Position numbers and translations under genes: made by a program
Shown: piece after piece, positions 1 through 64,000 of the stretch
Numbering within the stretch: position 1 is the stretch's first letter
Layout of the letters: each line of letters begins with the position of its first letter
The notes under the pieces: generated by a model
What the model saw: the letters and a program-made list of their open reading frames with translations, nothing else
Database searches by the model: none
What the model was told of the DNA's origin: nothing
Assembly: GCF_000015285.1 (NCBI RefSeq)
Contig: NC_008709.1
Location: forward strand, 1,736,001 to 1,800,000
Reading direction: 5' to 3'
Origin: Psychromonas ingrahamii 37
GTDB taxonomy: Bacteria; Pseudomonadota; Gammaproteobacteria; Enterobacterales; Psychromonadaceae
DNA length: 64,000 bases

Positions 1-7
1 GAATTGA

Positions 8-280
8 GACCAGCAGGGATTGCTTTGTGAATATTCTGCCGGGCCATCATCCGATACTGTTTGGGCGGAAGACCTTCAGCTGTTTAAAAATACCATAAAA
101 GTGCGCATTGGTGGTAAAACCTACGGTCATGGGAATATCGATAATCAAGCTATGAGTATGAAATAAGAGCGCTTTAGCATAGTTTATCCGCATGATGTGA
201 ATATGTTGCAGCGCGCGGGTATAGAGTTACTCGTTATGAATCTGGACAGCGCATCATTGCTGATACTTGAAGCTGTTTAA
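8..280 (+). other. Possible decayed coding remnant, unidentified
   Basis: One forward frame is open from about base 8 to a TAA at 278-280 except for a single internal TAA at 164-166. The translated pieces look protein-like (for example KNTIKVRIGGKTYGHGN, then YPHDVNMLQRAGIELLV), but I do not recognise the family. No start codon with a ribosome-binding site is visible and the window edge cuts the left side. It may be the tail of a pseudogene, or chance. The rest of the stretch up to 640 shows no supported gene. Confidence 0.25.
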
Positions 281-403
281 TCGCTTAAACTGTTATTTAT
301 ACCCATGTTACTTAAAAATGTTTTGTCAGGCGCAAGGTCTTCGATAAGAGCAAGATGCAACATGACCTTTCGAGCGATTAACTGCGTTAATCCTCTAGCG
401 GTA

Positions 404-427
404 GATGCAAATGCAAGCATTTACATC
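404..427. repeat. Hairpin resembling the GATGCA palindrome family
   Basis: GATGCAAATGC (404-414) and GCATTTACATC (417-427) are inverted copies with one mismatch and a 2-base loop. The core resembles the larger GATGCA hairpins at 41784-41835 and 47742-47790, so this may be a worn member of the same dispersed family. It lies in gene-free sequence and its role is unknown. Confidence 0.4.
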
Positions 428-640
428 TTAAATGGTTATTCCCTTTTCGATGGGTGCAACGCAGCGCTGGTTTTCGAGCTTGCGCCCCGTAGGGCAAGGA
501 AAATTACATCTTGAAGTCTCATGGGTATATAAACATCCATAATCAATAACGCCATTATTTAATAAGGTAACGGTTGTGAAAAGATGCTGTTTTGATAACG
601 AATTGCTGTCGCCCTATGACAGCGATTATTAAGCTAATTT

Positions 641-835
641 ATTAAAGCATATCAAGGGTGATGTCATCAAAGGCATAAACGCTGCCTTGACCGATAAACT
701 TACCAAGCGGTTGCATGCTCCATCTTGAAATTCTTTTAATGCCACCGCCCAGATTCGATTTATAGTGGTTTCTCCTGATCAATGTCAACCTTATTATTTT
801 CCATAAAGCATTAATATATCTGCGCTAAAATATTA
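641..835 (-). pseudogene. Decayed remnant of nosF-nosY-nosL (second nos cluster)
   Basis: Read on the minus strand, this short stretch carries, in order: the end of a NosF-like frame (AQIY, stop, then QEKPL-stop); the start of a NosY-like frame (AVALKEFQDG, with the start ATG changed to ATA); an internal NosY piece (LGKFIGQG); and the NosL C-terminus (VYAFDDITLDML-stop). The intact genes at 13354-16444 read AQIYQYFLG / QEKPL, AVALKEFQDG, LGKFIGQG and VYSFDEISIDML. Large internal deletions have joined the NosY piece in frame to the NosL tail. Weak similarity to nosF may extend right to about 885. The differences are substitutions between similar residues, which points to a diverged second copy that decayed rather than a recent duplication of the neighbouring cluster. 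It cannot be functional. Confidence 0.85.
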
Positions 836-885
836 AAAATCCTATCTTATTGATAATTTTATTGTTTGATTTGTCAATTTTTTAT

Positions 886-1266
886 AACGCTTATTTTTGT
901 CTTTGTGTTCCGATTACAACGCAATAAACCGCTTTATCACTCAATTTAAGCAATCATTATTAAAAACTGAACTAACTCATTGAATATCAATAAAATGTCA
1001 TTTATTGTTTGTTTTCTTTAAAATAAATAACATTAAAATACTTATACCTATTCGATTATCTATTCAGGTGTGGGAAAAATACATAAAAACAAGGCATTGA
1101 TTGCAGTAATAGTCGTTATTCTAAGTACCCAAAACAGCAGGGCACTATTTTTTACGGTTTGAGCTGGCCGCAAAAAAATCAAATAAATGGCAAAGACACT
1201 GTATAACTAGTCTGTTTTTAACCCGCATAAATGAACTCGGATTTGGTATTCATAAAGGAGCAAACC
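886..1266. other. AT-rich intergenic region upstream of the decarboxylase
   Basis: No gene or convincing hairpin is seen. The region is AT-rich and presumably holds the promoter of the following decarboxylase gene. An AAAGGAG ribosome-binding site ends just before the ATG at 1267. Confidence 0.4.
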
Positions 1267-2445
1267 ATGCTGACGCAACCACTAAAATATTATTCACAGT
1301 CTACTTTTGAGCGTATTTGTGCGAAGGCAAAAGAGGTTGAAACCCCCTTTGTCATCATAGACAGTGCCACTGTTGAAGATCATTTTGATGCATTGAGGAA
1401 CAATTTTCCCTGGGCGGAAATCTATTATGCTTTAAAGGCAAATCCTGCTCATGAAATTATTGATATTGTTAATAATAAAGAGGGGGGATTTGATCTTGCC
1501 TCTACCTATGAGCTTGACCGGGTAATCTCCCATGGTACTGATCCGGATCTTATCAGTTATGGCAATACCATCAAAAAACGGGCAGATATTAAATATTTTT
1601 ATGATGCCGGCATAAGAATGTTTGTTACTGATTCAGATGCTGATCTGGCCAATATTGCCGCCATGGCGCCCGGTGCTAAAGTTTACGTCCGTATTCTTAC
1701 GGAAGGCAACTTGACCGCTGACTGGCCGCTGTCGCGTAAATTTGGCTGCCAGCCTGATATGGCAATGGATCTTCTGGTCAAAGCTCAAAAACTGGGTTTA
1801 GAACCTTATGGTGTTTCATTTCATGTCGGCTCGCAACAACGTGATATTGGTGCCTGGGATGGGGCGATTGCGACGGTGAAAGTTATTTTTGAACGTCTTA
1901 AATCAGAAAATAATATTGAATTACAGATGATTAATATGGGGGGAGGTTTTCCTGCTCAGTATATTCATCAGACTAATACTTTAGCAGTCTATGCGGCAGA
2001 AATTCAGCGTTTTCTGATTGAGGATTTCGGTGCAACACTGCCGCGCATTATTCTTGAGCCGGGCCGTTCCTTAGTCGCTAATGCGGGGATCCTGGTGACT
2101 GAAGTGGTGCAGGTTTCACGTAAGAGTAATACTGCGCTACATCGCTGGGTATATACCGATGTTGGGCTGTTTTCTGGAATGATAGAAACCCTTGGGGAGG
2201 CGATTAAATATCCGTTATATTGCGAAACCTCCTCGCCAGGCACGGGGGAGGAATCTGAAGAAGTGGTCATCGCAGGGCCTACCTGTGATAGCGCTGATAT
2301 TTTGTATGAGGATTATAAATACCGACTACCGCATAGCTTGAAAGAAGGAGACCGGCTTTTTTGGTTTTCAACGGGGGCTTATACCACCTCTTATAGTGCG
2401 GTTGAATTTAACGGATTCCCGCCATTAAAATCCTATTTTGTATAA
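1267..2445 (+). CDS. Ornithine/lysine decarboxylase, group IV (alanine-racemase fold)
   Basis: Predicted PLP-dependent decarboxylase of 392 residues that would convert ornithine (possibly also lysine) to putrescine (cadaverine) in the cytoplasm. It belongs to the eukaryotic-type ODC / type III fold family. The PLP lysine sits in YYALKANP (about residue 57), followed by HVGS, a glycine-rich GGGFP phosphate-binding segment and EPGR. The second active-site element, GPTCDSAD with Cys340, comes from the partner subunit in ODC dimers, so the protein is expected to dimerise. I chose ATG 1267 because AAAGGAG lies directly upstream; an in-frame ATG at 1231 would add 12 unconserved residues. The downstream GNAT/nitrilase gene has the same orientation after 190 bases and may act on the amine product. 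Substrate preference cannot be settled from sequence alone. Confidence 0.88.
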   Translation: MLTQPLKYYSQSTFERICAKAKEVETPFVIIDSATVEDHFDALRNNFPWAEIYYALKANPAHEIIDIVNNKEGGFDLASTYELDRVISHGTDPDLISYGNTIKKRADIKYFYDAGIRMFVTDSDADLANIAAMAPGAKVYVRILTEGNLTADWPLSRKFGCQPDMAMDLLVKAQKLGLEPYGVSFHVGSQQRDIGAWDGAIATVKVIFERLKSENNIELQMINMGGGFPAQYIHQTNTLAVYAAEIQRFLIEDFGATLPRIILEPGRSLVANAGILVTEVVQVSRKSNTALHRWVYTDVGLFSGMIETLGEAIKYPLYCETSSPGTGEESEEVVIAGPTCDSADILYEDYKYRLPHSLKEGDRLFWFSTGAYTTSYSAVEFNGFPPLKSYFV

Positions 2446-2635
2446 TCAGAAAACAGCTGGCGGTTTTTTTATACAGCGCACGAAAAGGGAGATATGCGGG
2501 TGACTGCATCCAGTATATAATCAAATTTTTTGTTTAGCACTGAGCAGCAACTTCTCCCATGGAATTTGCACAATACAGAACAGCGGAATAAATACACCGA
2601 TTCTAATCCGCTGTTGATTATTTAAAGGAAAAATT

Positions 2636-4162
2636 ATGGAAGCCAATCATGTTGAAGTCAGGCATTTAACCAAGCAGGATATGCAGGAACTGCAAAATGC
2701 CTGTGCAGATGTATACCACATAGACAAACTTAATACTTGGGATGAATATGCTATAGATACCCTGTTAAGCCGTTTTCCCGATGGGCAAATATGTGTTTGT
2801 GTGGACGGTAAAGTGGTCGGTTGTGCTTTGTCATTAATCATTGATTACGCAAAATTTGGCGATGATCATACTTATAATGAAATCACCTCAAATATGACTT
2901 TTACTAAGCATGATCCGGATGGGGATGTTCTATATGGTATTGAAGTGTTTATTCATCCTGACTATCGGGGATTAAGACTGGCACGTCGTTTATATGTGGC
3001 AAGAAAAGAGTTATGTGAAAATCTTAATTTGCGTTCCATTATGGCGGGTGGTCGTATGCCCAATTATTCAAAATTTGCGGATCAATTCACTGCCAAACAA
3101 TATATAACCAAAGTAAAAGAAAAAGAAATTTATGATCCGGTATTAAGTTTTCAATTAGCCAATGATTTTTTTGTGCGTAAGCTGCTCAAAAATTACCTTG
3201 CCGGTGATGTTGAGTCAATGGAATATGCCACCTTATTAGAATGGCCAAATATTTATTATACCCGTTCAGTTAAACTGATTAATGCACCTAAAACAGAAGT
3301 GCGTATTGGTTTAGTACAATGGCAAATGCGCAGCATGGCCGATTTGAATGATCTCTATGAACAAATTGAATTTTTTGTGGATGCGGTATCGGATTATGAA
3401 AGTGACTTTATTCTTTTTCCGGAACTGTTTAACGCACCTCTGATGGCCCAATTCCATCATTTAAATATTCCGGAAACTATCCGTAAGTTAGCGGATTATA
3501 CTATTCCGATTCGTGATAAATTTATTGAGTTTGCTATTACCTACAATATCAATATTATCACCGGCAGCATGCCCTATGTGGTTGACGACAAGCTCTATAA
3601 TTCCGGGTTTTTATGCCGCCGGGACGGGACTTGGGAGCGTTATGATAAATTACACGTCACCCCTTCAGAAAAAAGAAATTGGATAATGACCGGAGGGGAT
3701 AAGATTGAAGTCTTTGATACCGACTGTGGCAAAGTGGGGATTATGATCTGCTACGATGTTGAATTTCCAGAATATGTGCGTTTATTGGCTGATCAAGGTA
3801 TGAATATCTTATTTGTGCCCTTTTTAACTGATACTCAAAATGGTTACACTCGTGTGCGTCATTGTGCCATGGCACGTGCGATTGAAAATGAGTGTTATGT
3901 GGCTATTGCAGGGGCGGTCGGTAACCTTGCCCGGGTCAATAATATGGATATTCAGTATGCGCAATCTGCATTGTTTACGCCTTCTGATTTTGCATTTCCA
4001 ACCACAGGTATTAAAGCGGAAGCAACCCCTAACTCTGAAATGAGCTTAATTGTGGATGTTAATTTAGATCTCTTAAAAGCATTACATAACCACGGCAGTG
4101 TGCATGCGATGAAAGATCGCCGCCATGATCTGTATTCGCTTAAACGTATAGATAAACAATGA
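2636..4162 (+). CDS. GNAT acetyltransferase / carbon-nitrogen hydrolase fusion
   Basis: Two-domain protein of 508 residues. Residues about 5-190 are a GNAT N-acyltransferase with the acetyl-CoA loop near RGLRLARRLY (about residue 112). Residues about 220-500 are a nitrilase-superfamily amidase with the expected triad: Glu263 in FPELFNAP, Lys338 in YDKLHVTP, Cys372 in MICYDVEFPE. The architecture is that of the uncharacterised B. subtilis YhcX group. An AAAGGA site precedes the ATG. Carbon-nitrogen hydrolases of this class include N-carbamoylputrescine amidase. With a diamine-producing decarboxylase next door, I infer a role in acylating or deacylating polyamines, but the substrate is unknown. 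Confidence 0.85.
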   Translation: MEANHVEVRHLTKQDMQELQNACADVYHIDKLNTWDEYAIDTLLSRFPDGQICVCVDGKVVGCALSLIIDYAKFGDDHTYNEITSNMTFTKHDPDGDVLYGIEVFIHPDYRGLRLARRLYVARKELCENLNLRSIMAGGRMPNYSKFADQFTAKQYITKVKEKEIYDPVLSFQLANDFFVRKLLKNYLAGDVESMEYATLLEWPNIYYTRSVKLINAPKTEVRIGLVQWQMRSMADLNDLYEQIEFFVDAVSDYESDFILFPELFNAPLMAQFHHLNIPETIRKLADYTIPIRDKFIEFAITYNINIITGSMPYVVDDKLYNSGFLCRRDGTWERYDKLHVTPSEKRNWIMTGGDKIEVFDTDCGKVGIMICYDVEFPEYVRLLADQGMNILFVPFLTDTQNGYTRVRHCAMARAIENECYVAIAGAVGNLARVNNMDIQYAQSALFTPSDFAFPTTGIKAEATPNSEMSLIVDVNLDLLKALHNHGSVHAMKDRRHDLYSLKRIDKQ

Positions 4163-4179
4163 ACACGATATGGTGAAAG

Positions 4180-4400
4180 GCTGAAGGCTATAAAGAGCTG
4201 AAAAGCTCGAAGCTCGAAGCTCGAAAGCTCGAAGCTCTAAAGCTCGAAGCTCGAAGCCCGAAAGCTCGAAGCTCGAAAGCTCGAAGCTCTAAAGCTCGAA
4301 AGCCCGAAAGCTCGAAGCTCGAAAGCTCGAAGCCCGAAAGCTCACAACTCGACAGCTGGCAGCTGACAGCTAACAGCTGATCGCTGAAGGCTGTTCGCTG
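4180..4400. repeat. Heptamer/octamer array, AAGCTCG type
   Basis: About 28 tandem units of 7 or 8 bases with an AGCT core, mainly AAGCTCG and AAAGCTCG with AAGCCCG and AAGCTCT variants. It ends in diverged units such as ACAGCTG and GCAGCTG. The array fills most of the space between the convergent GNAT/nitrilase and dld-II genes. No protein or recognised mobile element is associated. It is the longest uninterrupted member of the AGC-core array family in this window. Confidence 0.9.
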
Positions 4401-4416
4401 CGCTTCTCTTTTATAA

Positions 4417-7248
4417 CTAAGCGCTCACCTCATCGACCAAATACAAAATAGACTGATAAGGAATGCCGCTATGGTGGGATAAACCTATCTCACAGGTGCG
4501 GCTATTGCTGAAGCCGCGCGAGCAGTTGTCCGGTACTTGCTCTTTGAGTGTCTGCAGTGCTGCTGCATTGAGTTCAGGCGTGGTAAAGCCTTTATCACCC
4601 GCCCAACCACAGCACTCAATATGCTCAGGTACAATCACTTTTGAGGCGCAGGCATTGGCGAGTGTAAGCATGCTGTCTGCCAGACCCATACGTCGTGCAC
4701 TGCAGGTAATATGAAGCATCACTGCTTCTTTAACGGGTGAAAGTGTTAAATATTCGAGCAGATAGTTGAGCACAAAAGCTGTGGGCTCTAAAATTTCCAT
4801 CGGTTGGGTAAACTGCTCAAGACTGTATTTTGCACAGGGACTGGTATCCATTAAAATTGGCCACTTGCCCTGCTCGCTTGCTTGCCAGAGTGCATCTTCT
4901 AACTGCTGTGATTTTTGCTTAGCAATGACTGTCATGCCCTTGCTGTCGTAGGGCATACCACAGCATTGGTCGCTCAAAGCGTCAGGAATAATAATTTCAA
5001 AGCCGGCTTTGATAAGCAGAGAGGTGGTCACTTCCGTAAGCGGGCGAGCATCACTATTGCCTGCTTGTTGTCCCATGGTGCGACTGGCGCAGGAAGGCAA
5101 GTAAACAACCTTTTTACCATTTCCTGTTTTGTTAGTGACCTTAGTGTTTTTCGGCTGGTGGGGATTAGAAGTCGGCAGTTCAGGTATCCACATGGGTGTT
5201 TTGCCGGCGCTTAGCTTGCGCAATCCGTTAGTGACTTTACCGACGACTTCCTCACCAAGGGTTTTCTGCGCAAGTGTATTCACCTTAAATCCGACATTAA
5301 CCATCTTGGTGGTGGCCGAGAAATGATTGGCTGTCCAGCGGGCAATAGTGTTGTATTTCTGATATTTAGTGGTGCGCAGTTTTTTCACCAGATCGCCGGT
5401 ATTAATACCGACCGGGCAGCGCTCGGCGCACAGGCCGGTAGCGGCACAGGTATCAACCCCCTGGTATTCAAAGACCTTACGGAATTCTTCTAAATTGTCT
5501 GTTTCGCCTGCGGCTTCTCGGCGTTGCAGTTCGCGATATAAGACAATACGCTGGCGCGGTGACAGGGACAGTGTGCGTGAAGGGCAGACCGGTTCACAAA
5601 AACCACATTCAATACAACGATCAATCAAATCATCGGCTTTGGGCATTGGTTTGAGGTTTTTAAGGTGTGAATGCGGATCATCATTAATAATTACCCCGGG
5701 GTTTAATATGCCCAGGGGATCAAATAAAGCTTTAATCTGCTGCATCAGGGCATGGCCATCTTTACCCCATTCAAGCTCAACATAGGGAGCCATATTACGG
5801 CCTGTCCCATGTTCCGCTTTTAATGAACCTTGATATTTCACTGCAACTAACTCAGCCACGGCATCCATAAAGTCGCCATAGCGTTTGATTTCAGCGGGTA
5901 AGTCAAATCCCTGAGTGAAGACAAAGTGCAGGTTACCTTCCAGCGCATGGCCAAAAATAATCGCTTCATCGTAATGAAACTTATCGAAAAGCTGCTGTAA
6001 ATCACGTACCCCGGCGGCTAAGTATTCCACAGGAAAGGCCACGTCTTCAATGATAACGCTAGTGCCAACCTCACGTACTGCGCCAACGGCCGGGAACATG
6101 CCTTTACGAATACCCCATAGGGTGGCGACAGTCTCGGCATCGCTGGTAAAAGCGATCGATTCAATCACTTTAAATTGGCTGGCTGTTTGCATAATGGCGG
6201 CGCATTGTTGCTCTAAGCTTGCCTTGTCACCAGCACGTGATTCAATCAATAGTGTACCGGCTTCTAAATCCAAGTCTTTGATAAAATCAGGCATGCCGGC
6301 TGCATCTGCTACCGAACGCATTGCGCGTCCATCCATCATTTCAACTGCGGAGACGGGACTTTTTGCTAAAGCGGTAACTGCTTGACTGGCTTCTTCAATG
6401 TCCTTAAAGACAATCAAAGCAGAGGCTTTGTGCGGGTGATCTATGACTGTGTTATAGGTTATTTCAGCAATAAAGCCTAAAGTACCTTCAGAACCTATCA
6501 TCAGGTGTTTGATCACATCGATCGGATCTGAATAATCAACTAAGGCATTGATTGAATAGCCAGTGGTATTTTTCAGGCGATATTTATGGCGGATACGCTG
6601 CGCCAATTCGTCATTATTTTTGACATCAGCACAGAGTTTTTTAATACCTGAAACTAATGCCGACTGCTTAATTTCAAAAGCTTCAATACTGGCTTTGTCC
6701 GACGTATCGAGCAGGGTCCCGTCCGTAAAAACTAACTTCATGCTGTCAACGGTGCGGTAAGTATTTTGTGCTGTCCCGCAACACATTCCGCTGGCATTAT
6801 TCGCCGCAATGCCACCAATTTTACAGGTGTTGATAGAGGCCGGATCCGGGCCTATTTTACGCCCGAATGACGCCAGATATTTATTGGCATCTGCGCCAAT
6901 AACGCCGGGCTGCAGGGTGATTTTATGGCCATCGTTGTGAATACTGTGACCGCGCCAATCATCGGTGAGCATAATTAAAACAGAATCCGATACCGCTTGA
7001 CCTGATAAACTGGTGCCTGCTGCTCGAAAGGTACAAGGAAGGTTAAGCTTAGCGCAGGCCTGAATAGTAAAAATAACTTCATCAAGGTTTTTTAAACGGA
7101 CCACCATTTTGGGAATTAAGCGGTAAAAGCTGGCATCTGTCCCGTAGGCAAGCAGCAAAGCCTCTTCGGTGAAAATACGCTCATGATTAATCTTTGTGGT
7201 CAGCAAATCCTGCAGTTGTTGGTAGTTATGTTGATCGTTATTTTCCAT
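4417..7248 (-). CDS. dld-II: D-lactate dehydrogenase Dld-II (FAD and Fe-S)
   Basis: Respiratory flavoprotein of 943 residues predicted to oxidise D-lactate to pyruvate at the cytoplasmic face of the membrane, passing electrons through Fe-S centres towards quinone. The N-terminal half is an FAD_binding_4 / FAD-oxidase_C module (GTSLSGQAVSD, GADANKYLASFGRKIGPDP, EHGTGRNMAPY). Two ferredoxin motifs follow (CIECGFCEPVCP and CAATGLCAERCP), then C-terminal CCG-type cysteine clusters (CCGMPYDSKG and CCGWAGDKGF). Length and order match the Shewanella Dld-II group. It is the last gene of lldP-lldE-lldF-lldG-dld-II, a gene set known in Shewanella as the lactate-use locus. Its ATG overlaps the stop of a 34-codon mini-ORF (TAATG), so translation is probably coupled. 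The paralogue YdiJ at 48073 is longer and distinct. Confidence 0.9.
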   Translation of the reverse strand: MENNDQHNYQQLQDLLTTKINHERIFTEEALLLAYGTDASFYRLIPKMVVRLKNLDEVIFTIQACAKLNLPCTFRAAGTSLSGQAVSDSVLIMLTDDWRGHSIHNDGHKITLQPGVIGADANKYLASFGRKIGPDPASINTCKIGGIAANNASGMCCGTAQNTYRTVDSMKLVFTDGTLLDTSDKASIEAFEIKQSALVSGIKKLCADVKNNDELAQRIRHKYRLKNTTGYSINALVDYSDPIDVIKHLMIGSEGTLGFIAEITYNTVIDHPHKASALIVFKDIEEASQAVTALAKSPVSAVEMMDGRAMRSVADAAGMPDFIKDLDLEAGTLLIESRAGDKASLEQQCAAIMQTASQFKVIESIAFTSDAETVATLWGIRKGMFPAVGAVREVGTSVIIEDVAFPVEYLAAGVRDLQQLFDKFHYDEAIIFGHALEGNLHFVFTQGFDLPAEIKRYGDFMDAVAELVAVKYQGSLKAEHGTGRNMAPYVELEWGKDGHALMQQIKALFDPLGILNPGVIINDDPHSHLKNLKPMPKADDLIDRCIECGFCEPVCPSRTLSLSPRQRIVLYRELQRREAAGETDNLEEFRKVFEYQGVDTCAATGLCAERCPVGINTGDLVKKLRTTKYQKYNTIARWTANHFSATTKMVNVGFKVNTLAQKTLGEEVVGKVTNGLRKLSAGKTPMWIPELPTSNPHQPKNTKVTNKTGNGKKVVYLPSCASRTMGQQAGNSDARPLTEVTTSLLIKAGFEIIIPDALSDQCCGMPYDSKGMTVIAKQKSQQLEDALWQASEQGKWPILMDTSPCAKYSLEQFTQPMEILEPTAFVLNYLLEYLTLSPVKEAVMLHITCSARRMGLADSMLTLANACASKVIVPEHIECCGWAGDKGFTTPELNAAALQTLKEQVPDNCSRGFSNSRTCEIGLSHHSGIPYQSILYLVDEVSA

Positions 7249-7352
7249 TATAGTTCCTCAATCAAAATTACCACTAATTGGCTGGGTCCATGGGCACCGT
7301 AAGTCAGTTGTTGGTGGTTATATTGGTCATTATATTGGTCGTTATATTGCAT
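7248..7352 (-). other. Chimeric mini-ORF from duplicated lldG/dld-II junction
   Basis: A 34-codon open frame fits exactly between lldG and dld-II and overlaps both neighbours as TAATG. Its first half (MQYNDQYNDQYNHQQL) resembles the Dld-II N-terminus (MENNDQHNYQQL), with a small internal repeat of NDQY. Its second half (TYGAHGPSQLVVILIEEL) is a near copy of the LldG C-terminus (AYGAHGPSQLVVILIEDM). This is what a tandem duplication across the lldG-stop/dld-start junction would leave after shrinkage. A stable functional peptide is not implied; the frame may persist because it keeps translation coupled along the operon. Confidence 0.8.
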
Positions 7353-8002
7353 TACATATCCTCAATCAAAATCACGACCAATTGACTTGGTCCATGGGCA
7401 CCGTAAGCCAATGTTTGCTGTATATCTGCGGTTTTTGACGGACCGGAAACTAAGACGATATTGGTCGGCATATTGTTCTGCCATGCCTGCATTTCCATCA
7501 GCTCTGCAAAGTTGCTGACAATAGTTGAGCGTTTGATCAGGGCAATGTGGCAGGGTGGCACTAATGAAAGGGTTCTTGGCTCGGAAACATCCGGCCACAA
7601 TACTAATGTACCCGTGTCTGCGATGCCGGCCCGGCAATGCGTAATGCCCGCATCAACATTATTAAACAGACTCGACTTCCAATCCTTGATATCGTTGTCA
7701 AAAAACACTGTTTTTAATGATTTAGTCGCTTGAATTATATGTTCATGAAATTCACCACTGGTGCCCAGAGCAATGTGCTCAAGCTGTTTACCGACGGCGA
7801 CTTCCTCTATTAGCTTGCTGAGTGCTTTATGGCTCGTTGAAATCACTTCGGCATGACTGGCCGATAATCCGGCAATAAAACGTTCTGTTATCACCTTTTC
7901 ATCCTCGCTCACCCAAGGCTGATATATGATAGTTTCCATGGCTTTTGCTTCGGGCTTGGCATCACGAAGGCGAGATAGAATGGCATTTCTTGCGCTGCTC
8001 AT
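7352..8002 (-). CDS. lldG: L-lactate utilisation protein LldG/LutC
   Basis: LUD-domain protein of 216 residues, the small third component of the L-lactate dehydrogenase complex LldEFG (LutABC), which oxidises L-lactate to pyruvate. The LUD fold is recognised from the central GITHCRAGIADTGTLVLWPDVSEPR segment region and the C-terminal AYGAHGPSQLVVILIEDM. Its ATG overlaps the lldF stop as ATGA, indicating translational coupling. It contains no Fe-S motif, as expected for this subunit. The last 18 codons are partly duplicated just downstream, in the mini-ORF at 7248-7352. Confidence 0.9.
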   Translation of the reverse strand: MSSARNAILSRLRDAKPEAKAMETIIYQPWVSEDEKVITERFIAGLSASHAEVISTSHKALSKLIEEVAVGKQLEHIALGTSGEFHEHIIQATKSLKTVFFDNDIKDWKSSLFNNVDAGITHCRAGIADTGTLVLWPDVSEPRTLSLVPPCHIALIKRSTIVSNFAELMEMQAWQNNMPTNIVLVSGPSKTADIQQTLAYGAHGPSQLVVILIEDM

Positions 8003-9459
8003 GATTTTTGTCCCTGTTTCCGTGCTTTGATTAATTGGTGTAAGGTTTTACCGGCAGGTTTAGGGGCTGTTCGGCATTGTGTCCATGGCCCTATTTTGCT
8101 TGGCATTAAGGATCTCATCTTGGTGGCTGACCATGATCCCAGATGATAAAGAGAAGGGTGTGAGGCTGCAAAGGCAAATCCTTTCATTGCCAATAACTCT
8201 ATTCTGCTGGCTGCGGCTGCCTGCCCTTTAATCGCTGGCCTATTATTTTTGGGCGAATTTTTAGCTTCCTGACGTAAGCGCTGCAGCATTTCTGGAATGG
8301 GAATATTTACCGGGCAGACTTCGCCACAGGCACCGCACAGGCTCGATGCTGTCACTAAATCTTTAGTGTTATCGAGCCCCATCATATGGGGTGAAATAAT
8401 TTGACCAATGGGTCCAGGATAAGTCGTGCCGTAAGCATGACCACCAATACGGGTGTACACCGGGCAGTGGTTCATGCACGCACCACAACGAATACATTGC
8501 AGTGTTTGACGCATCTCTTCGTCGGCAAAGGCTTGTGTACGGCCGTTATCGAGCAGCACCAGGTGAACTTCTTCAGGGCCGTCTAACTCACCCGCGCGGC
8601 GCGGTGAGCTTATCATATTAAAATAAGTGGTAATGGCCTGTCCCGTAGCTGAACGGGTAAGGGCGCTGTACAGCGGCGGCACATCGCTTAAAAACTCCAC
8701 CACCTTTTCGATACCGGTAATGGCAATATGCACATTGGGCACCGTCGTACACATACGTCCGTTGCCTTCGTTTTCAACCAGACACAGGGTGCCGGTTTCC
8801 GCGACGGCAAAGTTAACCCCCGATAAGCCAATATCTGCATCGTGAAATTTTTTCCGTAGACGGGTGCGCCCGGTTTTAATCAATTCATCCACATCGACGG
8901 TCGGGGTGAAGTCATCGAGGTGTTTTTCGAAGGTATCGCTGACTTCCTGCTTGTTTTTATGAATGGCGGGCATAATGATATGGGAGGGTTTATCGCCATC
9001 GAGCTGCACAATATATTCGCCCATATCACTTTCTAAACATTCAATACCGAGCTTTTCCATTTCGTGGTTGAGTTCAATTTCTTCACTCACCATGGATTTG
9101 CCTTTAATAATATTCTTGGCATTATGCTGCCCGGCAATACCGGCAATGATACTGTTCGCTTGTTCGGTCGTTTCTGCCCAATGCACCTGAATACCATTAT
9201 TTGTACAGTTAGTTTCAAGCTGTTCGAGTAAATCGGGCAGTTTGCTCAGGCTGCGCTGGCGAATCGCCGCGGATAAATCGCGAATGCGTTTTTCTTCTGT
9301 CGGATCTGAAAAAGCAATTTTACGTTTGTCTGTTAAGTAGTCCATTGCGCCGCGAAAATTTTGGCGTAGCTGTGGATCGGCAAGGGCTGCTTTGGCCTGA
9401 TCATGAAAATGCTCCGGTGCTAAATCTTCAATCTGTACGCCGTTATTTGCTTGGCTCAT
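7999..9459 (-). CDS. lldF: L-lactate utilisation Fe-S protein LldF/LutB
   Basis: Protein of 486 residues, the large Fe-S subunit of the LldEFG L-lactate dehydrogenase. An N-terminal LUD domain (about 60-290) is followed by two [4Fe-4S] motifs, CIRCGACMNHCPVY and CGACGEVCPVNIP, and a C-terminal extension. The order and spacing are typical of LutB. It carries electrons between the LldE subunit and the respiratory chain. The start is fixed by GGAGG just upstream, which is embedded in the end of the preceding mini-ORF (TAG, one base, then ATG). It is transcribed with lldE and lldG. Confidence 0.92.
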   Translation of the reverse strand: MSQANNGVQIEDLAPEHFHDQAKAALADPQLRQNFRGAMDYLTDKRKIAFSDPTEEKRIRDLSAAIRQRSLSKLPDLLEQLETNCTNNGIQVHWAETTEQANSIIAGIAGQHNAKNIIKGKSMVSEEIELNHEMEKLGIECLESDMGEYIVQLDGDKPSHIIMPAIHKNKQEVSDTFEKHLDDFTPTVDVDELIKTGRTRLRKKFHDADIGLSGVNFAVAETGTLCLVENEGNGRMCTTVPNVHIAITGIEKVVEFLSDVPPLYSALTRSATGQAITTYFNMISSPRRAGELDGPEEVHLVLLDNGRTQAFADEEMRQTLQCIRCGACMNHCPVYTRIGGHAYGTTYPGPIGQIISPHMMGLDNTKDLVTASSLCGACGEVCPVNIPIPEMLQRLRQEAKNSPKNNRPAIKGQAAAASRIELLAMKGFAFAASHPSLYHLGSWSATKMRSLMPSKIGPWTQCRTAPKPAGKTLHQLIKARKQGQKS

Positions 9460-9460
9460 T

Positions 9461-9577
9461 CTATTTTCCTCCCGCCCGTGCTAATAAGAAGTGTGCTAAT
9501 AAGAAGCTCGCTCTCCTGTGCGCTTGAACATGAGACAGACTTTCAATATGGTCGATATTATTCTTTGCTTGGTCCAT
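9461..9577 (-). other. Chimeric mini-ORF from duplicated lldE/lldF junction
   Basis: A 38-codon open frame lies exactly between lldE and lldF. It starts one base after the lldE stop (TAG A ATG) and ends one base before the lldF ATG with the same geometry. Its start (MDQAKNNIDHIESL) resembles LldF (MSQANNGVQIEDL), and its end (RASFLLAHFLLARAGGK) resembles the LldE C-terminus (LASFLLERTGGK), with a small internal repeat of FLLA. The bases around both junctions (CATTCTATTTTCCTCCCG on the plus strand) are duplicated. It is best read as the shrunken product of a tandem duplication across the lldE/lldF junction, kept in frame. Confidence 0.8.
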
Positions 9578-9578
9578 T

Positions 9579-10331
9579 CTATTTTCCTCCCGTGCGTTCT
9601 AATAAAAAGCTCGCAAGATGACGACCACGCATTGGGTTGCCCTGATATTCCAGCGAGCCGTTAATATTCAGCAGGCAGCCCCAATCGGCACTGACAAAAT
9701 TACTGGCTTTTGTTTCTGACAAGTGGCGCGTTTTATCCTCAACCATTGCCTGACTGATATCGGAATGACGAACCGCAAAAGTACCACCGAATCCGCAACA
9801 TTCACTTTCATAATCCTGCTCCCGAATCTTGACGTTATCAAGCTGGCTAAGCAGTTGTGTCGACGTCACGTGGACATTCATCTCCCGACGTGCCGCACAG
9901 GAGGTATGCATCACAACCGAAGTATTTTCTCCCTGATCCTTCAATTTTATCCGGCAGACGTTGACCAGAAATTCAGTCAGTTCAAAGACACGCTCGCAAA
10001 AATCATCAACCTGGGTTTGGTTTTGATCATCTTTGAATAAACGCCGATAGTGATAATGCATCATACCGCCACAAGACCCTGATAAAACGATCACCGGCCA
10101 GTTTTCCGTGAACAAGTCCATCTGGCTTTGCGCGATTATTTTAGCTTCTTGATCGTAACCTGAGCTATAAGCTGGCTGACCACAGCAAGTTTGTTTTTCA
10201 ATGAAGATAACCTCGATCCCCTGTTGCTCTAACAATGTGATGGCATCAAGACCGGCTTGTGGATCAAACAGGTCAACCAGACAAGTCGCATAGAAGTATA
10301 CTTTGACCGGTTTTGCAGGGTAGATTCGCAT
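9579..10331 (-). CDS. lldE: L-lactate utilisation cysteine-rich protein LldE/LutA
   Basis: Protein of 250 residues with two CCG (DUF224-type) domains, the third subunit of the LldEFG L-lactate dehydrogenase. The motifs seen are CLVDLFDP near residue 17, CCGQPAYSSG, SCGGMMHYHY, SCAARREM and CCGFGGTFAVRHSDIS. These cysteine clusters in LutA/GlpC-like proteins bind Fe-S centres and relay electrons. A purine-rich AAGGA site precedes the ATG. The stop codon overlaps the GGAGG ribosome-binding region of the next frame, so translation through the mini-ORF into lldF is likely coupled. Confidence 0.92.
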   Translation of the reverse strand: MRIYPAKPVKVYFYATCLVDLFDPQAGLDAITLLEQQGIEVIFIEKQTCCGQPAYSSGYDQEAKIIAQSQMDLFTENWPVIVLSGSCGGMMHYHYRRLFKDDQNQTQVDDFCERVFELTEFLVNVCRIKLKDQGENTSVVMHTSCAARREMNVHVTSTQLLSQLDNVKIREQDYESECCGFGGTFAVRHSDISQAMVEDKTRHLSETKASNFVSADWGCLLNINGSLEYQGNPMRGRHLASFLLERTGGK

Positions 10332-10431
10332 TGGTTTTTCCTTTTGCTGCCACTGTGTCTGTCGTTGGTAGTCAGTGACTGTTGGCGTTAATAAGTTGCG
10401 AATAAAAAAGTCATTCGAATTCGTCGTTATT

Positions 10432-10475
10432 ATTTCAGCATGAGCCGGAGAATAAACCTAAGCTAATGCTGAAAT
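10432..10475 (-). terminator. Hairpin between lldP and lldE
   Basis: Perfect 10-base arms, ATTTCAGCAT (10432-10441) and ATGCTGAAAT (10466-10475), lie just downstream of the lldP stop. A smaller hairpin (ATAGCG, gta, CGCTAT at 10482-10496) overlaps the lldP stop itself. No long U-tract follows, so this is more likely a partial terminator or an mRNA stabiliser that sets the permease:enzyme ratio than a full stop. Confidence 0.5.
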
Positions 10476-10495
10476 TTTGTGATAGCGGTACGCTA

Positions 10496-12202
10496 TTATT
10501 GAGCTTGTTCTGCTGCCATCAGAACATCGGTGATATTAAAACCATAGATAATCACTAAACCAATCACGCCGGTCGCAATAAGGTAATAGAAGGTCGGGAT
10601 AGCTGTTTTACGCAATATCAAACCTTCGCGGCCCAATAGTCCCACCGTTGCAGAGGCTGCTACTACGTTGTGGATAGCAATCATATTACCTGCCGCGGCA
10701 CCCACCGCCTGAAGTGAGACAACTGCCGCCGTTGAAATCGATAATGTTTGCGCTACTTCAAATTGAAACTGGCCAAGCATCATATTGGAAACCGTATTAG
10801 AACCCGCAATAAATGCGCCCAGTGCGCCAATTGATGCACTGAGTGCCGGGAAAAAGTCACCCACTAAACCTGATACGAAGTTAGCCGTTGTCACCGGCAT
10901 GCTGGCTAAATCTGCCGCATTAACACCGGAGTTAATAAAGATACGTACCATAGGAATAGTAAACATCAGTACAAAACCTGCCCCAACTAATGTTCTGCTT
11001 GACTCACCGAAGGCACCGGCCAAGGGTTTGATGCTACGTGATTGCAGGATAACCGCAAGCAGTGCCACAAAGACCAGAATACCACCGGGCAAATAGAGCG
11101 GCTGAATGGCTGCGCTAACACCCGCTTCGCCTAAAATATTGCTGAAGGATAAGCTGATACCCGTTAAAAAACCTTTGAAGTCTGCATTAACTCGGCTTGC
11201 TACCAGAATCACTGCTAACAATACATAAGGTGCCCAGGCAAGCACCATGCTCATTGGTTTTTTGTTATTCTCTTTTAAATCTATTTTCAGTGAACCCAAC
11301 CATTCTTTCGGCCAGTTATTTTCACTTTCAAAATCCCACTTTGTTTTCGGTACAAGGAAACCTTTTTTCGCGGCGGTGACCACAATAGCAAGGCTGACTA
11401 AGCCACCAATTAATGCTGGGAATTCAGGACCGAGGAAAACACCGGTCAGTGCGTAAGGGACAGTGAACGCCAAACCTGCAAAAATAGCGAAGGGCAGGAT
11501 ATCTAGTCCTTCTGTCCAGCTTTTATTTTTACCAAAAAAACGGGTTAACATCATCGCCATTAGCACCGGAATAAAGGTACCCACAACGGCATGAATAACG
11601 GCAACATTGGAGGTGATTTCCTGAAGATAGACATCCCAGTTCGATCCGCCGGCAACCAGTGTTTCAGTGATGTTGTGTGTATCAAGCCCTTTATTGATAC
11701 CCACAATGATTGGTGTACCGACCGCGCCGAATGAAACTGGGGTTGATTGAATCATCATACCCATTAAGACGGCTGCTAATGCGGGGAAACCGATAGCGAC
11801 TAACAGCGGGGCGGCAATCGCTGCCGGTGTACCGAAACCGGAAGCACCTTCAATAAAGGATCCAAAACACCAGGCAATAATAATCGCCTGTACACGCCGG
11901 TCGGCGGAAATATTGGTAAACCCATTGCGAATAACCGTGATAGCGCCAGTATGTTTCAGGGTATTAAGCAGAAAAATGGCACCGAAGACAATCCAGAGAA
12001 CCGCAACGGTAATCATTAATCCCTGCAGGGATGATGCAATAACGCGGGTGGCGGACATGTCCCAGACAAAGAGCGCTATCAGAGCCGTTAATAAAAAGGC
12101 GATTGGCATGGCGCGTTTGGCAGGCCAGTTTAGACCGACCAGCAATATCCCCGATATCAGTATTGGTGAAAATGCGATTAACGCGAGTAGGGTTTCGTTC
12201 AT
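10496..12202 (-). CDS. lldP: L-lactate permease LldP/LctP
   Basis: Inner-membrane permease of 568 residues of the LctP family, importing lactate (and often glycolate) with protons. The chain is hydrophobic throughout, with a dozen or more membrane spans. The glycine-rich segments [16 protein letters not shown] (about residue 115) and [14 protein letters not shown] (about residue 465) are typical of the family. GGAAGGA lies about 10 bases upstream of the ATG. It is the first gene of the lactate operon and faces the LysR gene across 190 bases that contain a long inverted repeat. Hairpins follow the stop codon before lldE. Confidence 0.93.
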
Positions 12203-12245
12203 AATAGTGTAATCCTTCCAATGTATATTGTTATGTTGTTATAGT

Positions 12246-12295
12246 CTGCGTACATAGCCAAAATCTTTTTGGTTGTTGTTTGGCTATGTACGCAG
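12246..12295. promoter_or_regulatory. 17-bp inverted repeat, candidate operator for lldP
   Basis: CTGCGTACATAGCCAAA (12246-12262) and its exact reverse complement (12279-12295) are separated by 16 bases in the divergent lldP / LysR intergenic region. There is no T-tract, so it is not a terminator. Its length, symmetry and position fit an operator bound by the adjacent LysR protein or another lactate-responsive regulator. The arms lack a clear T-N11-A LysR half-site. Confidence 0.75.
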
Positions 12296-12393
12296 TTTGT
12301 GAACCGTTTGTTAATTTGATGTTAAGATACGCCTATCTTTTTTGTGGATATATGTAGATAATGAATAACATTATTTCCAAAAGTTGCATAATC

Positions 12394-13296
12394 ATGGCAA
12401 AAACAGATGACCTTATCCTCTTTGCTCAGGTAGTAGAAGAGGGCTCTTTTAGTAAAGTCGCAGAGCTAAATTCCCTTACAAATTCAGTAGTTAGCAAACG
12501 TATTAAACGATTGGAAGCGGATCTTGGGGTGCAGCTTTTGTATCGCACTACTCGAAAACTGACCGTCAGCGAAGCAGGAAAAGTACTTTATCAGGGTGCT
12601 AAAAATGTGAAGCAGGCAGCATTAGAAGCGATTGACGCAGTGTATGGATACGGTGAAAGTGTTACGGGTCATCTTAAAATGTCAGTGCCGAGCATTTCTG
12701 GTGATTTAGTATTGGCCGGCGCAGTTGCTGAATTTTGCAGCATGCATCCCGGATTCAGCGTTGATATGTCTCTGGAAAATTCCTTTATTGATATCGTTGG
12801 AGACGGTTATGACCTGGTGATACGCACTGGATATTTGGCAGATTCGAGTTTAATCGCCCGGCATCTTATTGACTCTCAATGGGTTATCTGTGCAGCGCCT
12901 GCTTATATCAAGCGTTTTGGCAAACCGATGACCCCGGAAGATCTGATTAATCACAATTGCCTGCAATATGCCTATCAAACAACGGGAGCATCTGAATGGG
13001 AATTCAAAGGGATTAACGGTAACTATATTGTCAAAGTCGCGGGTAATTTTTCAACTGATAATGCGACTGCACTTAGAAAAGCGGCGTTGGGCGGCTATGG
13101 CTTGGCTTATGTGCCGAAATGTTTGGTGTACCCGGATTTGTTGAAAGGTGATTTAGTGGATATATTCCCAGAACGGGTAGGTAAAAAGTTGGGTATTTAC
13201 GCCGTTTATCCCTTTAGCCGTCAGCCCCCCTTAAAAATCCGCATGCTGATCGAACACATCAGAGAACGCTATTTATCGATTGCAGAGTATTTTTAA
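12394..13296 (+). CDS. LysR-family regulator, likely of lactate genes
   Basis: LysR-type regulator of about 300 residues. The N-terminal winged helix-turn-helix (about 1-60: FAQVVEEGSFSKVAELN, then SVVSKRIKRLEADLGVQLLYRTTRKL) resembles the AaeR/CrgA-like branch that carries RTTRKL. The periplasmic-binding-like effector domain follows (about 90-295). Divergence from lldP across a palindromic region suggests that it controls the lactate operon. I prefer ATG 12394, which gives the canonical MAKTDDLILFAQ start; ATG 12361 would add 11 residues. Neither has a strong ribosome-binding site. The effector is unknown. Confidence 0.85.
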   Translation: MAKTDDLILFAQVVEEGSFSKVAELNSLTNSVVSKRIKRLEADLGVQLLYRTTRKLTVSEAGKVLYQGAKNVKQAALEAIDAVYGYGESVTGHLKMSVPSISGDLVLAGAVAEFCSMHPGFSVDMSLENSFIDIVGDGYDLVIRTGYLADSSLIARHLIDSQWVICAAPAYIKRFGKPMTPEDLINHNCLQYAYQTTGASEWEFKGINGNYIVKVAGNFSTDNATALRKAALGGYGLAYVPKCLVYPDLLKGDLVDIFPERVGKKLGIYAVYPFSRQPPLKIRMLIEHIRERYLSIAEYF

Positions 13297-13353
13297 CCCG
13301 TCATTAACCAAGAGGTTTCCCGATCAGTCAGCTTGTTGAGCAGGAAAAATGGG

Positions 13354-13851
13354 TTAAAGCATATCGATGCTGATCTCATCAAAAGAATAAACCTTACCGC
13401 CATACTCGCGGCTAAAAGCTTGGGCATCGCCCTGCAGGCTAAAACTTGCCAGAGTCTTACCCATGGCTCCCTTTTTTGAAGAATCGACAACGTACCAGGC
13501 TGTTTTTGCATCAATAAAATATTGATCGTCTGTTTTCCCCCAGGGCGTTTTACTCATATCATGTACAAACACCTGCTTCACTTGACGTTGATTTTCCGGC
13601 TGTAATAAATAACCGAACAGATCCCGTGTTGAGCAAAACTTAGCAATATCTTCCGATTTTTTTTGGTAAAGCTCCCCTTTAGGTCCGGGGAATTTAGAAA
13701 TAATCATGCCGCACAGGTGGCACTCATCTGCATTTTCAATGGCCGCCACTTGTTTAAGCATTTTTTTTTGGGGCTCCGCTTCTGAACAGCCTAATAGAAC
13801 AGCCAGCAGGCCAAAAGCCAGTACCGATTTGTAATTAAAAAAACAGTTCAT
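13354..13851 (-). CDS. nosL: Nitrous oxide reductase accessory lipoprotein NosL
   Basis: Lipoprotein of 165 residues that in characterised systems binds Cu(I) and hands it on for NosZ copper-site assembly. The signal peptide ends in a lipobox, VLLGC (Cys22). The conserved metal motif ECHLCGM lies at residues 43-49. The C-terminus VYSFDEISIDML is also seen as a relic at 643-680. It belongs to the nosRZDFY cluster upstream on the same strand but is separated from nosY by 866 bases of repeats, so it may need its own promoter. Confidence 0.9.
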   Translation of the reverse strand: MNCFFNYKSVLAFGLLAVLLGCSEAEPQKKMLKQVAAIENADECHLCGMIISKFPGPKGELYQKKSEDIAKFCSTRDLFGYLLQPENQRQVKQVFVHDMSKTPWGKTDDQYFIDAKTAWYVVDSSKKGAMGKTLASFSLQGDAQAFSREYGGKVYSFDEISIDML

Positions 13852-13900
13852 TTTGTTAACCTTTTTTATTTAAATTAGATGGTTATTCACTTAACGCAAG

Positions 13901-14008
13901 GAAGAAAATACACCAGCTATCAGATTTTAGCTCTCAGCTTTCAGTTTTCCAGCACTCTAGCTTTCTAGCATTCCTGTATTTTATCCACCGAACCTGAAGG
14001 CCCAGTTT
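13901..14008. repeat. Composite AGC-array element, copy 1
   Basis: The element starts with GAAGAAAATACACCAGC and continues with degenerate 7-8-base units (AGCTCTC, AGCTTTC, AGCACTCT and the like). It closes with CCGAACCTGAAGGCCCAGTTTC. The same left end, array and right end recur in copy 2 directly downstream, and in reverse orientation at 33403-33634. Confidence 0.75.
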
Positions 14009-14009
14009 C

Positions 14010-14100
14010 GAGAATATACTGGCTATCAGATTTCAGCTCTCAGCTTTCTAGCACTCTAGCTTTCTAGCCTTTTACCCGTCGAGCCTAAAGGCCCAGTTCC
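14010..14100. repeat. Composite AGC-array element, copy 2
   Basis: GAGAATATACTGGC is followed by the AGC-core units AGCTCTC, AGCTTTCT, AGCACTCT and AGCTTTCT, then the closing motif GAGCCTAAAGGCCCAGTTCC. It directly abuts copy 1, so the pair looks like a tandem duplication of the whole element. Confidence 0.75.
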
Positions 14101-14550
14101 AAACCACACTAACTCCGTCATTCCCGAGTTGTCCTGTCGGGAATCTCAGTGGATATAGCGCATACATAAAAGCCAAGCGGCTAGTTCATAACAAATACAT
14201 CCCGAGATCCCCGACTAAAACACCTCGGGGATGACGACTAACGGAGAGCGGTGTAAAGTCCAATTTTTTACGTCACCCTCCATTTAACCCGTCATTCCCG
14301 AGTTATCTTATTGGGAATCTCAATACATAGAATACCAAGCCAATGCGGCTACGAACCCCCCGTCCATTTTTCTTGTGCTGAACGACTGTTTTAGCAAGGG
14401 GAAACACGATGTTTCCATTAGGCTCGGCACGCACAGGGATGTGCGATCCGAGCTGGTGCGTTAAAAACAGGTGGATAATATAAGATCAAAAAATGGCCTG
14501 GGCGGCACTCTTTTGCTTACTTTGCTCTTGCTGTTGAGAGAAAAGTAAAG

Positions 14551-14640
14551 TCGCCGTCAAAGGCGAAAGACCAACAATAAAAGTTAAACCAGACGCCTCA
14601 AGCGAAGGCCTACGAATAACCGATGTGGTATCAGACCGTC
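14551..14640. repeat. Dispersed repeat (FIVGLSPLTA type), copy A
   Basis: Shares the core ACCAACAATAAAAGTTAA and GCCTCAAGCGAAGGC with copies near 22577 and 25695. It contains two short stems (TCGCC/GGCGA and GCC/GGC). In reverse it spells EASGLTFIVGLSPLTAT, a phrase I associate with spurious ORFs in many marine gammaproteobacteria. It is probably a non-coding repeat. Confidence 0.7.
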
Positions 14641-14717
14641 CGAATCGGAATCCCGCCGAGCCTAAAGGCTCAGTTCCAAAAAAGTTTACACATATCTGAA
14701 TCATCAACACAAACATA

Positions 14718-15536
14718 TTAAATACTTTTTTTACTGAAAATAAACAGCGCAAATAACAGGGGTGAAACAACCCAGGCCAGCATCATCAATAACAAACTTG
14801 ATACTGAATAGTCACTGTTAATAGCAACGGCCAATACCCCGTTAACATCCCCGCTGTCCAATGCTGCAAGGTTAATCAGGCGAAATAAATCAGCCGGATT
14901 AAAGAGCATCAACTGCACTAGTCCCTGCTGCGAGACCCCATCCTTAACACCGATTAAAATCGCTAATAATCCCAGATCAAAAATCAATACAAAAAACAGC
15001 CACAGGATCAGTGCCATACCTGCCGCTTTAGACTTTTCTGTTACTGATAAACTGATAATATAAGCTAACCCAATAAAACTAAGACCGAGCAAACTAGCCG
15101 TTAAAATAAACAATGCAAAGGTGGGTAATACCGTTGCAAAGTCGGTATTAAAACCTAACAAAATAGCGGCACTGCCAAAACCTATAATAGTTGCCAGCGT
15201 AATAATGCTGCCTTGACCGATAAATTTACCCAGCAGCAGCTGAGTATGACTAACAGGGTAAGTCAGCAGTAACAGTAAAGTGCCGGATTCCTGCTCACCC
15301 ACAAAGCTGTCATAGCAAAGTAATAATGCGATCAGAGGAATAATAAACACTGACAAGCTGGATAAGCTCGCAATAGTAGTGGATAACGAAGGCGGGGTAA
15401 TTTGCCCCGATGCCACTGAGCCGTAATAACTTAAGCCAATAGATAACAGAGCAAAAATGCAGGTGATTGAAATAAACCAACGGTTACGTACGCCATCTTG
15501 AAACTCTTTTAATGCCACCGCCCAGATAGGACTCAT
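14718..15536 (-). CDS. nosY: NosY, permease of the NosDFY copper-site ABC system
   Basis: Inner-membrane subunit of 272 residues that with NosF and NosD supports maturation of the tetranuclear copper site of NosZ. About six membrane segments are visible, starting after MSPIWAVALKEFQDGVRNRW. It belongs to the ABC-2 permease family (GEQESGTLLLLLTYPVS is the typical cytoplasmic segment). Its ATG overlaps the nosF stop as ATGA, indicating coupling. The sequence after its stop is a dense repeat region, not nosL as in compact clusters. Confidence 0.92.
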   Translation of the reverse strand: MSPIWAVALKEFQDGVRNRWFISITCIFALLSIGLSYYGSVASGQITPPSLSTTIASLSSLSVFIIPLIALLLCYDSFVGEQESGTLLLLLTYPVSHTQLLLGKFIGQGSIITLATIIGFGSAAILLGFNTDFATVLPTFALFILTASLLGLSFIGLAYIISLSVTEKSKAAGMALILWLFFVLIFDLGLLAILIGVKDGVSQQGLVQLMLFNPADLFRLINLAALDSGDVNGVLAVAINSDYSVSSLLLMMLAWVVSPLLFALFIFSKKSI

Positions 15537-16444
15537 AAGGGTTTCTCCTGCTGTACACTGTTGCCCAGAAAGTATTGATATATTTGCGCTAAGGTAGGTG
15601 TTTCAACCTGCAGATCTGTCAATTTTTCAAAGGTCATTAACTCACGAATCACCTTTATTTTTTCAGATTCAGGCACATCCAGCTGGTAAGGTGAAACCAT
15701 AAAAGGGGCCAAATTTTTATTATGCTGCAGTGCATCATTAATACCCTGGGTTTTAATCGAAACGGGTAATTGCGCGATATCCCGGAGTCTGGGCAGTGTC
15801 CCCATCGCCACGGATTCGCCGCCCGACAAGATCATCGCCCGGTCAATATGTTGCTCTATACCCGGTAAAATATGCGAACAAAGTATAATAGTTGCGCCGT
15901 TACTCTTTAACTGATCAACACTGGTATAAAACTCTTTTGTGGCAGTAGGATCTAAACCCACAGTAGGTTCATCAAGTAACAATAATTTAGGATCACCTAA
16001 AAAAGCCTGGGCTAGCCCTAGACGTTGGCGCATCCCTTTTGAGTAGGTTTTAACTGGACGATTTTCGGCAAAGGATAATCCAACTTTTTCTAATAATTCG
16101 ACAACCTGCTTTTTGTTGGCTGATTTTAAACGTGCAAAATAAGTGAGCACCTCAAATCCGGTGAGCTGATCATAAAAACTGACATTTTCAGGTAGGTAAC
16201 CAATTTTTTTACGGCTGCTCCAAGCCTTTTTATTTTGCGGATCAACGCCAAAGACAGCGACTTTTCCAGAGCCTGCTTTAATGATCCCTAAAATTAGTTT
16301 CATCATGGTGGTTTTACCCGCCCCATTATGGCCAAATAGACCCAGTACTTCACCGGCAGAAAGCTTTAAGTCGATATTGTGCAGTGCGGCAAGCTGCTGA
16401 TAATTTTTATTAACCTGCTCTAATAATATAATGTTTTCACTCAT
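15533..16444 (-). CDS. nosF: NosF, ABC ATPase for nitrous oxide reductase maturation
   Basis: ATPase of 303 residues powering the NosDFY complex. It has Walker A GHNGAGKTT (about residue 38), the signature SKGMRQRLGLAQA (about residue 135), Walker B LLLLDEPTVGLDP and the switch CSH. The C-terminal domain (about 215-300) is the CcmA/NosF-type extension. It lies 33 bases downstream of nosD and overlaps nosY by 4 bases. Confidence 0.94.
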   Translation of the reverse strand: MSENIILLEQVNKNYQQLAALHNIDLKLSAGEVLGLFGHNGAGKTTMMKLILGIIKAGSGKVAVFGVDPQNKKAWSSRKKIGYLPENVSFYDQLTGFEVLTYFARLKSANKKQVVELLEKVGLSFAENRPVKTYSKGMRQRLGLAQAFLGDPKLLLLDEPTVGLDPTATKEFYTSVDQLKSNGATIILCSHILPGIEQHIDRAMILSGGESVAMGTLPRLRDIAQLPVSIKTQGINDALQHNKNLAPFMVSPYQLDVPESEKIKVIRELMTFEKLTDLQVETPTLAQIYQYFLGNSVQQEKPL

Positions 16445-16477
16445 AAATTTGATTACCCTTTCAGCTGGTAGGTTGAA

Positions 16478-17851
16478 TTAAGCGTTTTTTTTGGCTTTTG
16501 TTTCGATTTTGGGAGGCAACATAAGCGGAAAACTGTCTTTAACCCCAGCGGCTTTGAGTACGGGAAATTGTTTTTGCATCCAGCGCAGTAATAACACCGC
16601 TGGACTGTCTAATAACACTTTTGCTTCCGGGTATTGCCAGATAAGTTTATCGATACCGTCGTTCGGTTCAAAGGGGGTATCACCCGTGCCGTTGTTATCA
16701 AGATCCCAACCTAAATAGTTGCTCCAATAATTACCCCGGCCATTGTGGCTCCATTCCTGCTCTTTATTAGAAACATATTTAACCTGCACTTTATTGTTGA
16801 TAAAGAGGTTACCAAACACTTTGTTGTTCTCAGAACCTGCGGTTAAATGAACGCCAATTTCAGATGACTTTATTTCATTGTAACTTATTGTATTATATGC
16901 TGAATTGTAAACAAACAAAGCTTTCCCCTGGTGCCCAAGGACTTTTTTTTGCGGTTTTGTCCAAACATCTTTGATGCTGTTATGGTCAATGGTTGATGAA
17001 GTAATAAAGTTCAGTAACATGCCATAATCTTCGCTGTCACGACTTTTATTACCGCTTACCTGTAAGTGTTTAGAGCTCATTAAAGCGTACCCTGCACGGG
17101 TATTGTAAGTCAGATTATTGAGTACTTTATTATGGTGGGAATACATATAATGCACACCATAGCGTAAATCGTGCATGCTATTGTTTCGAAGTACGCTGTC
17201 TTGACTGGAGATGATATATAAGCCATCCCGGGTGAAACTGATTTTATTGCCAACCACATCAGCATTAGTGACCACTGATAGCTGGATACCATTACCCCGG
17301 TCTGCAGAGCGCAATTCAGGGTTGCCTTGAATACGGTTATTGGCAATTAATATCTGATTAGAGTCCTGTACCCAAATACCAAAACCGTCCCCTTTTAAGG
17401 TGTTATTTTTAATAATGAGATGGTTAGATTTTTGCCCGACATAAATAGCGGCGTTTTGCGCGGTTAAATTATCGCCCCAGTTAATAATATTGAGGTTTTT
17501 TACACTGATATTCGACGTTAATAACCTCAGCGCATGACCCTTACCCAATCCATTAATAGTGACATTGTCTTTTCCGGTGAGAGTAATACTGTGGCGGATC
17601 ACAAAATTACCACGGTATTCACCCGCATCTAACTGCAGTGTATCGCCAGCCGAGGCTGAATCTAATTTTTGTTGTAGATTATCACTGCTTTTGATTTCCA
17701 GCACAGTCGCATTAAGCCCTGTCTGAAACAGACTTAAGACGGTTATTAATAAAGCAGTTATGATCTTCAATAAATTAATGTTCAATGAATTGATTTTCAA
17801 CAAATTAATTTTCCTAATAGATTGGTTTTGTGATGATGGGGTCCCGGTCAA
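16478..17851 (-). CDS. nosD: NosD, periplasmic copper-site assembly protein
   Basis: Periplasmic right-handed beta-helix protein (about 440 residues when mature) of the NosDFY complex. Repeated CASH/NosD motifs are visible, such as GKGHALRLLTSNISVKNLNI, and NRI, NKI, NSM and NSI rungs. The signal peptide is KIITALLITVLSLFQTGLNA. The longest frame begins with TTG at 17851. A TTG at 17803 preceded by AGGA with an 8-base spacer looks like the better start and gives LLKINSLNINLLKIITALL. The N-region before the signal core is built from 15-base DNA repeats (about 17764-17812), so the start has drifted. The gene lies 27 bases after nosZ. Confidence 0.9.
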   Translation of the reverse strand: MTGTPSSQNQSIRKINLLKINSLNINLLKIITALLITVLSLFQTGLNATVLEIKSSDNLQQKLDSASAGDTLQLDAGEYRGNFVIRHSITLTGKDNVTINGLGKGHALRLLTSNISVKNLNIINWGDNLTAQNAAIYVGQKSNHLIIKNNTLKGDGFGIWVQDSNQILIANNRIQGNPELRSADRGNGIQLSVVTNADVVGNKISFTRDGLYIISSQDSVLRNNSMHDLRYGVHYMYSHHNKVLNNLTYNTRAGYALMSSKHLQVSGNKSRDSEDYGMLLNFITSSTIDHNSIKDVWTKPQKKVLGHQGKALFVYNSAYNTISYNEIKSSEIGVHLTAGSENNKVFGNLFINNKVQVKYVSNKEQEWSHNGRGNYWSNYLGWDLDNNGTGDTPFEPNDGIDKLIWQYPEAKVLLDSPAVLLLRWMQKQFPVLKAAGVKDSFPLMLPPKIETKAKKNA

Positions 17852-17878
17852 TAAGTTGCCGGGATCCCATGGGATGGC

Positions 17879-19771
17879 TTATGCTTCGACTAACATACGA
17901 CCGCGCATTTCCATATGTAATGCATGACAGAACCAGTTACAGTAATACCACTGCACACCAGGTTGGCTTGCGGTAAAAGTAACAGATGAGGTTGCCTGCG
18001 GGCCAATCTCCATCTGCACACCGTGGTTAATCATACAGAAACCATGGGTAACATCTTCTACCATGTCGAGGTTAGTCACCACGACGGTCACTTCATCTCC
18101 AAGCTTCACTTTAAATTCAGTCATGCCATACATAGGCGCAACGGAGGTCATGTATACTCGCACTTTATTACCATCACGAATGACTTTATTGTCGGTATCA
18201 ACATTAACGCCATCTTTTTTAGCCATGGCAACGGTTTCAGCAAACATGCGGTCATCACGTGTCCATAATTTTGCTGTTCTTATTTTACTGCGGTGAACCA
18301 AAATACAATCATGGGGTTCAGCAAAAGCGGGGCCGTCATGGACCAGTTTCATTTCGTCACCGGAAATATCAACTAACTGATCGTTTTCTGGATGTAACGG
18401 ACCAACAGGTAAAAATCTATCTTTAGAGAATTTACTCAGTACCACTAACCATTTGCCGTCTGCATCACGAGTTTCACCCATAGAAGTATGGTTATGACCG
18501 GGTTGATAATGTACATCCAGTTTCTGGCGAAGATATTTCACTTTTTCACCATTATGCGCTTTGATCGCATCTTCAATATTCCATTTGGCTATCTGGCTGT
18601 CAATAAACAGAGTGGTATAAGCATTTCCTTTGTTATCAAAGGCAGTATGCAGTGGCCCTAAACCTAATTCAGGCTCTGCAACTACTGTATCGCGTGGTTT
18701 AATTTTATCATCAAATAAGGCATCTAATTTCTCAATCGAAATAATAGAAACTGTGGGAGACAACTTGCCGTTAGCAATAAAATATTTGCCAGAAGGTGAG
18801 GTATTAACACCATGGGGTGATTTAGGGACTGGAATATAACGGGTAAGTTTTGATCCTTTACGGCCGTCTAATACAGGGACATTATTACTGTTATAAGTTT
18901 TGAATTTACCCGCTTTAACGGCGGCTTCACAACGCGCTAAACTAAAGACCACCACATGGTCACGTTCTGCTGTGATCATGGCCCCTAAGGTCATGCCCAT
19001 TTCTGAGTTATAACAAGTAGATGCAAAATATTTGCCGTCGTAATCGGCATCGGTATTATCCAAGTTCCCGTCGACCATCACCTGAAAAGCAATTTCCATT
19101 GTTTGCGCGTTAATCACACTAAATAATGAACGATAAGTACTGACATCTTCCAGTGACGCTTTACCGTCATTATTCATTGGAATTTCAAACTCACCATTAC
19201 AAATCACATATTTAGTTTCAGGTACTTTCTGAACACGTAAACCATGGACCCCTTGTACGTTAGGAATAGTGATCATTTTATCGGTTTTCATGACATCGCA
19301 ACGAATACGTGCAACACGTGAGTTAGCTTTGTCGTTAATAAAAAGATACTCACCGTTATAACGACCATCGGTCATACTCATGTGCGGATGATGTGCATCC
19401 CCGGTCATAAAATGGGCACTGTCGCCTTTAATACGTTTACTTTCGTTAGTTAATCCCCAACCCGTTGCACTGTCCAAATTAAAAACCGGAATACGCATTA
19501 ATTCACGCATTGAAGGAATACCCATAATACGGACTTCGCCTGACTGACCGCCACTCCAGAAGCCATAATATTCATCTAAATCACCAGGATGGACGGCGGT
19601 GCTATTGCTTGCCTCAGCCGCCTGCGCTTTTGCCATAGAGGAAAACATGACCGCTGACATTGGCACGGCAGCTGCCGCTACGCCAAAGGCCGCACTTTTA
19701 CCAAAAAATTTACGTCGGTCTGAATTTTCCAGTTTTTCATCGTTGGGTAGATCGCTTTTATACTTACTCAT
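17879..19771 (-). CDS. nosZ: Nitrous oxide reductase NosZ (clade I, Tat-exported)
   Basis: Periplasmic multicopper enzyme of 630 residues reducing N2O to N2, the last step of denitrification. The twin-arginine signal DRRKFFG at residues 18-24 marks the Tat-exported clade I type. The N-terminal seven-bladed propeller carries histidine ligands of the CuZ cluster (DAHHPHMS and others). The C-terminal cupredoxin has the complete CuA motif: Cys611, Trp613, Cys615, His619, Met622. GGAG lies 7 bases before the ATG. It sits directly after nosR and before nosD. All key ligands appear present, so it should be active. Confidence 0.96.
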
Positions 19772-19875
19772 GCTATATCTCCATCCTGTTGGTTTATAGT
19801 GGAATTAATAATTTACCTTGTTATTTCACTGGAACTGAGAGCTCAATATTTAAGGTCAGAGTCCGGAATGAATTT

Positions 19876-22002
19876 TTAAACTTCTGTTATCTCAATTTCA
19901 TTTTTTTTGCGTTTTTTATAGGCTAACTTTTTCAACGGTGGACATTTCTCGTCGTTGTAATAGGTAATTTGACAATCAAGGCAGTAATGACATTCACGCA
20001 TATTAATCACCCCATCGGGTGCAATCGCCTGGATTTCACACTCTTTTGCACAGGTTTTACAGGGTGAACCACATTCTGGGCGGCGTTTTAGCCAATCAAA
20101 TAAACGCACACTATTAGAAATAGAAAGCGCAGCACCCAAGGGGCAAAGGTAGCGGCAGAAGGTTTTACGATTAAATAAATTGATGGTCAGTAGGCATAAC
20201 GCCCAGGCAACGAAGGGCCATTCGCGGTCAAATTTCAGTAAGAAAGTCGTTTTAAAAGGTTCAATTTCAGCAAACTGCTCGGCCATTGCAAGGGAATCTA
20301 ATGAGATGCCAAACAGGGCCAATAGAATAAGATATTTAATAGCCCATAATCGTTCATGGACGGCCCATGGCAATTCTATTTGCGGGATTTTTATATAACG
20401 GGCAAACTGGTTAAGCAGTTCCTGCAGGGCACCAAAGGGACACAACCACCCGCAATAAACCGCTCGGCCCCACAAAAGAATAGTGACCGCTGCCGCACAC
20501 CACAAAATAAAGATAACCGGATCTAATAAAAACAGATCCCAGGAAAAATCGTTCATCAAAGCCTGTAAAAAGGTAAAGACATTAACCACCGACAGTTGTC
20601 CTCCCCATGACCAGCCAATAAAAACAACCGTCACGGCTAAAAATCCGTGGCGCAGATTGTGCATAAAAGTAGGGTGGCGAACGAGCACATCCTGAAAAAA
20701 TAGAATCAGCAATAAGACAGTCATCAAAATGATTAAAATCACCACTTTCACTTGATGCTCTAACCAGATTTGCTCGGTCAAGGTTAACTCTGGCTCAGGA
20801 TAGACGGCAGGTGGGGTATTTACGTATTTGTCGAGGACATCATAACTGCCTTTGAAACTATTAAATAAACTATCCACCGGCCCGGTTTGCCTGCGCACTA
20901 ATAACTCTATCTGCCAACTGGCACCGGGATCAAAGTCATGTTGTGCCGCCACTTTAAAAACCGACATCTCATTAAATTTGGGGGCATTCTCAATGTAAAG
21001 ATCCGCGACCCTGTTATGTTCTAAATCACGGAAGGAGATAGCATTGTTATTTTGATGAACTTGAATGCGGTCAAAAATACCACCGCGCACATAACCAGAA
21101 CCTTTATAGGAGTATCCATTACCAAAGATGGCAATTAAATACTCTCCCGCTTTTAAATCCCGAGTGAACCATTGATAATCAGACTCTCCAAAAAGGTTTT
21201 TACCGATTGTTGGAATATTCGCAACGGCATAATAAATCTCAGCAAACATTGAATCTGCCTTCGATGTCGGCACCTTATCAACATCTTCAGCCTCTGTTCC
21301 CACAAAAGCATTTTGCACCGCCTGATTGGTTAAATATAACTTTCTGATCGAGCCATCACCGGTCAAATCTTCCCAGGTTTTCTTTTCAAAGAGCGCTTTT
21401 TTTATGGTCGAAACGGGCTGGATAACACCTAATTTTTCCTCAATAATCCCCAATGAAACTGCGGCTTTATAAGCGGCTTTATTGATGGCTTTATTCATTA
21501 CAATGACAGTGACCGTAGCCCCGGAGAGCCCATCAATCGATATATAATCCTGGCTTGTTGAGCCACCTACTTTAATCGCATCACTCACAGATAAACCGAC
21601 ATATTGGTCAATAAAACGCCATAACTTTTCTTCCGGAATACCGGCCAGAATAATAGGTTCATGGTGCTCTAATACTTTTGCGTTAAGGTATTTTCCGGTG
21701 GGATCCATGACCACCAACATATTAACGGGTTCACCGGAATAGGCCGGAATTTTAGCGAGATCATTGGTTTCAAAGGCATAACCCAGTATTTTGGACTCTC
21801 GATGGATAGTCCATAAAAGTGGCTCGCCCTGTTTTTCTGAAATTTTTGTGAGTGTTGGAAAGGTTTCTTGAATAAAAGGCATAGGATCTTTAGGGGGACT
21901 AATAAACAGAGCATAAGCATGTAAAGAAAGACTAATAAAAGTGAGTATAAGTAACTGAATAAACCTTTTTTTGATTGCCGAATTATTAATTACGTTATTC
22001 AC
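19876..22002 (-). CDS. nosR: NosR, membrane flavo-iron-sulfur protein
   Basis: Membrane protein of 708 residues required for nos expression and electron supply to NosZ. After a signal-like N-terminus comes a periplasmic FMN-binding domain; the segment DGLSGATVT contains the threonine that carries covalent FMN in this family. Transmembrane segments and polyferredoxin-like cytoplasmic cysteines follow (CGWLCPFGA, CRYLCPLGA, CGSPCKTCAKEC, CHYCLDC). The start is GTG at 22002 with GGGGAG 7 bases upstream. An FNR/DNR-type box lies about 75 bases upstream, so nosR is the likely first gene of an oxygen- or NO-responsive operon. Confidence 0.94.
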   Translation of the reverse strand: MNNVINNSAIKKRFIQLLILTFISLSLHAYALFISPPKDPMPFIQETFPTLTKISEKQGEPLLWTIHRESKILGYAFETNDLAKIPAYSGEPVNMLVVMDPTGKYLNAKVLEHHEPIILAGIPEEKLWRFIDQYVGLSVSDAIKVGGSTSQDYISIDGLSGATVTVIVMNKAINKAAYKAAVSLGIIEEKLGVIQPVSTIKKALFEKKTWEDLTGDGSIRKLYLTNQAVQNAFVGTEAEDVDKVPTSKADSMFAEIYYAVANIPTIGKNLFGESDYQWFTRDLKAGEYLIAIFGNGYSYKGSGYVRGGIFDRIQVHQNNNAISFRDLEHNRVADLYIENAPKFNEMSVFKVAAQHDFDPGASWQIELLVRRQTGPVDSLFNSFKGSYDVLDKYVNTPPAVYPEPELTLTEQIWLEHQVKVVILIILMTVLLLILFFQDVLVRHPTFMHNLRHGFLAVTVVFIGWSWGGQLSVVNVFTFLQALMNDFSWDLFLLDPVIFILWCAAAVTILLWGRAVYCGWLCPFGALQELLNQFARYIKIPQIELPWAVHERLWAIKYLILLALFGISLDSLAMAEQFAEIEPFKTTFLLKFDREWPFVAWALCLLTINLFNRKTFCRYLCPLGAALSISNSVRLFDWLKRRPECGSPCKTCAKECEIQAIAPDGVINMRECHYCLDCQITYYNDEKCPPLKKLAYKKRKKNEIEITEV

Positions 22003-22071
22003 GACCGAGCTCCCCGCTTAAAATGATACCAACTGCTGCGTGTAAACTAAGTTTTTTGTTTAATCCGGTGC

Positions 22072-22085
22072 TTGATCTCAATCAA
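22072..22085. promoter_or_regulatory. FNR/DNR-type binding site upstream of nosR
   Basis: TTGATCTCAATCAA is a perfect match to the TTGAT-N4-ATCAA consensus of the CRP/FNR family (FNR, ANR, DNR, NNR). Its centre is about 76 bases before the nosR GTG. nos promoters in known denitrifiers are commonly activated through such a site under anoxia or NO. Confidence 0.88.
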
Positions 22086-22248
22086 TAAAGTTAATTTTAT
22101 GTTAACTTTATTCCCGTTTAGTGAGCTGTGCTCTTTAAATATACCCTTAAATAACATATGGTTATTTGTTTTTTTTTGATAGTTATGATCTTTATTTGTT
22201 AAGTTTTTCATTTTTAAAGGATTTTTTAACTTGTTGTTTACATACTTT

Positions 22249-22287
22249 AAACAATAAAATACTGTCTTCTTGAGCAGTTTATTGTTT
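22249..22287. other. Imperfect hairpin upstream of nosR
   Basis: AAACAATAAA...CTG (22249-22264) pairs with CAG...TTTATTGTTT (22275-22287), with a 3-base bulge and a 10-base loop. It lies about 250 bases upstream of nosR in an AT-rich region. Its role is unclear; it may end a transcript coming from the right. Confidence 0.4.
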
Positions 22288-22335
22288 AATTTCTTATCGG
22301 CTGTATTTTGTTTCTTTTATAAAGCTAATAAACCG

Positions 22336-22410
22336 CCTTCAAGCACTCAGCATTTAAGCATTTAAGCATTCCAGCTCTCCAGCCTCCAAACCTTCCAGCA
22401 TTTACGGCAG
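22336..22410. repeat. Heptamer/octamer AGC array
   Basis: Degenerate units such as CACTCAG, CATTTAAG, CATTCCAG and CTCTCCAG, with the same 7/8-base rhythm and AG core as the arrays at 13901 and 33432. It is flanked on the right by a copy of the FIVGLSPLTA-type repeat (about 22577-22650). The rest of 22410-23013 shows no supported gene. Confidence 0.7.
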
Positions 22411-22576
22411 TTCAGTGCCATGAACAGGCTAAGCTCTGCGCGCCCTTTCTCCAGAGCAGGCAGCACCATGATTCAACGAGATCCTCAACAAAACACTTTG
22501 AGGATGACGGGGAGTATAGTCTTTGAGGATGACAGAACCCGTCACGGCCGAATAACCCCACCTCGTCATTCCCGAA

Positions 22577-22655
22577 GCCATCTATTCGCCGTTAAAGGCG
22601 AAACGCCAACAATAAAAGTTAAGTCAGACGCCTCAAGCGAAAGCATACAAACAAG
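22577..22655. repeat. Dispersed repeat (FIVGLSPLTA type), copy B
   Basis: TTCGCCGTTAAAGGCGAA forms a stem, followed by CCAACAATAAAAGTTAAG and GACGCCTCAAGCGAAAGC, matching the copies at 14551 and 25695. Sequence just upstream (GAGGATGAC twice, GTCATTCCCGAAG) belongs to common GTCATTCCCG-type repeats. Confidence 0.7.
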
Positions 22656-23013
22656 GGGAATTGGCTGAAATAGGTTTTATTGGCTAAGTACGAAGCTAAA
22701 GCATCGAATGCGGAATTCCCTCTAAAAATTAAAAACCATTAACTTGCAAGCGAATGTGTACAAATAGCGACGTTGATTACCCATGATCAAAAAACTACTG
22801 GAGTCATCTACATATGTATGTAACTAAAAGTTAGAGGGAGTCTTTGCAACGGCTGACTGTTTATTATTATCACTTCAGCTGAGTACTTTTATCACAAATA
22901 CATGACTTATTAATAAATTATATATAAGGTAGTGATCTTGCAGCGCTTGCTTTTAAGTTTCCTGATAAAGCACTGAATTGACATCTTGAATATAAAATGG
23001 AGTTAATAAAACC

Positions 23014-25536
23014 ATGGAATACAAAGCAATTGAATATAAAAAAATACTGCTTTCTTTTGTACTTTCTTTCATTTTGTTAGGTTGCGGCGGTGGAGGTGAT
23101 GATGTTGTTAGTGATAATAGCGATAACCCGGCAACGATTAACGCTATTCGCTTTGCTTCCGATAGTGCAACTTTGCAGGTAGGTGAAGTATTACAAATAA
23201 CCTCCACAGCCACTTATTCAGATTACAGTCAACATAGTATAACGGCTCAAGGTGATTGGATTTCATCTGATCCAAATGTTGTATCAGTTTCTCAGGGTAA
23301 ATTACGCGCAATCCGCGGCGGTAATGCCATGATTACGCAACGCTATCAAGGGCAGGAGGCGAGTTTGAATACACTCGTCACTATTGATGCCGATGTTTCT
23401 TTAACCTTGGCCAGTGGCAAGCTGACATTTCGTTGGAAGTCAGTCTTTACTGATGAATTGGGCTATCAAATCCAAAGGCAGTCTTTAACAAGAAGTGTCT
23501 CAGAATGGGAAATTATATCTGAAGTCGGCCCGATTACCGAAGGTTTTTATGGACAACAGGAGGTAGTAGATACTACAGCAACCTATCGTATAGTGGCAGT
23601 TTTTAATCAATGGGATGAAGTCTTAAGCTCCAGTCAGGGAACAAGTTATTTTAATTACAATCAAACAAAAGCGATGGCGATCAGTATTTTGCCACCAGTT
23701 ACCCACCCTCCTTATTCAGAAACGGTGACCTTTGGTTTGTCTCAAAATGTTCTATCGTCATCATGGTTTATAGACAGTAATAATGCTTGTGGAAGTTCCG
23801 CTTGTAGCAACAACAGTATTAATTTAAATACAAAAAGATATAGCGATGGCAATCATAGACTGGATGTGATGGCTGAAATTGAACCCGATGTATTTGTATA
23901 CCTCAATCAAACTATTGATATATATAACCCTAATCTCACTTTAACTATCAGTGTTCAGGATCAGGATTTTAATAGCAGTGTTATTTTAGTTAAAGCGGGC
24001 AGTAAAGCTGCAGTATCAGAAGTGAATTATTACATTGATAACCACTTAGTCGCAAAGCAAACAGAGGAAATACCCATCACACTTAATCAATGTGAGAGAT
24101 GGGGGTGTAATGATGTGACCTACCCTTATCATTTTGTCTGGGCAAAAGAATATGGCGAGCATCAAGTTAGAGTGACAGCTGTGGACACCGATGGTCAGTA
24201 TCAGGAGCAAGTAAAAAACATTTTAATTAATTTAGCACCTATTGTTAGCTTTTCTTCACCTTTAAATAATCAGTTAATAACCGGAAATTTATTGACCGTC
24301 ACAGGTGAAGTAGAGAATGAAAATCAAAATGTGACAACAACGGTTTCCTTTGGGGATATTCAGATAGGGCAAAAGCAAGCCACAGGCAGTTTCAGCTATA
24401 GTTATTCTTTAGCGGGATTACCTGAAAGTGATTATATGGTTTCCATTATTGCCACTGATGAATTTAACGCTCGTGGTACTAATCAAGTTTCTTTTAAATA
24501 TGCGCCCAGTTTAAACGCTGCAATATTAGTGAAACACCTGCCTGTTGGCTATTCTGTAGTTGAGATTAATGATAGTCAATTGTTAGCTAAGAATACTGAT
24601 TTTGAATATTTAATAACAGATTTAGCTCTATTAAACCCGGTTGATAGAGAAGTTAAGTTTGACAAAAAACCACAAACTTATATGTATTATCCCCATGTTA
24701 ATAACAAAGGTTATTTTGCTTCAGATTATGGACCAGCAGGTTCTTTAAATATGTACTTAAATAAATCAGGATCTAACCTTAATCTAACGGAATTAGTTTC
24801 TGAAGGTAGTGGTTACGGTTTTCATAGTAGTTACATGGGTAATATCTTGGTTCAATTACCTAGTAATGGAAGTGCTTTTTACTTATGGGATACAGATAAT
24901 CTAACCTATGAATATCTTAAACCACCAATAGGCACCTCACGCTGGTTAAATTGGAGGTTTACAAATAATGAGGAATGGTTATGCCAATCAGCCCCCATTG
25001 GCTTAGCTTATGATGTTTATGCCTATCAGTTGGGAAGTGGTGGGCAACCTGTTCGCTTAACAGATAACAGCAACGATATGGGAGGTAGTTTAGGTTATGG
25101 CTCTTTCTGTGCAGGTAATGATAGCGATTATCTGGCTTACAGTACCTCAGATCAAAATGACACAACTTCTTCATTACACTTATATGATTTATATAATCAG
25201 GAAAGTCGTTTAATTGCAGAAACAACTGTTGGTTCAGGTATTTCCAGTCGAGCTCAGTATGCTGATGGGGTGCTCGCCTGGCAGGAAAGCAATAGCGGTG
25301 CTAATAACTTAAAAATAATGTCGATGGATACGGGGGGTAGTTACTCAATTCCTAACGCGACTCTGCAAAAAGTCCGTTTTGGTAAAGTGAGCTACACCAC
25401 TAGCGAGGGATTATTTGTCTGGCTGAAAAGCAGCCAGGAAAGCCGTAAGATATGGCCATCGAGTACTACTCATTATTTAAGCCAGGGAACGAGTTATTTA
25501 GTCAGTGGCAGCTTAATTTATCAAATTGATGATTGA
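23014..25536 (+). CDS. Large surface lipoprotein with Ig-like domain
   Basis: Protein of 840 residues, not recognised as a named family. The N-terminal signal ends in a lipobox FILLGC followed by GGGGDD, indicating a lipoprotein probably destined for the outer membrane. Residues about 40-115 resemble a bacterial Ig-like Big_2 domain (VGEVLQITSTATYSDYS, WISSDPNVVSV). The middle (about 200-490) contains further beta-rich, Ig-like segments. The C-terminal third, with repeated YLAYSTSDQ / LHLYDLYNQ phrases, looks like a TolB-type beta-propeller. GGAG lies 11 bases before the ATG. It stands alone between repeat-rich spacers. A role in surface binding is a guess from its architecture. Confidence 0.8.
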   Translation: MEYKAIEYKKILLSFVLSFILLGCGGGGDDVVSDNSDNPATINAIRFASDSATLQVGEVLQITSTATYSDYSQHSITAQGDWISSDPNVVSVSQGKLRAIRGGNAMITQRYQGQEASLNTLVTIDADVSLTLASGKLTFRWKSVFTDELGYQIQRQSLTRSVSEWEIISEVGPITEGFYGQQEVVDTTATYRIVAVFNQWDEVLSSSQGTSYFNYNQTKAMAISILPPVTHPPYSETVTFGLSQNVLSSSWFIDSNNACGSSACSNNSINLNTKRYSDGNHRLDVMAEIEPDVFVYLNQTIDIYNPNLTLTISVQDQDFNSSVILVKAGSKAAVSEVNYYIDNHLVAKQTEEIPITLNQCERWGCNDVTYPYHFVWAKEYGEHQVRVTAVDTDGQYQEQVKNILINLAPIVSFSSPLNNQLITGNLLTVTGEVENENQNVTTTVSFGDIQIGQKQATGSFSYSYSLAGLPESDYMVSIIATDEFNARGTNQVSFKYAPSLNAAILVKHLPVGYSVVEINDSQLLAKNTDFEYLITDLALLNPVDREVKFDKKPQTYMYYPHVNNKGYFASDYGPAGSLNMYLNKSGSNLNLTELVSEGSGYGFHSSYMGNILVQLPSNGSAFYLWDTDNLTYEYLKPPIGTSRWLNWRFTNNEEWLCQSAPIGLAYDVYAYQLGSGGQPVRLTDNSNDMGGSLGYGSFCAGNDSDYLAYSTSDQNDTTSSLHLYDLYNQESRLIAETTVGSGISSRAQYADGVLAWQESNSGANNLKIMSMDTGGSYSIPNATLQKVRFGKVSYTTSEGLFVWLKSSQESRKIWPSSTTHYLSQGTSYLVSGSLIYQIDD

Positions 25537-25694
25537 AGCGCATAAAGAATCGATGGGTTTTTAATTTTTAATGTTGAATTTTAAAAAAACAGTTTAGGTT
25601 CATAAGCAGGACAGGCTCTTCTGTTGCTTATACTTTGGTGGTTCGAAGAGCATGGCTCCCTCGAACGGCGAAACTGGGTTTTGGTTTCTCCTCG

Positions 25695-25785
25695 TCTAGT
25701 CGCGGTCAAGGGCGCAAGACCAACAATGAAAGTTGCACCAAGCGCTAACAAGCGAAAGCTTACGAATAACCGATGCGGCATTATC
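25695..25785. repeat. Dispersed repeat (FIVGLSPLTA type), copy C
   Basis: GGGCGCAAGACCAACAATGA, then AAGCGAAAGCTTACGAATAACCG in two stretches, matches copy A in order and spacing, including the shared ending ACGAATAACCGATG. The reverse-strand frame reads FIVGLAPLTAT. A 66-codon frame drawn across it (25581-25781) is considered spurious. Confidence 0.7.
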
Positions 25786-25902
25786 CTTTCATAAATATGT
25801 AAATAAAAGGACAGTGAGTATTTTAAACGTCTACCTACCGTCTGTGTTGTATTATCACCTTATAAGGTATAGTTGCCAGCTGTTACAACCACGGAGAATT
25901 TA

Positions 25903-26199
25903 ATGGGCACTTGCAGCGAATTTGCAGTTTTTAAGGTCTCCAAAGAGAATATTGCCAGGGTTATTACATTAAGTGAATCACTATTTCTTGAGATAAATGC
26001 GCTTGATAAAGTGATTGTTTTCCATGAAATATTGCAAAAAACAGATAATCCTGAAGAGATTTGCTGGCATCTTATCTGGTCCAGTGAAGAGAGTGTAAAA
26101 TTAACGGCGCAAAAATGGACAACATTTCCAAGCAGCAAAGCGCTGGAATCCCTCGTTGATGAAAAACGATATTATGGTCACTTTATCCCTCTGATTTAA
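25903..26199 (+). CDS. Small protein of unknown function
   Basis: Predicted cytoplasmic protein of 98 residues beginning MGTCSEFAVFKV. It has no signal peptide or membrane span. The length and alternating strand/helix pattern could fit a dimeric alpha-beta barrel (antibiotic-biosynthesis-monooxygenase-like) fold, but no motif confirms this. ATG 25903 is chosen because GGAG lies 6 bases upstream; an upstream in-frame start at 25873 lacks one. No operon partner is obvious. Confidence 0.65.
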   Translation: MGTCSEFAVFKVSKENIARVITLSESLFLEINALDKVIVFHEILQKTDNPEEICWHLIWSSEESVKLTAQKWTTFPSSKALESLVDEKRYYGHFIPLI

Positions 26200-26372
26200 T
26201 CAAAGGGTTATTGTCATCAGGATACTGTTATCACTCAATCAAAGGCTTTGTTATTATTAACCCTTACGGCATAATCTCAGGTCATTCACTTAACAGTGCA
26301 GACAGTTAACCGCAAGATTTTGCAGGGCAATAGTGCGAGCAAGGTTTTATAAAAAATTTAAGAGGAACAGGT

Positions 26373-26567
26373 ATGAAAGGGACAGAAAGAGTTAATATTC
26401 AAAAAGGTTGTTCAGTGTCGATTGTTTTAAAACAGGATCAGCGTACGGGTAAGCTCACCGAAGGGGTTGTTAAAGATATTCTGACTAACTCATCGACGCA
26501 TCCCCATGGCATTAAAGTGCGTTTGGAAAGTGGTGCAGTGGGCAGAGTGAAAACCGTTCAGGGTTAA
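26373..26567 (+). CDS. YwbE family protein (DUF2196)
   Basis: A 64-residue protein of the YwbE family, recognised from the pattern GCSVSIVLKQDQRTGKLTEG followed by VKDILTNSSTHPHGIKVRLE. It is basic, without a signal peptide, and about the full usual length of the family. Its function is not established. AAGAGGAA precedes the ATG. An AGC heptamer array begins 6 bases after its stop. Confidence 0.85.
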   Translation: MKGTERVNIQKGCSVSIVLKQDQRTGKLTEGVVKDILTNSSTHPHGIKVRLESGAVGRVKTVQG

Positions 26568-26572
26568 CAATA

Positions 26573-26607
26573 GAAAGCAGAGAGCCGCAAGCTAAAAGCA
26601 GAAAGCA
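26573..26607. repeat. Short heptamer array, GAAAGCA type
   Basis: Five exact 7-base units, GAAAGCA GAGAGCC GCAAGCT AAAAGCA GAAAGCA, lie between the ywbE-like stop and the first possible start of the TSUP permease. All are strictly 7 bases with AGC at the same phase. It belongs to the window-wide AGC family and forms the leader of the permease gene. Confidence 0.75.
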
Positions 26608-26609
26608 GA

Positions 26610-27416
26610 TTGTTATTCCTATTAAATACAAAAAGAGTACAGAGCTTGGCCATTGAACTTTCCCTTGAAATTATCTCATTATTATTTGCCGTTGCCATTT
26701 TAGCCGGTTTTATAGACGCGATTGCTGGTGGAGGTGGTTTGTTAACTATTCCCGCCTTAATGTGGGCTGGACTGCCGCCAACCGTGGCGCTGGGCACTAA
26801 TAAATTACAGGCCTGTGGGGGGAGTTTTTTTGCCAGTGTTTATTTTGTACGTAAGGGCAGGGTGGTTTTAGCTGAGATGAAGCTCGCGATTTTATGCGCT
26901 TTTATCGGGGCTGCATTGGGCACAATAGCAGTGCAGTTAATTGATATCATTTATTTAGAGATGATTTTACCTTTCCTGATGTTAGCGATTGGTGGATATT
27001 TTCTTTTCTCTAAAAAAATCAGTGAGGATGATTGTCATCAACTCTTAACACCTGCTGTGTTTGCTTTAACGGCTGCATTAGGGGTGGGTTTATATGACGG
27101 TTTTTTTGGCCCGGGAACCGGCAGTTTTTTTGCGCTTGCCTTTGTCTCATTATCCGGGTACGGCTTAGCTAAGGCGACTGCGCATGCTAAGGTTTTGAAT
27201 TTTTCAACCAATATAGCCTCGTTAATTTTCTTTGCCCTTGGCGGCAAGGTCTTTTGGACGTTAGGCGCTATCATGCTTGTAGGACAGGCGATGGGCGCAA
27301 CATTGGGATCGCGCTTAGTGGTGAGCAAGGGGACTAAAATGATTAAACCGCTGGTTGTTTGCATGTCTGTGTTAATGAGCGTGAAGCTATTGTCCAGCCA
27401 ATATCTTCTATTTTGA
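26610..27416 (+). CDS. TSUP-family (TauE/SafE, YfcA-like) membrane permease
   Basis: Inner-membrane protein of about 256-268 residues with roughly eight spans, in the sulfite/organosulfur exporter superfamily. The duplicated family signature is visible as GFIDAIAGGGGLLTIPALM near the start and GLYDGFFGPGTGSFF in the second half. No ATG is available at the start: both TTG 26610 and TTG 26646 (giving MAIELSLEII) are possible. A heptamer array ends three bases before the first. Substrate unknown. Confidence 0.88.
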   Translation: MLFLLNTKRVQSLAIELSLEIISLLFAVAILAGFIDAIAGGGGLLTIPALMWAGLPPTVALGTNKLQACGGSFFASVYFVRKGRVVLAEMKLAILCAFIGAALGTIAVQLIDIIYLEMILPFLMLAIGGYFLFSKKISEDDCHQLLTPAVFALTAALGVGLYDGFFGPGTGSFFALAFVSLSGYGLAKATAHAKVLNFSTNIASLIFFALGGKVFWTLGAIMLVGQAMGATLGSRLVVSKGTKMIKPLVVCMSVLMSVKLLSSQYLLF

Positions 27417-27718
27417 TAGGACAGATAATAGCAAATCTCAAAGCTTAGCCCGTTTAGGATCCTGAACTGTTATTCAATTTATCCTTTGAAAAAAATTCTC
27501 TAAGGTCACGGGCAATACGGCAGTGTCATTCCCTAATAACAATAGCTGGTTGTTTCCGATGTCTTTTAATCGGAAATCTAAATAAGCACCTCTTAAGGCT
27601 TTATATAATATTAAAAGCATTAATTTTATGCTCATTGCTTCAGAGGAAAAATTTACGCTCACAAAGCCGCTAAGATGAATTTGAAGAGTAAATCTGATCA
27701 CTTTATTAATAGGTTTGT

Positions 27719-27774
27719 TTTAAGCACACTGTTCAAGAGATTGAATCGACATCGTAAGTTAATTAATGGAATGG
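27719..27774 (+). repeat. 56-bp direct repeat, left copy
   Basis: Matches 27957-28012 base for base except about two substitutions (GTTCAAG against GTTGAAG, and TGGAAT against TGTAAT). The two copies are 238 bases apart and frame the GTAGGGTG palindrome. Confidence 0.9.
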
Positions 27775-27787
27775 GTGTTATGTTATA

Positions 27788-27845
27788 CGTAGGGTGTGCT
27801 CCGCACCGCAAGCGGCGGAAATCGGTGCGCGGAGCGCACCCTACG
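27788..27845. repeat. GTAGGGTG...CACCCTAC palindromic element
   Basis: Inverted repeat beginning CGTAGGGTGTGCTCCGCACC and ending with the near-exact complement, around a short loop containing AAGCGGCGGAAAT. This terminal sequence resembles a very common small palindromic repeat in many proteobacterial genomes. No coding capacity. Confidence 0.85.
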
Positions 27846-27956
27846 GGCTGTTTCATCGTCATTATCTCGCACAAGCTAGGCAATTATTTCCTTATTACGT
27901 TCGATATTAATGAATGTAGCCGAGGGGGAATATTTTTATCAGTGATGTAGAGAGAG

Positions 27957-28012
27957 TTTAAGCACACTGTTGAAGAGATTGAATCGACATCGTAAGTTAA
28001 TTAATGTAATGG
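27957..28012 (+). repeat. 56-bp direct repeat, right copy
   Basis: Partner of 27719-27774. It is much too long for an ordinary transposon target duplication, so a local segmental duplication with a palindrome between the copies is more likely. Confidence 0.9.
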
Positions 28013-28265
28013 TATAAAAGAATTCTGCGCGTCTGAATAGTATTGGTAAAAACAGAAGATAAATTTAATCAGAGGGCGATTTAATTGGGGTGCTACCCGA
28101 TTGGGGACGTGGCTTTTATTTGATTGTTTTTATTTTCCAATGCTCGCTTTCAACAATCTGGACATTCCCAATTATATAACCTCGGGAATAACCGTAATTT
28201 AACGACTCCCGATTAAGCTCGGGAATCATATGGTTTTTGCTGTTCTCTAAGGATTAATGACCTGC

Positions 28266-30335
28266 TTATTGCGTTGCTAAATATTTCAGATAAGCACTTC
28301 TTAATCTGTCTGAATTTACGCGCAGGTAATTTGGCGATAAACGCTGTCTGTTTAAATATTGATCTGCAATATTATGTTTTATATAGACGGTTTGCCCTAA
28401 TCCTGTGTTGAGCTGATTATGGCCATCTTCATTATTAATGCGCGTCTGCAGGCTGTAATTAAAATTATTAATCCCTTTCAATTGAATATAACCGGGTTTC
28501 ATACCACGCCAAAATGTTAGCGGGATAGAGACATTAATAGAGACAAACTCTTCTGGAAGGGAATTACTTTTTTCAGTCATTTGTGTATTTTGGTAAGTGG
28601 CATCAACGCGTACATCACCCAGCCAATGCATTGAGGAAATTTTAAATCCCCTATCAGTATTCCAAAATTCACCTCCCTGCACTTTTAACTGCCAATTTAA
28701 TTGCGGCAGAGAAAGTTGGTAAAAGCCCAAGACAGTTCCTTTATTTAGAAGTGTTTCATCTGTAGGCTCAAAATAGTTAGCCTCAAGACCCATTGAGTGA
28801 TAACCCTGAGGCGAATTCCACAGTGTTTCATTGGCGACACCCTGATAACCGGACTTAATATAACCCAGAGAGGTTTGATTTAACACATTGAAGGGCAGTG
28901 CGAATGCCTGATGGAAAAGTGCGGTATCTATTTCACTTTGGAATCGGCTATTGCCCCAATATTTTCCATCATCAAAATCTTCACTGTTGGTCAAGGGTAA
29001 TGTATAACGCAGATCAATGGCAGAACCCGGCCATAGGTTAGTCACCAGATTAGCAGAAAGGGCGAGTGAATAATCATAAACGCCTAATTCAGTTGCTGTA
29101 GCGTGTTTAACCATAGGAGAAAAAATTATCTGCGAGCGGCCAAAACTGGATTCAATTTTATCTTCCTGCCAATCCGCTTGTTGATAGGTTTTACTAAGCC
29201 CGCTACTGGTAAAGGTAAGCTGCTCACAATTATCACCTGAAAGAATAAATTCACGGTAACAATGCATATTGGTGTCTACAGCAACAACAGGTATGCCATT
29301 TTTTAACATAATGAGTTTGGCATTTTGTTCATTATTGTCGCTGCCAAGTTCAGAAAAGACTGCCTTGCCGGCATGGTTACTAATAATCGCCATCGCAACC
29401 CCGATACCATCTATCTCATTGTGATTATATCGGCGGTTTTCCAGGGCTATCAATAAACCGTTTTTATCCATGCCCACTTGAATATTAAGAAAACCTTCTT
29501 CTTTTAAGGCATTTTTAAGTGACGCGACTGAACTGGTCTCATGTACTGACTGTTTAATCACTAATTTATCTTCTAATGAGGCTGTTATATTTTTTTCTTT
29601 TTTAACTAAAGCCCGGTCGCTGTAACCCAAAATAGGCACGGATAAATTAGCTGCCCACATCGCTTGTTGATTGGTCTCATGTCCCGTTGCTAACTGATAT
29701 TCCAGGCTGACCTGAGAGTTGAAAGGTAATGATTTAGGGGGAGTAAAGGCTTTGACGGCGACGTTCAGTTCTGTGTTGTCATGCTCTGCCGTCAGCTGCA
29801 TAAAAGAAAAGGGTTGATATTCAATGGATGCAAACGGACCATTCATTATTTCGTTGGCTAATTCTGATTTGCCAACCCCCGCACTTAAACGCACGGGCAG
29901 GGCGGTAAATTCATAATCAGTCACGGCATAATAGGCTTGAAAGTTATTTGCCGCGCCGCCTAAATCCTGCACGCCAAAGGCCAAGTCAAAACCTGTGTAT
30001 TGCTTAATTAAGGGTAATTGGTATTTTAGTGAAGCTGAAAGATCACTGGCGCTATCAAAATCATCATGAACAACAATGCGCCCGCTTGCTTCAAGGCCCG
30101 GGAATAAACCTACAGAAAAAAGCATATGGTGTTGGTCGGGAGTTTGTGACTTTCTATAAACACTCTGGCCATATAAAAAAGAGGCACTGCCGGTTTTCAA
30201 CACCTGCGCATTAGGTGTTAATACGGCACCCGTAAAACTTTGTAAAGAAGGTAAGTTATCCAGTGCGGCATAACACTGAAAACTGCTGATTGACATGGCC
30301 AATAAGCAAAGGGACGTGCGGTTTGAAGGGAGCAT
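28266..30335 (-). CDS. YjbH-like outer-membrane protein
   Basis: Protein of about 689 residues of the YjbH family (DUF940), beta-rich outer-membrane proteins usually linked to exopolysaccharide loci (yjbEFGH). Recognised from the N-terminal SFTGAVLTPNAQVLKTGSAS segment and VGLFPGLEASGRI, followed by many amphipathic strands. The signal peptide is LCLLAMSISSFQCYA. I prefer ATG 30335, which has AGGA upstream, over TTG 30386, which would place 17 polar residues before the signal. The yjbEFG partners are not in the window. It is divergent from a pair of lipoprotein genes. Confidence 0.85.
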   Translation of the reverse strand: MLPSNRTSLCLLAMSISSFQCYAALDNLPSLQSFTGAVLTPNAQVLKTGSASFLYGQSVYRKSQTPDQHHMLFSVGLFPGLEASGRIVVHDDFDSASDLSASLKYQLPLIKQYTGFDLAFGVQDLGGAANNFQAYYAVTDYEFTALPVRLSAGVGKSELANEIMNGPFASIEYQPFSFMQLTAEHDNTELNVAVKAFTPPKSLPFNSQVSLEYQLATGHETNQQAMWAANLSVPILGYSDRALVKKEKNITASLEDKLVIKQSVHETSSVASLKNALKEEGFLNIQVGMDKNGLLIALENRRYNHNEIDGIGVAMAIISNHAGKAVFSELGSDNNEQNAKLIMLKNGIPVVAVDTNMHCYREFILSGDNCEQLTFTSSGLSKTYQQADWQEDKIESSFGRSQIIFSPMVKHATATELGVYDYSLALSANLVTNLWPGSAIDLRYTLPLTNSEDFDDGKYWGNSRFQSEIDTALFHQAFALPFNVLNQTSLGYIKSGYQGVANETLWNSPQGYHSMGLEANYFEPTDETLLNKGTVLGFYQLSLPQLNWQLKVQGGEFWNTDRGFKISSMHWLGDVRVDATYQNTQMTEKSNSLPEEFVSINVSIPLTFWRGMKPGYIQLKGINNFNYSLQTRINNEDGHNQLNTGLGQTVYIKHNIADQYLNRQRLSPNYLRVNSDRLRSAYLKYLATQ

Positions 30336-30386
30336 AAATTGATTACATCCTTGTAATAAAAGCCACTCATATAAAGGTGACTTCAA

Positions 30387-30945
30387 GGTCTTAGTTATTT
30401 AAGTGACTTAGTAAGCTTAAACCAGTCGGGAGCAGTATCACCTGTCTCTGCTGAACAAGTACTTTCACACCATCGGTTGATTTTTTATGCATAAAGTCAG
30501 CATTTTAAGTGTTACACAATCATAATAGAAAATATAAAACAATACAATAAAACAATATAAGCGCCGTTTTTATAGCTTAGATTCATATAATAAGTGCATA
30601 ACATGGAGCAGCATTACCTTACCGCAATAGGGATCTATTTGTTAGTGGTCATCTTCGCTTATTTATGAGTATTACTATTCTTATGTGGTTATTTAATCAG
30701 AATAAAGTTAGTATCTAATCTTCAAGATCAGCGCATAATCTATTGATTCATATAGATAAAATTTAAATCATTTATTTATAAAATTCAGGTGCAGATGCCG
30801 GTGATATTATATCGTTCACCCATTTTTTACTGCAGAATAGATTTTTTAACCACCTAAACTAACCAAAGTTGTAATAAAGTTGTGATAAAGTTGCTGCTTT
30901 AAAACAGACATTGATATAAATTTACTCATTGCAAGGAAGTCAATA
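30387..30945. other. Divergent intergenic region, YjbH / lipoprotein 1
   Basis: AT-rich, no gene seen. Bases 30659-30715 resemble 32219-32275 upstream of the second lipoprotein (shared CTTATTTATG and AATAAAGT blocks at similar spacing), so promoter DNA was duplicated along with the gene. Three AAGTTGTRATAA-like direct repeats lie at about 30865-30895. The ribosome-binding site is AAGGAAG. Confidence 0.55.
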
Positions 30946-31812
30946 ATGAAAAAAAATCTTTTAGCGGTACTGGTTGCCGGTACTTTTATGGTTGCCTGTA
31001 ATAACAGCGACTCGACGTCAAGCACAGCAATTAAAGCCTATGATGGTCCGGTTCAGTTTGCAGCTGTGGCATATGATTGTGGTGACGACACTGCCAATAA
31101 TCCAATAAAAGGCGACTCAGGTGTGACTGGATTTGATGGTAGTGTTAGCACTAACGTTCCTACACTCCTTAATGAACCAAATTTATGTAGAATCGTTGTG
31201 ACGGGTACTCCTACAGCAATTGATACCTCTAACGGTAAATTAATGCCTGATATTGAATATGTTATCCCTAAAGGGTTATTAGCTAAAGGTAAGGGTATTA
31301 CAGCGGGTCCTTTCACCACATTGATTGATGCAGAGATGAAAGCTAATAACAAAAGCGCCACTGATGCTGCTACATCGGTTGTTACTGCTTTATATGGCGA
31401 AATTCTTATCAACAATGGTGTTGATCCATTAGAGATGGCTCGTGATATGGAAGGTACGATCAATAAATTAAAAGCAGTTAATTCACCTTTGGTGGCTTCA
31501 ATAATCGCAACTAACAACGTGACTAGTGATGTGCTTGTTTATTCGAAGACTAATACGGTAGACCTTGCAACAATTATCAAAACCAGTAAAGCGGTAGCAG
31601 CACAAGTAATTACTGTAAATCCTAATTATCCTAACGTTGACGGTGATGCTACAAAGGTTAAAGTTGCGACTTTTAATGTAGGAATTTCTATCACTGAAGC
31701 GACAAATAATGGTTATATTAGTACTGTCAGTGAAGTTACGAAGGATATACCAAAAGCACCAGTAGTAACAGGTGCAACTGGTTCAACAGGTTTAACCGGT
31801 GGTGGTAATTAG
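30946..31812 (+). CDS. Paralogous lipoprotein 1, unknown family
   Basis: Lipoprotein of 288 residues (lipobox FMVAC, Cys18) without a recognised family name. After a Ser/Thr linker it has IKAYDGPVQFA, a Cys pair (YDCG and NLCRIVVTG), IDTSNGKLMPDIEYVIPKGL, a PFTTLID segment and ATNNVTSDVLVY. It ends with the Gly/Thr-rich tail GATGSTGLTGGGN. The paralogue at 32396 shares each of these blocks in the same order and has an almost identical 3' end and terminator. The cysteine pair may form a disulfide. It is probably an envelope-exposed protein; its function is unknown. Confidence 0.82.
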   Translation: MKKNLLAVLVAGTFMVACNNSDSTSSTAIKAYDGPVQFAAVAYDCGDDTANNPIKGDSGVTGFDGSVSTNVPTLLNEPNLCRIVVTGTPTAIDTSNGKLMPDIEYVIPKGLLAKGKGITAGPFTTLIDAEMKANNKSATDAATSVVTALYGEILINNGVDPLEMARDMEGTINKLKAVNSPLVASIIATNNVTSDVLVYSKTNTVDLATIIKTSKAVAAQVITVNPNYPNVDGDATKVKVATFNVGISITEATNNGYISTVSEVTKDIPKAPVVTGATGSTGLTGGGN

Positions 31813-31847
31813 TCTTGACCTTTTGCCGTTAAGATAGATACCCCTTG

Positions 31848-31877
31848 AAAGTCACTCTCACCGAGTGACTTTTTTTA
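31848..31877 (+). terminator. Rho-independent terminator of lipoprotein 1
   Basis: AAAGTCACTC, a 5-base loop, then GAGTGACTTT followed by a T run. An identical stem follows the second lipoprotein gene. Confidence 0.92.
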
Positions 31878-32395
31878 TTGCAGCACCGTCATAAAAAAGC
31901 TTATTCCAAATTCCCCCTCTTTTTCTGCTAATTTTATCTTCTAAACTGAACCTTAAGGCTCGGCGTCTTCTTTTTGCCCGCCTGAAGTCCAGATTCCAAT
32001 GTTATTTTAGGTACTGAACCTTTTACGCGTATGGTCATTGAAAAGGGCCCGCAGCGCTTAGCCTGTTTATGCCGTAATGACTTCTGCGTCCTGCCCTACG
32101 TCTTTCAGGTCGTTGTCGTAAATGCCAAGGTTCAAATTTGTCACTTGCTTATTAAATGATTTCGCGAATAATGGTGGATTTTGTTACCTTCGAAGTACTT
32201 TGTTATCCCCTGAGTTACTTATTTATGTGTAGTGGTATTATTTATATACCTATTTGATCACAATAAAGTCAACATCCTGCGTTTTTACTTTGTTTTTACT
32301 TTTTTTTTACTTTACAATGAACTTCGAATCAGATCGAACATATAAATGTTTAAATAGGCATTTATCTAAATTTACCCTTTGTAAGGATATGAATA
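31878..32395. other. Intergenic region between the lipoprotein paralogues
   Basis: No gene found. A lone array-end motif, ACTGAACCTTAAGGCTCGG, lies at about 31947-31965 without an array beside it. Three GTTTTTACTTT-like direct repeats occur at about 32279-32312, just before the second gene. The part at 32219-32275 matches the upstream region of the first gene. Confidence 0.55.
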
Positions 32396-33283
32396 ATGGG
32401 AAAAAATATTTTCATGGTACTTATTGCTAGTACTTTTATAGTTGCCTGTAGCGGTGCAAGTACGCCGAGCACATCAATTAAAGCTTATGATGGTCCGGTT
32501 CAGTTTGCAGATGCAAAATATGATTGTGGTGGTGACAATAACGGATCTGCAGGTCTGACTGATTACTATGGTGCAGTTAACACTACCAATGTAATAATCA
32601 ACAGCAACCCAGAGTTATGTGAATTCGTCGTTACGGGTAATGCCAACTCAATTGATACCTCCAATGGTAAAGCAATGCCAGATATTGAGTATGTGATACC
32701 TAGAGGCTTATTAAAACAGGGGTCTCCAATTACGGCTTCTCCTCTGACAACATTGATTGCTGAACAGATTGTTGCTGATGCAGATGCAGTTCCACCAGTG
32801 GTCAGAGAAAATATTTCTGATGTTGTCACGGAAGTTGTTAATGATTTATATGACATGGATTTTGCCAATGATACTGGTTTTACTGCATTAGATCTGGCAC
32901 TAGATATGGAAGGTACAATCAAAAAATTAGATTCAGGTACTGCATCTAAAGTCATCGCCACTAACCACGTTACTAATGATGTTATTGTGTATGTGAAGGC
33001 TAATAAGGGTAAAAAATTAAACGTTAAATCACTTATCAAAACCAGTAAAGCGCTTGCAAAAAAAGTAGTTACTGATAATCCTGGTTATCCAACTACGACT
33101 ACCGGTGAGAAAGTTGTTACTGTTTCTGTCGCTGATGTCGAAAAAGTTTATATTAAGGTTGAAGCTAACGATCCAGATCCAGTCACAGCTGCAGGTATTA
33201 CTATCGTCGTAGCGATAGCAAAGCCTGTTCCTGCACCAACAGGTGCAACGGGTTCAACAGGTTTAACCGGCGGCGGTAATTAG
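32396..33283 (+). CDS. Paralogous lipoprotein 2, unknown family
   Basis: Lipoprotein of 295 residues (lipobox FIVAC), paralogue of the preceding gene. Shared blocks are IKAYDGPVQFAD, YDCGG, IDTSNGKAMPDIEYVIPRGL, ALDMEGTIKKL, ATNHVTNDVIVY, NPGYP and the terminal GATGSTGLTGGGN. The middle is diverged, while the last 13 codons, the stop region and the terminator are nearly identical, hinting at gene conversion or selection on the tail. It has its own upstream region and terminator, so it can be expressed independently. Function unknown. Confidence 0.82.
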   Translation: MGKNIFMVLIASTFIVACSGASTPSTSIKAYDGPVQFADAKYDCGGDNNGSAGLTDYYGAVNTTNVIINSNPELCEFVVTGNANSIDTSNGKAMPDIEYVIPRGLLKQGSPITASPLTTLIAEQIVADADAVPPVVRENISDVVTEVVNDLYDMDFANDTGFTALDLALDMEGTIKKLDSGTASKVIATNHVTNDVIVYVKANKGKKLNVKSLIKTSKALAKKVVTDNPGYPTTTTGEKVVTVSVADVEKVYIKVEANDPDPVTAAGITIVVAIAKPVPAPTGATGSTGLTGGGN

Positions 33284-33318
33284 TCTTGACCTTTTGCCGT
33301 TAAGATAGTTATCCCCTG

Positions 33319-33346
33319 AAAGTCACTCTCACCGAGTGACTTTTTT
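33319..33346 (+). terminator. Rho-independent terminator of lipoprotein 2
   Basis: Same stem as the first lipoprotein gene (AAAGTCACTC / GAGTGACTTT) followed by a T run. Confidence 0.92.
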
Positions 33347-33402
33347 ATTGCCATCCTGTAATAATAAGCTTATTCCTTTCTTTTTTCTGCCAATATTTTT
33401 TC

Positions 33403-33634
33403 GGAACTGAGCTTTTAGGCTCGGGGGGGGGAATGCTTGAAGGCTGAAGGCTGAAGGCTGAAGGCTGAATGCTGGAGTGCTGGAGTGCTGGAATGCTTGA
33501 AGGCTGAATGCTGGAATGCTGGAGTGCTGAATGCTGGAATGCTGGAGTGCTGAATGCTTGAATGCTGGAGTGCTGAGTGCTGAGTGCTGAAGTGCTTGAA
33601 GGCTGAAGGCCGGTGTATTCTCTTCAGGCTCGGC
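33403..33634. repeat. Composite AGC-array element, long copy (reverse)
   Basis: Read on the minus strand it has the same build as the elements at 13901-14100. It has GAGCCTGAAGAGAATACACC at one end, then more than 20 units of 7 or 8 bases (CACTCAG, CACTCCAG, CATTCAAG, CATTCCAG, CCTTCAG) over 33432-33610. A run of nine C follows, then GAGCCTAAAAGCTCAGTTCC at the far end. A reverse frame across it (33329-33646) spells a repetitive peptide and is not a gene. Confidence 0.88.
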
Positions 33635-33636
33635 TG

Positions 33637-33699
33637 TTTGATACAAATAAGCCTCCGGTTCTATATATTAGAACAAGGAGGCTTATTTAACGTATCAAA
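33637..33699. terminator. Bidirectional terminator-like stem downstream of ettA
   Basis: Outer arms TTTGATAC and GTATCAAA (33637-33644, 33692-33699) enclose inner arms AAATAAGCCTCC and GGAGGCTTATTT (33645-33656, 33677-33688), with a further small stem GTTCTA/TAGAAC inside. It lies just beyond the ettA stop. Confidence 0.8.
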
Positions 33700-33731
33700 A
33701 CTTAAGATTCATATTTATATTCTTTGTTACA

Positions 33732-35396
33732 TTATGAAATACGTTTGTATTTTATACGATGCGGCTCGACAGATGCAGCGCCATAGGTTTTTTTCATCCA
33801 TTCTTCGTAATCTGTAAAGTTACCTTCGTAGAAATTCACTTGCCCTTCATCGCGGTAATCAATGATATGGGTGGCGATTCTGTCCAGGAACCAGCGGTCA
33901 TGTGAAATCACCATAACACAACCGGCAAAATCGAGCAGGGCATTTTCCAGGGCACGCAGTGTTTCGATATCAAGATCATTGGTGGGTTCATCGAGTAATA
34001 ATACGTTGCCGCCGGATTTCAATAATTTGGCAAGATGTAAACGGCCGCGTTCACCGCCGGATAAATTCCCCACAATCTTCTGTTGATCTGTGCCTTTAAA
34101 GTTGAAGCGGCCGAGGTAGGCACGACTTGGAATTTCGATATTACCAATTTTAATAATATCGCTGCCATCGGAGACTTCCTGAAAAACGCTGATTTTATCA
34201 TCCATATCATCACGGAACTGATCAACACTGGCCAGTTGCACACTTGCACCTATAGTAATGTCACCTGAATCGGGTGTTTCAACACCGGACAACATTTTAA
34301 ACAGGGTAGATTTACCGGCACCATTGGCACCTATAATGCCGACAATTGCGCCCTTGGGAATACTGAAGCTTAAATCATCAATTAACACCCGACCGTCATA
34401 GGATTTACTCAGATGATTAACATCAATCACCTGATCACCTAAACGCTGACCCGGTGGAATAAATAGCTCATTGGTTTCGTTACGTTTTTGAAAGTCCTGA
34501 TTGTTAAGCTCTTCAAAGCGGGATAAACGCGATTTGCTTTTAGATTGACGGCCTTTGGCATTTGAACGAACCCATTCCAGCTCCTGTTCAATTTGACGTT
34601 GGCGTGCTTTTTCTTGAGAGGCTTCCTGTTTTAAGCGCGCATCTTTCTGCTCTAACCACGATGAGTAGTTACCTTGCCACGGAATACCGTAACCCCGGTC
34701 TAATTCTAAAATCCAGCCGGCAACATTATCTAAGAAATATCTGTCATGGGTAATGGCGACAACAGTGCCTTCATAGTCATGTAAGAAACGCTCTAACCAG
34801 GCAACAGATTCTGCATCGAGATGGTTAGTTGGCTCATCCAGTAGTAACATATCCGGTTTTTCGAGCAACAGACGGCACAATGCCACACGGCGGCGCTCAC
34901 CACCTGAAAGGATCCCTATTTTCGCATCCCAAGCCGGCAGGCGCAGGGCATCAGCGGCACGCTCCAGCTGGTTTTCTAAATTATGACCGTCATGTGCTTG
35001 AATAATCGCTTCAAGTTCACCCTGACGTTTAGCCAGTGCATCAAAGTCTGCATCGGGCTCTGCATAAGCTGCGTAAAGTGCATCGAGATCTGTTAACGCA
35101 TTTTTAACTTCACTGACGGCTTCTTCAATAATTTCGCGAACGTTTTTATCAAGATCTAATACCGGCTCCTGCGCTAAATAACCAATTTTTGTACCCGATA
35201 AAGCGCGCGCTTCACCGGCGAACTCTTTATCGAGACCCGCCATAATACGTAATAAGGTTGATTTACCTGAGCCGTTTAAACCTAACACGCCAATTTTTGC
35301 GCCCGGAAAAAAACTCAGAGAGATATCTTTTAAAATAGTGCGCTTAGGCGGGACGACCTTGCTCACCTGATCCATTGTGTATATAAACTGTGCCAT
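33732..35396 (-). CDS. ettA: Energy-dependent translational throttle EttA (ABC-F)
   Basis: Cytoplasmic ABC-F ATPase of 554 residues that binds the ribosomal E site and gates entry into elongation according to ATP/ADP. Two nucleotide-binding domains are complete: Walker A GLNGSGKST and GANGAGKST, signatures LSGGERRR and LSGGERGR, and Walker B LLLLDEPTNHLD and VLLLDEPTNDLD. The arm and linker region lie between them. The length matches E. coli EttA (about 555). Single-gene unit, divergent from glyA. Confidence 0.95.
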   Translation of the reverse strand: MAQFIYTMDQVSKVVPPKRTILKDISLSFFPGAKIGVLGLNGSGKSTLLRIMAGLDKEFAGEARALSGTKIGYLAQEPVLDLDKNVREIIEEAVSEVKNALTDLDALYAAYAEPDADFDALAKRQGELEAIIQAHDGHNLENQLERAADALRLPAWDAKIGILSGGERRRVALCRLLLEKPDMLLLDEPTNHLDAESVAWLERFLHDYEGTVVAITHDRYFLDNVAGWILELDRGYGIPWQGNYSSWLEQKDARLKQEASQEKARQRQIEQELEWVRSNAKGRQSKSKSRLSRFEELNNQDFQKRNETNELFIPPGQRLGDQVIDVNHLSKSYDGRVLIDDLSFSIPKGAIVGIIGANGAGKSTLFKMLSGVETPDSGDITIGASVQLASVDQFRDDMDDKISVFQEVSDGSDIIKIGNIEIPSRAYLGRFNFKGTDQQKIVGNLSGGERGRLHLAKLLKSGGNVLLLDEPTNDLDIETLRALENALLDFAGCVMVISHDRWFLDRIATHIIDYRDEGQVNFYEGNFTDYEEWMKKTYGAASVEPHRIKYKRIS

Positions 35397-35645
35397 GAGT
35401 GATTGCTCTTGTTAAATGAAAGAAAAAGACTGGATCCCGATGATAGGGCAAAGCAGCGGAAAATGACACACTGCTGTTAAGGATAAAAAGGCTGTTTCTG
35501 CGGGTATCCTGGTCAATATGCACTTTTTTCATTTTAAATCCTAAAATTATTCATTTGTTTACGCTATGCAACAGGGTAAGATTAGGTAAAATTTGTTACA
35601 TCAATAAATCAGCCGATTTAAAACCAGACCCAGTAGGAGTTATGC

Positions 35646-36911
35646 ATGTTTAACCGTGATATGAATATTGCCGATTATGATCCAGAATTATGGCAGTCAA
35701 TAACTGATGAAGTTCAGCGCCAAGAAGACCATATTGAACTGATTGCATCAGAAAATTACACCAGCCCACGTGTAATGGAAGCGCAAGGCAGTCAGTTAAC
35801 TAATAAATACGCAGAAGGTTACCCGGGTAAACGTTATTACGGCGGTTGTGAATACGTTGATGTGGCTGAATCTTTAGCTATCGAACGTGCTAAATCTTTA
35901 TTTGGTGCTGATTATGCAAACGTCCAGCCTCACTCGGGTTCGCAGGCTAATGCAGCCGTTTATCAGGCGCTTTGTGCACCGGGTGATACTATTCTGGGCA
36001 TGAGTCTTGCCCATGGTGGACATTTAACCCACGGTTCCCACGTCAGTTTTTCTGGTAAAATGTACAATGCTGTGCAATATGGAATCACCCCTGAAACGGG
36101 TATTCTAGATTATGCGGAAATTGAACGTCTTGCTGTCGAACATAAACCAACCATGATTATTGCAGGGTTTTCTGCTTATTCGGGTATTGTTGACTGGGCC
36201 AAATTTCGCGAAATAGCGGATAAAGTAGGCGCTTATCTGTTTGTTGATATGGCGCACGTTGCAGGGCTAGTGGCTGCGGGTCTTTACCCGAATCCAGTGC
36301 CTTTTGCCGATGTGGTGACTACGACAACGCATAAAACCTTAGGCGGTCCGCGTGGCGGCCTGATCCTTGCTAAAGCCAATGAAGCCATTGAGAAAAAATT
36401 AAACTCAGCGGTTTTCCCAGGCCAGCAAGGTGGTCCACTAATGCACGTTATTGCAGCTAAAGCGGTTGCATTTAAAGAGTGTGCTGAACCTGAATTTGCT
36501 GTTTACCAGCAACAGGTTTTAGATAATGCTAAAGCCATGGTTAAATCATTCCTGGCGCGTGGTTACAAAATCGTTTCTGGCGGTACTGAAAACCATTTAT
36601 TCCTGGTTGATTTAATCGCTCAGGATATCACCGGTAAAGAAGCGGATGCCGCCTTAGGTAATGCGCATATTACGGTTAACAAAAACTCAGTGCCAAATGA
36701 TCCCCGTTCTCCTTTTGTGACTTCAGGTTTACGTATTGGTACGCCGGCACTCGCACGTCGTGGTGTTAATGCACAACAATCTGCTGAGCTTGCGTTATGG
36801 ATGTGTGACGTTCTTGATGCAATCAAAGATGAAGCTAAACTTGCGACCACCATTACAGCGGTTAAAGTTAAAGTGGCCGCTCTTTGTAAAGCTTGCCCTG
36901 TTTACGGATAA
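35646..36911 (+). CDS. glyA: Serine hydroxymethyltransferase GlyA
   Basis: Cytoplasmic PLP enzyme of 421 residues interconverting serine and glycine with tetrahydrofolate, the main source of one-carbon units. The PLP lysine is Lys230 in [14 protein letters not shown], and the N-terminal [23 protein letters not shown] segment region is the family signature. AGGAG precedes the ATG. A strong terminator follows. The 249 bases upstream (35397-35645) hold the divergent promoters of glyA and ettA; no riboswitch was recognised there. Confidence 0.97.
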
Positions 36912-36931
36912 TCTTTTAATAATAAGCACTC

Positions 36932-36960
36932 AAAAGCTACGCATTGCGTAGCTTTTTTTT
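36932..36960 (+). terminator. glyA terminator
   Basis: AAAAGCTACGC, ATT, GCGTAGCTTTT with a continuing T run. Confidence 0.93.
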
Positions 36961-37118
36961 ACCCTTTTTTTGACTCTATAAAGCAAATTACTGTTAAAAC
37001 AGGCGCTAAACAGGTTACTATTACACCTTGAAATTAAATTCATAGTAAATTTGTGATATTTGTCAATAGATCCAGTCAACTTTTAAGGTTGATTAATTCT
37101 GAATAAGAGTGAGATTAA

Positions 37119-37574
37119 ATGTACTGTCCTTTTTGTAATGCTCAAGATACTAAAGTTATCGACTCACGCTTAGTTTCAGAAGGATCTCAAGTTCGTCGCC
37201 GGCGCAGCTGCAATGAATGTAATGAACGTTTTACCACCTATGAATTTGCCGAACTGTTGATGCCGCGTTTGATTAAGTCCGATGGCCGTCGTGAACCCTT
37301 TAATGATGACAAATTGCTGGTCGGTATTAACCGTGCCTTGGAAAAAAGACCCGTGAGTCTGGAGGATATTGATGCTGCGGTTAACAAACTTAAATCAACC
37401 CTGCGGGCAACGGGCGAGCGTGAAGTGACTTCTAAAATAGTCGGTGAACTGGTTATGGAATTACTTAAGGGGTTAGATAAAATTGCCTATATCCGTTTCG
37501 CGTCGGTTTACCGCTCCTTTAAAGATGTTAAAGAGTTTGGTGAGGAAATAGCCAAGCTTGAGACTGATTTTTAG
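37119..37574 (+). CDS. nrdR: Transcriptional repressor NrdR
   Basis: Zinc-ribbon / ATP-cone repressor of 151 residues controlling ribonucleotide reductase genes in response to nucleotide levels. The zinc ligands CPFC and CNEC lie at residues 3-6 and 31-34. RRRRSC separates them from the ATP-cone domain (about 49-139). It precedes ribD by 74 bases, the common gammaproteobacterial order nrdR-ribD-ribE-ribB-ribH-nusB. Confidence 0.96.
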
Positions 37575-37648
37575 CCTAATGGCATCACACTTGTTAGCAT
37601 AAAATTTTTACTGTTTTTACTCTTTTTAATGTAGAAGATTGAATATTA

Positions 37649-38812
37649 ATGAACACAACGGCTTTTTCAGACTTAGATAAATACTATATGGCCCATGCGA
37701 TACTGCTGGCCAAAAAAGGGCGCTTTACCAGCTCACCCAATCCTAATGTGGGTTGTGTGATTGTTGCAAATAATATAATAGTGGGGGAAGGATATCATCA
37801 AAAAGCAGGCCTCGGACATGCCGAAGTAAATGCCCTTGCGATCGCTAAAGACAAAGCGATGGGTGCAACCTGTTACGTGACCTTAGAGCCCTGCTCCCAC
37901 TTTGGCCGTACACCTCCCTGCGCGCTAGCCTTAACTAAAGCTGGGATTAAGCGTGTGATCATTGCGATGGTTGACCCTAACCCTAAGGTCGCAGGAGATG
38001 GCATTAAAATATTAGAGAAGGCGGGTATAAAAGTTGACCTTGGTCTGCTTAAAAATGAAGCGATGGATTTAAACCGTGGTTTTATTAAACGGATGCAGGT
38101 TAAAGAGCCTCGTGTAACAGTGAAACTTGCCAGTAGTTTAGACGGTAAAACGGCCCTTAAAAATGGCCAAAGCCAGTGGATAACAGGCCCTGCTGCGCGT
38201 TGTGATGTGCAATATTTCCGCGCCCTGCAAAGCGCTGTATTAACTGGCAGCGCGACCGTGATTGCCGATAATCCAAGCTTAAATGTGCGCTATGAAAGCT
38301 TAAAAAATCATCTGGATTTTGATCTGACATTGAGACCTGCTGAGATACGCCAACCGATACGTATTATCTTAGATTCCCACAATAAAATCACCCTTAAGGA
38401 AAAATTATTTTCACTTGAAGGTAAAGTGTTGTTGGTGTCCCTGCTTCCCCGTGACGATTTACCAAAAAATAAAAATCAATTCAGCGCTGATATTGAACAA
38501 CTGATCGGCACAGATGATGGCCATGGTCGGATTAACCTTAAGGTCTTATTAACCCAGTTAAGTGATTATGAAATCAACGATCTTTGGGTTGAGGCCGGAG
38601 CGACACTCGCGGGTGAGTTTTTTAATCATCAGTTGGTGGATCAATTTATTCTTTATCAGGCACCAAAATTAATGGGCAGTCAGGCGCGAGATTTAGTAAA
38701 CTTGCCTGATTATTCAAAAATGATTGAGGTTGTGCAATTATCACTGCAGAGTGTGGTTTTAATTGGCAATGATATTCGCATTATAAGTAACATTACAAGT
38801 GACAGGGGTTAA
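37649..38812 (+). CDS. ribD: RibD, riboflavin deaminase/reductase
   Basis: Bifunctional enzyme of 387 residues in riboflavin synthesis. The N-terminal zinc deaminase (HAEVNALA and PCSHFGRTPPC) acts on the diaminopyrimidine ribosylaminouracil intermediate. The C-terminal reductase domain (about 150-380, starting VTVKLASSLDGKTAL) reduces the ribose side chain with NADPH. The stop lies one base before the ribE ATG, so translation is coupled. No FMN riboswitch fits in the 74-base leader. Confidence 0.95.
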   Translation: MNTTAFSDLDKYYMAHAILLAKKGRFTSSPNPNVGCVIVANNIIVGEGYHQKAGLGHAEVNALAIAKDKAMGATCYVTLEPCSHFGRTPPCALALTKAGIKRVIIAMVDPNPKVAGDGIKILEKAGIKVDLGLLKNEAMDLNRGFIKRMQVKEPRVTVKLASSLDGKTALKNGQSQWITGPAARCDVQYFRALQSAVLTGSATVIADNPSLNVRYESLKNHLDFDLTLRPAEIRQPIRIILDSHNKITLKEKLFSLEGKVLLVSLLPRDDLPKNKNQFSADIEQLIGTDDGHGRINLKVLLTQLSDYEINDLWVEAGATLAGEFFNHQLVDQFILYQAPKLMGSQARDLVNLPDYSKMIEVVQLSLQSVVLIGNDIRIISNITSDRG

Positions 38813-38813
38813 T

Positions 38814-39476
38814 ATGTTTACAGGAATTATAGCGGCAGTCGGTAAGGTGACTGCCATTAAAAAAAATGCCAAAGATATCACCATTAGCGTCGATGCAGGG
38901 AGCCTTGATTTAAGTGATGTAAAAGTGGGTGATAGCATTTCAAATAATGGTGTTTGCTTAACGGTGACCAAGTTAAGTGATAAAAGTTTTAATGCCGATC
39001 TTTCTAACGAGACGTTAAAGCGCAGTGGTTTTTCTCAGATTAAAAATGGTTTTGTGCTTAATTTAGAAAAAGCAATGCAAATGAATGACCGTTTTGGTGG
39101 ACACATTGTTAGCGGGCATGTGGATGGTGTGGGTGAAGTGATATCCGTTGACCCCCTTGGCAATGCCGTTGAATACTGGATTAAAGCGCCCGATGAATTG
39201 GCTAAATATATTGCAGAAAAAGGATCTATTACCGTTGATGGTGTGAGTTTAACCACCAATGAAATTAACGGTGCTGCTTTCAAATTGACTATTATCCCGC
39301 ACACAATTTCGCAAACGACTATGGTGAACTATAAAGTGGGCACCCAAGTCAATTTAGAAGTTGATGTTATTTCACGTTATTTAGAACGTTTAATGCTGGG
39401 TGATAAAGCCTCGACAAGTCAACATGATAATAAATCAACCATGGATCTGCTCGCTAAAAGTGGTTTCTTAGGTTAA
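38814..39476 (+). CDS. ribE: Riboflavin synthase alpha subunit RibE
   Basis: Enzyme of 220 residues that dismutates two 6,7-dimethyl-8-ribityllumazine molecules to riboflavin. It has two lumazine-binding repeats: MFTGIIAAVGKV...NGVCLTV in the first, and GGHIVSGHVDGVG then DGVSLTTNEI in the second. ATG 38814 is chosen because MFTGII is the conserved start; the in-frame start at 38799 overlaps ribD and adds five residues. The last 150 bases of the gene are repeated in damaged form directly after the stop. Confidence 0.95.
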   Translation: MFTGIIAAVGKVTAIKKNAKDITISVDAGSLDLSDVKVGDSISNNGVCLTVTKLSDKSFNADLSNETLKRSGFSQIKNGFVLNLEKAMQMNDRFGGHIVSGHVDGVGEVISVDPLGNAVEYWIKAPDELAKYIAEKGSITVDGVSLTTNEINGAAFKLTIIPHTISQTTMVNYKVGTQVNLEVDVISRYLERLMLGDKASTSQHDNKSTMDLLAKSGFLG

Positions 39477-39490
39477 GCCGACTATGAGAT

Positions 39491-39656
39491 AGGTGAACTA
39501 TACCCAGGTCAATTTAGAAGTTGACCTTATCGCTCGTTTTTAGAACGTTTAATGCTGGGTGAACAAGCTTCGACAAGTCACCATGACAATAAACCACCTA
39601 ACCATGGGATCTGCTTGCTAAAAGTGGTTTCTTAGGTCAAGCCGTAAAATAGATAG
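39491..39656 (+). pseudogene. Tandem decayed copy of the ribE 3' end
   Basis: Bases 39491-39646 align with 39323-39481. Shared stretches include TCAATTTAGAAGTTGA, AGAACGTTTAATGCTGGGTG and CTAAAAGTGGTTTCTTAGGT. There are several small gaps that break the frame. It lies between ribE and ribB and lengthens a spacer that is otherwise short. It is the product of a tandem duplication of the gene tail, now non-coding. Confidence 0.92.
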
Positions 39657-39665
39657 GAAAATAAA

Positions 39666-40772
39666 ATGAAATTAAGTACTACCGCCGAAATTATCGAAGA
39701 TATTCGTTTAGGTAAAATGGTTATTTTGATGGATGATGAAGATCGCGAAAACGAGGGCGATCTAATTATGGCTGCCGATTTAGTCACCCCGGAAGCGATT
39801 AACTTTATGGCAACCTATGGTCGTGGTCTGGTTTGTCTAACATTAACGGCTGAGCGCTGTGAGCAGCTTAAGTTACCGCTAATGGTTGATGATAATACCG
39901 CTGCATTTTCGACCAATTTTACGGTTTCTATTGAAGCAGCCCTTGGTGTCACCACGGGTATTTCGGCTGCCGACCGTGCCATTACCGTACAAGCTGCAGT
40001 GGCTAAAGACGCAAAACCTACGGACATTGTTATGCCTGGTCATATCTTTCCACTGATGGCACAAGCGGGTGGCGTATTAACCCGTGCCGGGCACACTGAA
40101 GCGGGCTGCGACTTAGCACGTTTGGCCGGTCGGGAACCCGCTGGCGTGATTGTTGAAATATTAAATAAAGATGGCACGATGGCGCGCCGTCCAGATCTTG
40201 AAATTTTTGCAGAAGAAAAAGGGATAAAATTAGGCACTGTTGCAGATTTAATTGAATACCGTAATAACAATGAAACCACTATTGAACGTGTCAGCGCTTG
40301 CAAATTACCGACGGAATATGGTGATTTTGATTTAATCGCTTATCAGGACACTATCGATAAACAGGTTCATTTTGCATTAGTCAATGGCGAAATTAAAACC
40401 GGGCAAACCACCAATGTGCGAGTGCATTTACAAAACACCTTCGCCGATAACTTCTTTTCCGATCGTTTAAGTAAACGCACTTGGCCATTAAATGATGCGC
40501 TGCAGCGTTTAAATAAAGACGGTGGCGTATTGGTTATGTTAGCCCATCAGGAAACACCGAGTTCATTGATTGAACAAGTAAAACAAATTGCCAATGAAGA
40601 TGCCGGTGAACGTGTCGCTAAAAAAGAGCAAAAAGTGAGCCGCCGTGTGGGGGTTGGTTCGCAGATCCTGCGTGATTTAGGCGTGCAAAAAATGGCCCTG
40701 TTAAGCTCTGAGAAAAAATATCATGCGTTATCAGGATTTGGTTTAGAAGTGGTCGATTACATTACTGAATAG
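39666..40772 (+). CDS. ribB: DHBP synthase with degenerate RibA-like domain (RibBX type)
   Basis: Protein of 368 residues. Residues about 1-200 are 3,4-dihydroxy-2-butanone-4-phosphate synthase with the acidic metal site [11 protein letters not shown] and [13 protein letters not shown]. Residues about 205-365 have the fold of GTP cyclohydrolase II but lack its zinc-binding cysteines: the segment around [16 protein letters not shown] has no Cys. GTP cyclohydrolase activity is therefore unlikely, and a separate ribA should exist elsewhere. This matches the RibBX variant described in proteobacteria. The gene sits in the riboflavin cluster, 80 bases before ribH. Confidence 0.93.
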
Positions 40773-40852
40773 CCTGTGTTGCTCTTCGTAATAAAGTTAA
40801 CAATTAATAAAAATGTGTTAAGATTCACAAAATTTTGCAATAAGGGTAGTAA

Positions 40853-41320
40853 ATGAAAATTATTGAAGGTGGCTTAGCGGCACCACAAGCGCAGATCGCA
40901 ATCGTTATCTCTCGTTTTAATAGCTTTATTAACGAGCAGTTATTAGCAGGAGCAATCGATACCCTTAAGCGTACTGGTCAAGTTGCTGATGATAATATTA
41001 CTGTTGTACGTGTCCCTGGTGCCGTTGAGCTTCCATTGGTCGCTAAACGTGTTGCCGCCTCTAAAAAGTTCGATGCCATTATCGCATTAGGGACTGTTAT
41101 TCGTGGTGGTACACCCCACTTTGAATTTGTTGCTGGCGAATGTAATAAGGGCCTTGGTCAAGTCTCTATGGACTTTGATATACCGGTTTCCTTCGGGGTA
41201 TTAACAACTGATTCAATAGAACAAGCGATTGAACGTGCGGGAACTAAAATGGGTAATAAAGGCAGTGAAGCGGCCTTAAGCGCATTAGAAATGGTCAATG
41301 TTATGGCGGAGTTTAAATAA
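40853..41320 (+). CDS. ribH: Lumazine synthase RibH
   Basis: Lumazine synthase of 155 residues joining the pyrimidine and DHBP moieties into 6,7-dimethyl-8-ribityllumazine; it usually forms icosahedral shells. Seen are [17 protein letters not shown], the substrate loop [17 protein letters not shown] with the catalytic His, and FGVLTTD. The stop TAA overlaps the nusB ATG by one base. Confidence 0.96.
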
Positions 41321-41757
41321 TGAAAATGAAACCAGCTGAACGTCGACGCGCCCGCCAATCTGCGGTACAGGCAATTTACCAATGGCAAATCACTAAACTG
41401 AGTGCCGGTCAAATTATTGAGCAATTTAGCACTGATCAGGATCTGTCAAAAACAGATGTTCCGTATTTTAAAGAATTATTAACCGGTGTTATTCATCGTG
41501 TTGATTTTTTAGATGAAAAACTATCTCCTTATCTTTCCCGTAAAATTGAAGATGTTGATATGGTTGATAAAGCCGTATTACGTTTAGCCATGTTTGAGTT
41601 AACTCAGCGTACCGATATTCCACATAAAGTGGTTTTGAATGAAGCGATTGAATTAGCAAAAGATTTTGCTACGGATGAAAGCTACAAGTTCGTTAATGGT
41701 GTTTTAGATAAAGCATTACGCAGTTTAAAACTACGAGAAGAAGAACAGGGCAAGTAA
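41320..41757 (+). CDS. nusB: Transcription antitermination factor NusB
   Basis: All-helical RNA-binding protein of 145 residues that, with NusE/S10, binds boxA RNA for antitermination on rRNA operons. Recognised from RRRARQSAVQAIYQWQ at the start and DIPHKVVLNEAIELAKDFATD in the second half. Translationally coupled to ribH. The usual next gene thiL is absent; a hairpin and a terminator follow. Confidence 0.96.
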   Translation: MKMKPAERRRARQSAVQAIYQWQITKLSAGQIIEQFSTDQDLSKTDVPYFKELLTGVIHRVDFLDEKLSPYLSRKIEDVDMVDKAVLRLAMFELTQRTDIPHKVVLNEAIELAKDFATDESYKFVNGVLDKALRSLKLREEEQGK

Positions 41758-41783
41758 TACTGCTTCTAAGGTTAGGTTTATAT

Positions 41784-41835
41784 CCCAACTACTTGATGAA
41801 GATGCAGGCTTCTGCATCTTCATCAAGTAGTTGGG
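41784..41835. repeat. Long perfect palindrome of the GATGCA family
   Basis: A 24-base arm beginning CCCAACTACTTGATGAAG and ending GATGCAG pairs perfectly with its complement across a 4-base loop. The core ACTTGA..GATGCA recurs in the hairpin after lapD at 47742-47790. There is no T run directly after it; the true terminator lies just downstream. Confidence 0.93.
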
Positions 41836-41843
41836 AATAGAAT

Positions 41844-41876
41844 AAAAAATCCAGTAGCTCCGGCACTGGATTTTTT
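41844..41876 (+). terminator. Terminator of the rib-nusB operon
   Basis: AAAAAATCCAGT, loop AGCTCCGGC, ACTGGATTTTTT. Confidence 0.93.
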
Positions 41877-41910
41877 ATGTTAAAAAACAAAGATTAAAAC
41901 AGGAAAAAAC

Positions 41911-42633
41911 ATGAATAAAAGTTTATTGACCAATTTAGTGTCAGCCGCCATTTTAGCGACTGGCTTATTGTTAGGCGAAACAGAGCTAGCCGCTATTCTA
42001 ACTATGGTGGGTTTATTTGCGTTATCCGGTGCATTAACCAACTGGTTAGCGGTTTTTATGTTATTCGAAAAAATACCTTTTTTGTATGGCTCAGGCGTTG
42101 TTCCAGCCCATTTTGAGGAATTTAAAAAAAGTATTTATACATTAATGATGGAAGAGTTTTTTACCTCTGACAACGTGGAGCGTTTTTTAAATGCCGGATC
42201 ATTGTCTGCGGCGAACATCAACCTTGAGCCAGTGATTGAAAAGGTTGATTTAGATCCGACCTTTGACGGTTTGGTAGAGGTCATTATGGCCTCGTCATTT
42301 AGCGGAATGCTCGATATGATAGGTGGTAAAGAGGCGCTGGTACCGCTGCGAGAACCCTTTATTAAACAGATGAAAAAATCCATTATTGAAATGACTAATG
42401 ATGATAAATTTATTAAACTGCTGAAAGAAGAAGTTGAACAGCCTGAAATAATGCAGGATATTTTAGGTAAAATTGAGCAGATTATTGAGCAGCGTTTAAG
42501 TGAATTAACCCCAACCATTGTTAAAGAAATCATTCAAGCAATGATCAAACGTCACCTTGGCTGGCTGGTTATTTGGGGCGGTGTATTGGGTGGTCTGATT
42601 GGTCTTATCAGTGCCTTTGTTATCGCATGGTAG
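41911..42633 (+). CDS. DUF445 family membrane protein
   Basis: Protein of 240 residues of the DUF445/YheB-type family. The N-terminal half has two membrane segments around SGALTNWLAVFMLFEKIPFL. A soluble helical middle follows (about 65-205), then a C-terminal anchor (WLVIWGGVLGGLIGLISAFVI region). GSGVVPAHFEEFKKSI is the conserved motif. Function is not established. The next gene starts 13 bases after its stop. Confidence 0.85.
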   Translation: MNKSLLTNLVSAAILATGLLLGETELAAILTMVGLFALSGALTNWLAVFMLFEKIPFLYGSGVVPAHFEEFKKSIYTLMMEEFFTSDNVERFLNAGSLSAANINLEPVIEKVDLDPTFDGLVEVIMASSFSGMLDMIGGKEALVPLREPFIKQMKKSIIEMTNDDKFIKLLKEEVEQPEIMQDILGKIEQIIEQRLSELTPTIVKEIIQAMIKRHLGWLVIWGGVLGGLIGLISAFVIAW

Positions 42634-42646
42634 CGGTTGGCTCTAA

Positions 42647-43591
42647 ATGATTAAATTATCATCCAGGTTAAATACAGTTCTGTTTTCTGTATTAGCGCTG
42701 CTGGCGTTTGCCGCTAATTCCATCCTTGCTCGTCTGGCGTTAGGAGCAGGCGATATAGATGCTGCCGGCTTTACGATAGTGCGTTTATTATCGGCGATTG
42801 TTATGTTGAGCATTCTGCTGCATTTTAAACAGAAGTCGAATGCAATTGCTAATGCCAATTCTAAAGCAACTTCTAATGCCAATTCTAAAGCAACTTCTAA
42901 TGCAGAGAGCGCTGTAAAACCTAAATCAAGCTGGTTTTCGGCTGTGATGTTATTTATTTATGCCTGCAGTTTTTCCTTTGCCTATCTGTCACTCGAGACA
43001 GGTACTGGTGCATTAGTGTTGTTCGCGGCCGTTCAAATTACAATGGTTATTAAAAATCACCTTCAAGGCAACCGCTTGCAGTTTATTGAGTTGCTGGGCT
43101 TGATTGTTGCGTTCAGTGGTTTTGTCTATCTGGTTTTCCCAAACTTAAGCACACCGTCATTTCAGGGGTTTGTGTTAATGACGATAGCCGGGATAGCCTG
43201 GGCCTTTTACACACTTAAAGGGCAGGGGGTAAGTGATCCTTTGTCTGCTAGCAATACAAACTTTTTACGCACCTTACCTTTTGTTTTTGTTCTTTTTATC
43301 TTCTCGTATCCATCAATAATCTATACCTGGCAGGGTATTTTATTGGCTATCACGTCCGGTGCATTGGCATCGGCATTGGGTTATTATTGTTGGTATTTAG
43401 CCTTGGCTGGATTATCCATTACGCAGGCGTCGGTAATACAACTATCTGTGCCTGTTATTGCCGCACTGGGCGGCGTAATCTGGATAAGCGAGCCTGTTAG
43501 TATAGATTTCATTATCTCCGCCGCATTAGTCTGCACTGGTATCTTGCTGGTGGTGTTTGCTCACTATCGCAAGGCCAGTGCTGGTCTTTAA
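42647..43591 (+). CDS. EamA/DMT-family transporter
   Basis: Inner-membrane permease of 314 residues with about ten spans in two EamA repeats (FAANSILARLAL in the first; GIAWAFYTLKGQG and ASALGYYCWYLALAGL in the second). Between spans 2 and 3 it carries the Asn/Ser/Ala-rich insert NANSKATSNANSKATSNAES, encoded by two identical 24-base direct repeats (42851-42874, 42875-42898). Substrate unknown; the family includes metabolite and amino-acid exporters. Confidence 0.88.
   Translation: MIKLSSRLNTVLFSVLALLAFAANSILARLALGAGDIDAAGFTIVRLLSAIVMLSILLHFKQKSNAIANANSKATSNANSKATSNAESAVKPKSSWFSAVMLFIYACSFSFAYLSLETGTGALVLFAAVQITMVIKNHLQGNRLQFIELLGLIVAFSGFVYLVFPNLSTPSFQGFVLMTIAGIAWAFYTLKGQGVSDPLSASNTNFLRTLPFVFVLFIFSYPSIIYTWQGILLAITSGALASALGYYCWYLALAGLSITQASVIQLSVPVIAALGGVIWISEPVSIDFIISAALVCTGILLVVFAHYRKASAGL
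42851..42898 (+). repeat. 24-bp in-frame tandem repeat within the EamA gene
   Basis: AATGCCAATTCTAAAGCAAC plus TTCT is present twice with no mismatch, encoding NANSKATS twice. Copy-number change would alter loop length by eight residues without breaking the frame. Confidence 0.95.
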
Positions 43592-43615
43592 TTAATACCG
43601 GTTAACCATTATCGG

Positions 43616-44164
43616 TTAACTGCCGCGCTCTTCTTTTAATGCGGCTTGGTATGTTGCTTTAAATTTATTAAATTTAGGCTGAATCACCATAGAACAGTAA
43701 CCTTGTCCCGGATTTTTAAGAAAGTAACCCTGATGATAATCTTCAGCGGGGTAAAATGTTTCTAATTTTTCAATGGTGGTTTTGATACTGTCGGTCAATA
43801 CAGCCTGTTGTTCAAGGGTGTTGATAAATTCTAAGGCTGATTGCTTTTGCGCGAGATCGTGATAAAAAATAGCAGAGCGATACTGTGTGCCGATATCATG
43901 ACCCTGGCGGTTTAATTGTGTCGCATCATGCAGACTGAAAAAAATAGTTAATAATTCTGCGTAACTGATGACTGAATCATCAAATGTGATTTGCACCACT
44001 TCAGCATGCCCGCTTGTACCAGTGCAAATATCTGCATAAGTGGGTGAATCCGTTTTTCCGCCTGTGTATCCGGAAACTGCACTCTTCACGCCCTTTAAAG
44101 CATTGAAAGCCGCTTCCATACACCAAAAACATCCTCCTGCAAAAGTTGCTGTTGAAATTGCCAT
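43616..44164 (-). CDS. msrA: Peptide methionine sulfoxide reductase MsrA
   Basis: Cytoplasmic repair enzyme of 182 residues reducing methionine-S-sulfoxide. The catalytic GGCFWC gives the nucleophile Cys12; YHQGYF and a C-terminal Cys in GQGYCSMVI (likely resolving) are present. ATG 44164 is preceded by GGAG with an 8-base spacer and starts MAISTATFAGG as in the family; the longer frame from 44215 adds 17 unrelated residues. Confidence 0.94.
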   Translation of the reverse strand: MAISTATFAGGCFWCMEAAFNALKGVKSAVSGYTGGKTDSPTYADICTGTSGHAEVVQITFDDSVISYAELLTIFFSLHDATQLNRQGHDIGTQYRSAIFYHDLAQKQSALEFINTLEQQAVLTDSIKTTIEKLETFYPAEDYHQGYFLKNPGQGYCSMVIQPKFNKFKATYQAALKEERGS

Positions 44165-44817
44165 TTTGATACTCCGTATTAAATTGTTAAAGGTAGCATA
44201 TTGATATAATAACAATCCATTTTAATTTTTTAAATTAACCTGCTAAATGTTGCCGATATCTTTATGGATACTTTTAATGTCACTGGTGATTTGAAAGTCA
44301 GAGTCTCCGTTAATGCGGGATAATACCCACCCTGAAGTTGCACAAAAGTTTAGCCTTTAAGGCATGCTTTTGAACAATTAAAGCGGCATAAAAATGTATA
44401 AAATGTACGTTGCTGCCTCTTAAGAGACTCAATCTGATGACGTTCAGCAGTGTAAAATAAGGCAATGTAACTGACTTGATTTGTTCGATACCTAAAATAA
44501 GTTATATCAAGCATGTCAGATTTTTAGATGCGTAATAGCAGCACAGTAACGTATTTTATATTCAATGGTGTCATCGCTAAATGCATGACGGATAATTTGC
44601 TCGTCCAGTTGGCAGAGCGAGCAGGAACTTGATTTAATCACTTCGGACAGTGATGGTTATTCAGATGCGTACTTATTACCCTGACACTTTTTCTGGGGTA
44701 AGTTGATCATAGCGGTTGTGCTGCTAAAAAGTTGAAATATTACGGGTCAACTTCAGTAAGAATTTTTATTTAGTCCATGCCGAACTCCTTCCAGAAAGAG
44801 AAAAATAAGCTACCCTT
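44165..44817. other. Gene-free region upstream of the decayed OmpA gene
   Basis: No intact gene, RNA or clear repeat is seen. Coding-like fragments with stops in every frame occur, which could be worn remains of further lap-operon genes (outer-membrane secretion or adhesin components). I cannot identify them. Confidence 0.4.
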
Positions 44818-45078
44818 ATGAAAGCGCATCCTAGCTCTCCTAACTATTGAGGGGCATGCCAGTAAACAAGGCCGCGCAGAATATAACCGAATATTATGAC
44901 AACAACATGGCGAGGCTATTAAAGATATCCTGATCACAAGGTTTTAATAGATGACGCTGGCATGACTGCCGTTGGGTATGCGGTTATTACTAGAAGGTGA
45001 TAATGATCTATTGATGCGCGTAATCGCCGTGTTGTTGCTGAAATAAGCCGTGAAGTACAACAGAAAGAGTTGAAATGA
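44818..45078 (+). pseudogene. Frameshifted OmpA-type peptidoglycan-binding domain
   Basis: Pieces in different forward frames spell a classic OmpA C-terminal domain in order: IEGHASKQGRAEYN (44846 onward), GEAIKDILITRF-stop, IDDAGMTAVGYA, and IDARNRRVVAEISREVQQKELK-stop (ending 45078). In intact homologues these form one domain (EGHTD...YN, RA..V..YL, TAVGYGE, NRRVE). At least two frameshifts and a stop separate them, so the gene is dead. It lies 39 bases before lapG, the position of the OmpA gene in Shewanella adhesin operons. Confidence 0.85.
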
Positions 45079-45117
45079 ACAATCTATAGCATCGATTCTC
45101 CTGCTGAGTGATATTTA

Positions 45118-45810
45118 GTGCTGATGATAAATAGAAGGGGTAAAGCCTGGTGGCGCTTATTGAGTGGTTTACTGCTGCTAATAAGTTTGTCCAGCCTGAC
45201 CCTATGGTTATTAAATGAGCAGAAAATAATAACCGCGCTTAAAAGTAATTATGGCGTGCGGGCTGCTGACAGGGGAATAGCCTGGTTTGATATTCTGGAT
45301 TCAGCACAACAGTTGAGCGACATAGAAAAATTAACCAAGGTTAATAGTTTTTTTAATATGCTCTATTTCATTGATGACAAGCAGCTCTGGGGAGAAGACA
45401 ATTACTGGGCAACCCCGCTGGAATTTATTGGTGTAAAAGGGGGAGACTGTGAGGAGTTTGCCATCGCAAAATACTTTACATTATTAGCACTGGGTATCGA
45501 CGATCAGAAAATGCGTATTACCATGGTCAAAGCATTGACGCTGAATCAATATCATATGGTACTTTCCTATTATGAAACGCCCGGTTCAGTGCCTCTGGTG
45601 CTCGATAACTTGGATATGCAAATCAAACCTGCCAATCAACGTCAGGATCTTGATCCTATTTATAGCTTTAACGGTAGCCAACTTTGGCTTAATAAAGAAA
45701 AAGGACAAGGTGTACTGGTCGGTAAATCAGATCGCCTCGACCGCTGGACAAATTTAATTCAACGTATGGAATTTTCACGGATGAAACAGCCAAAGTTGAG
45801 AATGGAGTAA
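45118..45810 (+). CDS. lapG: LapG-like periplasmic cysteine protease
   Basis: Transglutaminase-like cysteine proteinase of 230 residues (BTLCP family). In Pseudomonas and Shewanella LapG cleaves the retention module of a giant surface adhesin, releasing the biofilm, when its LapD partner is not bound to c-di-GMP. An N-terminal signal/anchor (LLSGLLLLISLSSLTLWLL) precedes the catalytic triad Cys111 (GGDCEEFA), His146 (YHMVLSYY) and Asp163 (LDNLD). The start is GTG 45118 or ATG 45124. lapD follows after 7 bases. No adhesin gene lies nearby. Confidence 0.9.
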   Translation: MLMINRRGKAWWRLLSGLLLLISLSSLTLWLLNEQKIITALKSNYGVRAADRGIAWFDILDSAQQLSDIEKLTKVNSFFNMLYFIDDKQLWGEDNYWATPLEFIGVKGGDCEEFAIAKYFTLLALGIDDQKMRITMVKALTLNQYHMVLSYYETPGSVPLVLDNLDMQIKPANQRQDLDPIYSFNGSQLWLNKEKGQGVLVGKSDRLDRWTNLIQRMEFSRMKQPKLRME

Positions 45811-45817
45811 ATATTCA

Positions 45818-47740
45818 ATGACCCTGTTTAAGCAGATAAACTCATTATTGTTAGGACTTTTTTTGCTGGTAATGTCCACTTTATTTTATTTTCAGTTTAC
45901 CGAAACAAGTGCTTTTATGAGCGATCAAATGGAATCAGATCTCAATAATACCAGTATTTCATTAGGTCTGATGTTAAAACCTCATCTGGAAACGGGCGAT
46001 GTAGTGATGGTTGAAACCTTAATCAATGTTATTTTTGAAGGCGGTTTTTATCAAAGGGTCAGTCTGACCTGGCTTGCAGATCAAAAACAGCAAGTATGGA
46101 AGAATCCTGTCATTATAAATGGGGTACCACAATGGTTTGTTAACTTGGGGCTATTTAAGGGGCTAATAAGTGAAACTGTTATTACATCAGGGTGGTTACA
46201 GCTGGCAACGTTGAAAATCGAATCAAATCCAGCGATCGGTTACCGGGAATTATGGCGGATTATGAAACATATGGTACTGGCTTTAGTGGTTATTTTTCTT
46301 ATCGCAATTTTTTTATTCCGCTGGCGTTTAAAAACCATTTTAAAACCCGTAGATCAAGTTGCAGCACATGCCTATGACCTTGCCCGGTGTAAATTCAGTG
46401 AAAATTTACCCTTACCTAAAACCACTGAACTTAAAAAAATGGTTGATGCCGTTAACACCATGTCCGGACAATTAAAGTTAGTGTTTAATTCTCTTGCTGA
46501 GCAAGTGAATATATTAAAAAATGAAACATTGTTTGATGCTGTTTCGCAGCTTCCTAATAGACAGTACTTAGCGGGGCAATTGACCAGTCGCTTAGATCAG
46601 CCGGGGGTAGGGGCGCTAATATTAGCTAAATTTCCCTGGTTAGATGAAATACACCATAAATTTGGTTATCAGGTACGTGATCAAGCCATTAAAAAATTGT
46701 CAGATAACCTGCTGAAAAGCCTGCCTAAAAGCTTTATTGCGCGTATTTCAAATACGGAATTTGCTTTTTTAATAATGGATGCTGATGATAAACAGATAAC
46801 TTATTATCTGCAGCTGTTAATCCGTTTAATTAATCAGGAAATTTTGCAGGACGGCTGTATTCCCAACCGTGATTTTGCGATTGGGTTAAGTGAAAGGACC
46901 GCGAATGTAACACCCGCCGAATTATTAGCTCAGGCAGATCATGCTTTGCAAAAAGCGCTGTTAGAAAATAAAATCAGCCAATGGTTTAGGCCTCATACTG
47001 AGCAGGAATTTAGCCTGGAACAATGGCGAGTTCGTCTTCTGGATGTCATTAACAAACATCAGTTTATATTCCAATGGCAAATGGTACACAGCATGGAAAG
47101 TGATAGTGTCATGCAGAGAGAGATTTACAGTCGTTTAAAAATAGATGAAAAAGTTACCCAAGCGAATGAGTTTATACCCTTTGTTGAACGCTTAGCATTA
47201 GGCCATCAGTTCGACAGAAACATACTCGAAGCACTTGTCAAAAGACAGCTGCTAACGATTAATAAAGAACCTATTGCAGTGAATTTAACCCGTGACAGTA
47301 TAGTCAATAACGAATTTCATACCTGGTTAAGTCAATTTTTAAATAAGGTTGCCGATCCGCACCTTATTCATTTTGAGTTGCCCGAAGCGGGGGTTTTAAA
47401 TTATTTAGAGGAAGCGATTAGACTCTCTGACATTATAAAAATTAGAGGGGCAAAATGTGGTATAGATCATTATGGTCAACAGTTAACATCCTTTGAATAC
47501 CTGCGACTGTTAAAACCTTATTATGTAAAATTGGATCTTTCATTGTCTGCTTACCAGGATCAAGAGAAACCACACAATCTGAAAAATCTGGAAATCTGCC
47601 GCGCACTGGTCAATATTGCACATGGCTTTGATATTAAAGTGATTATTACGGGTATTGAAGACGAGAAGCATCTGAAGATGGTCAAAATTTTGCGGATTGA
47701 AGGTTATCAAGGTTATATATCAGGCCCAGTTGACATATAG
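45818..47740 (+). CDS. lapD: LapD-like c-di-GMP receptor (degenerate GGDEF-EAL)
   Basis: Inner-membrane receptor of 640 residues. It has TM1 (about 8-26), a periplasmic LapD/MoxY-N sensor (about 27-150), TM2 (about 152-171), HAMP (about 172-225), a GGDEF domain with its motif changed to SNTEF (about 235-395), and an EAL domain with the signature changed to PEAGVL (about 405-640). Both catalytic motifs are lost, so it should bind rather than make or degrade c-di-GMP. In known systems the c-di-GMP-bound form traps LapG and protects the adhesin. Co-transcribed with lapG. Confidence 0.92.
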   Translation: MTLFKQINSLLLGLFLLVMSTLFYFQFTETSAFMSDQMESDLNNTSISLGLMLKPHLETGDVVMVETLINVIFEGGFYQRVSLTWLADQKQQVWKNPVIINGVPQWFVNLGLFKGLISETVITSGWLQLATLKIESNPAIGYRELWRIMKHMVLALVVIFLIAIFLFRWRLKTILKPVDQVAAHAYDLARCKFSENLPLPKTTELKKMVDAVNTMSGQLKLVFNSLAEQVNILKNETLFDAVSQLPNRQYLAGQLTSRLDQPGVGALILAKFPWLDEIHHKFGYQVRDQAIKKLSDNLLKSLPKSFIARISNTEFAFLIMDADDKQITYYLQLLIRLINQEILQDGCIPNRDFAIGLSERTANVTPAELLAQADHALQKALLENKISQWFRPHTEQEFSLEQWRVRLLDVINKHQFIFQWQMVHSMESDSVMQREIYSRLKIDEKVTQANEFIPFVERLALGHQFDRNILEALVKRQLLTINKEPIAVNLTRDSIVNNEFHTWLSQFLNKVADPHLIHFELPEAGVLNYLEEAIRLSDIIKIRGAKCGIDHYGQQLTSFEYLRLLKPYYVKLDLSLSAYQDQEKPHNLKNLEICRALVNIAHGFDIKVIITGIEDEKHLKMVKILRIEGYQGYISGPVDI

Positions 47741-47741
47741 A

Positions 47742-47790
47742 CGCAAATTACTTGAAGATGCAAATGTCTGCATCTTCAAATAATTAGGCG
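47742..47790 (+). terminator. GATGCA-family hairpin acting as lapD terminator
   Basis: CGCAAATTACTTGAAGATGC pairs with GCATCTTCAAATAATTAGGCG-like sequence around a 6-base loop, followed by TTAATTTTTT. It shares the core ACTTGA..GATGCA with the palindrome at 41784-41835. The remaining 47791-48072 has no gene. Confidence 0.8.
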
Positions 47791-48072
47791 TTAATTTTTT
47801 ATCTTCGTGGCGTTAAGCTGCTTTAAACTCGCTTTTCTGGTTTCTCCATAGATAGTTTTTTTTGCAATGACGACCTTTATCTAAAATAAAAAATCATTTA
47901 CATCCCCCTTTGTTATTCATTTTCACACAATATTTTCGCTGAAATAATGATCCTGAATGCGGTTTGTTACGTAGAATTTTTCATCTAAACAGATTAGAAA
48001 TTTGTGCTAATATGAGCGCTATTTTATTAATATCAGCAATATCAGCAAATAACCGACTAGGGTACTTTAGAC

Positions 48073-51000
48073 ATGATCCCAAATTTATCTCATCAAGAGA
48101 ATATTAAACAAGATTACTTTGCATTTTTAACGGCGTTAAGTGCAACAAACTATTCCGGCGAAATAGAAAAAAGTTATGCCAGTCGTCTTGCTGTTGCAAC
48201 GGATAACAGTGTTTATCAATGTTTGCCGCAAGCAGTGATTTTTCCCCGCTCGACTCAGGATATTGTTGAAATTTGTAAACTTGCACAGGCTGATCAATTC
48301 TCCAATATTCGTTTTTCACCTCGCGGTGGCGGAACAGGTACCAACGGCCAGTCCTTAAGTAATGATCTGGTATTAGACCTGTCCCGTTTTATGAATCAAA
48401 TTATTGAATTGAATGAGACTGAAGGCTGGGTGCGGGTACAAACCGGCGTGGTTAAAGATCAACTGAATGAATTTTTGCGCCCTTTTGGTCTGTTTTTTTC
48501 GCCTGATTTATCAACCAGCAACCGCGCGACGATTGGCGGCATGGTCAGCTGTGATGCTTCCGGGCAAGGATCGCTCGTTTATGGTAAAACCAGTGATCAT
48601 GTTTTAGCACTCACGTCAGTATTAGTTGATGGTCACGTATTAGAGAGCGCACCGCTTAAAGGTGATGCTTTAGTTGAACAAAGTGCACGTCAAGATACGA
48701 TTGGTGCTATTTACCGTCAGGTGATTGAAACCTGTTCGACTAAGCAACAGCAAATTGAGCAAGGTTTCCCCAAGCTGAATCGCTTCTTAACCGGTTATGA
48801 TTTAAAACATGTCTATGATGCTGAAACAGGCGGTGTCGATTTAACCCGTATTTTGTGCGGCGCGGAGGGCTCCTTGGCTTTTATTACCGAAGCTAAATTA
48901 CATGTGCAAAAAATCCCCACTTATCGCACTTTGTTTAATATTAAATACGACAGTTTCCAATCAGCATTACAAAATGCCCCTTTCTTAGTGCAAGCCAATG
49001 CGTTATCGGTAGAAACCATTGATTCAAAGGTTTTAAATCTGGCCAAACAAGATATTGTCTGGCATAGCGTTAGTCAATTAATCACAGATGTACCCAATAA
49101 AATTGTTGATGGTTTAAATGTCGTTGAATTTGTTGAAGAAGACGCAGAAAGTCAAACGCAAAAAGTCAATGATTTAATTATAAAATTAGATAAATTAATT
49201 GCCAATGAAGAAGCGGGTGTGATTGCTTACCAAATCTGTGATGATTTGGACGATATCAATAAAATTTACGGTATGCGTAAAAAAGCGGTTGGTTTGTTAG
49301 GCAAGACCGCGGGCAGTGCAAAACCTATTCCTTTTGTCGAAGATACCTGTGTGCCGCCGGAAAATTTAGCGGCTTACATTATTGAATTCCGGCAGTTATT
49401 GGATGATCACAATCTGCATTATGGCATGTTTGGCCATGTGGATGCCGGGGTATTACATGTGCGTCCGGCGCTGGATATGTGCGATCCGGAGCAGGAAAAA
49501 ATCATGCGCACCATTTCTGATAAGGTGGTGGCATTAACTTCTAAATATAAAGGGTTAATGTGGGGAGAGCATGGCAAAGGCTTCCGCAGTGAATACAGCC
49601 CGGAATTTTTTGGTGAAGAGCTGTACGTCGAATTACGTAAAATTAAAGCGGTCTTTGATCCGCAAAACCGTGTTAACCCAGGGAAAATCTGTACACCGAT
49701 AGACTCGAATGAGTTGTTAGTCAGTGTGGACGCGGTAAAACGTGGTACCTTTGATCGTCAAATCCCGATTAAGGTCCGCACAAGTTTTAAAGAGACCGTT
49801 GATTGTAACGGCAATGGTCTCTGTTTTAACTATGATACTAAATCCCCGATGTGTCCCTCGGTTAAAGTCACCCGTGATCGCCGTCATTCCCCTAAAGGTC
49901 GTGCGGGTTTGATGCGCGAATGGTTACGTCAGTTAGCCAATAATGATATCGATGTTTTACAACTTGAAGAAGATCTTTATGCGGGTAAAAATGCCAGTAT
50001 CTTCAGAAAATTTGTCAATACCTTAGCTAAACGCAAAGGTGAATATGACTTTTCACATGAAGTCATGGAAGCGATGCAGGGCTGTTTAGCCTGTAAAGCC
50101 TGTACCAGTCAGTGTCCTATTCAGGTGGATGTCCCTACTTTTCGTGCCCGTTTTATGCATATTTATCATGATCGTTACCTGCGCCCTTTAAAAGATTATT
50201 TTGTTGCCTATGTAGAGCAATATGCCCCGGTGATGGGGAAAGCCCCGCAATTCTTTAATTTTTTTATGGGCATGAAACTGACCGCTGCCTTAACAGAAAA
50301 GTTTGTCGGTATGGTTGATATTCCGTTACTTTCAAGCCCATCACTCACCGCTTCACTTAAAATTCAGGATGTGCTTGAGTTTGATTTAGCTAAGCTTCAG
50401 GCATTAACTGATGCTGAACGTAAAGAGTATGTATTAATAGTGCAGGATCCCTTTACTACTTATTATGATGCGGATGTAGTCAGAGATGTTGTCTTAACGA
50501 TTAAAAAATTAGGCTATAAACCGGTGATCCTGCCCTTTAAGGCAAATGGAAAACCACAGCATATTAAAGGTTTCCTGGATAAATTTGCTAAAACAGCCAA
50601 GGACTCAGCGCAGTTTTTAAATCAGATGGCAACGCTTAATATTCCTATGGTTGGGACAGATCCTGCCATGGTATTGTGTTACCGTGACGAGTACAAAAAA
50701 GCACTAGGTGAAAATCGTGGTGAGTTTCATGTGCACCTTTTCCAAGAATGGTTATTAACGCGTTTAAGCAGTGATAAAACCCCCTTAACCGGTAAGCAAT
50801 ATTTTTTATTGGGTCACTGCACCGAAGTCACTGCAGAGCCGGCATCCGGTGGGGATTGGGCTAAAATATTTAATCATTTTGGCGCCGAGTTTATTAATGT
50901 TGCTGTGGGTTGTTGCGGTATGGCTGGTACCTATGGGCATGATGTGACTCACCTGGCTGATTCAAAAGCCATTTACAGTCTTAGCTGGGAAGCCGAAATT

Positions 51001-51117
51001 GCTAAACGTGAGCGTTCACAATGTTTAGCAACGGGTTATTCATGTCGCAGCCAAGTCAAGCGTATTGAAGGGCATACATTAAAACACCCTGTGCAGGCGC
51101 TCTTAGAGATTCTATAG
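48073..51117 (+). CDS. ydiJ: YdiJ-type FAD/Fe-S oxidoreductase (D-2-hydroxyglutarate dehydrogenase)
   Basis: Protein of 1014 residues closely resembling E. coli YdiJ in length and sequence landmarks. The FAD_binding_4 domain has FSPRGGGTGTNGQSLS and STSNRATIGGMVSCDASGQG. The flavin-oxidase C domain ends at WGEHGKGFRSEY. Cysteine-rich segments CNGNGLCFNYDTKSPMCP and CLACKACTSQCPIQ follow, then a C-terminal CCG-type domain (GHCTEVTAEP, GCCGMAGTYGHD). YdiJ homologues oxidise D-2-hydroxyglutarate made as a side product of SerA. Followed by ydiI as in enterobacteria. It differs from Dld-II at 4417 in its Fe-S region. Confidence 0.92.
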   Translation: MIPNLSHQENIKQDYFAFLTALSATNYSGEIEKSYASRLAVATDNSVYQCLPQAVIFPRSTQDIVEICKLAQADQFSNIRFSPRGGGTGTNGQSLSNDLVLDLSRFMNQIIELNETEGWVRVQTGVVKDQLNEFLRPFGLFFSPDLSTSNRATIGGMVSCDASGQGSLVYGKTSDHVLALTSVLVDGHVLESAPLKGDALVEQSARQDTIGAIYRQVIETCSTKQQQIEQGFPKLNRFLTGYDLKHVYDAETGGVDLTRILCGAEGSLAFITEAKLHVQKIPTYRTLFNIKYDSFQSALQNAPFLVQANALSVETIDSKVLNLAKQDIVWHSVSQLITDVPNKIVDGLNVVEFVEEDAESQTQKVNDLIIKLDKLIANEEAGVIAYQICDDLDDINKIYGMRKKAVGLLGKTAGSAKPIPFVEDTCVPPENLAAYIIEFRQLLDDHNLHYGMFGHVDAGVLHVRPALDMCDPEQEKIMRTISDKVVALTSKYKGLMWGEHGKGFRSEYSPEFFGEELYVELRKIKAVFDPQNRVNPGKICTPIDSNELLVSVDAVKRGTFDRQIPIKVRTSFKETVDCNGNGLCFNYDTKSPMCPSVKVTRDRRHSPKGRAGLMREWLRQLANNDIDVLQLEEDLYAGKNASIFRKFVNTLAKRKGEYDFSHEVMEAMQGCLACKACTSQCPIQVDVPTFRARFMHIYHDRYLRPLKDYFVAYVEQYAPVMGKAPQFFNFFMGMKLTAALTEKFVGMVDIPLLSSPSLTASLKIQDVLEFDLAKLQALTDAERKEYVLIVQDPFTTYYDADVVRDVVLTIKKLGYKPVILPFKANGKPQHIKGFLDKFAKTAKDSAQFLNQMATLNIPMVGTDPAMVLCYRDEYKKALGENRGEFHVHLFQEWLLTRLSSDKTPLTGKQYFLLGHCTEVTAEPASGGDWAKIFNHFGAEFINVAVGCCGMAGTYGHDVTHLADSKAIYSLSWEAEIAKRERSQCLATGYSCRSQVKRIEGHTLKHPVQALLEIL

Positions 51118-51163
51118 AAATCTTATATAACATAATTTACTGGAAAAAAAGTACAGGACAAAA

Positions 51164-51592
51164 ATGTCGATTTGGAAAAAAAACACGGATTTAGCGCGCT
51201 TAAATGCAACCAGTGAAAAGACACTGACCGCTCACTTGGGCATTTTATTTACCGAGGTGGGCGATAACTCTTTAACTGGGACAATGCCTGTTGACCAGCG
51301 CACTGTCCAGCCTTTTGGGCTGTTACATGGTGGTGCATCTGTTGTTTTAGCTGAAACGTTAGGCAGTCTGGCTGCTAACTTAACTGTCCCGCAAGATAAA
51401 GTTTGTGTGGGCCTGGAAGTTAATGCCAATCATATACGTGGTGTAAAATCTGGGATTGTTATTGGTACTGCAACGGCGCTGCACATAGGTTATACAACAC
51501 AAATTTGGTCCATTGAAATAAAAAATGAAAGAGGGCAATTGGTGTGTATATCACGCCTGACTATTGCGGTTATTAATAAACCTATACCCTAA
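51164..51592 (+). CDS. ydiI: Hotdog-fold acyl-CoA thioesterase YdiI/MenI-like
   Basis: Cytoplasmic thioesterase of 142 residues. The motif LLHGGASVVLAETLGSLAAN contains the catalytic acidic residue of the PaaI/YdiI hotdog family, and VGLEVNANHIRGV is the second family block. In E. coli YdiI hydrolyses DHNA-CoA in menaquinone synthesis and other aryl-CoAs. It lies 46 bases after ydiJ, as in enterobacteria. Confidence 0.9.
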   Translation: MSIWKKNTDLARLNATSEKTLTAHLGILFTEVGDNSLTGTMPVDQRTVQPFGLLHGGASVVLAETLGSLAANLTVPQDKVCVGLEVNANHIRGVKSGIVIGTATALHIGYTTQIWSIEIKNERGQLVCISRLTIAVINKPIP

Positions 51593-51688
51593 CTAGCCAG
51601 ATATTTAGATTTTATTGCTAGTTTTTAAACAGATAAAATAGCGCTGTGGTAATTGATCACAAGGCACTTAAATAAAAAAGAGAAAGTT

Positions 51689-52522
51689 ATGATTAAAATT
51701 GGTGCTTATAATGAGCTGACTATTATTAAGCAAGTTGATTTCGGTGTGTACCTTGACGGGCAGGAAGACGGGGAAATATTATTACCCCGCCGTTATGTCA
51801 CCGATGATATGAAAATCGGGCAAACTGTGGTGGTCTTTCTGTATTGTGATTCAGAAGATCGTTTGATTGCTACCACGCAAAAACCAAAAGCGGAAGTGGG
51901 GGAATTTACTTCATTAAAAGTTGTTGATACAAATAGAGCAGGTGCCTTTCTAGATTGGGGGTTACCGAAAGATTTATTAGTCCCTTTTAATCAGCAAAAA
52001 ACACCAATGAAAGAAGGTTATGGATATATTGTTTATATTTATCAAGATGATATAAGTGAGCGTTTAGTCGCTTCATCAAAATTAGACCGTTTTTTAGACA
52101 AAGAAGAAGCCAATTATAAAGTGGGCGATAAAGTCGATTTATTAATCGCAGAAAGAAGCGATATTGGTTTTAAAGCGATTATTAATAATAAACACTGGGG
52201 GGTTCTGTTCCCAAGCGACGTGTTTGGTGAGATGGGTATTGGAAAAAGGTGCAAAGGTTATATCAAGCAAGTACGTGAAGATGGCAAAATTGATTTGACC
52301 CTGACACAGATAGGCTATGGGAAGATTGATTCATTAGCCGAGCGGGTTGTCCAAACCCTGAAATTGCATCAGGGTTACCTGCAACTGTCGGATAAAAGTT
52401 CTCCTGAGCAAATAGCCAAAATTTTAAAAATGAGTAAAGCTAATTTCAAAAAAGCGATCGGTCAGTTATATCGTAAAAAAGTCATTCATATTGAAAATAA
52501 TGGGATCCGTTTAAACGAATAA
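51689..52522 (+). CDS. cvfB: CvfB/YitL-type S1 RNA-binding protein
   Basis: Protein of 277 residues of the CvfB family. Tandem S1-like domains (GAYNELTIIKQVDFGVYLDG; LKVVDTNRAGAFLDWGLPKD; VDLLIAERSDIGFKAIINN) are followed by a winged-helix C-terminus (about 215-277). CvfB in staphylococci binds RNA and affects virulence gene expression; here the role is probably general post-transcriptional control. ATG 51689 is preceded by AGAGAAAG and gives the conserved start; the longer frame from 51653 is unlikely. Confidence 0.88.
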   Translation: MIKIGAYNELTIIKQVDFGVYLDGQEDGEILLPRRYVTDDMKIGQTVVVFLYCDSEDRLIATTQKPKAEVGEFTSLKVVDTNRAGAFLDWGLPKDLLVPFNQQKTPMKEGYGYIVYIYQDDISERLVASSKLDRFLDKEEANYKVGDKVDLLIAERSDIGFKAIINNKHWGVLFPSDVFGEMGIGKRCKGYIKQVREDGKIDLTLTQIGYGKIDSLAERVVQTLKLHQGYLQLSDKSSPEQIAKILKMSKANFKKAIGQLYRKKVIHIENNGIRLNE

Positions 52523-52557
52523 TTTACCGCAGGTTCGTTTTTCTTTCCTTTATCTAC

Positions 52558-52585
52558 CGTACTGGCCCCATTCGGTGCCAGTACG
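52558..52585. terminator. Bidirectional hairpin between cvfB and mscK
   Basis: CGTACTGGC (52558-52566) and GCCAGTACG (52577-52585) around a 10-base loop, placed between convergent stops. Confidence 0.75.
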
Positions 52586-52594
52586 TACGAATAA

Positions 52595-55500
52595 TCAGCT
52601 TTTTTCCTTGTCCTGTGAAATAAGATGAACATCCTGTTGCGGGAAAGGGATCATAATTTCAGCTGCCTTAAAGCGTTTATAAATTTCTTTATGCAATTCA
52701 GTAATTGTCTGTAAACGATCACCTTGGGTGGCAACGTAGGCCCTTAGGGTGAGTAGTAAGCTGCTATCGGCAAATTCTTCAAAGTTAACAAAGGGTGGCG
52801 GTTCAGTGAGTGTATGCTCATTCTCCTTGGCAATATCTTCAATAATGGTCATGGCCAATTCCACATCACTGCCGTAAGCAATGCCGACCTTAACCATGAT
52901 CCGGGTAATTTCATCGCTAAGTGTCCAATTAAGTACACGGCCGGTAATCAACTCTTTATTGGGAATCAATAACTCTTTTTCATCAAAGTTGCGGATGGTG
53001 GTGGCGCGAATACGAATGCGGATCACTGTGCCCGATGATTCGTCCGTACTGCCGGTGCTGATAATATCACCGACGCGAATGGGCCGTTCAAATAATAGAA
53101 TTAAACCACAAATGAAATTGGCGACGACTTCCTGCAGACCAAAGCCAATGCCGACACTCAGCGCTGCAAACATCCATCCGATACGGGAGGAATTTATTCC
53201 AAGAAAGCTCATGGTGATAAGAATCGTAATAATAACAATGCCATAACGTGTTAAGGTCACAATAGCATAACGGGAACCTGGACTGACTTTTCCGTTTTTA
53301 AGTAAAATGATATCTATTAAAGAAGGTAAGTTTCGGGATAATATATACCCTCCTAAGCTCACTAAAAAAGCCACTAATACTTCATCCAGTCTCACGGCAA
53401 GCAACACTTCTTTACCATCCACTATCACGTCTTTATTCCACAGCTCTATCTGTTCAAGGAAACTTAATGCAGGTAACATCTGACCCCAGACGCCAACGAA
53501 TCCGACCACGGCGAGGACTAAGGTCGCGGCATTAATCAGCTTGTGACTGTCGCCGTCTAATGTTTTTAAATTGGCCTCATGCTCTAATATTTCCTCATGA
53601 ATTAATTCCGGTATTTCACTCTCTGTTGCTTTAAGGCGGTCCCATTTAACCTTTCGAGCAATCACCAAATTATCATAGGTGAGCCGTTTACTGGTAATTA
53701 ATAACCAGCGGCTTAAAAGTGAATGAAAAATCCACACAACAGCGGCAAATAAAATTGAAAAATACAGACGTTCGCCAAATATGCCTGCTGTGTAGGTGTA
53801 TCCTGCTAAGGACATAATAACTATCGCGACGGGTAAGCACATAGTAAAGAAAAAGATAATTTTTCTGGTGTGGAATGTTGACTCAGGATCTGTTGTTGCC
53901 GGATACAGTAAGCCTTTGTGAGGGTGAAAAATACTATAGATGATTCTTACCAGTGTAAACATAAGACCTGAATAGCCCAATACTGCAAGCGCTCCCCCCA
54001 ATGTCGCAGGAAATAATTTGATCGCACTCAGGGTGATAAAATAGCAGGGAATACCGAAGTAAATAAATAGGTTGAGTTGTTTGACATATTTTGACAGCGC
54101 TTTTGCTTTACGCCCAAAATGCACTTCTGACACCCCTTTTTCAATGCACAGCACTTTTAAAAGCTGCACTGCAAAGAGCGACACCGCAGTGTAAATGCCA
54201 GCATTGGCTAATTCGACTGAAATGTTCGACGCAGTTGTTGGGAGTTTTATCGCCCAACTAATAATAAATAAGATTAACCCGGCCGGTAATGCTAACAGCG
54301 TGGTGTAAATTAATGCTTTAAGGGTATGCAGGATACTATCTTGTTTGACACTGCCTACCTTTTCACCACAAATTTGTAATGAGGTAAGTAAATTCTGGCG
54401 TAAAAAAATCAACAAAAAGACCAAGGATAAGGGGATAAAGAGTAACAAGAGATTTGGTAATCTAATTTTTTTTAGTTTCAATAACTCACTTTTAAAATGA
54501 CTTACGTAGCATTTAAGATCTGAGGGTAATTGGGTAAACATAATAAAATCAAAGGCGTTACTGCTTTTTAGCCACAGGAGGTGCTCAGTTAAATAATCAT
54601 CATACTCTTTTGTTTTATTTATTAATTGTAGGTATCTGGCATCCAGTTCGTATAACCCACTCTGCTGTACCCGGTCATTTTTTATCACTCTTTCAAGCAT
54701 GTTTTGACGGTTTTCTAACAATTCGGACAGGATCTTATGATGTTCACTGCTTTTTTTCTTGTCATACTGCCCGGGTGCTTGCTCATCGTTAATTAACATC
54801 TCTTCGTGACGGAACAATCGTAAGCTTATGTTAGCAATATCATCAAGCACCACACTGCGTGACTTTATGTAGGTTTGACTCTTGGGGAGTTTTTCTCGTT
54901 GTGCGCGAATGGATAAAGCTATAAAGGATGAGTCACTTTGAAGTTGCAATTTTTTACGTGCACTGTGGAATGCTTCTGATACCTGCAGTGATAATTTACG
55001 TTCACTCGTTTCTTTTTCTAACAGTGTTTGCAGTTCCTGAAACTGTAATTCTAATACAGCAATCAAGGCTAAATTTTGCTTGGCTATTCCCTGCAGGTAA
55101 TTATCCTCTGCTAATGCCCCGTTGAGCACCAAATTGGCAGTTTCAGACACTTTTTGGGTCGACTCTGCGCGTTTGTTAAAAAGCTTTTCATGTAAAAACG
55201 CGATGCGTATTTCGATTTTTTTCAGCAAGGTTATTTCGTTTTTTTGTTTTTCCTGCAGCAGGTTCAATAAAGTACTGTTGCCGGTGAGTTCCTGATCAAG
55301 CATTAACAGTTCTGTTTGTAACGATTGACGTTTCGTTTCCTGGTACCAATTATCCGCTTCTGTAAATGCAGGACTGTTATTGGATTGTTTATCTATCTGC
55401 TTTTCATCAAGCTCTGCCATTTCTAAACGGATATAATTAATTCTTTCTCTGTCCCGGCTCGGCCGTAAGGTACTTTCCCCAATAGTGGTATTAATGGCAC

Positions 55501-55912
55501 TCAGTGTCTCTTCCGATGCCGAACGGTTTTTTTCTTCATCTGAAATCAGTTTTTCTAATGTCGCCAGATCAGTGTATTGATTGATTTTTAAGCTGGCTAA
55601 GGGATCGGTTGTCAAGCGTTCCTGCTGTTTTTTTTTCAGTGTGTTTATTTCTTGAGGGGCCGTTAATAATGTTTTTTGATATTCTGCTGTGGCCTCTTTG
55701 TGCTGTTCAGTTTGGTGCAAGTGGGAGATGCTGTCGCGATACAGCTGAATTAATTTGGCTTGTGTTTCTGAATCATATTCTTGAGATTTTTTAGCTTGTT
55801 CAATACGTTTATCAAGCAGATCAATTGTCACACTATCCTGTGATTGAGCCGATCCAAGCGCACTAAAAAAAATAACACTCAAAAATAAAAGTAGCTGGCT
55901 AATATTCTTCAT
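52595..55912 (-). CDS. mscK: Mechanosensitive channel MscK/KefA
   Basis: Large mechanosensitive channel of about 1105 residues that opens on membrane tension to release solutes during hypo-osmotic shock. Signal peptide MKNISQLLLFLSVIFFSALG, long periplasmic coiled-coil region (about 30-480), about eleven membrane spans, and the MscS-type pore and beta domain near the C-terminus (GFGLQEVVANFICGLILLFE, PIRVGDIISTG). ATG 55912 is preceded by GGAG with a 5-base gap; the longer frame to 56014 adds 34 residues before the signal. Length is close to E. coli MscK (1120). Confidence 0.92.
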   Translation of the reverse strand: MKNISQLLLFLSVIFFSALGSAQSQDSVTIDLLDKRIEQAKKSQEYDSETQAKLIQLYRDSISHLHQTEQHKEATAEYQKTLLTAPQEINTLKKKQQERLTTDPLASLKINQYTDLATLEKLISDEEKNRSASEETLSAINTTIGESTLRPSRDRERINYIRLEMAELDEKQIDKQSNNSPAFTEADNWYQETKRQSLQTELLMLDQELTGNSTLLNLLQEKQKNEITLLKKIEIRIAFLHEKLFNKRAESTQKVSETANLVLNGALAEDNYLQGIAKQNLALIAVLELQFQELQTLLEKETSERKLSLQVSEAFHSARKKLQLQSDSSFIALSIRAQREKLPKSQTYIKSRSVVLDDIANISLRLFRHEEMLINDEQAPGQYDKKKSSEHHKILSELLENRQNMLERVIKNDRVQQSGLYELDARYLQLINKTKEYDDYLTEHLLWLKSSNAFDFIMFTQLPSDLKCYVSHFKSELLKLKKIRLPNLLLLFIPLSLVFLLIFLRQNLLTSLQICGEKVGSVKQDSILHTLKALIYTTLLALPAGLILFIISWAIKLPTTASNISVELANAGIYTAVSLFAVQLLKVLCIEKGVSEVHFGRKAKALSKYVKQLNLFIYFGIPCYFITLSAIKLFPATLGGALAVLGYSGLMFTLVRIIYSIFHPHKGLLYPATTDPESTFHTRKIIFFFTMCLPVAIVIMSLAGYTYTAGIFGERLYFSILFAAVVWIFHSLLSRWLLITSKRLTYDNLVIARKVKWDRLKATESEIPELIHEEILEHEANLKTLDGDSHKLINAATLVLAVVGFVGVWGQMLPALSFLEQIELWNKDVIVDGKEVLLAVRLDEVLVAFLVSLGGYILSRNLPSLIDIILLKNGKVSPGSRYAIVTLTRYGIVIITILITMSFLGINSSRIGWMFAALSVGIGFGLQEVVANFICGLILLFERPIRVGDIISTGSTDESSGTVIRIRIRATTIRNFDEKELLIPNKELITGRVLNWTLSDEITRIMVKVGIAYGSDVELAMTIIEDIAKENEHTLTEPPPFVNFEEFADSSLLLTLRAYVATQGDRLQTITELHKEIYKRFKAAEIMIPFPQQDVHLISQDKEKS

Positions 55913-56101
55913 CAAAGCTCCATGGTCATTTGCACAAGCACTGCTGCTGCAAAAAATCCCGAATACTATTGCAGGAAGTCGTTGTTCTTCTCTCATAAAA
56001 TCGCTTGGCACCATTTTAAATAACTTTAGCCAATTCGACGGGTATTATTGCGCGCTGATGAAGGCATCACAAAATAATTGCCCCCAATGGTGAATTAAGG
56101 A

Positions 56102-56129
56102 ACGGCCATGGATATCATTCCAAGGCCGT
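56102..56129 (-). terminator. Hairpin downstream of eptA
   Basis: ACGGCCATGG and CCAAGGCCGT are inverted copies with one mismatch across an 8-base loop, between the eptA stop and the mscK start. No strong T run, so termination is tentative. Confidence 0.5.
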
Positions 56130-56205
56130 ATTAACGACTTAATAATCAGAGTACGTTACTGGTATCATCTTACTTCCTCGCGGGAGAGTTATTTAGCCTT
56201 CAGTG

Positions 56206-57885
56206 CTAATTTATTTCAGGATCGACTGACTTCGTTTTTGCAATATTACTTATGCTCTGTTTGCAACTGGCAATAATATCCAGTTGACTATCTTTTGCTG
56301 TTGAATCAACACCATAGAATCCGAGGAGAGTATGGAACAGATTATCGTGAGAAAAGGTATCATTGTTTGCTTTATCAAGCAGACACTGTTTATCGATCCC
56401 TTTTGCAGCGGCATAACCATTTCCTAACCACATAAACCAGGGAACCTGAGTTTGTTCTTCAGGGGCAATCATATAAGGAGCACCATGCAGATATAAGCCA
56501 TTTTCACCAAGCGATTCGCCATGGTCTGAGATATACATTAAGGCAACATTATATTGCTTCGAATATTCTGTTAATTTTTTAATGGTCTGGGCAATAATAT
56601 AATCCGTATAAACAAGGGTATTATCATAAACATTGACTATCTCTTGATCGCTGCAGTGTTCAATATCACTTTGATTACAAGCGGGGGTGAATCGTGCTTT
56701 ACTTTCCGGATAGCGCTGCCAGTAGGTCGGTCCATGACTGCCTTTAATATGTAAAGCGATCAATTGATTACCTTTATTTTTTTGAATTTTTTCGTCTAGA
56801 TTTTGCAGTAAAACCTCATCGTAACAGGATCCTGCATCACATAACTCCGGGCTGTCTTCCGCTGCGATCTCTATTTTTGAAAAATTGTCAGCGACTCTTT
56901 TATCACCGCCATCATTTTCAATCCAGAGCATATCCACGCCTGCATGAGAAATAACATCCAGAGCATTATCCTGGGTAATTGCACGATTTTTGTCGTAATT
57001 AGAGCGGTTCATATTTGAAAACATACAGGGTAACGAGTGTGCAGTCGCTGTGCCGCATGAGGAAACATCTTGAAAAGAAATTATCCCCATATCTTGTGTA
57101 TGGGGATTGGTATTACGCGCATAACCATTGTAAAAAATATTTTGTGAACGTGCTGTCTCACCCACGACTAAAATCATTAAAGTAGGTTTGTCATTACTGC
57201 TGTTTTCCAGACTCGCATCCTGGCCAATTTTTTTGTAAGCCAATTCTTTTGTTAAATAAGTTATCTTCAGATACTTATATGAATTGTATGCATGAGCCGG
57301 GTTAATCATTTTGTTTAGATAGCTGTTATTTCGCCCTATAGAGGCATAATCTTTGTAATAAAAAAAGGCGATAAACAAAATCCCAACAACGGCAACAATA
57401 ACCAATAAAAGCCGATTAATTATTTCTCTGGTAATACTTTTTGCATAGGTTATTTTTGTTTTAAAAACAATCAATGCAGGTAGTAGGCCTAAGAATATAA
57501 AGTATGAAATTGACCCAAAGTTTATATAAGTAAAAGCTTCCCCCGTATCTGTTTCAAAAATATTTTCTATCATAGAGTAGTCAAACATGACGTTATATTT
57601 GATACTGGCATAAAAAGCTAATGCAGATGTTATCAGCAGTGGGATTTGTATTGCTTTAAATAGATAGGGCAGGGCGAGTATTGAAAAAATAATAATAAAT
57701 GCAAAAGTTAAAACGAGCGGTGACAGAAAATAAAAGACACTCTGATTGTCCGATAAAATATAGATTTTATCGATAATAGGGTAATTGAAAACAAAGCCAT
57801 AGTATATTGAAAGAAGGGTGATCAAAAACACCATATTTGAGGAGAGATTGATATTTTTAATGGTCTTTAACAAAGTCGATTTCAA
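56206..57885 (-). CDS. eptA: Phosphoethanolamine transferase, EptA type
   Basis: Inner-membrane enzyme of 559 residues that adds phosphoethanolamine to lipid A, which in characterised bacteria reduces susceptibility to cationic peptides. Five N-terminal membrane spans (to about residue 180) precede the periplasmic sulfatase-fold domain. The nucleophile is Thr244 in VVGETARSQN; metal ligands lie in MYISDHGESLGENGLYLHG. CSxxS and other cysteines fit the family disulfides. Single gene downstream of nothing on its strand; no PmrAB-type regulator is nearby. Confidence 0.92.
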   Translation of the reverse strand: MKSTLLKTIKNINLSSNMVFLITLLSIYYGFVFNYPIIDKIYILSDNQSVFYFLSPLVLTFAFIIIFSILALPYLFKAIQIPLLITSALAFYASIKYNVMFDYSMIENIFETDTGEAFTYINFGSISYFIFLGLLPALIVFKTKITYAKSITREIINRLLLVIVAVVGILFIAFFYYKDYASIGRNNSYLNKMINPAHAYNSYKYLKITYLTKELAYKKIGQDASLENSSNDKPTLMILVVGETARSQNIFYNGYARNTNPHTQDMGIISFQDVSSCGTATAHSLPCMFSNMNRSNYDKNRAITQDNALDVISHAGVDMLWIENDGGDKRVADNFSKIEIAAEDSPELCDAGSCYDEVLLQNLDEKIQKNKGNQLIALHIKGSHGPTYWQRYPESKARFTPACNQSDIEHCSDQEIVNVYDNTLVYTDYIIAQTIKKLTEYSKQYNVALMYISDHGESLGENGLYLHGAPYMIAPEEQTQVPWFMWLGNGYAAAKGIDKQCLLDKANNDTFSHDNLFHTLLGFYGVDSTAKDSQLDIIASCKQSISNIAKTKSVDPEIN

Positions 57886-58450
57886 GGTGGTTATCCCGAT
57901 GGGTTAATAATAAGTAATAGTATACTTTTTTAAACTTAAGATTTACTGAGGAAGTCTATTCAACAGTGATTTATTACAGTAATTTATTACAGTAATTTAA
58001 AACTTACCGCTGTTTAGCAAATATTGCTTAATTAATGAGCGCCTTACTCTGGCAACAGAGTATATGAAAATTTTATACTGTCTAGTGTTTTAGTCAGTTT
58101 GTCACAGACACAGAAGATACCATTCTTTATACTGCTCTATAAAGCAATATATTGTTTTGATGATTAGTATGTCAAACCCGATAATTTTATCTTTATTTAT
58201 GCGGGTTAAAAAATATGTAGGCGAGGCATAAAAAACTGTTTTAGTCTTTACTCTTGATTTGATTTCAGTTGAGTTGATTTATAACATCCTATTGTTCAAC
58301 ACTTACTAATAGTCAGCTAAAGCTGTTCAAAATAGTTTCCTACTATTGTTGCGTAATTAGAATAGCTAGTTACTGCAATCAATGCCTTGCTTTTATGCGT
58401 TTTTTCTGCGCCTAAAGAGATCACTAAATTAACGGAATTGGTACTAAATA
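57886..58450. other. AT-rich intergenic region between eptA and add
   Basis: No gene or strong hairpin. A short tandem repeat, TTATTACAGTAAT about three times, lies at 57968-57999. Promoters of the divergent eptA and add genes should lie here, but none could be assigned with confidence. Confidence 0.45.
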
Positions 58451-59452
58451 ATGATTACTAACACGCTCCCATTAACAGATCTTCACCGTCATCTTGATGG
58501 TAATATCCGCATAGAAACCATTTTAGAATTAGGTCAAAAATTTGCCTTACCTTTGCCCGCTTATGATATTGAGGGCTTACGTCCCTATGTGCAAGTTGTT
58601 GAAAATGAAGCAGATTTAATGGCTTTTTTATCTAAATTGGATTGGGGTGTCGCGGTGTTGGGCGATCTTGATGCTTGTCGCCGTATTGCCTATGAAAATG
58701 TGCAGGATGTGATGCATGCAAAAATTGATTATGCGGAGTTGCGCTTTTCACCTTATTACATGGCAATGAAACACAATTTACCGCTTGCTGGTGTTGTTGA
58801 GGCTGTTGTGGACGGTGTGCATGCGGGGTGTCGCGATTTCTCTGTTAAAGCCAATTTAATCGGCATTATGAGCCGTACTTTCGGCAAGCAACGCTGCCAA
58901 CAAGAGCTTGCTGCTTTATTAACTCAAAAAGATAAATTAGTTGCAATTGATTTGGCTGGCGATGAATTGGGGCACCCCGGCGAGCATTTTGTCGAACATT
59001 TTAAAACAGTTCGAAATGCAAATTTACAGGTCACTGTGCATGCCGGAGAGGCAGCTGGTGCAAGCAGTATTTGGCAGGCAATTAATAAGCTTGGAGCAAC
59101 CCGCATTGGGCACGGTGTGAAAGCGATTGAAGATCCGACATTATTGGATTATCTGGTTAAACATAAAATAGGGATCGAATCTTGTTTAACCTCAAATAGT
59201 CAAACAAGCACGGTGAGCTCCTTTGCAAAGCATCCTATAAAGACTTTTTTAGCGCACGGGGTGCTCGCGTGTTTAAACAGTGATGATCCCGCTGTTGAAG
59301 GGATTGAACTCGCGCATGAATATCAAGTGGCGGCAACAAAAGTCGGTTTAAATCAAGACCAAATTCGTCAAGCACAAATTAATGGTCTTGAAGTTGCGTT
59401 TCTATCTGATGCCGAAAAAGCAGCACTGCGTAACGATGCATTAAATCGTTAG
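58451..59452 (+). CDS. add: Adenosine deaminase Add
   Basis: Cytoplasmic zinc enzyme of 333 residues converting adenosine and deoxyadenosine to inosine and deoxyinosine for purine salvage. Zinc ligands HRHLDG (about 12-17), the catalytic Glu in HAGEAAG (about 200), [11 protein letters not shown] and [10 protein letters not shown] are all present and match E. coli Add closely along the length. Single-gene unit. Confidence 0.96.
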
Positions 59453-59572
59453 CTATTTATCCACGCGGTGCAATATCTGATTAATTCCTTTACTATCAAT
59501 TCCCTTCAAAATATATATTCAAGGGGATTGCATATATTAATCATTAGAAAAAATGATATCTTGATGTTGTTG

Positions 59573-59629
59573 ATGAAAAATTCATGTGTATTGTATTACT
59601 GGGCTTATTTGTTTTGGGTTGTACGCCGA
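59573..59629 (+). pseudogene. Truncated 5' copy of the DUF3012 lipoprotein gene
   Basis: Bases 59573-59629 match the first 19 codons of the gene at 59723 (shared TGTATTACTGGGCTTATTTG and GGTTGTACGCCGA) but contain a one-base loss that shifts the frame. The copy ends at the lipobox region, immediately where the heptamer array begins. Confidence 0.92.
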
Positions 59630-59631
59630 CC

Positions 59632-59722
59632 GTGAGTTGTGAGTTGTGGGCTGTAAGCTGTAGGCAGTAAGCAGTAAGCAGTGGGATGTAGGTTTTAGGC
59701 TTTAGACAGTGGAGAGTGATGG
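59632..59722 (+). repeat. Thirteen-unit heptamer array ending at a start codon
   Basis: Exactly thirteen 7-base units (GTGAGTT twice, GTGGGCT, GTAAGCT, GTAGGCA, GTAAGCA twice, GTGGGAT, GTAGGTT, TTAGGCT, TTAGACA, GTGGAGA, GTGATGG) fill 91 bases. The last base is adjacent to the ATG at 59723. The unit GTGGAGA provides the GGAG ribosome-binding site with 8-base spacing. Confidence 0.9.
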
Positions 59723-59881
59723 ATGAAAAAATTGATGGGTGCTGTATTACTGGGCTTATTTGTTTTAGGTTGTACGCCGAAAATCGGCAGCGAAGAGTGG
59801 TGTGGATATTTAGAAGAACAACCTAAAGGGGATTGGACGGCAAATGAAGTAAGGGATTATGCTAAGTATTGTATTTTTTAA
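59723..59881 (+). CDS. Small DUF3012 lipoprotein
   Basis: Lipoprotein of 52 residues: signal MKKLMGAVLLGLFVLGC with lipobox VLGC (Cys17), then CTPKIGSEEWCGYL and EQPKGDWTANEV, the pattern of the DUF3012 family of short Gram-negative lipoproteins. Function unknown; the conserved Cys27 and Cys50 may pair. The start is set by GGAG inside the heptamer array. A frameshifted copy of its 5' end lies 150 bases upstream. Confidence 0.88.
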   Translation: MKKLMGAVLLGLFVLGCTPKIGSEEWCGYLEEQPKGDWTANEVRDYAKYCIF

Positions 59882-59935
59882 AAACTCAAACAGGTGTCTA
59901 CGGATGGCCTTTTTTTAATACAGGAGTTGTGAGTG

Positions 59936-60625
59936 ATGAATAAAATATTTGAAGTGAACATGATTGAATTAATGGTGGGTGGGTTACTGATTTTTTTATT
60001 GTCAGTCTGGATTGGAAAAGTTTGGAATAATAAAGTATTACGTAAAAAAAAGGCACAAGTTGACGATTATATTAAAACGCTTAACGCGAAACATGCAGAG
60101 CAAGTGGCATCGCTGGAAAATGAGCTGAAAGTTGATCGGCACTCCCTAAGGCTCACTCAAACTCAGCTTATTGAGAAACGTATTGCAGTGATTGATCAAT
60201 GTTACAAATACTTTGCAGATTTTGATCAGGCTATTGATGAAGTGAAGAGCAGTGAAAAAACGTTCTCGCCACAGGAAAACTATGATTTGGCTCTGCTTAG
60301 ATTTACCGCCTTTGTCTCTTTTTTTGACAGAAATAGAGTTTATTTTTCTGCCTGGACGGCTACAAAAGTCTCTAAATCGCATGCCTCTAGTGCTGCAACA
60401 CTGGATTTAATGAAAGCATTAATCTATGCAGACGAAACATTATCAAATACGACCAATGAAGAGCTGCAAAGTCTTTTTAATAAGTTAAACAGTGACGTTA
60501 ATCGCATCAGGCAGGAGATTGAATCTGAAATGCGCGCTATTTTACAGATTGATCAGACTATTTATGATGACGATCAAGATAGCGATCAGGATAGCGCTCT
60601 CCCGGCACTGTCAATATTCCACTGA
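59936..60625 (+). CDS. Membrane-anchored coiled-coil protein, unknown
   Basis: Protein of about 229 residues with one N-terminal membrane span (about 10-29, MVGGLLIFLLSVWIGKVW) and a basic KKKAQ stretch just after it. A coiled coil (about 38-75) and a helical domain follow, ending in an acidic DDDQDSDQDS tail. No family recognised. GGAG precedes the start; GTG 59933 and ATG 59936 are both possible. It lies between the DUF3012 gene and recC. Confidence 0.7.
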   Translation: MNKIFEVNMIELMVGGLLIFLLSVWIGKVWNNKVLRKKKAQVDDYIKTLNAKHAEQVASLENELKVDRHSLRLTQTQLIEKRIAVIDQCYKYFADFDQAIDEVKSSEKTFSPQENYDLALLRFTAFVSFFDRNRVYFSAWTATKVSKSHASSAATLDLMKALIYADETLSNTTNEELQSLFNKLNSDVNRIRQEIESEMRAILQIDQTIYDDDQDSDQDSALPALSIFH

Positions 60626-60741
60626 GTGGTGTTTTAATCTTTTTTATTGCAGCTTTAAAGCTGCTTTTATCAGAGATGTTTTTGTGGAATAATTGGCAAT
60701 AGTTTGCTATTAAAAATATAAATTGAACAGGGAAGAAACGT

Positions 60742-63700
60742 GTGTTTCGAGTATATCATTCAAATCAACTGGCGCTTTTAAAAGATTTATTGGTGGCTTT
60801 AATGCAGGGGGCGAAGCTGACAGACCCTTTTGCAAGCGAAACGATCCTAGTGCAAAGCCCGGGTATGGCACAGTGGTTACAATTAGAAATAGCACAATCA
60901 ACGGGGATCAGTGCAAATATTGATTTTCCTTTACCTGCAAGTTTCATCTGGCAGCAATTTAAACATGTTTTAAAAGATGTGCCGGATAAAAGCCCCTTTA
61001 ATAAAATGTCGATGACCTGGCAGATTATGCGGCTCTTACCCGATTGTTTAGAGGATCCTGATTTTTCTGCTTTATTACATTATCTCGAAGATGATTTATA
61101 CCTGCGTAAGCGTTTCCAACTAAGCCAAAAAATCGCTGATATTTTTGATCAATATTTAGTTTATCGTCCGGAATGGATTGCAGCTTGGGAAAATGCCTCT
61201 GAACAGGAAATCAGCCAGTGGCATGCTGAAAACACCGAATCGATACCTGCGTGGTTAGAGGATCAGCGTTGGCAAGCCAAATTATGGAAAAAACTCACTC
61301 TGACTATTGCCGAGTCATTTAAAGCGCAGGGTAAAGCCTACCACCGTGCGGGTTTATATAAAGACTTTTTAGACACACTGGCCACTAAAAAAACACTGGA
61401 GCATCTGCCTAAGCGTATTTTTGTATTTGGTATATCGGCACTGCCTGAATCTTATCTGCAGGCGTTATTAGGACTCGCTGAACATTGTGATGTGCATTTT
61501 TTGTTAACTAATCCCTGCCGTTATTATTGGGCTGATATTGTTGATCCTAAATTGTTAGCCAAACGTTTTGCGCAAAGTCGTCAGAAATTAACTGTCAGTG
61601 GCGGTGAAATAAAAAATTTACCCGACTCCAGCTGGCAAAAAGATGCGTCGCATTTACAGTGGTCACAAAGCAATGATCCTGACAATGAAGTGGGTAATCC
61701 TCTTTTGGCTTCTATGGGTAAAATGGGACGTGATTTTCTTTTCCAGTTGTACTCGTTAGAACAACAGGAAGTGGATGCTTTTGTTGATATTACGCGTGAT
61801 AGTTTATTGCATCATATTCAAGCGGATGTCTTAGACCTGCAGGACAGCAGTCAGGCATTAAGCAAGGATCCTAGCGCGCGTATTAGCCTTGCTCCGGAAG
61901 GTAACTCTCTCACCCTACATTTATGCCACAGTGTGATGCGCGAAGTGGAAATATTACACGATAACCTGCTGGCAATGTTTGCGGCAGATAATAACCTCAC
62001 GCCAAAAGATATTATAGTGATGGTGCCTGATATCGATCAATATGCCCCCTATGTACAGGCGGTATTTGCCAGTGTAGAACAAAATCGTTATATCCCCTTT
62101 AGTATTTCTGATGTCAGTGCTCAGCAAGAAAATCCTATTTTGATCAGTTTCTTACAGTTATTGAATCTCAACCAGACACGTTATACTCGGGAAGATATTT
62201 TAGCCCTGCTGGAGGTGCCTGCCATATTACAGCGTTTTAACTTGAATCAAGATGAGTTTGTGTTGTTACAAAAATGGATCAACGAAAGTGGTATTCGTTG
62301 GGGCTTAGATGAAAAAAGTGCTGCACAGTGGGATTTACCCAGACTGTCGCAGAACAGCTGGTTATTTGGCATCAGGCGCATGCTGCTCGGTTATGCCATA
62401 AGTGATACTTTGTTTGAAGGTATCTCAGCCTATGATGAAATACAGGGTTTGCAGGGGGATTTGTTAGGCCGTTTTATCGACTTTATTGATGCTTTAATAA
62501 AGTTACAAGAGGGTTTAAAGCAGTCTTATAATGCCAATCAATGGCAGGCTTTTGTGTACCAACTGCTGGAAGACTTTTACCAGGAAGATGACGACAACAC
62601 CATGGTCTTATCTCTTATCCGTAATGAAATGGATAATTTATTAGACCATACTGGGCAAGCTGATTTTACTCAACCTATCTCATTGTTTGTCTTAATTGAG
62701 CACCTAGAGCAGCATCTGTCGGATCAGGGAAACAGCCAGCGTTTTTTAGCGGGGCAAGTTAACTTTTGTACCCTGATGCCGATGCGTTCTATTCCCTTTA
62801 AAGTTGTTTGCCTGTTAGGCATGAACGATGGTCAATACCCCCGTAATATTGTTCCTATGGGATTTGATTTGATGGCAGGGCATCGTAAGCGAGGTGATCG
62901 CTCGCGTCGGGAAGAAGATCGATATCTCTTTTTAGAAGCACTGCTGTCGGCACAGGAAAAATTTTATATCAGTTATATTGGCCGGGATATTAATGATAAC
63001 AGTGAAAAAATGCCCAGCGTATTAGTCTCGGAGTTACTTAACTATTGCCAGCAAAGCTTTGTATTAAAAGATAATCAGCAGGATCAAAACCGGGTTGCAG
63101 AAAAAGCGCTCAAGGCGTTTATCTCTTTTCACTATCCGATGCAAAGTTTTAGTGAACGTTATTATCAGGGCGATGTTAAAACCTACAATCCGAACTGGTG
63201 GGCGGCATTAAAGGATGCTAAAAATGCAGGGGAAAAGAGTCACAAGCGCCTTCTGACTCTGGATCAATCCTTAACTGAAGTACCATTAGAGCAATTAAAA
63301 CAATTTTTAAAACATCCCTGCAAGGTGTTTTTTAATCAGCGCTTGGATGTCTACTTTGAATTAGATGACGATCAACAGGAAAATGATGAACCCTTCTCTT
63401 TTAATCATTTGCAGCAGTATGTTCTTAAACATGAACAGTTTGAATATGCTCTGGAGGGAAAATCATTAGATAATCTTTTTATTGAAAAGAGGGCTGCTGG
63501 TAAATTACCTTTTGGCGAATTTGCAGCACTGATTTTCACTAAAGATCTCGAGCCAATGGAGAACTTGGCGGATTTAACCACGAGTTATTTTATAGGTGAG
63601 ATTGAAACCATTAATATTGATATTCAGTTTGCTGAAAAACGTTTATTCGGTGAGTTAAATGATCATTGTGAAAAAGGATTAGTACGGGTTAAAACTGGGA

Positions 63701-64000
63701 ATATTAAAGGCAAGGATATTTTAACTCTTTGGTTGGAGCATCTTTGTTATTGTATCGCTTCCGGCCAAAATCTGAACTCCACTCTGCTTGGGCAGAAAGA
63801 GGGGTTCTATTTTAAAGAGCTGCCTGCGGATTATGCCTACAACAGAATAAGTGAACTGCTTGCGTTATATGAAGCGGGTTTGCAGCAACCGCTGCCTTTC
63901 TTTATACAGAGTGCTTTTGCCTGGTGTGAGCAGGTGCATAAACTTGAGCCCAATTGTTTTGTCTTTGATGATTTGGAGTTTGCAACTATTGCCGAAGCCC
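60742..64000 (+). CDS. recC: Exodeoxyribonuclease V gamma subunit RecC (3' end beyond window)
   Basis: Open frame of 1086 codons running off the right edge; RecC is usually about 1120 residues, so only a short C-terminal piece is missing. It starts at GTG 60742 with GGAAG six bases upstream, giving MFRVYHSNQLALLKDLL. Landmarks are QSPGMAQWLQLEIA near the N-terminus, a VMVPDIDQYAPYVQAVF segment and GMNDGQYPRN in the second half, as in RecC. RecC scans for Chi sites within RecBCD during double-strand-break repair. recB and recD would be expected just beyond the window. Confidence 0.94.
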   Translation, partial: MFRVYHSNQLALLKDLLVALMQGAKLTDPFASETILVQSPGMAQWLQLEIAQSTGISANIDFPLPASFIWQQFKHVLKDVPDKSPFNKMSMTWQIMRLLPDCLEDPDFSALLHYLEDDLYLRKRFQLSQKIADIFDQYLVYRPEWIAAWENASEQEISQWHAENTESIPAWLEDQRWQAKLWKKLTLTIAESFKAQGKAYHRAGLYKDFLDTLATKKTLEHLPKRIFVFGISALPESYLQALLGLAEHCDVHFLLTNPCRYYWADIVDPKLLAKRFAQSRQKLTVSGGEIKNLPDSSWQKDASHLQWSQSNDPDNEVGNPLLASMGKMGRDFLFQLYSLEQQEVDAFVDITRDSLLHHIQADVLDLQDSSQALSKDPSARISLAPEGNSLTLHLCHSVMREVEILHDNLLAMFAADNNLTPKDIIVMVPDIDQYAPYVQAVFASVEQNRYIPFSISDVSAQQENPILISFLQLLNLNQTRYTREDILALLEVPAILQRFNLNQDEFVLLQKWINESGIRWGLDEKSAAQWDLPRLSQNSWLFGIRRMLLGYAISDTLFEGISAYDEIQGLQGDLLGRFIDFIDALIKLQEGLKQSYNANQWQAFVYQLLEDFYQEDDDNTMVLSLIRNEMDNLLDHTGQADFTQPISLFVLIEHLEQHLSDQGNSQRFLAGQVNFCTLMPMRSIPFKVVCLLGMNDGQYPRNIVPMGFDLMAGHRKRGDRSRREEDRYLFLEALLSAQEKFYISYIGRDINDNSEKMPSVLVSELLNYCQQSFVLKDNQQDQNRVAEKALKAFISFHYPMQSFSERYYQGDVKTYNPNWWAALKDAKNAGEKSHKRLLTLDQSLTEVPLEQLKQFLKHPCKVFFNQRLDVYFELDDDQQENDEPFSFNHLQQYVLKHEQFEYALEGKSLDNLFIEKRAAGKLPFGEFAALIFTKDLEPMENLADLTTSYFIGEIETINIDIQFAEKRLFGELNDHCEKGLVRVKTGNIKGKDILTLWLEHLCYCIASGQNLNSTLLGQKEGFYFKELPADYAYNRISELLALYEAGLQQPLPFFIQSAFAWCEQVHKLEPNCFVFDDLEFATIAEA

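Follow-up and report, generated by a model that had tools for sequence, protein, structure and literature searches.

The intergenic DNA of Psychromonas ingrahamii 37 carries tandem arrays of seven- and eight-base units that occur above chance, lie outside coding sequence and vary in copy number among relatives. The arrays probably arise by slippage during replication, in intrinsic steps of about seven (sometimes eight) bases, and are tolerated between genes. An initial annotation of a 64,000-nucleotide stretch of this genome (the window) had listed six intergenic loci with such units, and all six were recovered at, or close to, the same positions (Table 1). It had also set the arrays apart from CRISPR; this holds, as their units run head to tail without spacers, whereas CRISPR repeats are at least 20 bases long and have unique spacers.

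Heptamer Arrays in the Window

Table 1. Arrays, REP palindromes and duplicated sequence in the window. Chains are runs of GC spaced 7 or 8 bases apart, with the number of units in brackets.
Feature	Position	Strand	Description	GC chain
Array 1	4180..4401	+	mainly AAGCTCG(A) units, a mixture of 7- and 8-base forms; terminated by AGCTGAC/AGCTAAC/GCTGAAG units; flanked by two convergent ORFs	4197-4341 (20), 4355-4398 (7)
Array 2a	13914..13973	-	weaker array of degenerate units, AGCTTTC/AGCACTC type; minus is the purine-rich strand	
REP palindrome	13985..14009	-	separates arrays 2a and 2b; 3 mismatches to pattern	
Array 2b	14022..14070	-	units AGCTTTCT/AGCACTCT	14036-14068 (5)
REP palindrome	14076..14100	-	adjoins array 2b; 2 mismatches	
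REP palindrome	14653..14677	-	no array beside it; 0 mismatches	
Array 3	22335..22397	-	units AGCATTTA/AGCATTC/AGCTCTCC	22335-22383 (7)
Array 4 (weak)	26572..26609	+	units AGAAAGC/AGAGAGC	26577-26606 (5)
REP palindrome	33403..33427	+	immediately 5' of array 5; 1 mismatch	
Array 5	33430..33610	+	units GAATGCTG/GAGTGCTG/GAAGGCT	33435-33610 (24)
Duplicated stretch, copy 1	59572..59629	+	before array 6; from alignment	
Array 6	59632..59710	+	GTGAGTT/GTAAGCT/GTAAGCA units, period 7, highly heterogeneous	59650-59679 (5), within the broader array
Duplicated stretch, copy 2	59722..59780	+	3' of array 6; from alignment	

Array 5 is covered by a 105-aa ORF on the minus strand (33329-33646), for which a Pfam search returned no match. 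On inspection, the stretch duplicated around array 6 resembles the opening of a reading frame for a small lipoprotein.

Period 7 in Intergenic DNA

The wider sample comprised 884 kb of the 4.56-Mb genome, including 179 kb of intergenic DNA, and the coding comparison set consisted of 658 kb of ORFs of at least 120 aa. Intergenic clusters numbered 17 at lag 7, 12 at lag 14 and 8 at lag 8, against means of 0.2, 0.0 and 0.2 in ten intergenic shuffles; the coding set contained no clusters at lag 7 or lag 8. Shuffles that keep dinucleotides (one for each sample stretch, five for the window) gave no clusters at any lag from 4 to 24 at the threshold used. After merging, 23 loci with period 7 or 8 were obtained from the 884 kb, 18 of them outside the window. 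The window was picked for its arrays and contributes four of the 17 lag-7 clusters and five of the 23 merged loci.

Loci were detected irrespective of their core. An in-phase GC chain (AGC/GCT) was present in 19 of the 23, and in 14 of 18 when the window's own loci were excluded; the longest dinucleotide chain was often CT, AG, TA or AA instead. The core, which had been described as shared and fixed in phase, is thus a strong tendency and no fixed rule. The core is retained while the remaining bases vary.

Placement was examined for 24 intergenic chains. Convergent intergenic sites are favored: 10 chains lie between convergent genes, 11 are co-directional and 3 divergent, with convergent and divergent sites making up 20% and 26% of intergenic bases, respectively. 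No replication-strand bias was found (11 versus 9, arrays of near-even purine content left out). RNA folding of the six window arrays gave nothing unusual relative to shuffles (z from -1.93 to 1.78); five of nine hand-picked arrays from outside the window folded better than shuffles on one strand (z ≤ -3).

Comparison with a Sister Species

Array length, unit or presence differ between P. ingrahamii 37 and its sister species (G021) at shared sites. The site of array 1 holds an array of about 430 bases with a REP within it, and that of array 2a (13914) has a different unit, CGCCTTAA. Tandem REP copies with short heptamer-phase runs between them occupy the site of array 3, no clear array was seen at that of array 4, and array 6 is matched by a similar series of units with point differences; the counterpart of array 5 lies outside the compared stretches. 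At one site with conserved flanks, a GC chain of 5 in P. ingrahamii corresponds to one of 33 in the sister. Arrays are present in G021 and missing from P. ingrahamii at 47739-47943, where the G021 flank differs too, so this is no clean empty site. Copy number therefore varies between close relatives, as compared here at the species level. These alignments support the view that the arrays change locally, in place, and are not copies of one array, as the initial annotation had proposed.

REP Palindromes

Arrays 2a, 2b and 5 each lie next to a REP palindrome. The arrays had been called separate expansions; there are indeed many separate arrays that obey the 7/8 period, and full independence is not supported, as these three share the palindrome. 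Allowing up to three mismatches, 12 sites were found in P. ingrahamii and 53 in G021 (65 in total), and the reversed pattern gave no matches. Thirty of the 65 sites were examined for GC chains of at least 4 within 150 bp, and these occurred on the 3' side in 7 and on the 5' side in 4, against a background of 2.5% in 17,312 overlapping random intergenic windows; two of the four P. ingrahamii sites with a 3' chain are window arrays, hence the enrichment is partly chosen. In G021, a 173-aa ORF matches Y1_Tnp (PF01797, E = 6.1e-14) and is flanked by palindromes, eight to one side of it and a single one to the other. Its product is likely a REP transposase (RAYT), an assignment made for G021.

With its many copies, and its presence to either side of a Y1_Tnp gene in G021, the short palindrome resembles known REP/RAYT systems. 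The resemblance has limits: the palindrome stands beside only part of the arrays and leaves them, as a whole, unexplained. In most REPs, one end bears a GTAG or CGTC tag (PMC3733652). The palindrome described here begins instead with GGAA (30 aligned sites, judged by eye), a string that does not occur in that paper.

Distribution of Arrays and Candidate Genes

Five of 24 Psychromonas genomes are rich in arrays, with 78, 58, 34, 241 and 480 pattern matches; the other 19 have at most 9 each. The annotation had noted no linked protein gene, and among the few gene families tested in the genus, none tracks array richness. A reverse transcriptase is not required: three of the five rich genomes (G021, G007 and G009) yielded no PF00078 match, and the remaining two contain one fragment (P. 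ingrahamii) and five matches (G013). Loss of dnaQ, mutS, mutL or sbcD was rejected as the cause in Psychromonas, as all five rich genomes retain all four genes. The presence of a Y1 transposase is not the switch either, since Y1_Tnp matches, in a family that also includes IS200 transposases, occur in rich and poor species alike. A scan across many phyla (257 Gb), in which about 60 chance matches are expected, was set aside.

The strongest hint comes from a 0.35-Mb endosymbiont genome (G333), a single genome chosen for its match to the AGCT pattern, which probably belongs to the Portiera of Bemisia tabaci lineage. It has no dnaQ or mutL match; both genes are present in its relatives G226 and G077. 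Lag-7 clusters per 100 kb number 32 in G333 versus 1.8 in local shuffles, compared with 3 versus 2.5 in G226 and 2 versus 0.9 in G077. Outside ORFs, 31 period-7 clusters lie in 32.7 kb of G333, and none in 6.7 kb of G226 or 13.0 kb of G077. For sbcD, nothing scored above the cut-off in G333, G226, G077, G181 or G345; its absence as a rule was rejected, as the genomes without it include both array-bearing (G181, G345) and array-poor (G226, G077) ones.

The mosaic period-7 arrays of G333 resemble those of Psychromonas, but they are AT-rich and mostly lack the GC core. Because array-rich Psychromonas keep dnaQ, mutS, mutL and sbcD, G333 is an analogy and not an instance of the same cause. The Portiera lineage of G333 is reported to have lost further replication genes as well (PMC5322561). 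Portiera of Bemisia is reported to have 111 tandem repeats, Portiera of Singhiella, whose dnaQ is a pseudogene, 3, and Uzinura, without dnaQ, 11 (PMC7821994), figures that do not fit a simple rule. The tandem repeats and microsatellites of Portiera are reported without a seven-base period, and the word heptamer is absent from the main texts (PMC7821994; PMC5322561).

Origin of the Arrays

Slippage in seven-base steps is consistent with an intergenic period-7 excess that ORFs do not share, with changes at the same sites in the sister, with rich species that have no PF00078 match, and with the excess in G333 that the stretches sampled from its relatives do not show. The replisome would set the seven-base step, and shared cores would reflect related seeds, some beside REP palindromes, expanded over and over. 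Hairpins may assist by stalling the fork, and the model invokes no regulatory role. Mutation and expansion would alternate in repeated cycles. Plain slippage alone predicts neither that 19 of the 23 loci have a GC core nor which Psychromonas species are rich. A broader reading, in which the seven-base period is a fingerprint of the replisome, is tentative and on present evidence doubtful. Loss of proofreading and mismatch repair would then let seven-base slippage fill intergenic DNA, the rich free-living species would carry a milder change in the same machinery, and REP hairpins would be local starters. Both readings are weakened by the repeat figures for Singhiella and Uzinura (PMC7821994).

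Selection offers a different account: the arrays would be regulatory elements whose core, repeated every seven bases close to the ends of genes, is bound by a protein or an RNA. Retention of the core amid variable bases and the preference for convergent sites fit it, a translational role was proposed by MacGregor for TAACTGA heptamers (PMC4679880), and the RNA folds of five of the nine non-window arrays raise its standing slightly. We nevertheless consider it unlikely: neither units nor lengths are kept at the same sites in the sister species, which also has arrays at 47739-47943 that P. ingrahamii lacks, and the six window arrays have no unusual RNA structure. Improbable, too, is that a REP/RAYT system spreads and remodels the arrays, with a single-strand Y1 transposase cutting near REP hairpins and at array cores and rejoining units. 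Palindromes beside arrays 2a, 2b and 5, the frequency of GC chains near REP sites and the Y1_Tnp protein between palindromes in G021 point toward it; yet that frequency partly reflects how the window was chosen, Y1_Tnp is found in rich and poor species, and the palindrome is present in 2 of 24 genomes against 5 of 24 with rich arrays.

The patchy spread over five species would suit an enzyme dedicated to writing heptamer arrays, templated or otherwise, that only some species had gained. Units differ between arrays, therefore there is no single template; with no PF00078 match in three rich species, and period-7 arrays arising even in a 0.35-Mb genome, such an enzyme is very improbable. In hairpin fold-back, copying would be primed, and the period set, by the palindrome AGCT folding over a loop of three bases. 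In its favor, AGCT-NNN-AGCT can form a four-base stem and AGCT accounts for 192 of 334 cores (within chains selected for RGCY). However, a spacer followed by its reverse complement, as this predicts, was seen in 2 of 244 adjacent pairs, fewer than the 5.8 in within-array shuffles (G021 alone, with 0 of 124 and an expectation of 0.0, is uninformative), and TGCT, the core at 33430, is no palindrome. Fold-back on AGCT was rejected, and we give it almost no credence.

Relation to Known Heptamer Repeats

Heptamer arrays are known as a class, which the arrays of this genome join. The annotation's statement that no mechanism had been described is nearly right; the class has been described, and slippage has already been proposed for it (PMC4679880; PMC4692102). 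Like the arrays reported here, the TAACTGA repeats of Beggiatoaceae, Cyanobacteria and some Bacteroidetes (MacGregor, 2015; PMC4679880) are seven-base tandem units, mainly intergenic and patchy across species, and two Cyanothece strains differ chiefly by indels in 7-nt increments. Those repeats have one dominant unit, with one-base variants seldom repeated, and lie mostly just upstream of start codons, whereas the Psychromonas arrays are mosaics that favor convergent sites. The Xanthomonas GGGAATC or (GGGANTN)n and Nostoc GGGGA(C/T)T heptamers also form heterogeneous, mostly intergenic arrays with a conserved core; they are scarce between divergent genes, show no leading or lagging preference and vary between close species, but are G-rich and quadruplex-forming, with 16% at convergent sites (PMC4692102).

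In most of the bacterial genomes that Mrazek surveyed in 2007, heptamers were the most frequent of the long simple repeats (cited in PMC4679880), and these arrays bear on the reason. Slippage can be tested directly in two rich sister species beside a poor one, and in a pair of endosymbionts that differ in dnaQ and mutL. TAGCTGA units, one base removed from TAACTGA, occur among the arrays described here.

Intergenic heptamer arrays in P. ingrahamii 37

The chromosome of Psychromonas ingrahamii 37 is described as single and 4.56 Mb in size (PMC2405808), and the contig containing the window (bases 1,736,001-1,800,000) is single, at 4,559,598 bp. In the main text of that paper, "heptamer", "satellite" and "intergenic" do not occur, and "repeat" occurs twice, on other matters. 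The initial annotation proposed six intergenic loci with repeats of 7 or 8 bases, and such arrays are present at all six. When GC at 7- or 8-base spacing was used as the probe, 22 chains of at least five were found in 484 kb, seven inside the window; beyond it, some chains of this length fall within ORFs and look chance-like. Detection independent of the core gave 23 merged loci in 884 kb, counting five in the window. In 179,143 intergenic bases, the excess of such repeats over shuffled sequence was confirmed: 17 clusters at lag 7 (0.2 in shuffled sequence), 12 at lag 14 (0.0), 9 at lag 21 (0.1) and 8 at lag 8 (0.2). The 657,696 ORF bases yielded 12 clusters at lag 21 but none at either lag 7 or lag 8.

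The proposed common core survives only in a weaker form. A GC chain of at least four is present in 19 of the 23 core-independent loci, but it is not a strict rule; the longest dinucleotide chain (ties split) was CT in 5.3 loci, AG in 3.8, GC in 3.7, TA in 2.7 and AA in 2. Because the longest chain is often other than GC, while 19 of 23 loci do have a GC chain, we regard AGCT/RGCY as a tendency. Among 45 P. ingrahamii chains chosen for RGCY, a set that takes in loci fetched for AGCT, the 334 cores were AGCT (192), GGCT (69), AGCC (67) and GGCC (6), with 214 steps of 7 bases and 75 of 8. Arrays range from uniform, such as one with 33 AGCTGAA units, to mosaic. Chains of at least five number 31 in 884 kb, some single arrays being entered as two; seven lie within called ORFs, some of which are themselves built of array. 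The 24 intergenic chains lie between convergent (10), co-directional (11) or divergent (3) genes, against a background of 20% (convergent) and 26% (divergent) of intergenic bases.

Arrays in the sister species and other genomes

We compared P. ingrahamii with 23 genomes of the same genus. The closest, the sister species G021, shares 94% identity in one protein and mostly 83–93% over longer syntenic DNA matches. Eight sites were compared between the two; array 5 (site 33430) lies outside this set.

Same-site comparison of P. ingrahamii and its sister species (window positions, or paired genome stretches)
Site	P. ingrahamii	Sister species (G021)	Remark
4180 (array 1)	array of ~220 bases	array of ~430 bases	REP (short interspersed palindrome) within G021 array
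13914 (array 2a)	AGCTTTC-like units	CGCCTTAA units	
22335 (array 3)	heptamer run	REP copies in tandem and short runs	
26572 (array 4)		clear array lacking	
47739-47943		arrays and REP	present only in G021
59632 (array 6)	array	array of same kind	point differences
L028/L063	GC chain of 5	GC chain of 33	
L041/L280	array	array	make-up differs

Array 6 is flanked by one duplicated stretch (59572-59629 and 59722-59780), the first copy of which is recognizable in G021 too. The G021 counterpart of this array carries a ~75-base repeat that starts in the array end and is itself tandem. G005, 88% identical in the protein that gives 94% for G021, has one chain of six in 87 kb, which does not look array-like.

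Three AGCT at 7-base spacing matched 480 times in G021, 241 in G013, 78 in P. ingrahamii, 58 in G007 and 34 in G009, and at most nine times in each of the remaining 19 same-genus genomes. Small unbiased samples of G013, G007 and G009 held three loci in 146 kb, two in 100 kb and one in 92 kb, respectively. Since these are poorer than the samples of G021 (14 in 234 kb) and P. ingrahamii (23 in 884 kb), a small number of long arrays accounts for part of the richness judged by pattern. Across the class, 13 of 369 genomes, P. ingrahamii among them, match four AGCT at this spacing; the reversed-pattern control, as read from the table, gave three of 369. In G009 (L072:10387-10462), a TTAGTNN heptamer array and the inverted counterpart that follows it could form a long hairpin.

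Palindromes next to arrays

Arrays 2a, 2b (14022) and 5 neighbor GGAACTGAGCCTTYAGGCTCGGCGG-like palindromes. At up to three mismatches, P. ingrahamii has 12 sites and G021 has 53; the remaining 22 genomes of the genus have none. In G021 (L315, G021:C158), a gene for a 173-aa, RAYT-like Y1_Tnp protein, the candidate REP transposase, has one palindrome copy on one side and eight, at 118-base spacing, on the other. Chains of at least four lie within 150 bp of the palindrome on the 3′ side at 7 and on the 5′ side at 4 of 30 sites (taken from 65), compared with 2.5% of random intergenic windows. This enrichment is suggestive only, because two of the four P. ingrahamii sites with a chain on the 3′ side are window arrays.

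Origin of the seven-base step

Several mechanisms were rejected for Psychromonas. Fold-back of hairpins is disfavored by reverse-complement neighbors in 2 of 244 pairs (5.8 expected), and reverse transcriptase is not required, as PF00078 had no match in the array-rich G021, G007 and G009. Presence of Y1_Tnp does not determine richness; it was found in rich and poor species alike. Nor does loss of dnaQ, mutS, mutL or sbcD, all of which scored over the cut-off in the five rich Psychromonas genomes. SbcD had no match over the cut-off in array-bearing G181 and G345, from other families of the class, and likewise in array-poor G226 and G077.

The best-fitting explanation is slippage in which the seven-base step is intrinsic, an idea put forward earlier on statistical grounds (PMC4679880, section 3; PMC4692102, section 16). 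On its own, plain slippage predicts neither the GC core nor the patchiness within Psychromonas. A shared pool of seeds, some REP-adjacent, may have undergone repeated expansion.

A seven-base step shows up in a very small genome whose repair is reduced. G333, which came to attention through an AGCT match in the class scan, has a contig of 351,658 bp (27% GC) and is probably Portiera of Bemisia tabaci. Neither dnaQ nor mutL matched in G333, and mutS is present; G226 (same genus; 280,822 bp) and G077 (same family) have all three. Each genome was sampled at five evenly spaced stretches totalling 100 kb (L327-L331 in G333); lag-7 clusters numbered 32 in G333 against 1.8 in local shuffles, 3 against 2.5 in G226 and 2 against 0.9 in G077. 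Outside ORFs of at least 90 aa, G333 had 31 in 32.7 kb, with one of the five stretches lacking any, and 3 to 6 at lags 5, 6, 8 and 9; lag 7 gave none in G226 (6.7 kb) or G077 (13.0 kb). The G333 arrays are mosaic and AT-rich, with a GC chain in just 4 of 50 loci. For Bemisia Portiera, absence of dnaQ and 111 tandem repeats, as against 10 in Portiera of Trialeurodes vaporariorum, are reported (PMC7821994), as is the loss of additional replication genes in this lineage (PMC5322561). Our literature search, which included passages of both papers, found no mention of a seven-base period of Portiera. A simple rule is countered by that further gene loss, by the Singhiella symbiont (dnaQ pseudogene, 3 tandem repeats) and by Uzinura (no dnaQ, 11 tandem repeats), the latter two listed in PMC7821994.

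Other repeats in the window

Besides the palindrome, an interspersed element with GTCATTCCCGA-like ends occurs near arrays 2b and 3, at 14117, 14225, 14291 and 22565. Yet another such element (GACCAACAATAAAAGTT ... TACGAATAACCGATG) lies at 14569-14625, 22604-22620 and 25718-25775, and a tandem repeat of 1.8 copies of a 104-base unit occupies 7219-7407.
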